Below are positions 1 to 64,000 of a DNA stretch of 64,000 nt, piece by piece; within the stretch, counting starts at the first letter, position 1, and the number at the start of each line of letters is the position of its first letter. The notes beneath the pieces were generated by a model, which saw only the letters and a program-made list of their open reading frames with translations, did no database searches and had not been told where the DNA came from. The DNA lies in the NCBI GenBank assembly GCA_003024785.1, contig PUQB01000649.1:72756-136755 (forward strand), written 5' to 3'. The position numbers were made by a program, and so were the translations under genes. This stretch comes from Selaginella tamariscina (taxonomy: Eukaryota > Streptophyta > Lycopodiopsida > Selaginellales > Selaginellaceae).

Positions 1-414
1 AAAGTTTTGATTCGAGAATTGCATGGACCAACGACATGACCATCAAGGGTCTCAATCATAGCAATAAACTTTGTGAACAATGTACTAGCCATACCAATCC
101 AAATTGTGACCACACCATATGCAACGTCATCATGGACGATGGTTTTATCGTGAACATTATGTCAATAGAGCTTCACCAAAGTTGAGAATGCAACCTCCAA
201 AGCCCTCACTATTCCTTGTGTGCATGATGAACTAGGCCAAAGTGACACCCAAGAGCATCATGAGGACAATAAAAAGGTTAAGATCTAGAGCATTAAGTTC
301 TGGATCAACATCATCATCCTTGACATGCACTCAAAAGGGGGATTTGACCTGCTAATTGGGTTGGCCTTAGCTAAAAACTGACCATAACCCAACAAAAACA
401 CGAAAAATCAGAGT
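1..414. other. Unassigned repeat-like flank
   Basis: No open frame of useful length or recognisable domain. The sequence runs into the large-LTR terminus that begins near 415, so it may be older repeat DNA, but I cannot match it to anything else in the window. Confidence 0.3.
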
Positions 415-594
415 AAGAATTTTTTAAATAAAAGTGCTAGCTTCACCTAGAGTTTCTTGCAAGTACCTAACAACATCGACCGGACCATCACTAAATACCC
501 AAGGGCACTAAGTAGACCTTTTTCCTCAACACGCTACATAATTCAACAATAGTCAACTCTAAAGTAAAGAGCAGTCATAATAAAAACTATGACA
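415..594. mobile_element. Terminal ~180 bp of a large LTR (solo-LTR family, copy 1)
   Basis: This stretch matches the last 180 bp of the LTR-like insert at 54,922-56,693 in the same orientation. Shared blocks include the 'cttgcaagtacctaa' region, the 'ggaccatcac' region and the terminal 'aaaactatgaca'. It ends in CA, as LTRs do. It is a decayed fragment. A third, inverted piece of the same terminus lies at 35,025-35,100. Confidence 0.7.
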
Positions 595-675
595 AGGATG
601 GTTAAGTAGTCTAAGGCGCTAGACTCATGTTCTCGTCTCTCATTGGAGGTGTGGGTTCAAATCCCACTCTTGATA
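592..675 (+). tRNA. tRNA-Leu-like sequence with CAT in the anticodon position (pseudo-tRNA or SINE head)
   Basis: The D arm with A box, anticodon stem, long variable arm and a perfect T arm (stem 651-655/663-667, B box GGTTCAAATCC) follow plant tRNA-Leu(CAA) closely. The anticodon loop reads CTCATGT, so CAT replaces CAA. Several acceptor-stem pairs are mismatched, the anticodon stem is imperfect, and the 5' end overlaps the end of the LTR fragment. I judge it a decayed tRNA copy or the head of a SINE rather than a working gene. Confidence 0.6.
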
Positions 676-936
676 CACATGTAGTGCTCGTGGCTTTTAC
701 CTAGCACCCGACTCACTACCCGGTTTGACACTTGCTCAATGGGCATCCATTCTTCCATTGCCAAGATTTAAACTAGGTTTGGCATGGGTATTTGGTTGTT
801 GCATACCTTGGGGTTGTGGCACATATGATTAGTGCGTAGGTCTCATAGCTATAGGGTGATCTTGAGGTCGAGAGTTTGAGCCTCTCTCAACCCATCTTGT
901 CTTTCTCACCCATTATGTGATGAGATATATACTCTC
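676..936. other. Intervening repeat DNA with a second tRNA-like B box
   Basis: No gene is seen. The stretch at 860-900 has a B-box-like segment followed by a T-arm-like repeat (cgagagtttgagcctctctc), similar to the tRNA-Ser T arm of the SINE that follows, so it is probably another degraded SINE head. Confidence 0.35.
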
Positions 937-2195
937 TTGTGTCCCCAAGAGAGTTTGAGTCTCTCAGGCAACATACTCTCGTGTTGTGTACAACTGCCCC
1001 AAGAACATATTCATGGAATATTCCCTTCTTGTTTCATGAGGTTTTGTATGTAATTCCCCAAAGAAGATATCCATGGAATATTCCCTTCATGTTTTCATGG
1101 GTCTTCGTGTTGTGTTGTATTTAACTCCCAAAGAAGATACTCATGGAGTATTTCCTTCCTGTTTTCATAGGTCTTCATGTTGTGTTGTATGTAACTCCCC
1201 CAAGAAGATATTCATGGAATAGTCCCTTCTTGGTTTTATGTTGGGGGAGTTATAGTGTTGTGTTATATGTAACTCCCCTAAGAAGATATTTATAAAATAT
1301 TCCCTTCTTAGTTTCATGTTGTGTTGTATGTAACTCCCCAAGAAATATTCATGAAATATTTCCTTCTTGGTTTTATGTTGGGGGAGTTACAATGTTGTGT
1401 TGTATGTAACTCCTCAAGAAGATATTCATGAAATATTTTCTTCTTGGTTTCATGTTGCGTTGTATGTAACTCTCCCAAGGAAATATTCATGGAATATTCC
1501 CTTCTTGGTTTCATCTTGGTACATGGGTTTCACCATGAGAGTTCAAGTCTCTCAGGAAATGTGCCTTCTTGTGTGAGATATTCATGAAATATTTCCTTCT
1601 TCATGAGAATATTTCTTTTTTGAGTGGTACCCCTCATCAGTCCCCAAGAAGATACTCTTGGAAAATAATCTTTTTATCCTCGCAAAGAGGAGAGAGAGAC
1701 TTGGAATATTCCCTTTTTGCCGGAGAGAACCCTTTCAAGTTTTTGCATTCTAGGACCATCTTAGTGTCCTTTGAACAACGTGATGAATATGTCACATTTT
1801 TTGAAGTGGCATTTTGGAACAAAGCCTTAACTTATAAAATATACTCCTATAATCTCTATTGAAATCAACATGTTCATTGTACTCTTACCAAATTGTGCTT
1901 AGCAAAGCTAAAGAGATGCTTGTATTGTGTTGACTCATGAAGGAGCTAACAAAGCATCAACTTATGGTGGGCAAAAGGGCAGTATGCTTTTGGCAAGTCC
2001 CACCACACTCAACCTCTCTCCTTTGTGGGCTCCATGCCTAACAAACAAACCTCCATGTGTCCCTACTAGTGCAGCTCCCCATAGGCATTAGTTTTGTAGT
2101 GTAATTGGTTATCACATCCTTCTCATATATTGAAGGTTCTCAATTTGAGTCTTGGCAAAGCCATGTGTGACATTGTTTTTGTGCGGATCTGAATA
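937..2195 (+). mobile_element. tRNA-Ser-derived SINE with amplified ~60-75 bp hairpin units (copy 1)
   Basis: Fragments of a tRNA-Ser 3' half (variable arm plus T arm) occur near 940-965 and 1512-1560. Between 0.98 and 1.68 kb there are nine or ten copies of a unit whose core is AAGAAGATATTC-ATG-GAATATTCCCTTCTT. The core is self-complementary and can form a stem of about 12 bp. Each core is followed by a 'gttgtgttgtatgtaactcc' linker. The tail (about 1,895-2,195) is shared with the copy at 46,140-46,780, including the 'gcaagtcccacca' block and a terminal 'gacattgtttttgt'-like block. Short ORFs here are repeat artefacts. Confidence 0.65.
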
Positions 2196-2202
2196 ACTTT
2201 CT

Positions 2203-2893
2203 TATGTCTTTAATTGGCATCTTATGTCTTATAAGATGTAAAATAATACATATATGTATTGACATATATATAATGTGTTAAAATTGATTAATTAATGAAT
2301 AATATGTTGTTTTATGTTTAACTTTAACAACAACATAGATTATGTCTTGTAAGATGTAAAATAATACATATATGTATGGACATATATAATGTGTTAAAAT
2401 TGATTAATTAATGAATAATATGTTGTTTTATGTTTAACTTTAACAACAACATATATGTCTTTAAGATGCCTTTAATTGGCATCTTATGTCTTGTAAGATG
2501 TAAAATAATACATATATGTATGGACATTTATATAATGTGTCAAAATTGATTAATTAATTAATAATATGTTATTTTATGTTTAACTTTAACAACAACATAA
2601 ATGTCTTTAAGATGCCACTGGATAACTTTCTTATGTCTTTAATTGGCATCTTATGTCTTGTAAGATGTAAAATAATATATATGTATGGACATATATATAA
2701 TGTGTCAAATTTGATTAATTAATAAATAATATGTTGTTTTATGTTTAACTTTAACAATAACATAAATGTCTTTAATTAGCATCTTATGTTTTATAAGATG
2801 TAAATAATATATATATGTATGAACATATATATAATGTGTCAAAATTGATTAATTAATGGAATAATATGTTGTTTTAACTTTAACAACAACATA
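2203..2893. repeat. Tandem repeat, five AT-rich units of about 115-165 bp
   Basis: Five head-to-tail units share 'cttatgtcttgtaagatg', a 'tatgtatggacatat' block, 'attgattaattaatgaat' and 'aactttaacaacaacata'. They start near 2,205, 2,341, 2,457, 2,600 and 2,764. Units differ by small indels and one lacks its leader block, so the array is not young. No coding potential is seen. Confidence 0.8.
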
Positions 2894-3471
2894 GAGTTAT
2901 GGTAAACATTTAAAATGTAAAGCATAATTATGTATAAAGAACTTTAATAACAATAAATATTACACTTCACATAATGTTAAGTGATTGTGTAAATATTTTA
3001 AAATGATACATAGTTATTCTTTGACATATAATTTACATAATTGTTTATTTCTTGACTTTTAATATATACTTATAATGTGTGAAAGCTTTTCTATATTGTA
3101 ATAATATTTTTTTATCGTATGTATTTAAATATTTTAATTATTTTATTTATTTTATTTTTGAATTCACTTCATATATTTATCCTTATAATTAAGATAGTAA
3201 AAGAGAGTTAGAATTTTAAATATCGTAATCACATTTAACCATATGTATTATATTAAAAACTTATTATAATATCTTTAGGTTACTAGTTTAGGTTTTGATC
3301 TGAAATAATTAAATTCTTGGTTAGGTCCAATGAAACAAATAAATAAAGGTGATTAACAATATTAAAATGTCACAAATTAAGTTTTAAGTTTTTCTCATGA
3401 ATATAAATTTAATAAGGTTTTAAGAAAAATATTTGTATATTCTTAGAAAATATATATATTGTGTAGTTTAT

Positions 3472-3529
<58 letters not shown>

Positions 3530-5210
3530 TAACATGTAATAAACAAATAAATAAAGGTGACTAATAAATAAACTAGGGCAAAATAAAAATAATAATTTAA
3601 ATAATACATAGCAAATTATATTGACAATAATAAAATCACTAGCAAGAAATTCATCATGAAATTAAGTGTATAAATTTTAATAAATTTTTAGTGGGATTTA
3701 TATTTGAAGATAACGTGTGTTTAATATTACAGTATAATATTCAAATTAAAATATATTTTAAAAGTGTACATATTGTGGAATGCATATATTAATATTAATT
3801 ATTGTAATATATTAATGAATATAATATAATATTTAAAACATACAAATCAAAACCAGAAAATACAATCTCTATATAAAATGTGATACAATTAAAATATATT
3901 AGTATATTTGCTAATGAGGTACAGATACGAGAGAAGATATATTAAAAAGATACAAAAAAACACTTTTAAATATCATGTTATTAAGTAAAACTCAAAATAT
4001 CTTTTCACTCTTTACTTAAAGACTCATTAAAATATTTAATAAATTTTTCCATTAACATTTTAACTTGAAATGTTTAATCCTTATCACCCCTCACGAATTA
4101 ATAATCAATATACATATGTATTTATTTTTTAATTTGGTGAACATGAAAGGGGTTTTATCACTAAAACTTTGGAGTTAATGGAGATTTCTAGTGAAGCATT
4201 ATTTATGACCTTTAATTTATAATATATCTTAATATCAATGTAACACATGAATAAATTTTTTTCTTTTATTTTAAATCATTGTTTTATTATGTAATGTATT
4301 TCTATAAAGAGTTAGATGATGGCCTTGAAAATTTAGAAAATTAAAAAATAATAATAATTAGTTTGTAATTTATGCAATTTAACTAGAATAAAAATAGTTA
4401 AACATAGATATCACAATGTAATATAGTTACCTTGGCATTTATTAAATTCAATTCATTAATATTTATTTAATTACACCTGTTTCAAATATAAACTAAATAT
4501 GTGTATTTTAATGTATTATTGTTCTTAAATAAATAAAATAATAACGTTAATGTTTACATGAAGTGTTTAATATTCAAATTACTTAATTAAAATTTTCTAT
4601 TAAGCAGTGTTATCGTATGAAGCTTATTAAAAAAACTTTGTTTTATTTTAATTATTTTGAACTTTATATTTATAATATTTAAATTTTTAAGTTGTAATGC
4701 TTAAATAATAATATCTATATTTTAATTTATTAAATTGAAGTTTGACAAGGATATGTAAATACTATAAATTTAAGAGGTATATATGTAATTTTTTATTAAA
4801 ATATACTCTATATTTACAATTCAAATCTTAATATAATTTCCTTAATTAAATCTTAACACTAAAACAAGCTTATTTACATTATAAATAATAAATAAAATAT
4901 GAAAAATATAATATTTTTAAAATTTTAATTCCTTATAGCATTTATAAAATAAATATTATAATTATATTAATATTTTTAATTTATTATAATTTATAATTAA
5001 TAATTACTTTATATTATAAAAGTTTCTCTTTATATAGAAATCAAATACTAAATATTTTTAATAATCTACATAATATCACAGATTTACAAGATATTCTAAA
5101 TTTATAGTATATTAATTTTTCCTATATTTTATTATTATTTTTTTAACCTTAAAATTAAACTTAGATCCTTGATTTAAAATAGATTTAACAATATTCTAAA
5201 TATATACAAA
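2894..5210. other. AT-rich intergenic desert
   Basis: Extremely AT-rich DNA with a (TA)n run at about 3,475-3,530. I see no open frame, RNA gene or ordered repeat. Confidence 0.6.
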
Positions 5211-5365
5211 TGTAAGATTCACGTGTAGCATGTGCACATACTATTATTAGCGTAGTGGATTTTGATAGCCGTCGGATTGGATTCAATCTGGACCACTCGC
5301 TCTTGTATATAAGTTAGGGTTTCTGAACTAATGGATATACACATTTTATATTCCGAGCTCTCACA
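5211..5365 (+). repeat. 5' LTR of the Gypsy element
   Basis: This TG...CA direct repeat of about 155 bp matches 9,887-10,042. It contains 'ctcttgtatataagtta', a likely TATA region. The sequence right after it (ttggtggaggtgag) is where the primer-binding site should be, but I cannot assign the tRNA. Confidence 0.85.
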
Positions 5366-8300
5366 TTGGTGGAGGTGAGGGGCACCTTAATTGTCCCTAC
5401 GGAGTGCTCGGATTTGTGTCTTTTTATCAATTTTCTTTGTCTTCTTAGGTCTAGCTTTTCCATTGTCTAGATCTATTCCTTTCTTGTGGATTTTGTCTTT
5501 TCTTCGTTCATGAATCCACAACAGGCAAATCCCTTATCTGTGGAGCAGTTACTCATGCAGTTGTTGGATGCCATGCGTGTGCAACTGAACAATCATTCTC
5601 AGTTGATGGCAGCATTCACAGTCCAGGTACTCCTCCTACTCATGTTGCAAACCCCGTGTCCGACCGGATTTCTTTCGCGGAAATCCTGGAGATGATGTGT
5701 ACCATTGGTTTGACCACTTCACTGTGGTTGCCACATATCATTCGTGGGACGGTGCTCAGTGTTTGCGCGAGTTTCCTACTTGTCTTCAAGGGACGGCGTT
5801 GCAGTGGTACAATGGTCTGGACGTTGCAACTCGTGGATTGGAATATTCTTCCAGAGATCTTCAAACGTGCATTTGGGCATGCGGACGACTGTGATGATGC
5901 TTTTCAGCAGTTGCATCGTATTCGTCAGGAGCCATCTGAGTCGGTGATGCAGTTTGGTGTTCGCTTTCGAAGCCTTTTGCTGCGTGCAGAACCTAACATG
6001 TCGGAACGCATCAAGTTAGGTATGTTGTGGCCAGCACTTCGTCAAGACCTTGTGGGGCTTGTGCATGCACTAGCTCCAGTGACTCTTGACGATGCTTTGA
6101 GGCTGGCACAACGATATGAGTCGTCACCTCTCCCACTTGCGCCTTCACGTGCTCTGTTCCACTCCATGTTGGGGATGGACCTGCTCCGATGGAGGTTGAG
6201 GCTGTTGCCGCTCGTGTACCAGCACAAGGTGGGGCCCGTGGACGAGGACGTGGACGTGCAGTTCGTTGTTGGGCATGTGATGAGGTTGGACACACGTATC
6301 GGCGCTGTCAACGGTTTCCCGATTGGCGTCCCCCATTTCCAGGATGGAGGCCATGGCGTCAACAACGTCCGGTTGGTGCTGCTGCAGTGGAAGGTTGTGA
6401 TGCGGTGGATCTTCCGGGAAACGACGAATCGCACGAGTAGAGGAGGGTCCTCGTGCGAATAAATTAGTGACCCCTCCATCTTTCTTTCGGGAGTATCATC
6501 AAGGGGTTCACTCGGCACCAAATCATCCGGTTTTCACTTTTCAAGCTCTTTAATCAGCCACATCCTGTTTTCCTTTCAGTGTTGGTGGATACAGGTTCAA
6601 GTTTGTCCTCTGTTTCTCAATCTGTTGCTACACGTTGCAGCCTTCATTTGCGTCGTGCGGTAGAACCAGTCTTCATTCTGTACGGCAACGGACATACTCA
6701 TGCTTGTTCGGGATGAAGTGGACATTGTTGTTCGTGTGGATGATCGTGAGCTCGAGCTTCAATCTTTGCGGGTGGTGCCGAGTCAAGCTTTTCACCTTAT
6801 TCTTGGTATGGATTGGTTAACTCGCAATCATGCCAAGTGTGACTTTGAAAAGTCTCCCCCTTGTTTGACTCTCCCTCGTCTTTCTTCCATTCCTCTTACT
6901 TCTATTCCACTTCGTCCATCTGCTTCCACCTCTGCTTCCATCACTTTTGTCTCACCCTATTTCCAACCATTTTCCCTTCATGCTCTTCCTTTTCTTCTTG
7001 GATCCATCAGATGATCGTCGTGCTGTAGTTGTTGATCAACTCAAGAAGGAGTATGCTGATCTTTTCAACTTCGACTTGTCATCTGGGGCCAAGATTGCGA
7101 CACGCCACCCTATTCCAACTGGAGAGCTAGGCCAATCAAGGTACCTGTTCGGCGTCGTCACCAAAGGAGCTCAAGATCTTACGAGCGAATGTCAAAGAGA
7201 TGTTGGAGAAGGGTGTTATCCGGAAAGTCTCGAAGTCCTTGGGCGTGCGAACCTCACCTTGTGACGAAGCCTGATGGGAGCGTTCGATTCTGCATTGACT
7301 ATCGCCCATTAAATGAGGTAACCGTCTCAGATGTGTACCCACTTCCTCATACTGCAGACCTTTTGGATCGACTGGGGCGGAGCCGTTGGTTCACCAAGTT
7401 AGATCTCGCATCTGGATATTGGCAAGTTCCGATGGCTGACATGGACATTCCCAAGACTGCTTTTCGACACCATTTGGCCTGTACGAGTTCTTGGTGATGC
7501 CTTTCGGTTTGAGCAATGCTCCAGCAACTTTCCAGCGTATGATGGACGAGGTTCTTTGCGACATGCCGGAGGTGACTGCTGATTTCATCGATGATGTTTT
7601 GATCCATTCAGATGGAACGTGGGAGGAGCATGTCGGTGATGTACGTAAGGTTTTGGATCGACTGCGGGAAGTTGGTTTGAAGTTGAAGCCATCTAAGTGT
7701 GTGTTTGGATCAAAGGACACCACTTATCTGGGTTATCGCATTTCACGTGAAGGTTTGCAAGTCGATCCTGACAAACTAGTTGCAGTTTTGAAGTTCCCTA
7801 CGCCAAGTGTGTGAATGATGTGCAACGCTTTCTTGGCAAGGTACAATATCTGGGTCGTTTTGGATCATCTTTCAGATCGTACTGCACCGTTGCGCGCGTT
7901 GTTGAAATCGTCAATGACTTTTTTGTTTGGTCTAAGGATTGCAAGCAGGCATTTGCAGATCTCAAAGAGTTGTTGACGACTCCTCCAGTTTTGGCGTACC
8001 CGGATTACACCCGTCCTTTCATCTTGCGTGTAGATGCTTCTGACATCGGCCTCGGGGTGTATTGATGCAGGAGAGTACAAGTGTTCCTGGCCAACGACAT
8101 CCCATTGCGTACATCAGCCGTACATTGCAGCCAGCAGAGGTGAATTACTCCACACAAAAAAGGAGTGTCTAGCAGCAGTTTGGGGTTTTGAGAAGCTCCA
8201 TGCCTACTTGCATGGTTCGCGGACGTTGTTGGAAGGCGATCATGCAGCAGTCACTTCGTTGTTGAAGCGAAGAATTTGATTGGCGTACTGCTCGGTGGGC

Positions 8301-9886
8301 CTTGAAACTTCAAATTTACGACTTTGAAGTTGTTCATCGTCCAGGGAGTTCCATGGCTGATGCTGATGCTCTTTCTCGGGCTCCTCTTCCACCTTCTCTC
8401 TCTTCTGTTGCCCCAAGAACCAGTTTCCAACTTCAATGGACTTTTTGACGAAGATTTGTACCATCACAGTTGCTTGTGCTTGACGTTTAGTGTCCGTAGA
8501 ATGCAGAGTTAGATTTGCCGTCTTTGGATGAGGTTCGAAGCTTAAAAGGTTGAGCCGTGAATTCGACGGCTTCGTGATGGGTTTGAGAATCTTTTATCAC
8601 TTGCTGATGACTTGCCTTTCAGGCATTTACATTCGCAGTATCGCCTTTAGGATGACCTTCTTTTATTTTGTGGGACTGATCTGATGATCCTTTGCGGTTG
8701 GTGGTGCCTTCAATCTTCATTCCACGCTTCCTCCATGCTTACCATGACTCTCCTATTCTTGGCGGGCACATGGGACATCGTCGGGTGATGGAGAAGCTGC
8801 GCAGATCTTTCTATTGGCCGGAGTTGCGAGGAGATGTGATTCGGTATGTGCGTAGTTGTGTGTGGTGCCAAGCTCGCAATACTCCCCCATGTGCTTCGGA
8901 AGGACGGTTGGAGTCAATTGCAGTTTCTCGTCCGTTTGAATTGGTGGCATTTGATTTGATGGGACCTTTTCCGCGGTCAACTGCTGGTAACGAGTACGTT
9001 ATTATTGCTTCTGATTACCTAACTCGTTGGGTAGAAGTTGGTGCTCTTGCTAGTGCGACTGCTTCTGCTGTTGGTCAGTTTCTCCTGAATCGGGTCGTGT
9101 TTCAGCATTCTTGTCCGGAGCGAATTCTCTCGGATAATGGTCCCGCATTTATGGCTGAGGCATTTCATGTTTTGACATCTCGATAGGGATACGCCACACT
9201 TTCACAAGTGCTTATCATCCTCAGACAGATGGTTTAGTGGAACGGCTCAGAACCTTCAAGGGGATGATCGCAAAGTATGTGAACTTTCAACATTCGATTG
9301 GGATGGTTATCTGCCGTCTCTCCGATATGCTTATGTCACTGGAGTTCAAAGTTCCATTGGTACTTCCCCATATAAGCTTTTTGTATGGTCATGACCCGGT
9401 GTTGCCAACGGAGTTGGGTTTGCCTTCTCGGTTACCGCGAGCTGCTGATGCTAGGTCGTGGGATCGGTATCTGACGAGCATTCTTCCATTGGTTCGTGCG
9501 GAGTCAGCAGAACACTTGGGCCGCGTACAAGTAGGACAACAACAACGTACAACTTGCATCATCGTCCTCCTGCGGAGTACAAGGTTGATGAACTGGTGTT
9601 GGTTCGTTTTCCCAAGCTTACGGTACGTGGTTTAGCTAAGAGTCTCCTTCCTCAGTGGAAAGGACCGTATCGAGTGCTACGGCAAGTAGGCCACAGGTTT
9701 ATGAGGTTCGGCACGACATTCAACCCGATCCTCCGGAGATTGTACATGTACAACGGTTGAAGCATTTTGCAACGGGAACAAGTTGTGCCGCCTACAATCC
9801 ACCAGTGCCTCCTCCTGATGTTCTCCAGATCCGGGCCCGTCTACAAGACCCTAACCAACTTACACCCTTCCGAGAGGAGGGGATGA

Positions 9887-10042
9887 TGTAAGATCCACGT
9901 GTACAGCTTACACATATTATTATTAGCGTAGTAAATTTTAATAACCATCAAATTGAATTCAATCTGGACCACTCGCTCTTGTATATAAGTTAGAGTTTTT
10001 GAACTAATGGATATACATATCTCTGTATTTTGAGCTCTCACA
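9887..10042 (+). repeat. 3' LTR of the Gypsy element
   Basis: This is the direct-repeat partner of 5,211-5,365, with the same TGTAAGAT start and CTCTCACA end, preceded by the polypurine tract. Confidence 0.85.
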
Positions 10043-10606
10043 TAAATATATTAAATATTATCTTAAATGAGAACCATTTATTAAGATAAATTATATTCTA
10101 GTATATTTTTAAAATTATTCATATAACACCAAAGGTTTGAAACAATTTAATTTAAATTTTGTTACATTCGTCTTTCCCATATTTTGATTATAAGATTAAA
10201 TTAGACCATTGATTTAAAATAATATATTTAATATAAATATTTAAATACATATTTAATATATACAAATATATTTTAGAAATATTTACATAATTTCACACTT
10301 TTAATGTGAAAGACATCAGGTTAATATCTACGTAATACTAACGTCTCCATTATTTCCCCTCTAACTATCTTAAGAGTAATTTCAACCATTAATTATAATA
10401 AATTTACTATATTCTAATATATTATTAACATATTCAATTATATTTTAAAAAATAGTCATATATAAATTTCAGTTTACCTCTTATAATCTAATAAAAATCT
10501 ATGTAGAAGTGCTTCTACACGAAGTTTGTGATGCTGTACATACATAAACACTCCATGCAGTAATGTAAGTATAGTTAACCAAAATTTTAAGCAAGATTAA
10601 AACTAA
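10043..10606. other. AT-rich intergenic spacer (3' side of the helicase gene)
   Basis: AT-rich DNA with no open frame or recognisable repeat. It probably includes the 3' UTR of the minus-strand helicase that ends at 10,607. Confidence 0.5.
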
Positions 10607-13397
10607 TTACCGTGACTTATACTTCTTTCCTGGTTTGCCTTTCTTGCCAAACCCATTATCCACCTCGTCATCATCTGCATTTCTACGTTTTTTTTTCTTA
10701 GTCCCATCTTTCTCTTTAATATGCTGCAAAAATGTTATAATTATAAATAAAATATAATAATTAGTAATAAATTACTATTACATACCGTTGTAGCTAATCT
10801 CTGAGCTTCCGTCACACGTTCCTCCAGTAGTAAAACCTCTTCACTCTTTAGTGGAAACTGAGAAAGTTTTTTACCTGTAATAGAAAAACATAAATTATCC
10901 TTCTCTATATAACAGCATCTAATGTATGTAGATGTCTGCATATCTACACATTCAAGTATAAAGGAACATATAAACGTTATATTTCTAAGTTACTATTGCC
11001 TATAAGAACAACGCTGTGTGTGTCAGTGTGTGTGTGTGTTGTGACTGACCAATTAATTCCTCTATTCTTGTGTAGAGGGCCACCTCATATTGTGTAACAA
11101 TTGAAACAGCACGACCAGATCTCCCAGCTCTCGCTGTTCTTCCTACTCGATGTATATAATCCTGAATAAGATTAACAATTAATTAACATGCTAAATTGGA
11201 TAATAATTATCCGAACACGAGAGAGTCACAAACCTTAGAATTAACTGGTATATCATAGTTAATGACGACGTCAACAGACGGAATATCCAAACCGGCTAGC
11301 CACGTCAGTGCAAATCAGAATGTTTCTCTCTCCGGCTTTGAACTTATTTAATGCACCCAGCCGTTTATTCTACACACATTCACCAAATATTTAATAAAGA
11401 TTAATAACATAATACCCTGCTTCTTATAGTAAAATGTTGAATAAAGGAAATATTTAAATATTATATGAATAATTATAACCTGGCTCATTTGACCACTAAT
11501 TGGGATTGCCTCCATTCCAAGATTGCGCAATATCAACGCCAGCCGTCTTGTACTATCACACGTCCTTGTGAAAACCATAATAGTGCTCCCTGCCATTTCA
11601 TTCAAGATAAACACCAAGTAACAATCCTATTAAAAAGACAAGAATAAATTAGCTAAATTTCGAAGGCTCGTAAAACAGTATCAAAGCTCAAACCTTGTAT
11701 TTTGCAGGGATAAATAAGTATTCTTGCTTTAGCGTGGCAGCAGTAGTATATTTTGAAGAAACTTCCACCTGAAACATACAAATGTTCTAACACACACACA
11801 CACAAACAAACAGACAGACACACACACACACCTTCGTAGGATTCTGAAGACAAGCACGTTGAAGCTTTTGCACCTGCGTGAAACAACGAACACACGGGTT
11901 ACTAGATTGTTCATGTTCCCTAACGTTGTATACGGATATATAACGTTCTTACATAATATCAAAGGCATATAAAAGCACTAAATACATGCAGCTATAAAAT
12001 CGTACACATATCTTACCTTGTTAGTCATGGTAGCTGAAAACAAGAACGTTTTTCTTTCTCTGGGAACAACTTTCAAAATCTCGTCAATTTCTTTCTCAAA
12101 ATCGTCATGCAATATTTTTATCCGCCTCATCAAGCACCTGAAAAGCAATAGTAAGCTATTCAATTGATAAGATTCATTATATACGATCAATGGTTAATTA
12201 AAACTACAGAATAATGTATAGAGTATTCAATACTCACAGAATTTTTATGTTTCGCAAGGTGAAACCTTTAGTATTTGTTAAGTGGTCCAACAGTCTCCCT
12301 GGGGTACTTACCTAAAACATTATATAATACATTAAACAAATAACTTGTATAAGTTTACAGAGCAGATATACTTATGTTACTTATCATACCACAATGTGAG
12401 GCTTCTTCCCAAGAGCAATAGCTTGATCTATCATAGAAACACCACCAACAATCTGATAAGCAGGAATATAGTTATGTAACATTAACATATATTGTTGCCA
12501 ATATATGTGTGTACGTTGCACATAATTATGGATATATGTTATATACATATCGTGATTCCAAATTAAGCTTACCGCAACACTCCTTACACCAATTTGCGAT
12601 CCTAATGCTTCAAATTGTTCCGAGATCTGAATTGCCAATTCTCTACAATAATACGAATATATATGTGTGTGTGTGTGTGTGCGTGCGCGCGTGCGCGCTA
12701 GCTATATAACGGCTATGTATATTGTAACATAGTTATTTAAGATACACATATGTATATAGACTTATATATAATGCGTTTATGTACAAAATACCATTTTACA
12801 TATATATGTGTAGATTGTAATGTATATGTAATGTCTGTATGTATATAATGAATTACCTCGTCGGTGACAAAACACAAGCAAAAAAAGCATGGCTTTGCTC
12901 AAATAAAGCTTGCAATATGGGGAGAGCAAAAAGCCCCTGTTTTACCCGATCCCGTCTGTGCGAGGCCTATCAAATCCCGACCTGTATACAGACATACAAA
13001 CATACACATATATCTGCATTTATGGAGAAATATGCAGAACAAAACAAAATTTTGGAGATTATCAAAACATAAATATAACACACATTCCTATGTTGGCGAT
13101 TATCCTTAATTAACACACATTCACATACACAACCGCTGCATTTATCAAACAAATTTTCTTATACATACATACCGCACCGACATATATACATATACACACT
13201 CGAGATTGTTTGATAATCTGCATACAAATGTGTTCTATGTATGTCACACCTTGAAGCGCCAAAGGGAGTGCCTGGACTTGAATCGGTGTCGGATGCTTCC
13301 ATCCGAGCTTGTTACACGCATCTACAAGCTCCTCACGCACGCCGAGTTCTACGAAACCGGGCACCGCCAGGGCTCCGGCCTCCTCCCCTGCCGCCAT
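10607..13397 (-). CDS. RH10: DEAD-box RNA helicase, DDX47/RRP3 family (plant RH10), 13 exons, frame disturbed
   Basis: By family this is a nucleolar ATP-dependent RNA helicase of early pre-rRNA processing. Exons on the minus strand: 13397-13250, 12981-12857, 12642-12573, 12452-12390, 12311-12238, 12137-12017, 11873-11832, 11768-11694, 11626-11480, 11369-11234, 11161-11050, 10874-10786, 10723-10607. Visible motifs in order are the Q motif ([12 protein letters not shown]), Walker A ([11 protein letters not shown]), [19 protein letters not shown] (FLFSATMT), [10 protein letters not shown], and [11 protein letters not shown]. The tail is basic ([12 protein letters not shown]). The family match is strong end to end, about 440 residues. 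Oddities: one extra T after Walker A (~12,928), one G short at the exon 5/6 junction, one extra A just after DEAD (~12,117), and two bases short in the ASRGLDIP motif (~11,288). All splice sites are canonical. It is either a decaying duplicate or carries assembly indels. A telo-box lies at about 13,423-13,440. Confidence 0.9.
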
Positions 13398-13450
13398 CGC
13401 ACCCTAAATCCCCCCCTAATCACTAAACCCTAAACCCTAAATTGTTATTT
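13398..13450 (-). promoter_or_regulatory. Telo-box cluster upstream of the helicase start
   Basis: Two back-to-back AAACCCTAA motifs lie 26-43 nt upstream of the helicase ATG, within 'actaaaccctaaaccctaaa'. Telo-boxes are known promoter elements of plant ribosome-biogenesis and translation genes, which fits a pre-rRNA helicase. Function here is inferred. Confidence 0.5.
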
Positions 13451-13738
13451 TAAACAACTAAGAACTGAATAATGATAATGATATAATATTATTACGAAAT
13501 TAATTTTAGAATACACAGAGAATTAAGAATAAGCTCCTTAAAAAGTATAAAAAAACTTTATTATGCAATTTTCACCTGTACATATGTAACGCTCTGCTCA
13601 GTATGACACCCTGTAGACATATATACATCTAAGAAAAGCTAATTTTTAGCAAGTTAGAGAGAGATGGTAGATGTGTAAAGACTTCAATGTGTCGTATATA
13701 CACACACACATCTCAAAAGAAGACACGTACCGCAAGGT

Positions 13739-14500
13739 TTAGAAGGAGCGAGTCCTGGCGATGGCTTGGCGAGTGGGAGGTGTGACAGAGGTAAACTTAC
13801 TCCGGTGATCAATCTCTCGCGTCTCTTGACAAATTGCACACGGAAAACACAACAAGTGTGCACAGCAGTCCTCACATGTATCCCCAGGAATATTAAACGC
13901 ATTCCTCAGCGCACGCCTGTACTACATCACAGTTAGTATGTGTGTCTCTGCGTATGTGTATGCATATAATAGACAGCACACACACATGGATATATAGTAC
14001 CTGTACCAACAGGCGTATATGCATCCACAGCAGCAAAACTGTTGGAGAATATACCACAGCAAAGAGGCTGCAATACATGCTGTTTGTCCCCTGTCTATGA
14101 TCTCCACGTTACGGCCAAACAATAAACACGGGCAGATACAACCGAAGGTGCATGTTGGGACGTCTGTTAAGCAGTCACACAGCCCTGCATGCCATTCTCC
14201 TGCATATAATAGTATTTAAGTGTATGCATATATCTGACTTTGTACATGCATGTGCTCGATCTGTAGGTGTGTGTGTGTGTGTGAGAGAGAGAGAGTATAT
14301 ATTACCTCGAGCATGTAGAATGGGGCACCTGGGTGAACAATTCCCTGTTTCACATAATGCTCATACGCAGCTGCATAAGACGGACCCGCTGGATCGTAGG
14401 CGGTTGAGCAGCTTGAGGGTGAGATTGAGGGGGAAAAGGAGCATATCCAGTGCTCCCCACCATGCGATCTCCGACCTCTTCCGTGAAGAAGACGCTCCAT
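13739..14500 (-). CDS. PLAC8 / cell number regulator (PCR/CNR) family protein
   Basis: Three exons on the minus strand: 14500-14306, 14199-14001, 13916-13739, about 190 residues. The PLAC8 domain spans exons 2-3: W-x-x-GLCDC, a cysteine-rich 'CTFGCICPCLLFGR' segment, a hydrophobic span near 'AASLLWYIL', then LRNAFNIPGDTCEDCC and CAICQETREI. Known relatives are small membrane proteins that move cadmium or zinc, or affect cell number. The N-terminus is proline-, serine- and alanine-rich, as in relatives. The C-terminal extension after the domain (about 25 residues) is basic and not recognised. Canonical GT-AG splicing of intron 1 leaves the frame one G short, giving an early stop; with one G added the whole reading frame is open. 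The gene lies head-to-head with the PPR gene, about 150 bp between start codons. Confidence 0.8.
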
Positions 14501-14646
14501 CTTTGAACCCTAAATCTGGGGATTCAGTTATTCTAGCATATACCTGGCGGTTAGTATATTCAGGTATATACTCAAAATCTCGAATATACCTCCAATAAGT
14601 AAGGTGGAATATACCTTAGGGCTTAGGGTTTAAAGGAACCGGGAAA
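14501..14646. promoter_or_regulatory. Short divergent intergenic region between the PLAC8 and PPR genes
   Basis: Only about 150 bp separates the two divergent starts. It holds a CCCTAAA-type motif at about 14,507 on the PLAC8 side and 'cttagggtttaaagg' at about 14,622 on the PPR side, plus a repeated 'ggtatatactcaaaatctcgaatatacc' dyad. It may act as a bidirectional promoter; this is inference from spacing. Confidence 0.4.
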
Positions 14647-15956
14647 ATGAATATAAATGCACACGGATGGGGCAAGGAGGGTAGCGCAATCTTCATGGGC
14701 ACATCTCATCAGGCAGTGTACAAGCGTGGAAGAAGTAAGGCATATACATCGCCTTGTTGCAGTAGAAAACACAACGGTAGACAAGTACTTAGCCAATCTT
14801 CTCGTGCAAATGTATGGCAGCCTTGGAAGCCCGGATGAGTCCGTCTCCATGTTCGAGTCCACACAGGGCCGGAATGTCTTCTCCTGGAACATCCTGCTGC
14901 GTGTGTATGCACAAAATGGGCATATTCAGAATGCGTTACCTTGTTCCAAAGCATGCCTCTGCGAGACATCGTGTCCTGGAACTCGATGTTGCAAGCACAT
15001 GCACACCATCTACATATACAGAAGCTCATCGAGACGTTTCAGGAGATGCCCCAAAGGGACATTGTCTCCTGGAGTTCCCTGGTAACTGCATTTGCCCAGA
15101 ATGGGCAACCCGATTGTGTCTCAGATGTGCTAAAGAACATGCCCATGTGGGACCTCGTAGCACTCAACAGTGCCATTCCATGCTACGATCCTGAAGAAGT
15201 AATGGAACTGTTCCATACAATGTGTGTGCGTGACTCGGTTTCCTGGAACTCTGTTCTTCAGACGCTGTCTGGGGCCGGTTTAGCTGCACAAGCAGAGTAT
15301 GTATACCTCAGAATGCCACAACATAACTACATAACTTGGACCTCCATGCTAATGGCATATGCAGCAACTGGGCAGGTGCAATCGGCGTGGTTCATGTTCG
15401 GGGACATGCAACAGAGGAGCGTGGCGACGTGGAACTCGATGATAGGAGCGTTCATGCGAAACTTTCGCCTTGTTGAGGTCAAGGATGTCTTTGACAAGAT
15501 GCCCTTCTGGAACGTTTTGTCCTGGGCTTCTGTGATTATAGCGAATGCCTTGAATGGGCATATGCAGCAGGCCATGGATATGTTTAACACAATGCCAGAG
15601 AGAACCATATAGTTTGGACAAGCATGATCACGGACTCTTCTTATTCGCGAGCATTTTTCGACAGGATGCCATGTAGGAACCGTGTCGCATGGAACTCTAT
15701 GATGTGCGTTTACGTACAAAGCTCCCGTCGGGAAGAAGCTCAAAGGCTGTTCCTGGATATTCCCGAGCGGGATATTGTGTCCTGGAACGAGATGATACAT
15801 GCGAGTGGTGATATTTACACTGCACGGCTTGTGTTTGACATTATGCCTTTGTGGAACTCAAGATCATGGGAACGATCATCCAGTCATATGTAGAACATGG
15901 TGATATGCTTAAGGCAAAGTCTATGTTCGACAGAGCTCCACATGAAGAAGGTAAAA

Positions 15957-15987
<31 letters not shown>

Positions 15988-17345
15988 CTCTCTAAGTTTT
16001 ATATTGTAGGTACTGTTCTTGGAAACATTATGATGCTTGGCTACGCAAGGACCAAATCAACAGAGCAAGCAAAGGAGTTATTTGATAACAGTTTGGAACA
16101 CCGAGACTCGGTTACGTGGAATGCAATGATACAGATTTACTGCAACAACATTGATGCAGTAAACATGACAAGTTGCTTGGAAAGAATGCCTACTAGGGAC
16201 ATGGTTTCATTCGCAACTGCGATGAGTATGTACGCCACACCCATAATGTACATGGTGCAAAGAGCCTATTCAATGAGATGCCAGAGAGGGATGTATATAT
16301 ATGGACTTCACTGCTGAATGCATATGCCCAAACTGGGCATATTGAGGACGCAAAAATGGTGCTCAAGCACATGCCTGGGTGGGACATGGCTTCGTGGACC
16401 GCAATGCTGGGTGCATATGCCTTATCTGGGCATCTAGATGTGGCCAGAGAGATGTTCGAGGAGATCCCGGAACCCGATGGTTTGCATATACAGTGATGGT
16501 TACAGCATACGGTAAGCAAGGACTTTTGAAGGAGGCAGTGAGCCTGTTTCACAGCATGAGCACACCAGGAGTTATCACATATAATGCATTGCTAGAGACA
16601 TACTCTGAGAATGGATATGGAAGTGAAGCTTTCAAGCTATTTGTGACCATGGACTTGGAAGGTGTTAGTCCAAACAATGTTACTTATACAAGTGTTTTCA
16701 ATGCGTGTGCGGATGCAGGTGTCAAACTCTTGCCAGAAGGCAAAATGGTTCATGATATACTCGTTGAAAGATGCATTGTTAATGATCCATTAGTTATTAC
16801 TGCAGTTATCAACTTCTATGGCAAGTGTGGCCTTGTGGAAGATGCCATTGGAGTATTTATGGCGTTTAATAGTGAGGGTTCACAGTGTACTGGCTTATGG
16901 AATGCAGTTGCCAGTGTGTTTGCGTGGAACGGACAAGCCAGTTTCACATTTGAGCTGATGAGTTACATGGTTCTCGAAGGGTGTATCCCAGATGCAAATA
17001 TGCTGCTTACCACGTTAACCGCGTGTAACCACGGGGGTTTTAGTGTCTCAAGCAAGGGACATCTTCAGAGATATGCTCGGTGACCATTACGTTGTTGCCG
17101 GGGTGGAACACTACATGTGCATTGTGGATGTGTTGGACGGGCTGGTCAGCTGGGGAAAGCACAAGAGTTGATAGAGAACATGCCATTTGAGTCACAGGGG
17201 ATAGCCTGGACTACTTTGCTTGGAGCTTGCAAGACACAAGGCGATGCTCGGAGAGGCGTGTTTGCCGCAAGGAACCTTTTGTGGAGTTTGATGTTCATGA
17301 GGTTGCTACTTATAAGTTGCTTGCATCCAGTATACATGTTGGTCC
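14647..17345 (+). CDS. Pentatricopeptide repeat protein, PLS class with E-like end; frame broken
   Basis: An organelle RNA-binding protein by family. Long runs of about 31-35-residue PPR motifs are visible, mainly S-type: 'NVFSWNILLRVYAQNGHI', 'RDIVSWNSMLQAHA', 'RDVYIWTSLLNAYAQTGHI', 'MASWTAMLGAYALSGHL', then longer P-type motifs (GVITYNALLETYSENGYG). The end, 'GIAWTTLLGACKTQGD' followed by 'FDVHEVATYKLLASS', resembles an E domain; I see no DYW. One intron at about 15,953-16,009 carries a (CT)n run. At least six or seven one-base shifts interrupt the array, near 14,943, 15,612, 15,878, 16,245, 16,483, 17,050 and 17,134, several in short homopolymers. The start is uncertain; the first PPR-like sequence is near 14,700. 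It could be a pseudogene, or the sequence could carry indels. Confidence 0.75.
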
Positions 17346-17398
17346 ATGATATATATATATTTATAAACTCTTATATATATGGAGTGTATACATGCACA

Positions 17399-19228
17399 GG
17401 TGAACCCTGCACCTAAGAGATTCCAGGGCCGTAGAACACAGAGGCAAAAAGTTGTTTCAGATGTTATATCTGCTCTAAAACTATGTACGAAAGCGAGGGA
17501 CTTAAGTGGTGGGAAAACACTCCACTCGGACGCGGTGGCAGCAACCTCCATACGGACAAGTACGTGGTTTCTGCCCTGATAAACATGTACATTAGGTGCG
17601 GGAGCATACAGAGTGCTAGAGATGTCTTCGAGGGGACGACAAATCAGGACGTTGTTACGTGGACAAGTCTCATCCGTGGATACGTGGAGAATGGAGAGAG
17701 CTCCGTAGCTCTGGAACTGTTCAACAGCATGGACTGTGTAAAGGACCACGTTACGTATGTTGCTGCACTCAAGGCGTGCGTGGGGAGAGTGGAGAATGGG
17801 ATAGAGATTCACAGAGAGATACAGGAGCGAGGGTATGATTCTAAGATAGTCGTGGCGAACACGCTTGTGTATATGTATGGGAAATGCGGGTGTATGCATC
17901 GTGCCAGGGAGGTTTTCGATGGGATTTTACACAAGGATGTTGTTACATGGAATACTATGATCTTGGGATACGTGGAGAATGGGGAAAACTCAGTGGCTAC
18001 GGACTTGTTCATGTGTATGGACTGTGAACCGGACGAGATTACATATGTTGGTGCACTCAAGCATGTGCTGATCTAGAGAAAGGGATTGCCTTGCACAAGG
18101 AAACGAGTTCTCGTGGATATCTATCTAGCGTAATTGTGAGAAGCACCGTGATGGATATGTATATGAGATGTGGTAGTATGCACCATGCTAAGGAGGTCTT
18201 TGATGGTACACTCAACCGGGACGTGGTTATGTGGAGTTCCTTCATTTTGGGTATGTGGAGAATAAGCAGGCTTCTTTGGCACTGGTGTTGTTTAACAAGA
18301 TGGACTGTGAACCGAACCATGTCACGTATATTGCTGCACTCAAGGCGTGTACAACTGAGAGAGAGGGGACGCTCATACACAGACATGCTGAAGAACGAGG
18401 ATTTACCTCTCAGGTAACCATCGTAAACACGTTGTTGGACATGTATATAAAATGCGGGAGCATGCATAGTGCTAGGGAGGTCTTCGATGGGATTGTCTGC
18501 AAGGATGTTGTATCATATAACTCTCTCATGATGGGATACGTGGAGAATGGGGAAAGCTCGGAAGCATTGGATTTGTTCATGTGCATGGAGTGTGAGCCAG
18601 ATGAGTTTACTTACGTTGCAGGACTCAAGGCATGTGGAAGCTTAACTGCGTTATCCGTTGGAAGAGTGATGCATGCCACGCTCTGCTGCAGATTTGGAGT
18701 AGAACATAACCAAGTGGTGGGAAGCGCGTTAATAGACATGTATGGCAAGTGCGGAAGCGTGCATACTGCTGAAGTAGTGTTCAATAGCTTGCATTCTCCC
18801 AACGTCGTGTCATGGACTTCGTTAATGACGGGATACACCTCACTTCAGGTGTTCAGGCTGGCAAACAAGATGCAAGAAGCTGGTGTGCAGTTGAATAGTG
18901 CTACATTCACGTGTCTTCTCACAGCATGCAGCCATTCAGGTATGGTTGAGGATGGTAAGAAATACTTTGAATCCATGTGTAAATATGGTATAACTCCAAA
19001 CAGAGAACATTATACTTGTATGGTAGATATGTTGGGAGAGCTAATAGGTTGGAGGAGGCGATATCAATTATAACGAGTATGCCTTCTTTCGCCGATGGTG
19101 TTACTTGGAAAGCACTGTTAGCTGCCTCCAAGAAATGGAAGAACTCTGCAGTGGGCAAAGTTGCCTTTGATGCTTTGGCTCACAGAACACAAGATGGAGC
19201 TCCTTTGTACTTATGGGGGATACCTTAA
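17399..19228 (+). CDS. Pentatricopeptide repeat protein, second copy in tandem; frame broken
   Basis: The PPR array has a different flavour from its neighbour: repeated 'ALINMYIRCGSIQSAR', 'DVVTWTSLIRGYVENGESS' and 'MDCEPDHVTYVAALKAC' type units, at least five, then a long L2/S2-like end (ATFTCLLTACSHSGMVEDG) and an E-like segment (GVTWKALLAASKKW). The repeats are highly alike, suggesting recent internal duplication. One-base shifts fall near 17,540, 18,065 (AAGG to AAG), 18,248 and 19,042. It starts about 55 bp after the first PPR array, behind a good acceptor (atgcacag at 17,398), so the two could be one transcript; I prefer two genes because the first already ends in an E-like domain. Confidence 0.72.
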
Positions 19229-19249
19229 GTGCATAAATGTATTGTGCGT

Positions 19250-19285
<36 letters not shown>

Positions 19286-20130
19286 GCAGCTTGGTTGCTG
19301 GTTCATATTAGCAAAAGTATCATTTAAATGAACTTGAGCTTCAGTCACCTATCTAAAAACTAATAACAGTTATTTAAAATTTAATAAGAATGTGTACTGC
19401 ACTAAGCTACTAGACATACATACTCACTCTGATGTGTTACAAACAGATGAGATTTAGATTGATAAATAATTATGTCATTTTATGCACACACACACACACA
19501 TCACATTAAGCTTTTACTAACACTTACAATAAGAATGTGTACTGCACACGTTCTGCTAAGCTACTAGAAATACATACTCATACGCTGATGTGTATGAGTA
19601 TGTATTTCATTCTTTATCACACACACACACATAAAAGTGTATTAGTTTATATTAAGATATAGATACTAAATATACACTTTATAACAATAACCTGGTTATC
19701 TATATTGAATATATATTAAAGTGTATATTTATTTATCAAATAAACTTACTACACATGTATACGTTAAAATGTACATTATTTATTACATTACAGTGTATAT
19801 ATATATATATGGTATAATGTATATTTATCAAGTGTATATTTATTATCTAATTCAAACAAATTCGATTAGCATATTTACTTGGTATTTTATATTAAATCAA
19901 AAACTCTCTCGTGTAAAGTCTATATATTTATATACAAATACCATAAAATACATAAATAGCCACCTGTATGTGCTTGTATAATTTACAGACATAAGTCTGT
20001 GCATTATACATAGTACGTAAATCACGTATTTTGTACAGTTATATATACATACATATACACAGAGTAGTATCTTATACTGGGATATATCAAATTTTATAGT
20101 GTGCATGCAATGCATATAATATATATTATA

Positions 20131-20179
<49 letters not shown>

Positions 20180-20393
20180 CACAATATGTGTGTTGTGTGA
20201 TAAAGAATGAAAGAAATAATGAAATTTATGCAAAGAGGTCAACATATGAACAAACTAATCTTTTTGATGAACTTTGATTCCTTTAACACCTTCCATAACC
20301 TAGCATAAATAAATAAATAAATAAATAAAATGAACCCATTTGTAAAATGTATATATATAATTTAATAATTATTAATAAAATTAAATTACCATG
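19229..20393. other. AT-rich spacer with microsatellites
   Basis: No gene is seen. It contains (GT)n(GA)n at about 19,250-19,286, (CA)n runs, a short 'aagaatgtgtactgcac' segment repeated at 19,387 and 19,531, and (TA)n(GA)n at about 20,120-20,176. Confidence 0.5.
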
Positions 20394-21641
20394 TTACTCT
20401 TCTGACGTTTGATCTTCATCTAACGATTCCACACTCTGCTGCTGCAGTTGCTCTTCAGTAGTCTCCTCCGTTGTCTCCATTCCCATCACTTGAAGTGACT
20501 ACACAAATAATAATAATAATAATAATATGTTATTACTAAAATTTAAAAATATCACAATAATTATAAAACATTATTAAGTTATCTTGGTTAAATTATTCAA
20601 ATAATGGACAACGTTATTAGGTTACCTAGACTTGGATGATTATTGTGGGTTTAAACCCTAAACCCTAGGTTAGAGAGAGACCTGAGATGCGGTGTAGCAC
20701 TGGCTGGACAAATCGGGCATCTGGTTATCAGGGTGGTAAAGGTTCCAGTCGTGGTTAACAATCTCAGCCGTAGATCGCTGGGCAATATCTAGGCTTGGAT
20801 TTGCACCGTCAGATCCCATGTAGCAGATTCCAAGCGGGGGTCGTAGCTCGAGCTGTGTTTGCATTGCTGCACTTCCCTGTAATCCCATATAGAACCCATT
20901 CGAGGATGAACTTCCCAGTCCAGGTTCTGTTATACGTGTCTGAAGTGGATACACCTGTGCGTGCGTGCGTGTGTGTATATTATTAGAGACCCGTTAAATA
21001 CATTGATCACTGTTATTAAAGTACCTGAGAACAGAAAGGAATCATCTGGTGACTTTCCAACGGCTGCAAAACCACAAAAATATTTTATTAAAATAAATAA
21101 ATAAATAAATAAATAAATACCTGTCTCATGCAAAAGCCAATGTTCTCAAGGTCTTGCTGAAACACCAATATTAAAATCTCTCTAGACACACACACGCACA
21201 CGCACGCACGTACCTTACGAAGGCGTATCTTCTGCAAGGTCTTATCAAGCTCACTCTCAAGCTTGCACAAATCATCGTAGTTAAACAGCTCAAGCAGCTG
21301 CTCATCCCCTTGGTAAACTCTACAAAAAAACAAAACATAATTAATTAACACTAATTAATAGAGCGTTAATTAACCACCTCAGTCGCTGCTGAAAGCACTC
21401 ATTCTCATGTTGCAGTCTCCTGATCTCCTCTTGAATGAGCTGTGTCATTAAATATACATAATTAGTAAAATAGAAAAGCTTGAGCTAAAGACTACGGAGT
21501 ACCAGTACTCACCCCGATATTGTTCAAGTTCCTGTTAAACAAAACCATTAATAAAGATTAGAAAAAGAAATCAATGAATACCTTGTGAGATGAGAAGCAT
21601 CGCTCTCTGCCTTAAGCTTCCGTATAGCCCGATTAAGTTGC

Positions 21642-21680
<39 letters not shown>

Positions 21681-22087
21681 AACTAAAAGCCGCTTATAAG
21701 ATCTTCCTTACCTCCAAGTTCTCCATCTTTCTACAGGTGGAGATACATACACATTAGATAAAGATGACAGAATGCGTGTGAAAGTACCTTTTTGTGCGCT
21801 CATTCTCAGGGAGATTAGCGTATCGGTATATGACATCCTCCACCCTGCATATAGATGAGATTAAGGAACTAATCTGGATGGATTAGTCACTAATACTCCC
21901 ACCTCATATCGGTTGCATACTGTGTGAGCTTTCCAGACGGCGAGAACATGATCAATGCAATGTCTATGTCACAGAGCGTGGATAGCTCATATGCCTTTTT
22001 AACCAGTCCTGTTCTTCTCTTCGAGTATGTCACCTGTCTGTTGGTGGCATTCTCTATCTTCTTAATCTCCAGCTTAACCCTCCCCAT
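20394..22087 (-). CDS. MIKC*-type MADS-box transcription factor (AGL30/65/66/104-like), 11 exons, intact
   Basis: Exons on the minus strand: 22087-21903, 21844-21788, 21730-21712, 21640-21582, 21531-21513, 21439-21378, 21319-21214, 21156-21121, 21063-21025, 20954-20682, 20498-20394. They sum to 960 nt, 319 residues, fully in frame. Residues 1-60 are the MADS domain ([20 protein letters not shown], then [14 protein letters not shown] and IMFSPSGKL). Exons 2-8 encode an I/K region with heptad-like leucines, long and split into many small exons as in MIKC* genes. The C-terminus is rich in glutamine, serine and acidic residues. Known MIKC* proteins act as heterodimers in the gametophyte (pollen, moss). 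Start choice is secure from the MADS domain. A telo-box pair sits in intron 10 (about 20,650-20,668). Confidence 0.92.
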
Positions 22088-22880
22088 GGTGATGATTAAC
22101 AAGAGATAACCTCAGCAGGCTCTTCCTTCATCTAAAAAATCATCAACAGATTAGAGAGATAATGGGAAGAAAAAGCTAATACCTAGTACAAGCTTTCCTT
22201 CACCCAGGGAAAAAGGAAGCGGAAAATGGGATAAGACGGTATATATAATTTTACACAAAATACGTTTTAATTATTGAGCTGGCATTTGCAAATGCCACCT
22301 TGGACTAGCAATGTGTACCGCACACTTACCATCCTTTTTTAGGGTGCTGAGCCCCACCCAGGGAATATTCTTTGCACATTATAGAGAATCTCGGGCTTGC
22401 AACGGTAATTGGATATTGACCCTAAATCTCACCGGCTTAAGAATCAACTATTATGTATATTATTAACTTAATTAAGAAAAAAAAAAAAAAAAAAACAGAT
22501 CTTCTCAAAAAAATTAAATAGAACATAGATGCTTCTACATTGTCTTCATCCATATCGTATCCTGAAAAATAAGAAAACAAGTAACTATCATTAGTATAAA
22601 CTTACTATAAGTACACACATTATCTATATGAAATTTCTATGATATGTTACATATAATGCATTACATATTATATATAATGTATATAAATGCACATGTATAA
22701 AGTTCTATGTGTGTGGAAACATATTGAATACTCATACTTTATCACACACACGCACACAACAAAAAACAAGATACAGTCAATACTCAGAATGTGCAAGTGT
22801 TATATATCTTTGTGTATAAGTATGCTTCTATATATAACATAAGAGAACTATATCACGTGTCTATACATATATGTACCAGG
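22088..22880. other. Spacer between the MADS and CRWN genes
   Basis: This is the upstream region of the MADS gene and downstream region of CRWN. It has a poly(A) tract at about 22,477-22,496 and (CA)n near 22,745. A short ORF at 22,791 runs into the CRWN last exon in antisense and is not supported. Confidence 0.45.
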
Positions 22881-23983
22881 CTATGTAGTAAGGAAATCCC
22901 ACACTTTGGAACCCAAGGACTTTCGACGATCTTCCTCAGCGTCTTCCTCGTCTTCCTCATCCTCACCATCATCCTCCTGCCCTTGTTCTTCCTCGCCTTC
23001 ATCATTCTCTTCTGTTTCTTCAAAGTCTTCCTCTTCACACTCTATCTCTTCCACTTCCTCAGTCACCGCAACGAACTTCTCAATTACACTCACTCTCTGT
23101 CCTTCTACACCCTCGTCGTCAGAAACACCTGCAAAATATATCAATGTATTGTCATATATGCACACACACACACACATTATGTGTGTGCGTGTGTGTTATA
23201 AGTTCAATATCTATGAATCGTACGTAGTCTCTCTCTCTCTCTATATATATATATATAAGCCAATAAATAACAAGTATCGACGTATGTGTATATTATGATG
23301 CATATATATAATGATGTCGTGTATAACAATCCTTACAGGTACTCGTGTCTGTACATTAGAAAGAAAACTTTCATATATTATCGAAGCTTGTGTGCATTGT
23401 ACTATATAAACATTATGCATCCATGGACATGTGTAATAGTGATATACTTTATATAAATAGCATTGATATACAAGCAATTTAACATGCACGTCATATACAA
23501 CATGTAATAGCATCTGTGAGTTTACGTACCGGCATAATATGGAAGAAACTATATTCACATATAAATATATGCATAAATGTGAATAATTACGAGAACTGTA
23601 CCTTTGGTTTCTTCCAAGACAATCTCCAAGTTAGCAGTGCCATCCTCATTCTGTACGGCATCCTGGTTGTCCCTGGTGCTCGCAGGCGACGAAAAAACCA
23701 CATCAGCATTCTGTGACGTGGCAGCCACGTCAACCTCCCCGTTACAGAAATCATGGTCGTGCTTTGCATGAGCCGCTTCTATTTGCATCTTCTTCAAGAC
23801 GGACTGCAAGAAAAAGATGCACACTGAACGCACGCACGCATACAGAGATATGGTATTAAGGTTATAATATACATACATTTTGTTATATAAAGAAGAATAA
23901 AGTACATTATATATACACAACATAAAAGAACATATAATATGTAAGATTCAAACACTTGACCCTTTGTCGTGTATGGTGTATTC

Positions 23984-24036
<53 letters not shown>

Positions 24037-27000
24037 ACAATGTGAGTTGTTGATAGGTATTGAAATACGTACATACAACGTGTGTAATTAAACTTACATT
24101 TGGAGGTGAAGGCGCAACTGCCGCTTGCGAAGCTCGCATATTGGCACTGTAGATATAACAAAGCATATTAACTAATTAAAATGTAATATGTATATACATA
24201 TATATGTAATTGGAAAACCATATAAAGCAGTAGATAAGTATTTTGTAAGTTCTAAAGCCCTATAGATGTGTTTAGTCATAACTAAGGGTATGCAGTGAGA
24301 CATAAATATAACTAATTTAACTATGTACATAAATTGAACTAATTCTGTTTGTCATTGTGATCATAACTGTTGACAAACACATAAACAGAACTGCATATAC
24401 TTAAAAGATATGTATATCTACGAATGAAAATCGAAAGGATACAAATGCTGCTTTATAACCATATGCATGTGTATATAACTCACATGGTAGAATCTCTGAA
24501 GTTGTAGCGAGGAGTAGAATCCCCGTTCACACCAATGGAAGACTCCGTGTGCCTTCTCCTCTTCCTCCCACTAGGAGTACCTTCAGAATGCGCTTCATTT
24601 CCCGCATTATCCTCCTCAAGGCGACGTTTTCTATAATGAGTTTAAGTCAAGCGGGCACTCGAGCGTGTACACACACACACAAATATAGAGATAGAGATGC
24701 ACCAAGCCTATACTTATGTATGTAAATATACAGATAGTATTAGATTTACAAACTGCATCTCACAGTTGCTAAAAAATAAGATATATTATTAACAATGACA
24801 GAAACATATCATACAAAAAAACAAACATAAACATTTATATAAGAACAGCACATTGTCCCCAAGTAGATAAATATATGTACACTGATGTATATATATTTTG
24901 AATTATATACTTACCTGCCAAGAGTCTGATCTGGTTCTTCCGGTTGTTCACTGACATCTGGTGTATTTTCTTCAGAAAGTGTACGAGGGAATATTCTCGA
25001 CGCACATGTACGAAGCCATCCCAGCGTTCCAGGCGACTTTTCCAGAAGTTGTAGCGTGTTCTCATTAGCAATTTCCTGTGCACGTAAATTTGTATCAGGC
25101 TAGAACAGGCCATCACCACAATACGTGTGTGTATATACATGGCGTGTACACGATGAAATATATATATCTGCATGTATCTGATCATTGCCTAATGTACATA
25201 TGTACGTACATAAGCATAGGTAATTATATGCATATCTACCTAAGTATACAATTACACATTTATAAACATGTATATATGTATATAAGCATGTATTCAAGTA
25301 CATACTATGTATACCTTATTTGATGACGCTGGCTGTGCAGCAGGAGCATTCTGGACCGCCCGTCTTGCAGACATAACCTCTCCATCATTGACATTCCTCT
25401 TTGAAGCTTGCTGCTGTTCCGACATCCTTAAACTGTCTTCAATTTCCTTAAGATCGTCCTTCATTTTCCTTACCCTCTCCGCTTCCTGTGTAAAGTGTAC
25501 ATGTTTATATAAATCTACATGTGTGCGTGCGCTATGCATGTTTATCCATCTATCTTAAGGATACTTTACAAACATGCATATTCATTATGCATGTATATAT
25601 ATTGACACAGACAGAGAGATCCAAATTCACACCCACCCACCCACCCCACACGTCAGTGTTTCATGTAAATGTTTGCCTATACGACCATAAAAATTGGGTA
25701 TGAATATGAATATATATACCTGTAGAAGGTCTGTTCTCTCAGTATGTAGAGCCTCTCTCTGCTCCCTCAGCTTCTCTCTCTGCACTTGCAGCTCATGTAT
25801 ATCCTGAATACAACAAAGTATTTACTCCAACATACCAAATAATAAGAACACTTAAGTATATTTCCGTGAAAAAACACACGTGCTAAAATTCCACACGTAG
25901 AATACATTGTTATGGAGACATATATGAACTTGCGCGTCTGTGTGTGTATACGATGAATGAGTATTATATGCATGGAGATAGTACCTAAAAAGGAAACTTA
26001 CCTTCTTTATTTCCTGCCACTCTGATTCCGCAAGCTCCCGTTGCTTGCTGACCTCTTGTCTCTCTTTCTCAAGCTTTTGCCTCTCAGACTTCACATCCTC
26101 CACCTCCTATATAATAAACAAAATTACAATACATATCGAGGAGTCTTTACTGTTGATTCAATATGTTATTAGAACATATATAACAGCCATATATATACAC
26201 AATAAATACCTTCTGTGCATTCTCTCGGATTGAAATTGCTTCCTGTTTCTCTTTCTGTACTTCCAGCAACAATCTAGACTCCCTTTCTTCAACTTGCTTC
26301 TCAAGTTCCTCAGTTCTCTTTGCAATATTCTGTTTTGTTCATATAGATAAGAAAAATACTATTTGGATTCATACATTATTACTCCCCGTTTATTTCTATA
26401 TATACACATATGTACACACACACACACAGATATATATGTACACATATGTACACACACACACACATGTAGAATATCTAGTTTTGCTACGTACATAGACATT
26501 ATACACTCTAGTAAATTATTGCAGACTTATACTCTCTTTAGACATGTGTTTCAAACTGTTCATAACACAGTCTTACATAACAGACGTATATATGTATTGT
26601 CGTATATAAACATTACCCTCTCAAGCTCGGCACGTCGCATGTCCACGTCTCGAATCAGCTTTTCTCTTTCTGTTTCCACTCTGGAAAGCAGCTCCGACTT
26701 CTCCATTTCCATGTCACTTGTAAGTCTCAACCTCTCAATGTTCAAACCTTCTAATTCTCTGTTCACCTGCTTCCAAAAAACATACTCTTAAATAAATACA
26801 CGCGACTCTTACTATCACATGTACACAACTTTAACAATTCCAACGTATAATTATATCGAGTTAAGCAGGATGACTCCATATATCGTTTTACAAATATACA
26901 CATCTATATAACAGTTGTACCTTCTCATGCAACTCTCTCTTCTCCTGTTTTACTCTTTCCTCCTCATCACGCAACCACATTGTAACCCTCTTCCTCTCCT

Positions 27001-29860
27001 GCTCGAATTGCTCCATCTCTTTCCTCAGCTCCTCCTATATAACACGCGTTATATATAGGTATAAAAGATAACGTTCTCGCCAATGAGAACTACATAATGT
27101 ACTGCGGAGAATATGTACGTAATGATGAGATTTAAACACAATATGTTATTGAACAAAGGAATTTTATACATATAACTCACACACACATTCGCAGACAAAC
27201 GTATACGCATGTATGTATACCTTGCGTTCATCAAGAAGCTCCCATTGTGTTTCGAATTTTTCTTTGTCTTTCTTTAACTCGTCTGATTCAGCAGTAAGTT
27301 CCTGTTTTCGAGCTCTGAAGTCGTCAATCTCTTCTTTTAGCCGCAGTTGAACTTTTAATAGCTCCTCTCTTTCCCTTTCAATCACTTTAAGCTTCTCCTT
27401 CTCATCCTATATACATATGCATGTATCATATTCATATATATATATATATATATATATGATGTGCATATACATACACATAAGGATACAGGATTGCGCACAT
27501 ATTCCATACATAACAGGTGTTTGCTTATATAAATAAATAAATATATACCTGAATTTGTGTTTTTACAGCCTCAAGCTCCTCCTTTTCTAGAGTGAGTGCA
27601 ACACGTAGTTCTGCGATTTCCTTCTGAGACTCCCTCTTTCTAGTCTCCAGTGCATTCTCTTTATCCTCAAAAGACTTAGCAAGCTCGTCCTGACAAAGTA
27701 AATTACATGAACTAAATATATATGCATATAACGTCTGTTAAACACACAAGATTCCATATTAATGTATTTGTGAGTATGTGTGGTGTATATTACCATCTTC
27801 TGTCTTGTTTCCACGAGACTGAGTTCCTGGGTTTTTCAAGCTGGCCTCATATTCTCCGAGCCTTTGCTTTTCCTTCAAATTATTTGCTTCTATTTCTCGT
27901 ACAAGCTGTTCATGTTGTTCAAAAGCCTATATGATAATTACATTAGTATATGTTATACATTCACATATTGGTTATATGATATATGATCAGATGATATAAG
28001 TAGGATTATTACCGGTCCCTGCTAGCAAGTTTCTCTTGAAGAAGTAAAAACTCTTGTTCCTTCTTCGTTGCAGCATTTTCTAATTCTACAGCCGCCTGCA
28101 AAGCATAATAAATAAATACTATATATATATATATATATATATAACACACAACACGAATCATTTGCAAGTCTTTACGAACAGACAAAATACGACAAACATC
28201 ACTGTCATATCTAGCACTTTATATTTCTTGCTAACTATTTGACTTTATACACATAGTATAGAGCACACAGAAGAAGATATACCTCTGGTATTACGGAGTT
28301 TTATATATCGTTATACACAATACACATAGAATATATAACATTATTATATTAGTCATATTAGTTATATACCTCTTCTCTAAGCTCAAGAGCAGCCATTGAA
28401 GCTTCAAACTCTGCCTGTGCCTGCCTGAGTGCAGCACGATCCTTGTCAAGATTCCTTCTGGCTTCCTCCAAGTCTTTCTGTAACTTTTGTAGAGCATCAT
28501 CACGTTGGTCTGCATATTCCTCCCTCTTGTTCAGGAGTTTCTCACTATCAAGAACCCTTCTCTGGCTCTCTCTATCGTGCTTTCCCATTCCTTGAGGTTT
28601 CGCTGCTCACGTTCTAGCTCCTCTTTACGTGCTTCACACCTATGAAGACAAAAAATTGATAAACGTAATAAATAATGCATATTAATAATACTAAAAGAAT
28701 AAAGGCGTTATTATTGGTAGCAGATCTTACTCTGTATTGAAGTTATGACGCTGTCTTCTCAGACCATCCTCGCGAGATGCAACTTCCTGTAGCTTCCTTT
28801 CTGCTTCAGCATGCTTCCTGCTTGCTTCTGCAAATAGAGCTTCCGCAGAATGAAGCTTCGATTCAGCCTCGAGCATCTTTTCTTCAGCAGTCACAAGCGT
28901 CTCTTTTCCTTTCCTAAACTGTTCTTCTGCAGCTGCCTTCGTCTCTGTAGAATCCGTTTGCATATCCCGCAAAGTCTTCTCCAGCTGGAAAAGGGTATAA
29001 TTATGTATATGTACGTTATATATATTCATTGCAGCCACGAAACAGAACCGACTCAACAGTAAGCAAGAAAACCACAAAGAAAAACCAAAACTAGAAGTGA
29101 GGAGAGATGCATTATGTAGCAATAGACCCCACATAATAATTGTATATATGCCTGTATATAAAAAGTAAGGTAAGCATTCAACAAAAACAGTGGTGAATAA
29201 AACAAAATATGTAAACCCAGAATATGCATTTTGGGACAAAGATTCGAGTTTAGAACACTTACATTTGCTATGCATTGTCGCTCCGTGGCAAGAGCCCGTC
29301 TCAAGGCCTCCTCACGTCTTTCCGCTTCTTCAAGGGCAATCCTGTGTGCTGCTTGCTCCCGCTTGAGGTCATCTCTGGTTTCTTCAATAACGCTCTTTAA
29401 CCGCTCGCTTTCGGACCCCAAATTCTTGGATTCCAGCAGTAGCAAACCCATCTGATATTGATAATCATAGAGCTGCACAAAACTAGACCGTTACATTATA
29501 TATCCTTATACAAATGTATGTGTGGAATCTCTCACTAAACGCTAAGATATTCATATGTACTATGTATGTGTGTGGATTTTGTCACTAAACAAGACAACCC
29601 ACCTCGGATTCCACCCTAGAAATGTGAGCAAGAAGCGCATTGCGGTCCTTCATTTGCAATGATTCCTCATCTAGAGCACCTGTCTCCTTGAAGCTTTCCC
29701 AGATCTCGCTCTTCGACTTGCTGGGAGAATCATCGTCAATCACCGTTCTCTCCAGCGGGCTGCTTCCGCTTGTCCGAGGGGCATCCGTCAAGGCGAATCG
29801 TACCTCCCTCTTCTCGGCAGAAAAAGCGACTCGGCTAGCCCGATTCTGTGGCGTAAACAT
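22881..29860 (-). CDS. CRWN: CROWDED NUCLEI / nuclear matrix constituent protein (CRWN/NMCP), 19 exons, frame disturbed in exons 4-6
   Basis: By family a plant lamina-like coiled-coil protein of the inner nuclear envelope. Exons on the minus strand: 29860-29603, 29472-29263, 28984-28731, 28639-28370, 28095-28013, 27926-27794, 27689-27549, 27406-27221, 27034-26921, 26766-26617, 26329-26210, 26106-26002, 25803-25720, 25485-25315, 25075-24915, 24630-24484, 24146-24098, 23803-23602, 23128-22881; about 1,028 residues. A long coiled coil covers residues about 85-730. Family signatures follow: WLRTCASRIFPRTLS, a basic GRKRRR nuclear signal, RYNFRDST, and an acidic tail ending KVWDFLTT. Frame needs one base added near 28,587 (EWE/KHD), one G at the exon 5 donor (28,013), and one C removed near 27,832. 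All other exons are clean. Telo-box near 30,152. Confidence 0.92.
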
Positions 29861-30436
29861 GCTAAAATCCCTCCTATAAAGTACAGATCACTACAATCTC
29901 CTGGGAAACCCTCACTAGAATCTAGCAAAACAGGCTGTAGAAACACAACACAGCTTATCCGAGCTCAATCTGCAGCATTTCGATGGCCGTAAACGCTCAG
30001 ATAGCCAGAAATTTCATACCCAGAGGAACCAGAACACTCTTATAATTGGCGCGCGAGACGGATTGATTCACACTGACCCATTACCTTACCCTAGAATCGT
30101 ATGCCGCGCGATTTATCCGCTATGGCTAAGCGCTCCGGCTCCTCCTCTTCAAAAACCCTAAACCTGTAACTAAGGGTATATAATCTTGAGCAAATATGAA
30201 TTATTTATCAACAGCAACAAATTAGATCATGATCTGTCCATTATGCATGATTTACACACGCACACACATACACACAATAAAACATCACACACGTATATGC
30301 ACACACATGCACACAATGGAACATTTACATATGCTTATATTTACACACAATAAAACATTTATACACATATATGCACACACACTAAAAACATACCTACTGG
30401 GTGATGTGTGTGTATATGCCCGTGCATGTTTTGATT

Positions 30437-30471
<35 letters not shown>

Positions 30472-30701
30472 ATATACATCATATATACATACGTGTGTAT
30501 ATGTGTGTGTATTTCTAATCTATAAATTTTAAATTTTACTAACCAGGAACTAAAATTATTCTAGAAAATAACACACGATCAATTTTCTACATGATTTATT
30601 ATATATGATGCATCATAGTTATATAATAAATATACCTTATAATCCGAATATTTAAGAAAATGAAATACTCGTTTGTAACCTAAAAATAAATATAGATTGT
30701 G
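29861..30701. other. CRWN upstream region and microsatellite spacer
   Basis: The first 300 bp are GC-richer and contain 'ttggcgcgcgagac' (an E2F-like GGCGCG core at about 30,047), which would suit a cell-cycle-linked nuclear gene, and a telo-box at about 30,150. Beyond it lie (CA)n/(TG)n runs (30,240-30,500). ORFs there are microsatellite translations. Confidence 0.4.
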
Positions 30702-31886
30702 ATGAACTGGGGTATTGGAGTGCTGGGTCCCGTTAGGGCTTCCAGGGGCGGCTTGGGATTGCAGGCAGGAAAGCATTGGATGGTAGGCACGCCAAGTGGC
30801 CTATGGATTTGCGATGTGGAAACCAATGAGGAGCGCCATTTCAAACTACCCCGAGGATGTGAAACTGCTACCGTGGCAGGCAGCTTTCGAGGATTGCTTC
30901 TTACCCATCTCTCCGCTGCGCTCCCGACGTAGGTATCGGTAAGTATATATATCTGAATGGGAGGGAAATCAACCCAACATGCGTTGCAGGGGCCACCAAG
31001 GAGTGCTTGTGCATCGGAGATCCTGTTCAGAACAAGTGGCGGATGTTTCCATGGAACTGGAATAGCAAACCCAAATGTGCATTTGCCAGCTTGAGCAAAA
31101 CCTTCCACCTGCTGCTCATCAATGGTACCAGCTACATTCCTCATGGAAACTATGGGACTGCACTATTTGCCATGGATGAAGAGGAAGGATGGGCAGGATG
31201 GACTGGAGCTGCACCGTCCCCCCTCCTCGAAGAAACTGTAGGTGCAGTCGATGAGAAAGTTGTCTTCCATAATGGTGCATACTATGCCTCCTTGGTTGAC
31301 ACATCGTATATATATACCATGGAGGGGCAAGGAGCCTCCATTCCCTGATCTCATGAAGTTTCGACTTGGAAGGTTTGATTTGGAGCAGTGTACATGGAAT
31401 GCGGTGCCATTGTATCACGAAGACCACGAAGAAGGGAGCCGGCTTAGTATGATTGAGTGTAAGGACGGGAGGCTCCTTCTGTTTATGGACCACATCAACG
31501 GGCGGCCTGATTATGAGCTGGTTGAGTTTTTGGGCCCTGGTAAGCTGGCTCCTGTACCATGGTTTGAGCAAGTCAAGAGCACGGTTGCAACCAAACTCAA
31601 CTCCAACCTAGTTTATTGTGGTGCAACTCTTCGTGGGGATGGTAACCTCTTCTTCTGGGCAGGTGGTGAAAGCGCGCTTGTGTATTTGAGGGAGGCCGAT
31701 ACATGGAAAGAGTTTGAATATGGATGCGGGATATGTAGGGACGAGACGTTTCACCATGTTTATGACCCTCAAGCGGCTGCTGGCATGTTTGACTTGCTCC
31801 ACTGCTGCACAGGGGAGGAGAACGAGCTCGTGAACTTGAGCACTTACCTTTTGCTTCCGAGTCACAAATATGCTATGCTTTACCAT
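30702..31886 (+). CDS. F-box-associated-like beta-propeller protein, no F-box seen; frame disturbed
   Basis: The predicted protein starts near 'MNWGIGVLGPVRASRGGLGL' and continues with 'WICDVETNEERHFKLP', 'LCIGDPVQNKWRMFPWNW', 'KFRLGRFDLEQCTWNAVP', 'SRLSMIECKDGRLLLF' and a final 'TWKEFEYGCGICRDETFHHVYDP'. The pattern of WxxxD and short beta repeats resembles the C-terminal domain of plant F-box/kelch proteins, but no F-box is visible, so it may be the 3' part of a gene or a domain-only paralogue. Two one-base shifts are needed, near 30,928 (one base short, probably GG read as G) and near 31,325 (GGGG for GGG). Apparently intronless. Family assignment is tentative; function unknown. Confidence 0.5.
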
Positions 31887-32059
31887 CTCTTAAACATTAC
31901 GACTCTTTGTTTCAACACAAGGTGCATTCCAAATTGGCTTTCCTGGCAAAACATTGAGCAGGAGATACTCTTTTTATTTCAAATGTTTTGGAGATAATTA
32001 TATCTTCCAGATAATTATATCCAGATTTATTTAGCATATCTGGAGATAATAGTTGATTA

Positions 32060-32575
32060 AATGGTTCACACAAGGAAGGTACACATGGCCATTAAAGTAC
32101 AAAACTCCATCCTGAAGTGACCTCAGCGTCTTGTGATTGAACATGCTGGTTAAACTCATTGACCGTCCTTGTTAATGCATTACATAGTGTGTTTAAAATT
32201 CTTTTATTACTGTGGCTCTCTTAACGTGTAACAAAGCATTTGCACCACATTAGCCTTTTCTGTGTGATGCTCAATAGGAAATTTGTTAAACTCCATGAAC
32301 TTAACCATTCTGCGAGCTTGTCAAGAGTTTAACTCTTTCTATGTGAACAGATATATCAAAGACTTATGATATATAAACATCTTGAAACTTGCACCATAAA
32401 GATAATGCCTTTAAACGCATAATGCATTAACAATAGTCAGTAGTTCTTGTTCATATGTTGAGTACCGTTGCTCTGTAAGATTCAAAATATGACTCTCATA
32501 AGCAATAGACTTTCCCTCTTGCATAAGTACAGCTCCAATGGCCCGGAAGGTGTTAGGCTTACCACCTATGCAAAG
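32060..32575 (-). mobile_element. Ty3/Gypsy fragment: RNase H plus start of integrase (fossil)
   Basis: On the minus strand, 'FRAIGAVLMQEGKSIAYES' and 'QRYSTYEQELLTIVNAL' are typical Gypsy RNase H. Further along, 'LRSLQDGVLYFNGHVYLP' resembles the N-terminal part of a Gypsy integrase. The fragment is truncated on both sides and broken; no LTR is seen nearby. Confidence 0.7.
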
Positions 32576-32615
32576 GCTGTTGTTGGTAAGAACATATAAT
32601 ATACATCTACTTTAG

Positions 32616-33452
32616 AGCCCACTTTCCACTAACGGATGGTTATTTGACTAATAATAAATTAAAATAATACCACATCATTAATTATTACTACCACTATGTT
32701 TTTCCATTAGAGTGGTTAATTGAATTAAAAAATAAATTAGTAGTGCATAATTTTTATTTAATTGATTATTATAAACATATATATATTCACATACATATGT
32801 AATAAATGTGTACCTACTTAGTATTTTTAATTAAAAAAATATATTAAAACTCCAACTTTTCATTGTTATTTTTTTATATAAAATCATTAATTATAGTTTA
32901 CTAATGTCTTTCTATATGTATGTGTATAACAATGTACACACACACACACACACACACACAATTATATATATATATATATATTACACAAACATGTGAGTGT
33001 GTTGAGAGAAAGAGAGATCTACAATAATTTATGTTCTTTCTGCAAAATAAGTATATCAATTAATGTGTTTATATATAATAATATTCTTACATGTAAATGA
33101 GTGATATTTTGCTAAATCTCATGTTTGTTTTTATTTTAAAATTCTAATTTATTTATTTTTCATTAATTCTTTTGAAAATTAAAAAAAAAGTAAAACCTAA
33201 TTTCATTAATCTTGATACACGTGTCATTTAATTATGCTCGGTAGCTATACAACCGGGCAAAATTGCCCAGTTATTAGGTTACCACCAAAAAAGCCATATA
33301 GGCGCCACATAAGTGCCACGTAGGTACCATGTAAATTATAAATTATAAATAATTAGCAAGTGGAAAACTAAATACATAGTAGAATAAATAATTTCTTTTA
33401 TTTTGATTGGTTAAGGCAATTAACCACCCGCTAGTGAAAAGTGGGCCTAATT
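32616..33452. mobile_element. MITE-like element with terminal inverted repeats, copy 1
   Basis: About 0.84 kb, non-coding. The ends are inverted repeats of about 27 bp: left AGCCCACTTTCCACTAACGG, right (reverse complement) GGCCCACTTTTCACTAGCGG, both followed by a TGGTTA block. The same sequence lies inverted at 47,036-48,046, matching over much of its length, including 'atacaaccgggcaaaattgc' and 'tagtagaataaataatttct'. A 24-bp direct repeat, aacatataatatacatctac plus ttta, lies just left (32,589) and 28 bp right (33,479). The superfamily is not determined. Confidence 0.75.
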
Positions 33453-33519
33453 TCAATATGCATTCTTAAATAGATTTGAACATATAATATACATCTACTT
33501 TAATTTCAATATGCAGTAG

Positions 33520-35019
33520 ATTTGCAATTAGCTTCTACAATGAAAGGCTAGATAGTAGAACCTCGATGAGTTTAACTTGTCTAAGATTGTAATTTGGCTA
33601 AAGATAGTGAATTTCTATTAATAGTCGTTAGATTTATATGAAACCATAATTGTGGACTTTGTAGTGGATCCGAAAAATCTGAACCGTCCAATGAGCGCTA
33701 TTTGAATTGAGCTTTTCATTTATTACTGGCAGCCAACACCGTACGATTGTCGGTTAATCTCCACCGCACACCATGCGATGGTAGGGATTCAGATCCGCAC
33801 CAGGTCTCATGAGGTGATTTTTCTCATTTCTTTCTTTCGATTGAATATGTCGTTGTCACTTCACTGGCTTGGGAATTCTACCAAACGGTATGTTTAAGTT
33901 TTTGCGTTTATCGTTTCTTATTCTCCTTTCTTCGTCTCCCTGCTGTATAGGATTCAAGAGGTACGTATGTAAATTTGGATAACCGGTATTGTCTGTGTGC
34001 CTTATGAACCACTAGTAACAGTAGAGTGAGTGATTCTTGTTCTTGTTGCCATGGTTTTTTCCTTTTGATTACATGATATAATTCTTTACACTTAATTACT
34101 ATGTGCGTGTGTTTATACATGCTAGACCTATATAGACATGTTCTTTGATAGCCATTTTCTACAGCTCATTTAGTACTTAGTATTATTTACTTAGTCTCTG
34201 ATATACTGTTACGTGGAATGTATTTGTACTTCTACGGATTACACATGACATACACGTGTGTATAATACCCCGTGGATATACACAAGTATTATACACATCA
34301 ATATCGCTGTGTTAAAACGATTTGACTGTAATTGCCCGTTCATTGGTCCATGTGGCTGAGCATCTTTAAAATTAAAGGTATTTTAGATTATAAAGTGTAT
34401 AACGATACGGATAAATTAGTGATTAGGGCATAAACTCTTATTGCTCTGTGAATATAGAAAGACTTGCATATATTAGTGAGTGTATAATACAAAAATCTTA
34501 TTACAATCTTATTACATTTTTGTTATATAGATATAACACTTTTATTATACACATGTATGGGCTATACATTATGTCTATTTGCGTGGATGCATGTGATTAA
34601 TTAGCAAATGAAGTTGCTTTTTGTAATCTTTGTCACGAAGTGCTTTTTCTGTTAGTCTTACATTGCTTTTTCTGTTAGTCTTACATATTTCTTTTCTTAG
34701 GTATGTAGTGAATGCATGTATGTGTGTGTTTCATTCATATGATAGTTACCTTTCCAATGCGCGATTGCATTCCTCTCCAGCCTGTCCTTTTTAGTTCCTT
34801 TGAAAATCTTCTCCTTCTCCATTTTCCATGGGGAAATATTCACCTCCGGCCTACAACCATGCATTACTTGATGTATGTATACACACACACCTGTATGCGT
34901 TCTTACCACAAAGGACCAATCTGGCCAGACAATATCACATTGGGTGTGTGTGTTTGTATACAAACAATCTTTTTATTGTGCAGGAGAAGCTGAGCAGATG
35001 GTTGTACATGAGATCTGAG
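33520..35019. other. Unassigned region, possible degenerate gene
   Basis: There are short GC-richer islands (33,660-33,900; 34,740-34,990) with exon-like GT/AG flanks, for example a pyrimidine tract and acceptor at 34,700, but no frame I recognise. A 23-bp unit is duplicated in tandem at 34,641-34,663 and 34,664-34,686. I cannot support a gene model. Confidence 0.3.
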
Positions 35020-35024
35020 TTTTA

Positions 35025-35100
35025 GTGCACTTGGGTATTTGATGATGGTTTGGTTGGGTGTCATTAAGTATTTATAAAAAATTTTAAGTGAAACTAAATA
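35025..35100. mobile_element. Fragment of the large-LTR terminus, inverted (copy 3)
   Basis: 'gtgcacttgggtatttgatg' and following bases match the reverse complement of the 56,515-56,640 part of the large LTR, at lower identity. A short decayed fragment. Confidence 0.5.
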
Positions 35101-35586
35101 ACCTTAAGAGTCTGATTCAAAGGCCTAATTAGATAAAAGACTTAGAATCTCACCCTAAATTCACTAGAATGACCATCCCATGCAATGTTTGTATGTCATT
35201 TTTATGTTTGTGGCACATCGTGGCCCTGGCTTGGTAAGACTGAGAGAAGATCTCATTATCTCACAACCTTTAAACCTTAAGGGTTTAGGGTTTATGTGTC
35301 AGAGAGACCATACTGACACCTTGGTAAATGTTTTAGGCTATATGTTCATATCTAGTAAAGAGATGGAGATTGACATGAGGTATGTTAACACTTATTGTTT
35401 GTTTTACTTCTTCTATGATGTTTACTTAGTTTTTTTTGATGTACATTAATTTACTGAGGTAGCCTCCATGTCAACGGGCGTTAAGTTATTTTCACTAAAC
35501 AGTGTTAAGTTATTTTTACTTAGTAAGGGCTTTTTTTTTTACTAGGGCAAGGGTATGGCGTTCACATGGGCAGCTCGTCCTCATGC

Positions 35587-36042
35587 TCTTAGATTTGTAA
35601 TTGGCATTGGTGTAGTAATGACAAGATGGAAATTTAAAAGAAGAAATCTTTCTGTATCAAGGCTCTCCATGTCAGGTTCTTCTGTTGTTTTTCTTAATTT
35701 AAGTTGTTTATGTTTTTTGTACAAGATTCTTTCATTTAGATTTTTTGGATTTTCCAGGGTATTTTAAGAATTTTCAAAGGGATCTTGAAGATTTTCTAAG
35801 GTATATATTGGGAGTAATATGTACTAATATGAAAATCGAGATGGATGAGGTAATGTGCATTGAATTAATTTATATATTATTTAAATATTTGATAAAGTAA
35901 ATAAAGGTTAGGACTTATATATGTGTAAATCAAATTCTTAATTTATTATTTTTTGATATATATCTTTAAATAGAGAGTTATATATTTGTATTAATTAATA
36001 TATCCATGCGAGTCTATGTATCTTTAGTTTATTATTTTTTCG

Positions 36043-36089
<47 letters not shown>

Positions 36090-37680
36090 CATTAGACTTT
36101 AAACAAACATAGTTATATCTTAATTAAATTAATAATTTTATTAATTAATATATTTATGCGAGCTATACACGTATTTATGCATATGAATATATATGCACGT
36201 GTCTTTATTAATGAATGTTTAACATAATTTTTTTAATATATAATATATGTAAGCAAAGAAGCAGGTTTTTTATTAAATATTAAAAGTTGTTATTAATTCA
36301 GTTTTTGCATCTTTTCAACAGTAAAATTTAATGGGTGACATATACATTTCAAAACAGTGGTTAAAAAGTTATGTGATGTTGAATGCAACAATAATATATA
36401 TAAAAGTACATTTTTTGTATATTTAATTAACTGTAAAGATATTTATTTTATTTATTTTTTGTGTATTTATTTAAATTGTATATAGTATATGTAAGTATTG
36501 TTTCATTTATCTCTTTATTTGTATATGTATTAAATTTATGTTGATGCAAGAGATTCAAAAGCATTGTGATATTTAACAATACGAATGAGAATGTTCGTAC
36601 ACCACTTTGGGTACGAAATGCTTAAGGCAATGAAATATTAATTGTTCGTATCATTGAATATTGCAATGTTTTTTAACCTTTCGTATCAATATAAGTTTAA
36701 TACATACATAAATAAAAAATAAATGAAATAATACTTACATATGTTATATATAATGTAAATAAATACACATAAAATAAATGAACTAAATACCTTTATAGTT
36801 AATTAAATATACAAAGAAATATACTTTTATATATCATTATTGCATTTAGCATCACATAGTTTTTCAACCACCATTTTAAAACATGTGTGTCACTTGTTAA
36901 GTCTTGCTGTTGAAAATTTGTAAAATTTGAATCAATCGTAGTTTTTAATATTTGATGGAGAACTTGCTTCTTTGCCTACATATATTTATGCATTAGTAAA
37001 GATTATATTAAACTTTCATTAATAAAGACACGTGTATATATACATGTTTATATTCATAAACACGTGTATAGCTCGCATGGATATATTAATTAATAAAATT
37101 ATTAATTTAGTCAAAGTATAACTGTGTTTGTTTAAAATTTAAGGTTCGTGTATATATATATATACACACACACCGAGAGAGTAATAAACTAAGGACATAT
37201 AGACTCACATGGATATATTAATTAATATTAAACTAAGGACATATAGACTCACATGGATATATTAATTAATATAAAAAGTATAACTGTCTGTTTAAAGATA
37301 TATATTGAAAAGTAATAAATTAAGAATTTGGTTTACACATATATAAGTCTTGACTTATATCTATTTTATTAAATATTTAAATAATATATGAATTAATTCA
37401 ATGCACATTACCTCGTCTGTCTCGGTTTTCATGTTAGTACATATTATTTCCAACATATACCTTGGAAAACCCCCAAGATCCCCTTAAAAATCCTCAAAAT
37501 CCCTTGGGAAATCCCCGAAATCCAAATAAAAGAACTTTGTACAGAAAACATAAACAACTTAAATTAAGATAGACAGCAAGAGGAGAACCTAACGTGGAGA
37601 GAACTTAATATAGGAAGATTTCTTCTTTTGAATTTTCATCTTGCCATTACTACACTAATGCTAGTTACAAACCTAAGGTT
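35587..37680. repeat. Large inverted repeat, two ~1-kb arms with a short central spacer
   Basis: The left arm (about 35,587-36,590) and right arm (about 36,630-37,680) are reverse complements along nearly their whole length, roughly 80% identical by eye. Anchors include 'ttagatttgtaattggcatt' against the reverse complement of 'ctagttacaaacctaag', 'cttaatttaagttgtttatg', 'gaggtaatgtgcattgaatt', and the 'gtattaattaatatatccatg' block. The centre lies near 36,605. The right arm also carries a tandem duplication (about 37,180-37,270), and a further partial copy follows at 37,705-37,800. Transcribed, it would make a long imperfect hairpin. No transposase is seen. Confidence 0.85.
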
Positions 37681-37907
37681 CCTATGTATAATATATTAAC
37701 ACACAGAAAGAGTAATAAATTAAGGACACACAGGATCACGTGGATATATTAATTAATACAAAATGTATAATTGTCTGTCTAAAGACTAAGGTTCATATTT
37801 ATTAAGAAATAATATACTAACAGAGCTAGTTGGAACGCTTGTATAACTGTGCCACCTAAATTAGTTTTGCCACCCAGTTTTTCGCTTTGGTATACAAGCT
37901 CCAGAGT

Positions 37908-37986
37908 ATGAAATTTCGTGCTGCAAATCCGGGGTTTCTTGACTTTTGCAGGACCCCGATCTCAAAACGTTTTCATGATGGTAAGT

Positions 37987-38027
<41 letters not shown>

Positions 38028-38420
38028 CTGTCTTTACATTTTTAAACTTATATTTTTCTTTCTTTTGAAGGATACATTAATTCATTGGCTTTAATGGCAT
38101 TGTAATCCATTATAAAACAGGTACTTGTTTTTAAATTGTTTTTCCCATTTTATATTATTTAGCTAACATAAATTTGTTTATTAGTTTGTGGTTGGATTAG
38201 GATTTTGGGTTTATAGATGAAAACGGAGATATAGAGTTTGTACGAGTGTTTCAACCGTTTGAAGTATTTGAGTACACAAAGGTACATGATATATAATTAA
38301 ATTAGTAAATTTAAATATAAACTTTTATTTTGTTATTATAAATAGGTTATTGAAGTCGGTTACATTGCTCAAGCTATGGACAAGGCACTGGTTGATCTAA
38401 TTATAAATATTGATGGCTAA
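37908..38420 (+). CDS. Small uncertain multi-exon gene or pseudogene
   Basis: Exon-like pieces have good splice signals: 37,908-37,980 (MKFRAANPGFLDFC..., donor gtaagt), about 38,071-38,119, about 38,186-38,280 (DENGDIEFVRVFQPF), and 38,346-38,420 (VIEVGYIAQAMDKALVDL, then stop). The second piece has a stop in the frame set by the first, so the model is incomplete or the gene is dead. The product is not recognised. It lies between the large inverted repeat and the tRNA ligase. Confidence 0.3.
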
Positions 38421-38539
38421 AGTGTATAGACTGGAGCTATATGACACATTATATGCATAAAATATAATCTCTTCCATGAGTACGTGGATGGTTAGAAAAC
38501 AGTGTTAAAATAAAATGATATTTTTAAAATTCTCCCATA

Positions 38540-38997
38540 AACCTTCTAAGCTGCTTGATGAAGGGACTCCGGTTCGATCCTCCTCGGCGCTACTTATCTC
38601 TGTTCAATCAATCTCCGCTGCCTGCATTCGGCACAAAACCGGGTCTATTCCTCCCATTCTCGCCCCGGTTCGGCATAAAACCAGGCCCATTCTCGCCCCG
38701 GTTCAGTAGGTCGGCTACAGACGGTCTCTTTCGCAGCATAGCTACCAAGGTAAGAACCCTAGCGCCTTCACTGCCTCGTTAATCCTCTGTTTCTTTTCAA
38801 ATCCTCGTTTTCTATGCGTAATCTCTTTTTATCTCTTCAAAATCTTCATTTTCTATGCGTAATCGCTCCAAATCCTCTTTTCCAAGCTGGTTTCTTCGGA
38901 AAACCTTCATGCATTATCGTTTTCAAGCAATATACACATGCTAGGTTTTTGAAGTCCTCACACATTACGGGGGATTTTAGGGTTAAACATTAGCGTG
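38540..38997 (+). promoter_or_regulatory. Promoter and 5' UTR region of the tRNA ligase gene
   Basis: A GC-richer stretch contains a likely non-coding first exon ending at 38,750 (ctaccaag before gtaaga) and an intron closing before the coding exon. A telo-box-like 'ttttagggtt' lies about 20 nt before the ATG. The start of transcription cannot be placed. Confidence 0.4.
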
Positions 38998-40771
38998 ATG
39001 CAGGGCGGTCCGAGAAAGGTTTGGCGCAAGCACTCGCAGTCTGGGGCAGGGAGCAATTCGGCGGCGCCCGTTCTCTCAGCGAAGCCGGATAGGGATTCGT
39101 CTCCAGCTCCGCCAACTTCACGGGTATCGGACAGTGAACCGGGCGCTGTGAAGAGCATGTGGGTTCCCAAAGCGACGCTCACTACCTCTCCAGAGAAGCG
39201 ATCTCCATCGCAGGCAGCCGTTGTAGAAGAAACTGCGTATCCTGTCAAGAAGGGCGTTTTGAAGGTGAAGTCGGAAGTCAGAGCGACCTTCTATCCCAAG
39301 TTCGAGAATGAAAAGTCTGATCAAGAGGTTGGTTTATTTCTAGCTTTTTGTATCATTCATGTGGGTATCATCGTGTATGTATGCAATTTTCGTTGACTAA
39401 CCTTCCGTAGTTCTGTTTTTGTATATTTATACACACACCATGTTCTGTTTTTCTAGCTTTATGCAGATGCATGTGTGTGTTTGATTTTCCTGTCTAGGTA
39501 TCTGACTTGACTATTGGTTCAACAGATACGATCCAGGATGATTGAAGTGGTATCGGCTGGTAGAGGTGTCGTTGAAGTCACTTTGAAGCATTCTGGGTCG
39601 CTGTTCATGTACGCTGGAGACGGAGATGCATTTGCAAAGAACAGCTTCGGAAACCTGTAAGCTTTATATCTATCTTGTGTTTATTTTTCTTTCTGTGTAT
39701 ATAGCAAACACATGTACTATAAGTTTTCATTGTGCGGAACATTTTGTTTCAGTTATACTGCAGTCGGGGTGTACGTTTTGGGAAAGACTCTGGAACAAGC
39801 ATGGGGAAGTCAATACAGAGAGAAACAGAGAGAATTTAATGCCTATCTTAAGGTTGGTCGCACAACTCTCGTTTTTCTGATTATTGTTCTAATTTTTTTT
39901 GTTTTTTCTAGAACAACCGTATTTCTATTTCTATGGAGCTTGTCACTGCGGTACTGGGAGATCACGGTCAACGGCCTCTCAAAGATTACGGTAAACTACT
40001 GTGTGTGTGTGTCTGTGTATGTATGGGATATCTATATAGAATCATATAATAGTCTATTCTTTGTCTTTTTGAGAGTTCTGTTTTTCTTTTACAGTGGTCG
40101 TAACCGCAGTAACGGAGTTGAGTGGTCGACCTCGATTTTATTCTACACCTGATCTAGTAGAATTCTGTCGACAATGGCGTCTCCCAACTAATGAAGTCTG
40201 GTTGTTCTCGACAAGGTATATATACATACTCAGCACTATATATTCAGTGTCCTCTGCAATGTCTAATGAATGTCTTGTAGAAAATCTTCGTCAGCATGTT
40301 TTGCTGCGTATGATGCTCTTTGTGAACAGAGTATATACAGCGTAGTTCGGGACAGCTTCAATAAGATTGCCGATACGTACGTCCCTGGTAAGCTTAGTTA
40401 GTTGTTGAAATCATTATTGATAGTTTGTTATGATGATATATTTTCTGTTTTATGATCAGGCACTGAGAGCCATGGGGTTGTTCAGGGAGAAATTCTTGAA
40501 GGTCTGGTTGCTCGTATTGTTAGTTTTGAGAGTGTCGAGAAGTTAAAGCGCGTTGCGGGAAAGTACCCCGTGCCAGACCATCTTCCTGGTAATTGCTCTC
40601 TGTCTCTCTCTCAAAACGCACATATCGACACCGTAACTTACCTTTCTATATTTTCGAACAGTGTTTTCTAATTCTTGTTTGTAGGATCATATACTGCGCC
40701 TGGTCTTCGTGAGATTTGTTCCGAAAATAGGCAAAGCGAGAAGGAGGTTAGTGATTGTTAACATATACATA

Positions 40772-40802
<31 letters not shown>

Positions 40803-41308
40803 TATATAATATAGTACATATACATATATATACGTATATCTGCAGCAAAGCAAAGCACTGTTAAAAGCTGTTGGCACCGATTTCTGTTCGGATTGGAGTG
40901 GGTGGTTCCAGAAGGACAAGGATCAGACTTCACAGTCCACGTGGTTCAGCAAATTTGTGAGTACGCCTGCTGCTGATGAGCCCACTGCAAAACTCCAGGT
41001 ATGTTATTTCTAAATCAATCGTATAGTTATTCTAATACCTCTTTTCATTTTATATTTATGTCTGCTTTGACCTATGCATACAATCTATACGCCCTTTAAG
41101 TTACGGTATTGGATGCATTAAACTACTAAATTACCAGCGTATGAAAGCTTTTGATATTGTTTTGTGCAGGAAATGATAAGGCTTCTGAAGCAGAAGAAGA
41201 TGCCTGTAAAGTTCAAATGTCAAGGCCATTCAGGCGTTGACAATGAGTTTACAATGACTATTCATGTGCTTCAGGATTCTGTTTTTCGAAGATACCAGAA
41301 GGAAATGC

Positions 41309-41360
<52 letters not shown>

Positions 41361-44300
41361 CTGTGTGTGTGTGTGTGTGTGTTGTGTGTTGTGTGTGTGT
41401 GTGTGTGTGTGTGTGCCTATATATAGGCACACACACCGTATACATATATTTAGAAGCTCATTTATTACTCTGATTCGTTCATTTTTACAGATACAATCCA
41501 AGTCTGTGGCCGTTATACAGAGGTATGTTATTATAATTATCAGTCTTGTAACTAACATTGTGTATCTTGTATTATATGGCTATCTATTAAATGATGCACT
41601 TCATAAAACCTGTTGAAAATATCATGTTACAGGTTTTTTTGTCGATGTCAAGCTCACAAAGGATCCACTAGACACCATGGCTAAGAAAGATACGGAACCC
41701 CATCTGGGACATTTAGACGAGGATGCCATTGCAGATGATGCAGAACATCTCATGGTCAAACTCAAGTTCCTCACTTACAAGGTTTAATTAAATACTTTAA
41801 ATATCAACTCACTATAAACGTCGATTATAAATCATATGCTTCTGTGCGTATATGATTATTTGGGGTTTGAAGTTTCTTTTGTTCTTTCACACAGATCCGT
41901 ACGTTCTTGATCCGTAATGGCTTGGATATCCTATTTAACAGAGGCCATCATGCGTACAAAGAGTATTATTTGAGGTAAGCCCTGTTTTGTGTGTACGTGT
42001 GTGTATGCCGTGTATGTATGTGCATACTACAGGCAAATGAAAATATGGGGAACATCGCCAGAGAAACAACGGGAGCTCTCCAAACTTTTGGACGAATGGT
42101 AAGTACAATGATCATAATAATCTTATATTTAACACATATATGTATATGCAGGGCTGTACATATCACAAGAAAGATCAAAACTGGCAAGTTGAGAGAAGGC
42201 TCGTATCTTTCTGAAGCAGAGCCTTTCTTAAAGGAATTTGCCAGCCGCGGTTTAAAGAATCAGGTAATAAATGGTGATACATGTGAAGCAATATGTTACG
42301 GTTTGACGTATTACATTTGTGTGTCCATTTTTAGTTAGAATCTTCGATTATGGTTTAGCGTAGAAGTACATTGTACGTCCTCCTGTGTTATGAGTAACAT
42401 TGTGTGTGTCTGTCCAGCTACTCGTGGGACAAGCAGGTACGGACATTGATACGGATGCATACATTGCTGCCACACGAGGCGATGAAGAAGACGAAGAAGG
42501 CGATTTGAAGCAAGATATTGGATCCTCAACAGATATTCCCATCACTAAAAATCAAGGCATCAAAGCCAAGGGCCTTCTCGTCTTCTTCCCGGGTAAATTT
42601 CTATTGTGTTTATGTATAGGACATGCATATACATAGTACATTTTATGTAATCATCTACCATAACGAAATAGTGAGCACTAGGCTATCCATAATTTGTGTG
42701 TGTGTGTGTACACACACACACGCACACACACAATAGAACCTGTCTAGTTTAATACTGTCTAATTTATTAACCTTTATAATTTAATTTAATTTTGTTTTGC
42801 CCCGCCTTAATTTAATAATCATGTAAAATGGCTTAATTGAATTTAATCTAATCTAATTAACCTCAATGAAACCTAATTAATATTAATTAAACCCAATTAA
42901 ACTTAATAATAAACTTGTGTAGGTCCCGACAATATTAAATTAGTATTTAATTTGTACTGTATTTTTATAATGCATTTGCATATCTTGTACGTACTCCCCT
43001 TGCTATCGACTGCTAAATTATAGCATCTCTGACAGCTTATCTAGATAGTAAATGATACACTAGTTATATATAAATTTACATATGTATGTGTTGTTATTTT
43101 ATAGGAATACCCGGCTGCGCAAAGTCTGCGTTGTGCAACGAGATACTGAACACGCCAGGTGGACTCGGTGACTCCAGACCTATGAAGAGTCTTATGGGCG
43201 ATTTGATTAAAGGTATAATTACCGTATATGCTATTGATGATTCAATTGACGATTGTTATTGGTATAATTTTATAACCTTTATGGTCTTTTTGTTGCAGCG
43301 AGGTACTGGGCAAAGGTCACTGAAGACAGGTTGAAGGATCCTAATGTCATCACGCTGGCAGACAAAAACGCTCCAAACGAAGAAGTGTGGAGGATGGTAA
43401 GCCTGTAAACACGCGCGTGCGCACATATACGGATGCACACATTATAAAAATGCATTAAACTGTACATTACAGGTCACTGATATTTCCAAGCAAACGGATG
43501 CAATTGCAATCCCGGTTGTGCCCGATTCTGAAGGTATAGACTTGATAGAGTAAACATTTACTCATGTCTGTGTGACAAATTAATTGCTCTTTTCTTTTAT
43601 TTGAAGGCACGGAGTCGAACCCCTTTTCCCTTGACTCTCTCTCCGTATTTATTTTCCGAGTCCTGCATCGTGAAAAGCATCCGGTAAGCACTTTAATGTT
43701 ATTACATGGATGTATTAACATAAATAATGTTCCTATTGTAAATAAAATTGCTATATAAAAGTTTTGACTTCGTTTGATGTATGTTATATTTGTAGGGCAA
43801 TCTTGACAAGAATTCCCCTTATCCCGGCTACGTTCTTCTTATGTTCTACAATTTATATGAAGGAAAGGTAAGAATATTCTGGCTATATATCACTATATAT
43901 ACATCACAACGCAATCGTATACCTATACACATACAGACACGTCTAACTATGGTTACTCTCTTGTTTCTTTTGCATTAGGATCGGAACGATTTTGAAACAA
44001 GCTTGCACGAACGCTATGGTTACCTTGTAAAAGTCCCTTTGTTAAAACCTAACAGGTAAGTGACAAATACGCACATGACACAGACACACACGTGTTTGGA
44101 TATGATACACACGTACACACAGTAAATGGATACTTAACAGCGTGTTTGATTACAGACCTCCCTTACCTCAGCCTATCAAAGCTGTACTCGAAGAGGGGTT
44201 GGATCTGTTTCAAAAGCACAGTGCAAAACACGGAAAGTAAGCATTTTAATATTATTCTTATATTGTGCGCAATTGTACAAATATATAGTGAGAGAAAATT

Positions 44301-45699
44301 TATGTATAATATTTAAGCGATATATATATATATATATATGTATATGTATATATATATAATTCTGTTTATTATTTTATTTTTTGAATCCATATAGGGCCGA
44401 TCCGTCCAAGGGAGCATATAAAAAACAATTTGACGAATGGGAAGCAAAACTGAAGAACGTTTTGTTTTCGCATTCAAGTTACTTGAACGACATTCAGGTG
44501 CGTAATAGACATATATCACAATGTTTCACATGTCCTGAAAATTATGGTAGGGAGTAGGTTACGGTTTATATCAAAGTATCGTGTATTGTCATTTTCTATT
44601 ATATACATAAAAATGTACTTTATGTTTTGATATAGCTCATACACACACGGCTCTGCATATGTATGTGTGTTCGTCCGTGTAGCTGGGTAATATATGTTCG
44701 CATGCATATAAATACGAGTATGTGACACAATATAACATGGTCAACGATATGTATATGAATGTGTTTGCGTGTGTGTGTGTCTGTGTGTGTATTTACCACG
44801 ATTATTTATGTAAGTGCATATGTGTTCCAGGTTCCATTTGAAGAAGCAGTGAAGTCTGTCAGAGAGCAACTCCGGGCCGTGGTTACTGGGCAAGTTCAAG
44901 TACACATGCCAGAACCACAGGAACGTAAGCTGCACTCCTTCAATTATGCCGCACTCACGGTCCCCTTGGATGGAATTCATGAGGCACTTTCCAAGGTAAT
45001 CGCTGCTGTCATGTTAATGAACATTTGTTGACACACAAACATCCATACACACGCCGGACAAATAACACGCTTTTGTGTTTGTAGGCGTCGAAATGCAATC
45101 CTGAAGTGGAGGCCTTCTTAAAGCCAAAGAATCTACAGGGCTCACTGCGTGGAGGCCACGTGACACTCGCACACCTACGGTCCCACGGAGTAGCTGCGGT
45201 TGCCGAGTACGGAGCCTACGTGGGTGAGAAAGTCCCATGCAAGTTTACCGCTCTCTTATACTGCCCGAGGATGGCTGCACTCGAAGCTCATATTATGAGC
45301 GACTCCATTTCTTCCAAAAACCAGTTCGCTCACGTCACGGTACATTATATACGCATATATATTATATAGTCTGCGCGTATATTTCATGTACAGTGTTAAA
45401 TTTATGTATATCTTTGTAGAATACGGAAACATTACTGATTATATTGTTATCTCGCATAGGTTATATTTCATAGACATCTCTCTCTATGTTGTGCATATAT
45501 GTGCACACACACACGCCCGCAATGCGCAGATGTGTATTGTACTGAGGTTCGTGTTTTAATGTGGCAGCTATGGACTGCAAAGGGGACGCCACCAAAGGAA
45601 GCAGGGTCGCTAGCCAGCTTGGTCGAGAAAGGGGAAGCTACTAGAGTTGAATTGCCGGAGCCGGTTGTGATCACGGGCAAGGTGGAGTTCAAACTGTGA
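38998..45699 (+). CDS. RNL: Plant tRNA ligase RNL, 27 exons, intact (1,064 aa)
   Basis: Trifunctional enzyme that joins tRNA exons after intron removal; in plants it also splices bZIP60 mRNA. Exons: 38998-39327, 39526-39656, 39753-39852, 39912-39990, 40095-40215, 40281-40387, 40460-40588, 40685-40746, 40846-40998, 41170-41309, 41491-41522, 41633-41781, 41895-41974, 42033-42098, 42152-42263, 42418-42592, 43105-43212, 43299-43396, 43473-43533, 43607-43683, 43796-43867, 43979-44055, 44156-44236, 44395-44497, 44831-44995, 45085-45339, 45568-45699; total 3,195 nt with no frame break. Ligase domain: adenylation lysine in KHSG (residue about 128), GEILEGLVARIVS. Kinase P-loop GIPGCAKS. Phosphodiesterase pair HVTLAH and HVTLWT near the C-terminus. 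All three activities look preserved. The N-terminal ~90 residues are Ser/Pro-rich and may carry targeting. Confidence 0.97.
41311..41416 (+). repeat. (CT)n(GT)n microsatellite in RNL intron 10
   Basis: About 40 bp of CT followed by about 55 bp of interrupted GT begin three bases after the exon 10 donor. It pushes several short ORFs that are not genes. Such runs recur in introns throughout the gene island. Confidence 0.85.
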
Positions 45700-46139
45700 T
45701 GCCAGGTATCTCTCAGATAAACAATACACTAAGATATATGTATATGCATATTTGTGTGTACATGTACATTTCCTGTGTAGATGTGTATTTCTGTGTACAT
45801 GACTTATTGTAGGCGGAGAAGGAAAAGTTTTGAAGGCGGAATGTGAATATGTGTTTGATGGTTTTGCTACATTTAGGAACATATATGAATGAAGGACATA
45901 AGCATTTTCCATTTCCAAGTGTAAAGATCTCCCTGGCAATACATAAACACATTGAATATAAACATCAATTTATAAGATAGAACTAAGGTAAATATGGGGT
46001 ATATTATAATAAATATATTTTAAAGGTTTTTTTTAATAGAAAAAGCTAAATATACATTTTCTCTTTGAATATATATATATATATACAAGGAAACGTTATA
46101 TTAAAAAAGTAGGGTCATAATACCCCATCGCCCTTCTTG
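45700..46139. other. 3' flank of RNL
   Basis: Probable 3' UTR, possibly with an intron (donor-like gtatct at 45,706; acceptor-like ttgtag at 45,812), then AT-rich DNA. No other gene. Confidence 0.4.
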
Positions 46140-46780
46140 CCCATTGTCTTTGCCAAGTCGTTAAGGCATGTGCTTGTTAAATACCTGGGTTTCACTTGAG
46201 AGTTTCAATCTCTCAAGTGATGCATTTTTTTGTATTGTCTGCAACTCCTTAGCAAGATATTCATGGAAGGGTTTCACCCATAAGAGTTTTATGTTGTTTA
46301 TAACTCTATTAAGAAGATATTTATGAAATATTCACTTCTTCATTTCATAGGTTTTGTATTATGTTGTGTTGTATATACAACTCCCAAAAAGAAATTCATA
46401 AAATATTAACTTCTTAGTTTTATTGAGTTTTATATTGTGTGAGTAAATATTTCAATAATTTATATGCATGTTCATTATATATTGTCATACTGCACTTAAC
46501 AAAGCGACATTGAATTGTGAAAGAGATGTAAAGCATCAGCTTCTAGTGGGTAAAAAAGACAATTTGTTTTCAGCAAGTCCCACCATGCCATTTGTTGCTC
46601 TTCTGTGGACAGCATCAACATTTCCTTTGCAGGCTCCATGCCCAAGCACCAAACCTCTAGCATACCTCCCAACATGCATTAGTTCTGTGGTGTAGTTAAT
46701 TATCACGTAAATCTCACACATTGAAGCTCCTCAATTTGAAATGAGCCACATGTGGCACTGTTTTTGTAATAAGCAGTTCA
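46140..46780 (+). mobile_element. tRNA-Ser-derived SINE, copy 2
   Basis: The head at about 46,147-46,227 follows plant tRNA-Ser: A-box region gccaagtcgttaaggc, anticodon-arm-like 'tgtgcttgttaaataccTGG', T arm with 'gagagtttcaatctctc'. Three degenerate hairpin units (46,250-46,430) follow, then the tail shared with copy 1 (46,490-46,780). Structure and order match 937-2,195, with fewer units. Confidence 0.7.
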
Positions 46781-46789
46781 CACGTGAAG

Positions 46790-47035
46790 GTGAAAGTGAG
46801 GGTGAGGGTTACACACGACCTATTTATTTTAGTGATATTAATTTAAATTTAATAAAATTTATTTTTTAAAATAAAATAAATATAAATTAAAATTGTAAAC
46901 TTCTCAATTATATAATTCTTTTTTTTTTTATAAAATAAATAATTAAAAAGCTTAATTATTTATATTAATATATTTTTATTTAAACTTATAAATAAAACAT
47001 GTGACAAGAAAAAATATATATTTATCTTTATAAGG
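46790..47035. other. AT-rich spacer
   Basis: Nothing recognisable beyond a short 'gaaggtgaaagtgagggtga' purine stretch. Confidence 0.4.
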
Positions 47036-48046
47036 ATGAGGCCCACTAACGGGTTAATCAATAGAATTAAAAGAAATTATTTATTCTACTATGGGTTTGT
47101 TTTCTCACTTGTTAATTATATTATTTATAAGCACCTATATGGCTTTTTTGGTGATAACTAAATAACTAGGCAATTTTGCCTGGTTGTATAGGTACTGAAC
47201 ATAATTTAATAACATATCCTTTTCTCTTTGTTTAAGAAATTTATGTATTAAGATTGATTAATTAGGTTTTGTAATTTTAGTTTTTAATAAAAAACAGATA
47301 CATGTGAGGCAATAAAATAAATGAATAAGATTGTCTTATTTTATATAAAGAACATTAGCAAATGTATTAATGTGGATAATATGCATAGTCTTTTGAGAGT
47401 TTCTCATATATAATATTTTCTATGTATAATTAATATTATTTCATTCAGACTTAATATGTATTATTAAAAATAACATGAGTTTTATAAGAAATTAATAAAA
47501 ACATACATAATGTTATATTTATATACATATACATGTATAACATTACTTTACATATGTATATGTATAGAAATTTATATATTCATATATATAAAGAGAGAGA
47601 AAAGATCTCCTTATATAATTAATAAATAATTCTTATGTATAAATAAATATATATATATATATAATATCACATGTAAGTATGTAATAACTAAAAAATCTTT
47701 CTCTTTCTACACATCCACATGTTTATTTGTAATATATATATAAAGAGAAACACTAACCAACGATTCCATATAAGAAAATGGAGTTACTAAAGAGTTAAGG
47801 ATTTAATATATCTTTTTAATTAAACATATTTTGTAGGTGCACATTTATTTATATATTATGTGTAACATACATTCATAAAAACCTAGTAATCGGTTAAATA
47901 AAAATTATGCATTAATAATTTCTTTTTAAATTCAATTAATCATTATAATGAAAAAGCACAGTAGTAATAATAATTAATTATGTAGCATTATTTTAATTTA
48001 TCAGGGCTAAATAATCATCCGTTAATACAGAGTGGGTCTTAATTAA
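47036..48046. mobile_element. MITE-like element with terminal inverted repeats, copy 2 (inverted relative to copy 1)
   Basis: The reverse complement aligns with 32,616-33,452 over both ends and much of the interior. The ends read AGGCCCACTAACGGGTTAAT and, reverse-complemented, AAGACCCACTCTGTATTAACGG. It is about 1.0 kb, longer than copy 1 because of AT-rich interior additions. Non-coding. Confidence 0.7.
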
Positions 48047-49184
<1,138 letters not shown>

Positions 49185-51451
49185 TCAGGGTATATTTGGG
49201 ACTCTGGACTTCCGAACAACGGCATCAATGACTTCCTGGCTCTGCTTTCCATACATACTAACCACTTCCTCATTGAGAATATCCACTGCTTCATCGGGAT
49301 ATTCTCCATAGTCCAGCATAATAGCCATCCTCGACAGCGTATGCATATTCCCAGGAGCAGTCGCATGAAATATTCAAACAGCTCCTTCAAACTCGGTACG
49401 TTCTCGTCCTTTGATATACACGCTGCAAGGTAGATGTCTGCATAACCCGCACGTATCCAATTCCTTTCCTCCTCTGTGAAAGATCATACAGGGTTTATGC
49501 AGGGCTTAAGGTTTACATACACGCGTACCGGAGAAAGGCTTAATTCTCTTTTCAATGTCCAAAACCACCTCGAGAACGTTCTCTGGAACATCATCATGAG
49601 GCAAATCCTTGAGAATATCCTTCTTTTCCCTCTCAAAGGAGCATCTCTGACACTGACACACAAAGCCCTTAAACTGTAATGCCAGCTCGCGGTATCCGTG
49701 GAATGGAGACAACGTTGCCCCTAGATAGGAGACCAGAACCTCCTCCCCTGCCTAAAGGAGCTAACAGTTAGTAACAGATACACACACACACACACACACC
49801 TTGATGTCCTTTGCAGCTCTAACAAACAGAACATCTCCAATACACATCCTGGATGCATTTGGAAGGCACGAATGGTTAATAAGTCCAGCAAATGCCCACA
49901 CTCCATGGACATGTTCGTCATACGAAGAGAACCCTGCATTAGCTCCAACTCTCTCTACATGTTCAGTATTGAGTACCCTGCTTTCCCTCTTGCTGAAGAC
50001 TTTCCCGTTGTTGGTCTTGAACACATTTATATCCGGTACTCTCTTGTGGTCGAAAAGAGCGTTAACATGCCTGAGTTTCTTCTCAGAGTCCAAGCAGGAC
50101 TTAACAAGCTCAACATAGAGGTCCTTGTGAGGTTCATCTGAAGAAAGAACTGCACTTGTTGGATTACATACCAAGAGAAGCTCCCCAATCCGCACATCTT
50201 TTGTTAAGTAAACGCCCCTTCCTCTTCCATCTGGGGTCAGCTTAACCTCGAGGGGCCCAAAGAAATCTGCATACTCCACATGCTGAGGATTGTCTTCTTC
50301 CAGCAAGTGTCGTGAGATATCATACTCTCCTTGCTTGTTTTGCCGGAGGAAGGCTTCACATTTGGCTATATCCTCCAGTATTTTTGGCGGTGGTGTGGGT
50401 TCTACGGACTCTAAGCAGCTCAGCGCAAGCTGGTGCTCCTGTAATGCAATGAGACTCCTTCCTTTTGTATGCAGCCTCTTGAGCTGGTGGGCACTCTGTA
50501 AGCTGCCAATACTGCTTGCAGTCTCTGTATCTGTAATCGCTTCTTCATATCTCCCCAGTTTTAGTCTTGCCTCGGCACGGTTCAAGAAGACATCCTAAAA
50601 CAGCCATTAATATAGTATCCACGCACACGTGCTTACACAAACACTCTCACACACACATTATTGCACCTTTTCCATTTCACCATAAGTAGATTTGTCCCGT
50701 GCACTAAACAGGTTGATCAACTCCGTATAATGAAGCTCTGCCAGTAGATTTTCTCCGTTTGAAAGCAACTTATCGCCTTCTTTCTTAAGCTCCTCCACCG
50801 ACTTCCTCCGGAGCTTCTTTGGAAGGCCGATCAACTCCACAGAAGCTGGAGTTCCTACTTGCATGATAGAACAGTAGAATACTGGCTGCATAGATGATGC
50901 AAAATGTGTGTGTGGTGTGTGTGTGTGTGTGTGTCTGTGTGTGAAACTCAAATACCTCCTTGATGGCGATTTTGACATCTTTTGGGTACATGGTGAGAGC
51001 TTCCTCTGGTTTAGAAGTGGATTTTATAGCATTAAAGATTTGTATAAATGCGCAACCGCCGTCTTCAGGCTCAGACTCAACAAGACACAGAACCATTCTT
51101 TCCTCCACTTTGGCAGATGCACATATGTTTGCTTGCACCACTCGACCTTCAAAGCACATCTGTATAATATCTTAGCATTGTACACAAGGAGATATAGTGG
51201 AAGAAACAAATGCCCATTAAGGGTATTTGCTGCTAGATGTGGTTTTGTAACATATAGAGGCATTTCATGTACATATACATTACACATTGTACCTCTTTGT
51301 CCAGTTGCTGGGAGCGAATGTAACCCTCACGGATTTCAATTGGCTTGAGACCGAGTAATGGCGGAACAAGCTGCTTGCAATTGAAGCTCATTGGCATAGT
51401 GGCGCCATCGCACATCGCCTTGAATGCGCGCATCAGGGACGCCTTGTCCAT
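49185..51451 (-). CDS. TPR-SET domain protein (plant SMYD-like methyltransferase family), 6 exons
   Basis: Exons on the minus strand: 51451-51293, 51159-50956, 50885-50667, 50594-49800, 49751-49529, 49473-49185; about 628 residues. TPR-like helices lie at about residues 165-290 (AELHYTELINLFSARDK, FLNRAEARLKLGRYEEAITD). A split SET domain follows: GRGRGVYLTKDVRIGELLLV, a long insert, then GLINHSCLPNASR (the NHS cofactor motif) and AGEEVLVSYLG (catalytic-tyrosine region), and a Cys-rich post-SET (VCQCQRCSFE). It is a probable protein lysine methyltransferase; the substrate is unknown. The last exon needs one T added in 'tatttcat' near 49,378; without it the C-terminal ~60 residues are replaced by an off-frame tail. 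Everything else is clean. A telo-box-like 'taaaccctgtctaaccct' precedes the ATG. Confidence 0.9.
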
Positions 51452-51499
51452 CTTCCTTCTTCGCTCTTAAACCCTGTCTAACCCTCAGTTGGATAGAGA

Positions 51500-54179
51500 T
51501 TATTCTTTGAATATTCTATGTTGATTCTATACAGGTCACCGTATATTGAGATTATTCATGTGGAATATATAAAATTATTTTAATAAATAAATTATCTATA
51601 AATATTATAAATTTATAGATGAATTATAAATTTTTAGTAAAGTATCATATTTTAAGAAAATGCTAATTTTTGCCTTAAAAAAATAAAATTATGATACTGA
51701 TATTATGTATATATTATTATTTCATATAAATATATATGTTAATATATCCATATGTTACAAGATAACATTTAATATTATTGCATTTTTACATTATATAATA
51801 AATTATTAAATTATATAGGTACGGCCTGACTTGTGTATTTGTGCATATAACTGTTTAAGTGATCTTGCCAATGCGCTTCTATGACTTTAATTATGTTGTT
51901 AGTCCAAGAAACTAATATATATATATATATATAGTATAGTTTTACAAATAAACGATATGTGATTGTCTACACATACACTAAACAGCTACAGTATTTATAG
52001 ATTATATATGGTTTGTGCTAACATGAAAGTTTGAAATACGATAAATGTAGTGTAGTTTATCGATACATGGTCTTATATTATATAATATAACATGTGTACA
52101 CAAACTACGTTATGTAATATACAGTTTTTAATCGCTATATAGTTCAGAGTATATATATACACTGAACTATATATACTAGTTGAGTTGTATATATAGCACA
52201 TAACTATAAAGTTTGTAAACTGGTATTATACGTTTGTATATGTATGATATTACACTTTGAGTAGGTTTTGGATGCGAAAGGGTAGAGTTCTTTGTGCTCA
52301 ATAGCATCTGCATGGAGAAAGCTGCGACTATACTCAAGGGCATAGTTACTGTATTAACAATTGATAGATGTATGCCTGGTTAATCTGGTTAGTTTCAAAA
52401 AATATAATTAATCTGATTAGTTGAATTTAACACACTTTATTACTAGCACTACTATGGTTAATTTATATGGGTTGTTCCTCACTATAACAATAGTTTAATT
52501 TTTTAAAATATTAACAAACTGCATTATTTATATTACTAATATATATATCCTTTATATATGTTGTTATATTGTAGGAAAAGCAAACAACTCTATCTGGATC
52601 TATTTACAAACGTTTTTCTCTGGACCTATCTCTCTCCGCCCTCTCATGTACAATATTTCTAAGATAACTATACTATTTATAGATGTTATATTGCAGAAAT
52701 AAAATAGAAATTCTCTCTATGCACGAACGTCTCTCTCTTGTTCTATCCTATGTACAAATGTCTTCTATCCTATGTATAAACATGAAAACCCTTCTATTTG
52801 CATCATATACCACTTGAATCACAGTGTCATAACTCTTTGTCCTATTGTAGTAATGGACACCTACATATATACTAGAGATATATATGTGTGAAGTTCGTTT
52901 ACCTGCCAATCTAGGCAACCTGTAAATCATATCCTTAAATTCAGCAGCAACTCTATCCACCTCCTGCGGAGTTTATAGAAAGTCTATAATGCCCGTGTGG
53001 TTGTGCAAGTCTCAATGAAGATATTTGAGGTTATAATAATTCCTATACCAAACACTTTCAACACTATTAGTAACTTTTAACCTCTTGCGAGTCAAAACAA
53101 GATTATAACCACGCGAACACACACAGTTACAACATGTCTATAAGTGGTGTCCTAGTCTCCAAGCGAGTTACAAGACCTTCATATATGGACTGACACGTAT
53201 AAAAGATCTCAAGTTAATGATCATCCTTACTAACTTGAGCAAGAACTTATCAGACTCAAGTTCTATTACGATGGTCTACTTCTTCTGTATGCCTTGAATC
53301 TTCTGTTCCACTAGTCTGGGCTTGGCATCACAAATGGGCTGGGGCAGGTAGGCACAACAACACAACATTTTTTTAGTAGATTCCACTACTAGCAACCCCC
53401 TTAAGCGTTGGGTACGCATTGATCCCATTATTGGATTACCCTGTCAATGTTTGTTCCATGTATATTATAAAGTGGACATTGCCCCTCATAGGTATACATA
53501 AATCATACACTTGTCAATCAAAATGTGGTAGGTTGATAACTTTCTCTTCTAGTCCAAAATCTCAAAAGAATGCTACACCATATGATTTCGTCATGTAGTT
53601 CTTCACCACTTTGAAAACTCACTTGTTTTTGCATCAAAAGCAGTCCCTACTTAGAAACCCACCCTCATGAACTCCCCTATGTGTTCCCATCTCATTATAA
53701 AAGAGTCGTGGAACTCACCCAACTTCTAGATTTGTAAGTACTTAATATGCTTAGCCTCACAAAGCACCAAAGTTCTTTTGAGACTAGTTCTTTTAACAAC
53801 CACATTACACCATCATGATGTTCTATTTCTTTGACCTCTTCCTCTAGTTGCACTAAATATGCAAATTTGGTGGTATCTAGAGGCTAACCACCATCCCACA
53901 TCTACCCCACTTGAAATTATAAATTAAAAGCTTTAAAGATTGATTTTAAACTACATTTTAAACATTTAAACATATAATATGCATCAAAATACAAAACAAC
54001 CATATTAGATTGACAACCATGACCACGCCTAACAGCCTCACGACCTCATCTTGCCATGGTTTGTGTAGAAATATTAATAAACGCTACAAGGAATTCTATA
54101 ATTAAACCGGCTATGGAAGTGTATAAATTTTACTTAATACTAAATGGTGTCACATTTCCCTCCAAAAAATATATAAAAA
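51500..54179. other. AT-rich intergenic region with decayed repeat DNA
   Basis: 51.5-52.9 kb is AT-rich with no gene. 53.0-54.1 kb is more balanced and may be decayed transposon DNA leading into the minus-strand Gypsy element, but I recognise no domain in it. Confidence 0.4.
52899..52963 (-). other. Isolated exon-like segment
   Basis: On the minus strand, an acceptor (actccgcag), a 65-nt open segment encoding EVDRVAAEFKDMIYRLPRLA and a donor (gtaaacg) lie in otherwise empty DNA. It looks like an exon left from, or belonging to, an unseen gene. The product is not identified. Confidence 0.3.
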
Positions 54180-57100
54180 AATTGAGACGCTGGCAAGAGA
54201 GACGATGTAGCCCAAGAACTCCATAGTATCCCTATCGAAAAAACTTCTCCAACTTCGTTGTCATGTGCCTTGAGAAATTAAGATGTCATCGAGGTAGATC
54301 ACCACAAATTGATTCAAGAAGTCGCGAAAGATGTTGTTCACCATGTGTTGGAACATAGCTAGGGTTTGTAAGTCTGAAAGGCATCACCGTGTACTTTAAG
54401 TATTTATACCTTGTATGAAAGGCAGTCTTCCACTCATCGCCTGGATGAATCCGTACAAGATTGTAGGCCCCTTGTAAGTCGATTTTCGTGAACACTTTTT
54501 CTCTTTGTAACCGATCGAGAAGTTCCGGGATTAATGAAAACGGGTATAATTCCGGATGGTGACTTGATCAAACTCATGTAGTCCAAACCAAATGCAAACT
54601 CCTATCTTTTTCTTAATAAAGAAGATAGGTGCTCCTGTAGGGACTTTAATGACAAATGAATTTGTCCTCAATGTACTAGTGAAGAACTTTCAATTTTGCA
54701 GTGACAGTGCATAAATCGATCCGAACGGTGGAATCTTCCCTTCCGCAAGATCGATAGGAAAATTGTAAGACCTGTGAATAATAGGAAGAACTGTAGCTTT
54801 GTGCTTATCAAAAACGTCCTAAAAAGAGTGATACTTGGATGGTAGGGAAAAAGTATGAGAAGGAAAAGAGATTGAAAACATAAGAGTCAGATACAGGAGA
54901 GGTAAAAAGAACGTAGGATTATGTCAGAGTTTTAACCCAAAAGGGCAACACGTGGTTGCAGGTGGCCATTCGGCGTCATCACCCTGTGTGAGCAACGCTA
55001 AGTTCCCAGAACAACCCCAACGACCCTAGGGTTAGACTCTAATGCCCAAGTGGACAGAAGACTTAGGGTTTAGCCTAAGTCTCCTAGAATGTCTGCCCCC
55101 AGAACCCTTGAGGGATAACCCTAGTTGACTTAGGGTTTAGCCTAAGTCTCCCTAAGTGTCTACCCAAAACCCTTGAGGGATAACCCTAGTTGACTTAGGG
55201 TCTTGCCCTAGAAGACTAGACAGGCTCATGCCCTAACCCCATCAAGGAGACGTGTGTTCCACACATACCCCGTGACAGAGCTAAGGCATTGTCACTTACC
55301 CCTTGAGGAAATCACCCTCATCCGGGAGTACAACCCCTTTAGGGCGACAAGGGGTACCCTGAACCACGACTAACCCTAAGGGTTTGAGTGGCCAAGTTAC
55401 ACCCTAGACCTAGGGCTAGTACTTATGAGGACACGAGTGTGCGCCGTAGGCGGCACGAGTGTTCTGCTAAGCAAACTCCCTAAGGCTAGGTTTGGGATAA
55501 CCCTAAGCACATGACCTTGCGAGTGCCTTACGAAGGGCTTCTGCTAATGAGCTTAGGTTGTTCAACCCTGGATTCCAAGGAGAACACTCCCCTAGCCAAG
55601 TGTGCCAAAGCACAATAGTTACGAGACTAACCTCCCTCAAGCGGATGCCCAAGGTTAGCACCCTAGTGCAAGCACAAGCATGCCTGTTTGCTAGAGTATC
55701 CAACCCTTAGCGACAAGCCATGACATAACCCAAAGGGCATGCCTCGGCGTTGTACCATGTGACGTTTAGCCCAGTGTCACATCCCCATGTGACACTGCCT
55801 TCCAAGATGTGGGCTATCATGCCATAGCCCTTAGATTCAAGAGTTGCACCAAGTACCACAAACGTGGTTCCTAAATGCCAACTCTAGAACCCCTCAATGA
55901 ACCCTCAGGAACCAGGTAACGTGAACCTGTCAAACAAGATCCCACGCCCACAGTTGGACAAGGACACGGATGTGCCTTGCTTGGCCGTGAGTGTACACCT
56001 AGCTTGACGTGGAGGAGGAGGCTGGAGACAAGCCTCAACCTCTGCCTCTTGGAACGTGCATCCAACAAGACCTCCTAGGCATGGATTCGCCAACGTTAAG
56101 GGTAAGCCCCTAAGGTGGGACGTACCCCTGGCATCTGGAAGTTAGGGCGGCACAACAGAGGGTTGTACCTTAACGACACAAGCTAAGCTTGCACCGGCAG
56201 AAGAGCAACGAACTCATTCATGAACCCAGGAGCTCTCCTACGTATACTCTACCTTATTTATGTGACGGAGCCCCCCCCTCTTTTCCTATATTGTTAGTGG
56301 GCTGGCACTGAATTTAGCCCCTTAGATAAATTAGCAATATGAGCTTATAACTCACCCTTACTCCTACCCCTAAACCCTACCCAAGGGGGGGGGGTTTTAG
56401 GGTGGGTTAGGGCAACCCTAGGGGTGTTCCTAACCCTACTTAACACGCCGAACATCTGCAAAGACCAATCAGCCTATTCGGGACGTCAAAATTGGGAGTG
56501 AGTTTTTAGAAGGTAAGTTCTAGCTTCGCTTAGAGTTTCCTGCAAATACCTAATGACACCCGGCCGGACCATCACCAGATACCCAAGTGCACTAAGCGGG
56601 CCTGTTTCCTACTACATCTAGGTCCATCAACATAATAAAGTACAATAGTCAACGTCTAAAGTAAAGGGTCGAGTCATAGTAAAAACTATGACAAGTTATT
56701 TGAAAAGCAAAAAGATGAAAAGAAGTAGGATCAGTAACAAGTTCATGTATAGTAGTGGTAAGAACATAAAAGGAGAATGAGGGAGTTGTGAATGAAAAGA
56801 AGAAGGATCTTGAATGATAGAAATAAGCAGAGTAATGAAAAGAGGCAAGATTAGGAAAAACTGTGCTGATGTTGATGAGTGTACAAAATTGGAAAAATCC
56901 TGTACATAAGTATGTGAATGCACAGGAATGAGGAGAGTCTGCGAATGTGTTGATGAACGGACAGGAGTAGATCTTGTTAAGAAAGAACCTTCGACACTAA
57001 TACAGGAATAGGCACAGTCAATTCTATAGCTTGTATTGCCTTAGACACTAAGGTCATATCCTGCACGTGGGAAGGTACATGATAATCTTAGTTGTCAAAG

Positions 57101-58480
57101 AGGAAAAATGAGCGTCCTAGACCTCCAGTCGATCTAAGGATTTGCAACCACAAACCATGGCATGCCCAAAACAATGGAGTCGTCCGAGTCTTAATTAAGT
57201 TGAAGGAAATCAAATAATTGAATGCGCCATGAGTGCAAGAGAGGTGTGGTAGCATGGTAAACTGTGTCAGAAGCAATCAAACGACCATCAACGACCTTTA
57301 CAGAAACTGGACGCTTCAACTTTATCACCGGAATGCATGCTGAGTTGCAAAAGTGTCATCCATAAAGCATGCATTGCACCAATGCCTAACATGGTAGACT
57401 CCTTGAGCTCTCGATTATTAAAGTGAATGTGTACATGAAACTTGAGTGATGAAATGGTGTGAGCAGCACCAATGGAGCCTACACTTATGTCCAACTTTGC
57501 AGCTCCTAGATGAAGTTGACATTAAAGTTTTTCGACTAAACTTTACTTCAACTTCACACGTTTTGAATTTCTTGGCTTTAATAGGACATTTTGCCACCTT
57601 GTGTCCTGTTTCACCATAATATAGCATAAGTTTTCACCATGACGACGTTGCTTCTCAGCAACTGAAAGTTGGCCACGCTTGTATTGTTGACCTCCATAGG
57701 AACTACTCCAGAAGATGTCGTATGAACATGTGATACAGCTACAGGATTAGCTTGCAGGAGTTGCTAACAAGATTTTTTCTAATGACATTCGAACAAACGA
57801 TTGTCACAACAAATGACATGTTGCATAATCTTCGCTAAGGTTTGGGCATTTGGTAACATAAGGAGAAGGTCCTTCATGTCATCCCTCAACCCAAAATGGA
57901 AGTGTTCGATCAATACAGTTTCGTCCCATGGAATGTTTATGCAAAGTTGCTAAAATTCGGATGCATAAACAGAAACTAATTGGGATCCTTGTGCGAGCTT
58001 TTTAACTTCGTGCATGCGGAACAATACTTATCGGAATTTCCAAAGCAGGCTTCAAAAGCAGTTACAAATCCTTTAAAGTCTTCTATCAATGGGTCGTCAT
58101 GCTCTAGCAAAGGGGCAACCCAAACTCGTGGGATCCAACTAGTAAAGATGTCAAAAGGCCAATCTTTTGTGCATAATCAAGTAGCAGTGTGATTGTATGC
58201 AAATCAAAAGCCTGATTTGATTAGGAAACCTTAAAAATCGGTGCGATTGCAACCGAACTTCTCCGACATGCTAATCTTTGTCTCTAAAGAAGAGTTCGAT
58301 GAAAAGGGAACCATGGATGCTCAAAAAAGAGCCTACGCAGTAGCCTTGGAGGATGCATCAGCAATTACATGCACCACGCTAGTGGAACCTTGCAAATCTA
58401 TGACCACTTGGTGCAAAGTGGCCGGCTCATGAAGCAACATTTGGTGCTTGTGTTGAAATTGCTTAAAATCTGTCATGATC
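54180..58480 (-). mobile_element. Ty3/Gypsy retrotransposon, minus strand, broken and interrupted (fossil)
   Basis: Reading from high to low coordinates: gag of the LDOC1/RTL-like Ty3 type (about 58,470-57,790; 'FHFGLRDDMKDLLL' type signature), a zinc-knuckle-like segment (near 57,620-57,580), an aspartic protease region (about 57,300-57,080; VLGMPW), and reverse transcriptase (about 54,840-54,190; [25 protein letters not shown]). A solo-LTR-like insert of about 1.8 kb separates the protease and RT parts. The element is broken in many places and lacks recognisable ends, so it is old. Confidence 0.85.
54922..56693. mobile_element. Solo-LTR-like insert (~1.77 kb) nested in the Gypsy element
   Basis: The ends are TGTCAGAGTTTT and AAAAACTATGACA, which are inverted repeats of each other and start TG and end CA, as LTRs do. 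It is more GC-rich than its surroundings, with CCCTAAGTC-like repeats. Flanking bases (gatta and agtta) are only partly alike as a target duplication. The terminus recurs at 415-594 and 35,025-35,100, and part of the body recurs inverted at 58,935-59,930. No internal coding region is seen. Confidence 0.65.
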
Positions 58481-58934
58481 TGTGAAAAAAAAAAAAAAAG
58501 AGGAAACAAGGGAGAATCGAAGAATTATGAAAACAGTTATTATCAAACTATCAAGCCACGACCTAAGAGCATGATAAAAATAAAGAGGCTTGACTCAAGA
58601 GCAAGACAAAAGTAAGAAACATAACAAAAATTATCATAAAATGACTGGTGTTGATAGTACAACAATTAGGTTGAAGCTTTTATATTCACAACTCCAAGAG
58701 CTAATCTAGCATAAGCTAAAATAATACTCTAGGAGCTAATCTAGGCATGAGCTAAAAATAATGTCCCTTATCCTGTAAGTATAATGTATCCCGTATCATT
58801 TATTCATGTATTCTATATCGGTCGTGACATGTTCTATAGGTGACATATATGAGTCACAATTAAGGCATCATGTGTAACTCTTGAATTTGACGGGCTATAG
58901 TGAGATAAACCACATTTTGAAAACAGAGTTATAT
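58481..58934. other. Spacer between the Gypsy gag and the inverted LTR fragment
   Basis: AT-rich, with a short near-duplicate 'gagctaatctagcataagctaaaataat' pair at about 58,690-58,760. No gene. Confidence 0.4.
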
Positions 58935-59930
58935 AAAAATGTGATACTAGGCTAAATGTCACATGGTACAACACATGAGGCATGCCCTTTGGGTTTTCTT
59001 ATAAACTTAATGCCAAGGGTTGGATACTCTAGCAAGCATGTGTGTTTGTCAAGGTCATTGGGAATGTTCCCATCTGGGAATGGTCCATGTGGAGTAACTG
59101 TATCAAGACGACATCTCAAAAAGTTGGGAGCGGGGGACCCATAGAATAAAATATTCCATAAAAAGGCAAAGATAAAATAGAATATTCATAAAAAGGCACC
59201 TATAGAATAGAATATCTATAATAAAGTAACCTATTGGCCATACACTAAGTCCACTATTCACTAAGTCCAGATGTGACCAATGGCCATGGCCCATGGCACA
59301 TACTATTGTGCGGTACGGTGGGGCATGGCATACCGTTCCAAAAACACACTCCCAAGCCCTGAAATGCCAAACCCAGTGACCTTGGTGTTTGTGCTTGCAT
59401 TATAGTGTTAAGCCTTGGGTATTCGTTCAAGAAAGGTTATATCTCATAACTAGGTGTAATATTGGCACACATTTGTAGTGTTTTCCTTAGGATTCAAGGA
59501 TTGAACACATTATAAGAACCATTTTATGAGGCACTTACAAAGTTATGTACTTAGGATTATTTAAATTTAACCTAAAAAAGTTTATTTAATAATGTCCTCA
59601 CTAAGTATTAATCTTAAATACAAAATATGATTTGGCTAGGGTTAGTCATGTTTTAATGTACCCCTTGTTGTTCTAAAGGGTTGTAACTTGTCATAGGGAT
59701 ATGTGTAAAACATGTCTTTTTAACAGGGTTAAGACATGGACTCAGATTATTTTCTAAAGTTCAAAAGATAATTATTTAAAATAAAACCCTAAGTCTTCTG
59801 TCTATTTGTACATTTAAGTCAAATTCTTAATTTCATCTTGAAAGATTTATCATCACTCACACGTGATATTGATGTTAAACGATCACTTAACAACCACATG
59901 TTACCCTTCAAATTAGAAAATTTAATAATT
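58935..59930. mobile_element. Decayed inverted copy of the large LTR
   Basis: The reverse complement matches about 54,930-55,790 of the large LTR in the same order: 'ccctttgggtt', 'gggttggatactctagcaa', 'cttgggtattcgttcaaga', 'gtaccccttgttgttctaaa'. Many small differences and a foreign stretch at about 59,120-59,340 show long decay. Confidence 0.65.
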
Positions 59931-60019
59931 AGAGTACATAATATAAATTAAAAAGACCTTCAGGTTAATACATTTCATCTGTACATGATTTGCTATTGAA
60001 GTGATCAGTATCCTAAACT

Positions 60020-60468
60020 TGTTAGAGAAGATACAATGGCAGGCCGGGATTGCTGGGATTAGAACTCCTCAACGAGCCAAATCCAAAGTTTAAGGATTAT
60101 TACAGCGGTTACAACATGATCTGGCAGAAATACTGTGCCAGTTTGTGCCTGGAGATTCAACGGATGGTTCCAAGTTGATGCCAGCCGGTGATTGATGTAT
60201 ACTACTTTCAATCGTGACTTGAAGACCACTTGGATTACGTGAATAATAATTTCCACTAAACTGAATGCTGTCAACGGTGCTCAGTGTTTGTCGTAAAGAA
60301 AGGTTTGTTTTTTCGTTGTACTATGATGACAATCTTTCAGGGAAATGGATGAACGAGTGGAATACAGCTGACCGCGACACAGGCAGCTACTATCAATTTG
60401 GAGATGCACAGATGGAGGTGTTTGGTAGAGCTTCATTTGGTTGGGCTTACTGGGCACTCAGAATGTAA
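60020..60468 (+). pseudogene. Fragment of a plant glycoside hydrolase family 5 (GH5) gene, C-terminal part
   Basis: The last open stretch reads GKWMNEWNTADRD...YYQFGDAQMEVFGRASFGWAYWALRM, which matches the C-terminal end of plant GH5 proteins of the glucan 1,3-beta-glucosidase A-like group, where the G-E-W motif carries the nucleophile Glu. Here that position reads GKW, so the catalytic Glu appears replaced. Upstream, 'VIDVYYF' and 'YVNNNF' in other frames echo the preceding VIDVHYYN region. The N-terminal two thirds are missing. Pseudogene. Confidence 0.6.
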
Positions 60469-60555
60469 ACAAACAGTAGTGTATCTTGCGAGTTCCAAAA
60501 GGCAATGCTAACTGGCCAAACTGACGTCATTCACAACCTTAGCATGCTCTTCTGA

Positions 60556-61026
60556 ATGAATCAAGCAAGTCATGCGCAAAAACCCAAAGTGATGTTAACG
60601 TCCCAAGACACAGCAGCTCAAAGTCTACACCGTCCTCATCAATGTGCCAGAGTGCGGAAAGATGAACACACCAGATTACCTTCATCCGACGGTCTAGGGT
60701 CCATGGCGTCAGCAGCCGTCCGATCCGCGATCAAAATTCCCACGGCCGTCGATCGCGCGTCAACTTATAGTGTTTATACTCTGAAAACCGATTTGTTTGA
60801 TCCAAACGGAAGTTTTTATTCAATTGGGTGCATGTCAGAAATCCGTGCGAAGTCATCATTTATGATTGCAAGGGCATTCATAAGTCAACTGATTTTAGGT
60901 ATTCGCCTGCTACGAGCGGTTCAAGATGGATTACGTCCAGGGTGTTTCTTTTGTTGCTCCTGTGAAGAATTCTGTGCTCTTCTGCCTTTTGAGGGATGCA
61001 GACTACAGGTGAAAGTGGTTCCTTGA
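60556..61026 (+). CDS. Unrecognised ORF, possible exon or pseudogene downstream of the GH5 fragment
   Basis: An open frame of 156 codons without a clear domain. The second half (STYSVYTLKTDLFDPNGSFY, then ARAFISQLILGIRLL) is the more protein-like part. In another frame just beyond it, 'GNEKFQFLVDGR' resembles the FLVDG strand of AMPK-beta-type glycan-binding domains. I would not assign a function. It may be one decayed gene together with the ORF at 61,204-61,500. Confidence 0.25.
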   Translation: MNQASHAQKPKVMLTSQDTAAQSLHRPHQCARVRKDEHTRLPSSDGLGSMASAAVRSAIKIPTAVDRASTYSVYTLKTDLFDPNGSFYSIGCMSEIRAKSSFMIARAFISQLILGIRLLRAVQDGLRPGCFFCCSCEEFCALLPFEGCRLQVKVVP

Positions 61027-61203
61027 AAAGGGTTGTCAGTTTCATTGAGAAGCCCTGAATGGGAATGAGAAGTTTCAATTCCTAGTCGATGGTAGATGCA
61101 GTGGTGTTTGGGACACCAGTGTACAACTCTGACGAGAGATCGGCCGTGTAAAAGGATCTGAAGCAACTTTGGAATACAGGTCCAGGTCTCATCTGGTTGT
61201 GCA

Positions 61204-61500
61204 TTGAGGTTAAGAACGCTAACCTTAATTAGGTCTGTTGCTCTAAAGCAGACTTTGCGGGACGAGTACGATAAGTTGGCTGGGATGACGTCAAAGCGTA
61301 CACTGGGCTGTTCCTTGGCGCACCAAGCGATGGCTGCCGCCAGTATGCCAAGGAAATTATGTGGGAACGCAACCAGAGATAGCGAAGGTTGGGAAGTGAT
61401 TGAAGCTGTGGCCGAACCTACAGATGCTGAGATTGTAGACGTGCTCCAAGAGGACGAATACTGGAACACGGTTTTCATCATTTCAGCAAAAGTGATGTGA
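61204..61500 (+). CDS. Unrecognised ORF (98 codons)
   Basis: The frame encodes TLRDEYDKLAGMTSK, CSLAHQAMAAASMPRKLCGN and a final acidic EPTDAEIVDVLQEDEYWN. GC content and codon use look coding, but no domain is recognised. The antisense strand is also open (60,921-61,481), so strand choice is uncertain. Confidence 0.25.
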   Translation: MRLRTLTLIRSVALKQTLRDEYDKLAGMTSKRTLGCSLAHQAMAAASMPRKLCGNATRDSEGWEVIEAVAEPTDAEIVDVLQEDEYWNTVFIISAKVM

Positions 61501-61732
61501 AGATGGTGCAGCGGCGATCCAGCTTCCGAGGGACTGGGCCGTAGAAAAGTCTATGAGATCGTCCCAACTTAAGTTACAACGGGGAGTGTTGCTCGAGCTA
61601 CGTGAGCAAGGTGTACATGAGACAAAGAAAGAGCAGCTGAAGCCACATGCTAGATGGCCGTTTCACCCAGTTGTTCCAGTTGTGCTGCTTTACCCCAAAA
61701 ACACCCGTTATATATATATATATAATATATAT

Positions 61733-61782
<50 letters not shown>

Positions 61783-62076
61783 AGAGAGAGACATGTATAG
61801 AGAGAAGCATGTCACAAATATTCAAAGGTGACAAACAAATTCCAGTAGCGCTGCTGCGTGCAAATGCAGGGTGATCTATATGAACCATTGAAACTGTACG
61901 AAGAAAAGCAACAACGACAACTTCCTCGTTTTCGTATAAAGCAGTTTGGAATTTTAAACTAATGGTAACACGTAGTTAAGTTTGTGTACAAGTTTAACCC
62001 AGGCGATAATGCTGCAAGCTTCTTCCCTCTCTGAGTTACTGATTGAATTATCTGTTTTGATGAGTTGATTATATTA

Positions 62077-62138
<62 letters not shown>

Positions 62139-62262
62139 CGCACACCACACAAAAAAATAGGAGTTTATACAAATACAGTAATATCCAGTTAGAATATTCT
62201 AGCAATATACGTTTAGGTCATCTTACAATAACCTTTAAAGGTTTCTACCTTTAAGGTATTAG
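61501..62262. other. Spacer with two (TA)n(GA)n runs
   Basis: Compound microsatellites at about 61,710-61,790 and 62,076-62,137. The second lies about 185 bp upstream of the EF-hand start. No gene. Confidence 0.5.
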
Positions 62263-62321
62263 TATAAATAGCCTCTCTAGCTTAGGATGTTCTATAGGAA
62301 AAGTTTTTCTACAATCTTAAT
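62191..62321 (+). promoter_or_regulatory. Promoter of the EF-hand gene
   Basis: A TATA box, TATAAATA, sits at 62,263-62,270, about 52 nt before the ATG. Upstream is a two-unit heat-shock-element-like core (aGAAtaTTCt, 62,191-62,200) and an 'acctttaaaggt' palindrome with a second 'acctttaaggt' copy (62,231-62,256). The TATA call is strong; the stress-element reading is weak because only two GAA units are good. Confidence 0.6.
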
Positions 62322-62684
62322 ATGGGTGTTGTGATCTTGGATGGTTCTAATATCAGATCCTTTGTGAAGGATACAAAGGTATTCCAGGAGTTTATCAGGC
62401 AGGAATTCAACAACTTAGACGCAGAGAAAACAGGCTTTATTTCAAGGACATGTTTTGGGGAGAAGATGAACTTCTTAAACTCGGTTGACGAGCTTGACAA
62501 TGAGGAGATCACTTCCTTGTCTATGTTTGATGCTGACCAAGATGGCAAAATAGACATGAAAGAGTTTGGGAGCCAGTTGGAGTCTCTCTTGCTAGTAATG
62601 GCCGCAGGCCTTGAGCAGCCTATGTTCATGGTTTTGAGTGAAAATAGCCTGCTTCAAGATGTTGCAAAGTATATTGGTGCTTGA
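62322..62684 (+). CDS. Small EF-hand calcium-binding protein, single exon, intact (120 aa)
   Basis: Starts MGVVILDGSNIRSFVKDTKV, matching the 'VVILDG-S-x-x-R-x-FV' opening of a plant-specific EF-hand protein family. The first hand is degenerate (LDAEKTGFISRTCFG). The second is canonical: DADQDGKIDMKE with Asp at 1, 3 and 5, Gly at 6 and Glu at 12. It ends in a conserved-looking helix (LLVMAAGLEQPMFMVLSENS). No signal peptide or membrane span. It is likely a cytosolic calcium sensor; its partner is unknown. TATA and polyadenylation signals bracket it, so the gene looks active. It is slightly shorter than the relatives I recall. Confidence 0.9.
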   Translation: MGVVILDGSNIRSFVKDTKVFQEFIRQEFNNLDAEKTGFISRTCFGEKMNFLNSVDELDNEEITSLSMFDADQDGKIDMKEFGSQLESLLLVMAAGLEQPMFMVLSENSLLQDVAKYIGA

Positions 62685-62710
62685 CATGCTTATTGTAATG
62701 ATTTTGGATC

Positions 62711-62716
62711 AATAAA
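62711..62716 (+). terminator. Polyadenylation signal of the EF-hand gene
   Basis: A canonical AATAAA lies 27 nt after the stop codon, followed by a GT-rich stretch (62,733-62,764), the usual downstream arrangement. Confidence 0.7.
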
Positions 62717-64000
62717 GCTTTTCTTCAAACTAGTGTCTGTGTTTGTGTGTGCGTGTGCGTGTGCGCGGGCTTACTCGTACGTGTTTTACTACTTGCTAAG
62801 GCGCTTTGCACACACATATGGGTGTTAATTTATATAGATATTTTGAATATTTTAATTGATCACGCTCAATTAAAACAAGAAGTATTATAGATAATAAATT
62901 CTGAAACATGTATATGTGTAAAGTTAGAATTTCTTATTTAAATTTGCAAATTTACTTATTATTAGAGACTGAGGGTACATAGTCACACCAAGTAATTTTT
63001 ATATATCTGTGTATAGATTTTTAGTTGAAGGTTAACCTGTTACTTACGACTAGGAGATTAAAAGTTAAGTCGTGAGTTTGAATTTTCATTTTATAAGTTA
63101 TAAATTATAATAAAATTAACATATTTATCTGAAACAAATAATGAAATTATAGTTTATTTTCTAACCTTTATATAAAATTATACTTTACTTTCTGACCTTT
63201 ACAGGATTAATTTAAATATATTAATTTAATTTAATTTAATAATTTATATATTAAATTTTAAATTATCTATTTAAATATTTTATAACTTAAAAGAAATATG
63301 CAAAAACAATATTTTTAATGAAATTAGGTGGGACAGCACCTCCCTTATAAATTTTTTGTACATAATCAACAGTGTTGATCACACACACGCGCACGCACAG
63401 GCTTTTTGAAATGCATGTCTTGAAGACGGCAATTTACATTATATTCACCTACAACTTCGGCCGTGTTTGTATACATAATTGTTCAGAGATATGCTGCTTT
63501 CATGTCATTTTCAATTACTTTACACAGTGTTAATATTTAACGCAATGTGTACGCACAGTGCGTGCGAGTGAGTATATTCTATAGACATGTACACATATAA
63601 ATACACAAATACAGTATCATTTTATGAGTTTAAATGTGGCGCCGCCTATGGTGGGAAGCCATGTGGCAATAAATCACCGTTTTGACCAGCATGACCGGAC
63701 CTAGGTATGCGTGTTAGTGGAAGGCAATAAGAAGAATATTCTAATTTTCAAAATAATATACCATCTTTTACTAGTGTGTGGGGGTGTCTATTTCTTTTTC
63801 TGTACAAAGTCCTAGTTGCAGAATGCAGACAGTGCACTCTCGTGACACCAAGCTATGTACTTATATATGTATTTATATACATATATATGTTAGTGACCTG
63901 TTATATATCATTTTGTACACAAAAATATATGTATTTATACAAAAAGGGCAATGTCAGTAGCACTTCTAGATAGTAAGCCCATGTGCAATCAACCATGCAT
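62717..64000. other. AT-rich 3' end of the window
   Basis: No gene recognised. A weak tRNA-like segment with a B-box-like 'gagtttgaattttc' lies at about 63,020-63,095 and could be an old SINE head. (GT)n and (CA)n runs are scattered. Confidence 0.4.

Follow-up and report, generated by a model that had tools for sequence, protein, structure and literature searches.

Small frame shifts in a 64-kb stretch of the Selaginella tamariscina genome are very probably residual assembly indels and not gene decay

The analysed window, a 64-kb stretch of contig C1003 that ends where the contig itself stops, carries ten gene models (Table 1); a second assembled copy of the region is found in the same genome, on contig C643. 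The models were re-spliced by hand from three-frame prints and exon tables. GT-AG could be placed at every exon boundary (65 introns tabulated); because the boundaries were picked to be GT-AG, the count shows only that such sites exist. Two names follow the first-pass annotation: the 27-exon gene is presumably RNL, a tRNA-ligase-like gene, and we take the 19-exon coiled-coil gene to be CRWN-like. Residues 1-794 of RNL had no Pfam match and no PDB match better than E 0.08; neither the CRWN-like protein nor the F-box-like frame had a Pfam match, and a homologue search with PLAC8 returned nothing at E 1e-10. The relatives of the first PPR gene (PPR1) had 22-33% identity among the 120 matches listed.

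Table 1. Gene models of the window and the frame shifts placed in them (window positions; sign gives bases in excess or missing)
Feature	Position	Strand	Description
DDX47/RRP3-like DEAD-box helicase gene	10607..13397	-	13 exons, 4 shifts
DDX47 shifts	12931-12925 (+1), 12239-12238 (-1, at donor), 12119-12113 (+1), 11294-11291 (-2)	-	
PLAC8 gene	13741..14500	-	shift-free splice possible; 2-4 probable missing bases
PPR gene 1 (PPR1)	14657..17349	+	a single short intron at about 15952-16010; 8 shifts (7 deletions and 1 insertion)
PPR1 deletions (-1 each)	14936-40, 15604-05, 15861-71, 16237-41, 16476-80, 17133-37, 17276-80	+	
PPR1 insertion (+1)	17033-42	+	
PPR gene 2 (PPR2)	17401..19230 (start approximate)	+	4 single-base deletions
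PPR2 shifts (-1 each)	17538-42, 18062-63, 18250-51, 19035-36	+	
MADS (SRF-TF plus K-box) gene	20394..22087	-	11 exons, 960 nt, no shift
CRWN-like coiled-coil gene	22881..29860	-	19 exons, 3 shifts
CRWN-like shifts	28566-65 (-1), 28014-13 (-1, at donor), 27836-30 (+1)	-	
F-box-like open frame	30702..31992	+	2 shifts: 30921-25 (-1), 31325-28 (+1)
RNL (tRNA-ligase-like) gene	38998..45699	+	27 exons, 3,195 nt, one terminal stop, no shift
TPR-SET gene	49185..51451	-	6 exons; 1 shift: 49369-68 (-1)
EF-hand open frame	62322..62684	+	single open stretch of 363 nt, no shift

Reading the conserved frames through required 22 shifts in six genes (PPR1 8, DDX47 4, PPR2 4, CRWN-like 3, F-box-like 2, TPR-SET 1), in intervals delimited by eye; 17 are deletions and five are insertions, all of 1 nt except one of 2 nt, and the window copies of RNL, MADS and EF-hand required none. 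The first-pass annotation had counted about twenty small shifts in seven genes and none in three; the number is thus close, and its seventh gene, PLAC8, has two to four probable shifts that are visible only through C643. On the window sequence by itself, PLAC8 has a shift-free splice, with the donor CAG|GTGCCC and a full PLAC8 domain; this shift-free model was dropped in favour of missing bases, the better reading once C643 is considered, since that contig favours a canonical donor and suggests bases missing at 14321 and 14398, perhaps also at 14480 and 14496. All four sites that had been given as examples were found again, although the missing TPR-SET base lies, according to C643, in an AT stretch (49,373) and not in a T run. 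A homology-free coding model, run with two intron penalties as a supporting check, called no shift in RNL, EF-hand and PLAC8, three in the CRWN-like gene (with all 18 hand introns recovered), one in TPR-SET, three in the F-box-like frame, 3-4 in PPR2, 9-10 in PPR1, and 3-4 in DDX47, there partly off the hand positions and with 9 of 12 hand introns; it also called two in MADS, both false. Since it is too blunt to locate shifts exactly and made these two false calls, the model serves as support only. Its scan of the remaining window gave low-quality predictions, which were set aside.

The description of the shifts as homopolymer indels holds as a bias above chance, but not for every error. Thirteen of the 22 intervals adjoin a run of at least 3 (6.4 expected, P 0.004) and nine adjoin none; all five insertions adjoin a run of at least 4 (0 of 20,000 draws). 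In a hand count of the C643 alignments, the changed base at the 19 informative sites stood in a run of at least 3 ten times, in a run of 2 six times and in no run three times; runs of at least 3 hold 15% of coding bases (P 0.00015). As a caveat, homopolymer bias alone is not diagnostic of consensus error; real indel mutations, too, occur preferentially at repeats and are biased to deletions under heat and warming (PMC8145854), and run and deletion bias therefore cannot separate the two readings. The shifts are also unevenly spread, 16 of 22 falling within 6.4 of the 17.1 kb that are coding. Whether a gene looks broken or perfect depends in part on its position and does not reflect the gene itself.

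The second copy on C643 covers window positions 10,045-32,614 and 38,503-59,371, continuing to 63,995; repeat pairs inside the window had also been tried as an error gauge and proved too diverged. At 19 of the 22 shift sites C643 has the in-frame length, including 4/4 in DDX47, 4/4 in PPR2, 2/2 in the F-box-like frame (there in two copies), seven of eight in PPR1, and the single TPR-SET site, the latter in a gene that C643 breaks elsewhere. At one site (PPR1, 17033-42) it is off in the opposite direction, and at two, 28,013 and 27,830 in the CRWN-like gene, it is identical to the window. Conversely, as many as 53 indels break the frame on C643 at places where the window keeps it: 18 in DDX47, nine in PLAC8, eight in the CRWN-like gene, five in PPR2, four in PPR1, three each in RNL and TPR-SET, two in the F-box-like frame and one in MADS (at 20836). 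Four of the nine PLAC8 indels counted against C643 would rather be window errors. RNL on C643 has in addition three losses of a multiple of three, and two further frame-breaking indels, beyond the 53, fall in EF-hand (one base missing at 62365, two at 62430-31). The three genes that had been called perfect are therefore clean in the window copy only.

The differences between the copies were counted with window positions 33,478-37,814 omitted (only 89.6% identity). The 16.7 kb of coding sequence had 35 substitutions and 64 single-base indels, against 198 and 183 in 23.0 kb of unmasked non-coding sequence; coding sequence is thus depleted 4.1-fold in substitutions and only 2.1-fold in indels (Fisher P 0.003). 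This excess of indels and their weak depletion in coding sequence are unlike real variation; in Arabidopsis, spontaneous mutations in control lines comprised 91 SNVs and 18 indels, and in heat and warming lines 341 SNVs and 137 indels (PMC8145854). The substitutions themselves bear the mark of constraint, with 18 nonsynonymous and 17 synonymous changes in nine genes where 72% nonsynonymous would be expected without constraint (P 0.0065). In PPR1, seven of eight substitutions are nonsynonymous, so that constraint on this gene may be relaxed. Toward the right end of the window (57,000-63,995), 62 gaps accompany eight mismatches. To the left of the window, comparison of 40 kb of C1003 with 50 kb of C643 gave only two aligned pieces of at least 1 kb; the piece above 94% identity (1.6 kb unmasked) had eight substitutions, ten single-base and 11 longer indels, too small a sample to generalise, and the second piece (90%) was excluded from the count.

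The shifts are very probably residual 1-nt (once 2-nt) errors in the consensus of C1003; nearly all of them would be of this kind because C643 reads through all but a few and has its own, different errors, and the preference for residual assembly indels in the first-pass annotation is borne out by the same observations. The region's two copies would have been kept apart by the assembly, as allelic contigs or as a very recent duplicate; the errors would derive from noisy long reads and incomplete polishing, perhaps due to the division of reads between two near-identical contigs, and an error density that varies along the contig could leave some genes apparently broken and others perfect. Recent decay of neighbouring genes on one haplotype, with working copies on the other, is very improbable, although C643 does read through 19 of the 22 sites, the behaviour expected of a working allele, and although two CRWN-like sites are common to both copies. 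C643 has breaks in these genes too, besides those in RNL, MADS and EF-hand, and the two haplotypes together would then lack nearly every gene, with DDX47 lost on both; moreover, the coding ratio of 64 indels to 35 substitutions is far from the 18 to 91 of the Arabidopsis control lines (PMC8145854). All four DDX47 shifts break stretches conserved in five homologues; outside them the divergence of the gene is no greater than that of the intact Selaginella moellendorffii protein (six private changes in 276 columns for the window against 14 in 284; 1, 1, 11 and 19 in the other four homologues; 44/328 and 53/331 against four outgroups). The earlier judgement that decay is the less likely reading thus gains from the indel excess, the constraint on substitutions and the ordinary DDX47 divergence. 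The hallmarks of pseudogenes are likewise missing: the three-frame segments between the shifts of the six genes showed no nonsense substitution, and no lost splice site was seen in these genes apart from two donor-adjacent single-base shifts. From 22 indels, 3.7 nonsense substitutions would be expected at the control ratio (P 0.025); with the ratio seen under heat and warming the figure is 1.8 (P 0.16), and the absence of stops is then unremarkable.

Mis-drawn models are also very improbable, if anything a shade more so than decay; here, shifts would only seem to be needed because a short intron was overlooked, another donor is used or two genes were joined. PLAC8 does have its shift-free splice, and every gene can be given a shift-free version if introns are added or the gene is divided; these versions score lower for DDX47, CRWN-like, TPR-SET, F-box-like, PPR1 and PPR2, C643 backs the canonical PLAC8 donor, and length differs between the copies at 20 of 22 sites, which a splicing mistake would not cause. 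The shift-free MADS model also scores lower in the coding model, though its two shifts are false.

Residual homopolymer-length indels in long-read assemblies are described as breaking reading frames (PMC8812927, PMC12007338). The present case resembles such errors in its small length changes, many of them in runs, in the resulting frame shifts and false pseudogenes, and in its two near-identical contigs with differing errors; it differs from those reports, which treat bacterial or small genomes, in that a plant assembly is concerned and the region is present twice. With recently decayed pseudogenes it shares frame shifts in still recognisable genes; unlike these, it shows no nonsense substitution, no missense excess in DDX47, kept splice sites and another copy broken elsewhere. 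Judged from the two contigs, the shifts are almost surely ordinary errors and do not indicate gene decay. Of the ten gene models examined over 64 kb, seven would count as broken, and the remaining three would on C643; numbers of genes and pseudogenes based on this assembly, and claims of gene loss, would be in error. Comparing two retained copies allows assembly indels to be distinguished from decay without recourse to reads, and works because real variants are mostly substitutions, depleted in coding sequence, whereas errors are not.

The CRWN-like sites at 28,013 and 27,830 stand apart; being common to both copies, as expected of a true lesion or of a systematic error, they count against the error reading. 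For this pair alone, a genuine feature of this species, whether a compensated -1/+1 lesion or an unusual splice, is unlikely but well above negligible: the net change over exons 5 and 6 (83 + 133 nt) is zero. Against it, the frame between the sites resembles coding sequence only if the shifts are applied and is interrupted by a stop if they are not, and the contexts, ACCGGT and GGGTTTTT, are such that a systematic error could recur there. If the pair is real, a -1 at the donor is cancelled by a +1 about 90 coding bases further on, as an unusual junction or a lesion fixed in the plant.

All named genes were re-derived from three-frame translations, with exon tables made for six of them. On re-splicing, 22 length changes in six window genes proved necessary to restore frame, 17 of them losses (one of two bases) and five one-base gains, which confirms the frame shifts noted in the first-pass annotation; in the segments between shifts of these six genes, no substitution was seen to have created an in-frame stop codon. 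The DDX47 protein aligns to DDX47/RH10 proteins; among 120 listed hits, that of Selaginella moellendorffii ranks first (85% identity over 93%). The four DDX47 shifts fall inside stretches conserved across five homologues. Pfam identified PPR, PLAC8, SET and MADS domains in proteins translated after splicing or reading through the shifts. It gave no match for F-box-like, CRWN-like or RNL (residues 1-794 only for RNL), so that these three names rest on the first-pass annotation and on what we take these proteins to be. A homology-free model that scored codon usage and splice sites broadly agreed for each gene; it located the shifts imprecisely and made two false calls in MADS.

Searches of the genome (300.7 Mb, 1,391 contigs) with the DDX47 stretch of the window (C1003:72,756-136,755, C1003 being contig PUQB01000649.1) yielded a single further long match, on contig C643, the other matches listed being short repeats; a CRWN-like stretch likewise had one other long match, on C643. 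The two contigs are either allelic or a very recent duplicate. The window was compared with C643:218,001-278,000, and its positions 57,000-63,995 with a later piece of C643. The in-frame length is exactly present in C643 at 19 of the 22 shift sites; at PPR1 17,033-42 the two copies err in opposite directions, the window by a surplus base and C643 by a missing one, and at the CRWN-like positions 28,013 and 27,830 (2 of 22) C643 equals the window. Conversely, C643 carries 53 frame-breaking indels in nine genes where the window stays in frame, and four further indels of a multiple of three; its DDX47 copy is worse than that of the window, and some of its CRWN-like events are plus/minus pairs close together. 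By our reading of the PLAC8 alignment, four of the nine PLAC8 events are rather window errors: C643 has one extra base at 14,321 and one at 14,398, which bring the PLAC8 frame into line with the canonical donor, and a further two close to the start. RNL, MADS and EF-hand, which the first-pass annotation had held to be free of shifts, are indeed clean in the window, but each is frame-broken in C643 and thus perfect in the window copy only; the EF-hand breaks strengthen the consensus-error reading.

Gene models, C643 alignments and other features of the window
Feature	Window position	Description	Shifts in window	Frame breaks in C643
DDX47			4	18
PLAC8				9
PPR1			8	4
PPR2			4	5
MADS		11 exons, 960 nt	none	1
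CRWN-like			3	8
F-box-like			2	2
RNL		27 exons, 3,195 nt, single terminal stop	none	3
TPR-SET			1	3
EF-hand		open frame of 363 nt	none	2
C643 alignment	10,045-32,614 and 38,503-59,371	96.6-96.7% identity
C643 alignment	33,478-37,814	89.6% identity
C643 alignment	57,000-63,995	98.8% identity
Retroelement stretch	5,210-10,043	gag, protease, reverse transcriptase and integrase matches
Inverted repeats	32,602-33,414 and 47,054-48,051	73-75% identical in two pieces
Self-complementary stretch	35,588-37,677	2.1 kb, 79% match to own reverse complement
Tandem repeats	973-1,519 and 2,189-2,901	copy lengths differ
Contig end	64,000	C1003 = 136,755 bases

Genuine frame-breaking variants are expected to be fewer than substitutions and more strongly depleted in coding sequence. 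Across 16.7 kb of aligned coding sequence from nine genes, the copies differ by 35 substitutions and 64 single-base indels (30 and 66 by exon-by-exon alignment), and across 23.0 kb of non-coding sequence, with simple repeats excluded, by 198 and 183. From non-coding to coding sequence the density of substitutions falls 4.1-fold (8.6 to 2.09 per kb), that of single-base indels only 2.1-fold (7.95 to 3.83 per kb; Fisher P 0.003). Window positions 57,000-63,995 show 8 mismatches and 62 gaps against C643. An Arabidopsis mutation-accumulation study (PMC8145854) counted 91 SNVs and 18 indels in controls; heat and warming gave 341 and 137. As a random substitution creates a stop in 3.3% of cases, the 22 indels should be accompanied by 3.7 stops at the control ratio (0 seen, P 0.025) and by 1.8 at the heat and warming ratio (0 seen, P 0.16), both weak tests. 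The substitutions show the mark of constraint, 18 being nonsynonymous and 17 synonymous where 72% nonsynonymous was expected (P 0.0065, nine genes); PPR1, unlike the pooled genes, has 7 and 1, and is perhaps under weak constraint. Private amino-acid changes in conserved columns number 6 of 276 for the window's DDX47 and 14 of 284 for the intact S. moellendorffii protein, with 1, 1, 11 and 19 in the other four homologues; relative to four outgroups, the window protein has 44/328 changes and that of S. moellendorffii 53/331.

The shifts are thus almost certainly consensus errors, which would have arisen independently in two contigs held apart by the assembly. The first-pass annotation had preferred such residual indels to recent decay of the genes, and this preference is upheld by the in-frame lengths in C643, the breaks of C643 elsewhere and the indel excess. 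The errors probably stem from noisy long reads that were polished incompletely, perhaps because near-identical contigs split the polishing reads between them; PMC8812927 describes polishing with short reads as unreliable at ambiguous alignments. The CRWN-like pair, a -1 at the donor (28,013) and a +1 in the next exon (27,830-27,836), nets zero and is common to both copies, unlike the other 20 sites; it may be a systematic error, a compensated lesion or an unusual splice. Neither these shared sites nor the PPR1 differences alter the verdict on the whole set.

The placing of the errors in homopolymers, also proposed earlier, holds in part. Shift intervals touch runs of at least three equal bases in 13 of 22 cases (6.4 expected from random intervals of matched length, P 0.004) and runs of at least four in 6 of 22 (1.8 expected, P 0.008); all five insertions touch a run of at least four, which 0 of 20,000 random draws equalled. 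Counted by hand in the C643 alignments, 10 of the 19 altered bases sit in a run of at least three (15% of coding bases lie in such runs, P 0.00015), six in a run of two and three in no run. The shifts are unevenly spread, with 16 in 6,356 coding bases (10.6-19.3 kb) and 6 in the remaining 10,784 (P 0.0007, PLAC8 entered as 0 shifts); RNL has 0 against 4.1 expected (P 0.017), or against 1.8 from the right-hand part alone (P 0.12).

The inverted repeats bracket a 15 kb block containing RNL. On C643 (246,900-253,000), the full RNL copy is preceded by extra partial copies of the RNL 5' half (window 37,731-42,694) and of F-box-like (30,701-31,973), either a partial tandem duplication or a misjoin. 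The end repeats of the retroelement match each other imperfectly (84.8% identity, 23 mismatches, 1 gap), and the element is apparently missing from C643, where the alignment begins at 10,042-10,045 and 40 bases of its upstream flank join directly, the flank further upstream being unaligned; such diverged ends are odd if the insertion is missing from a near-identical copy.
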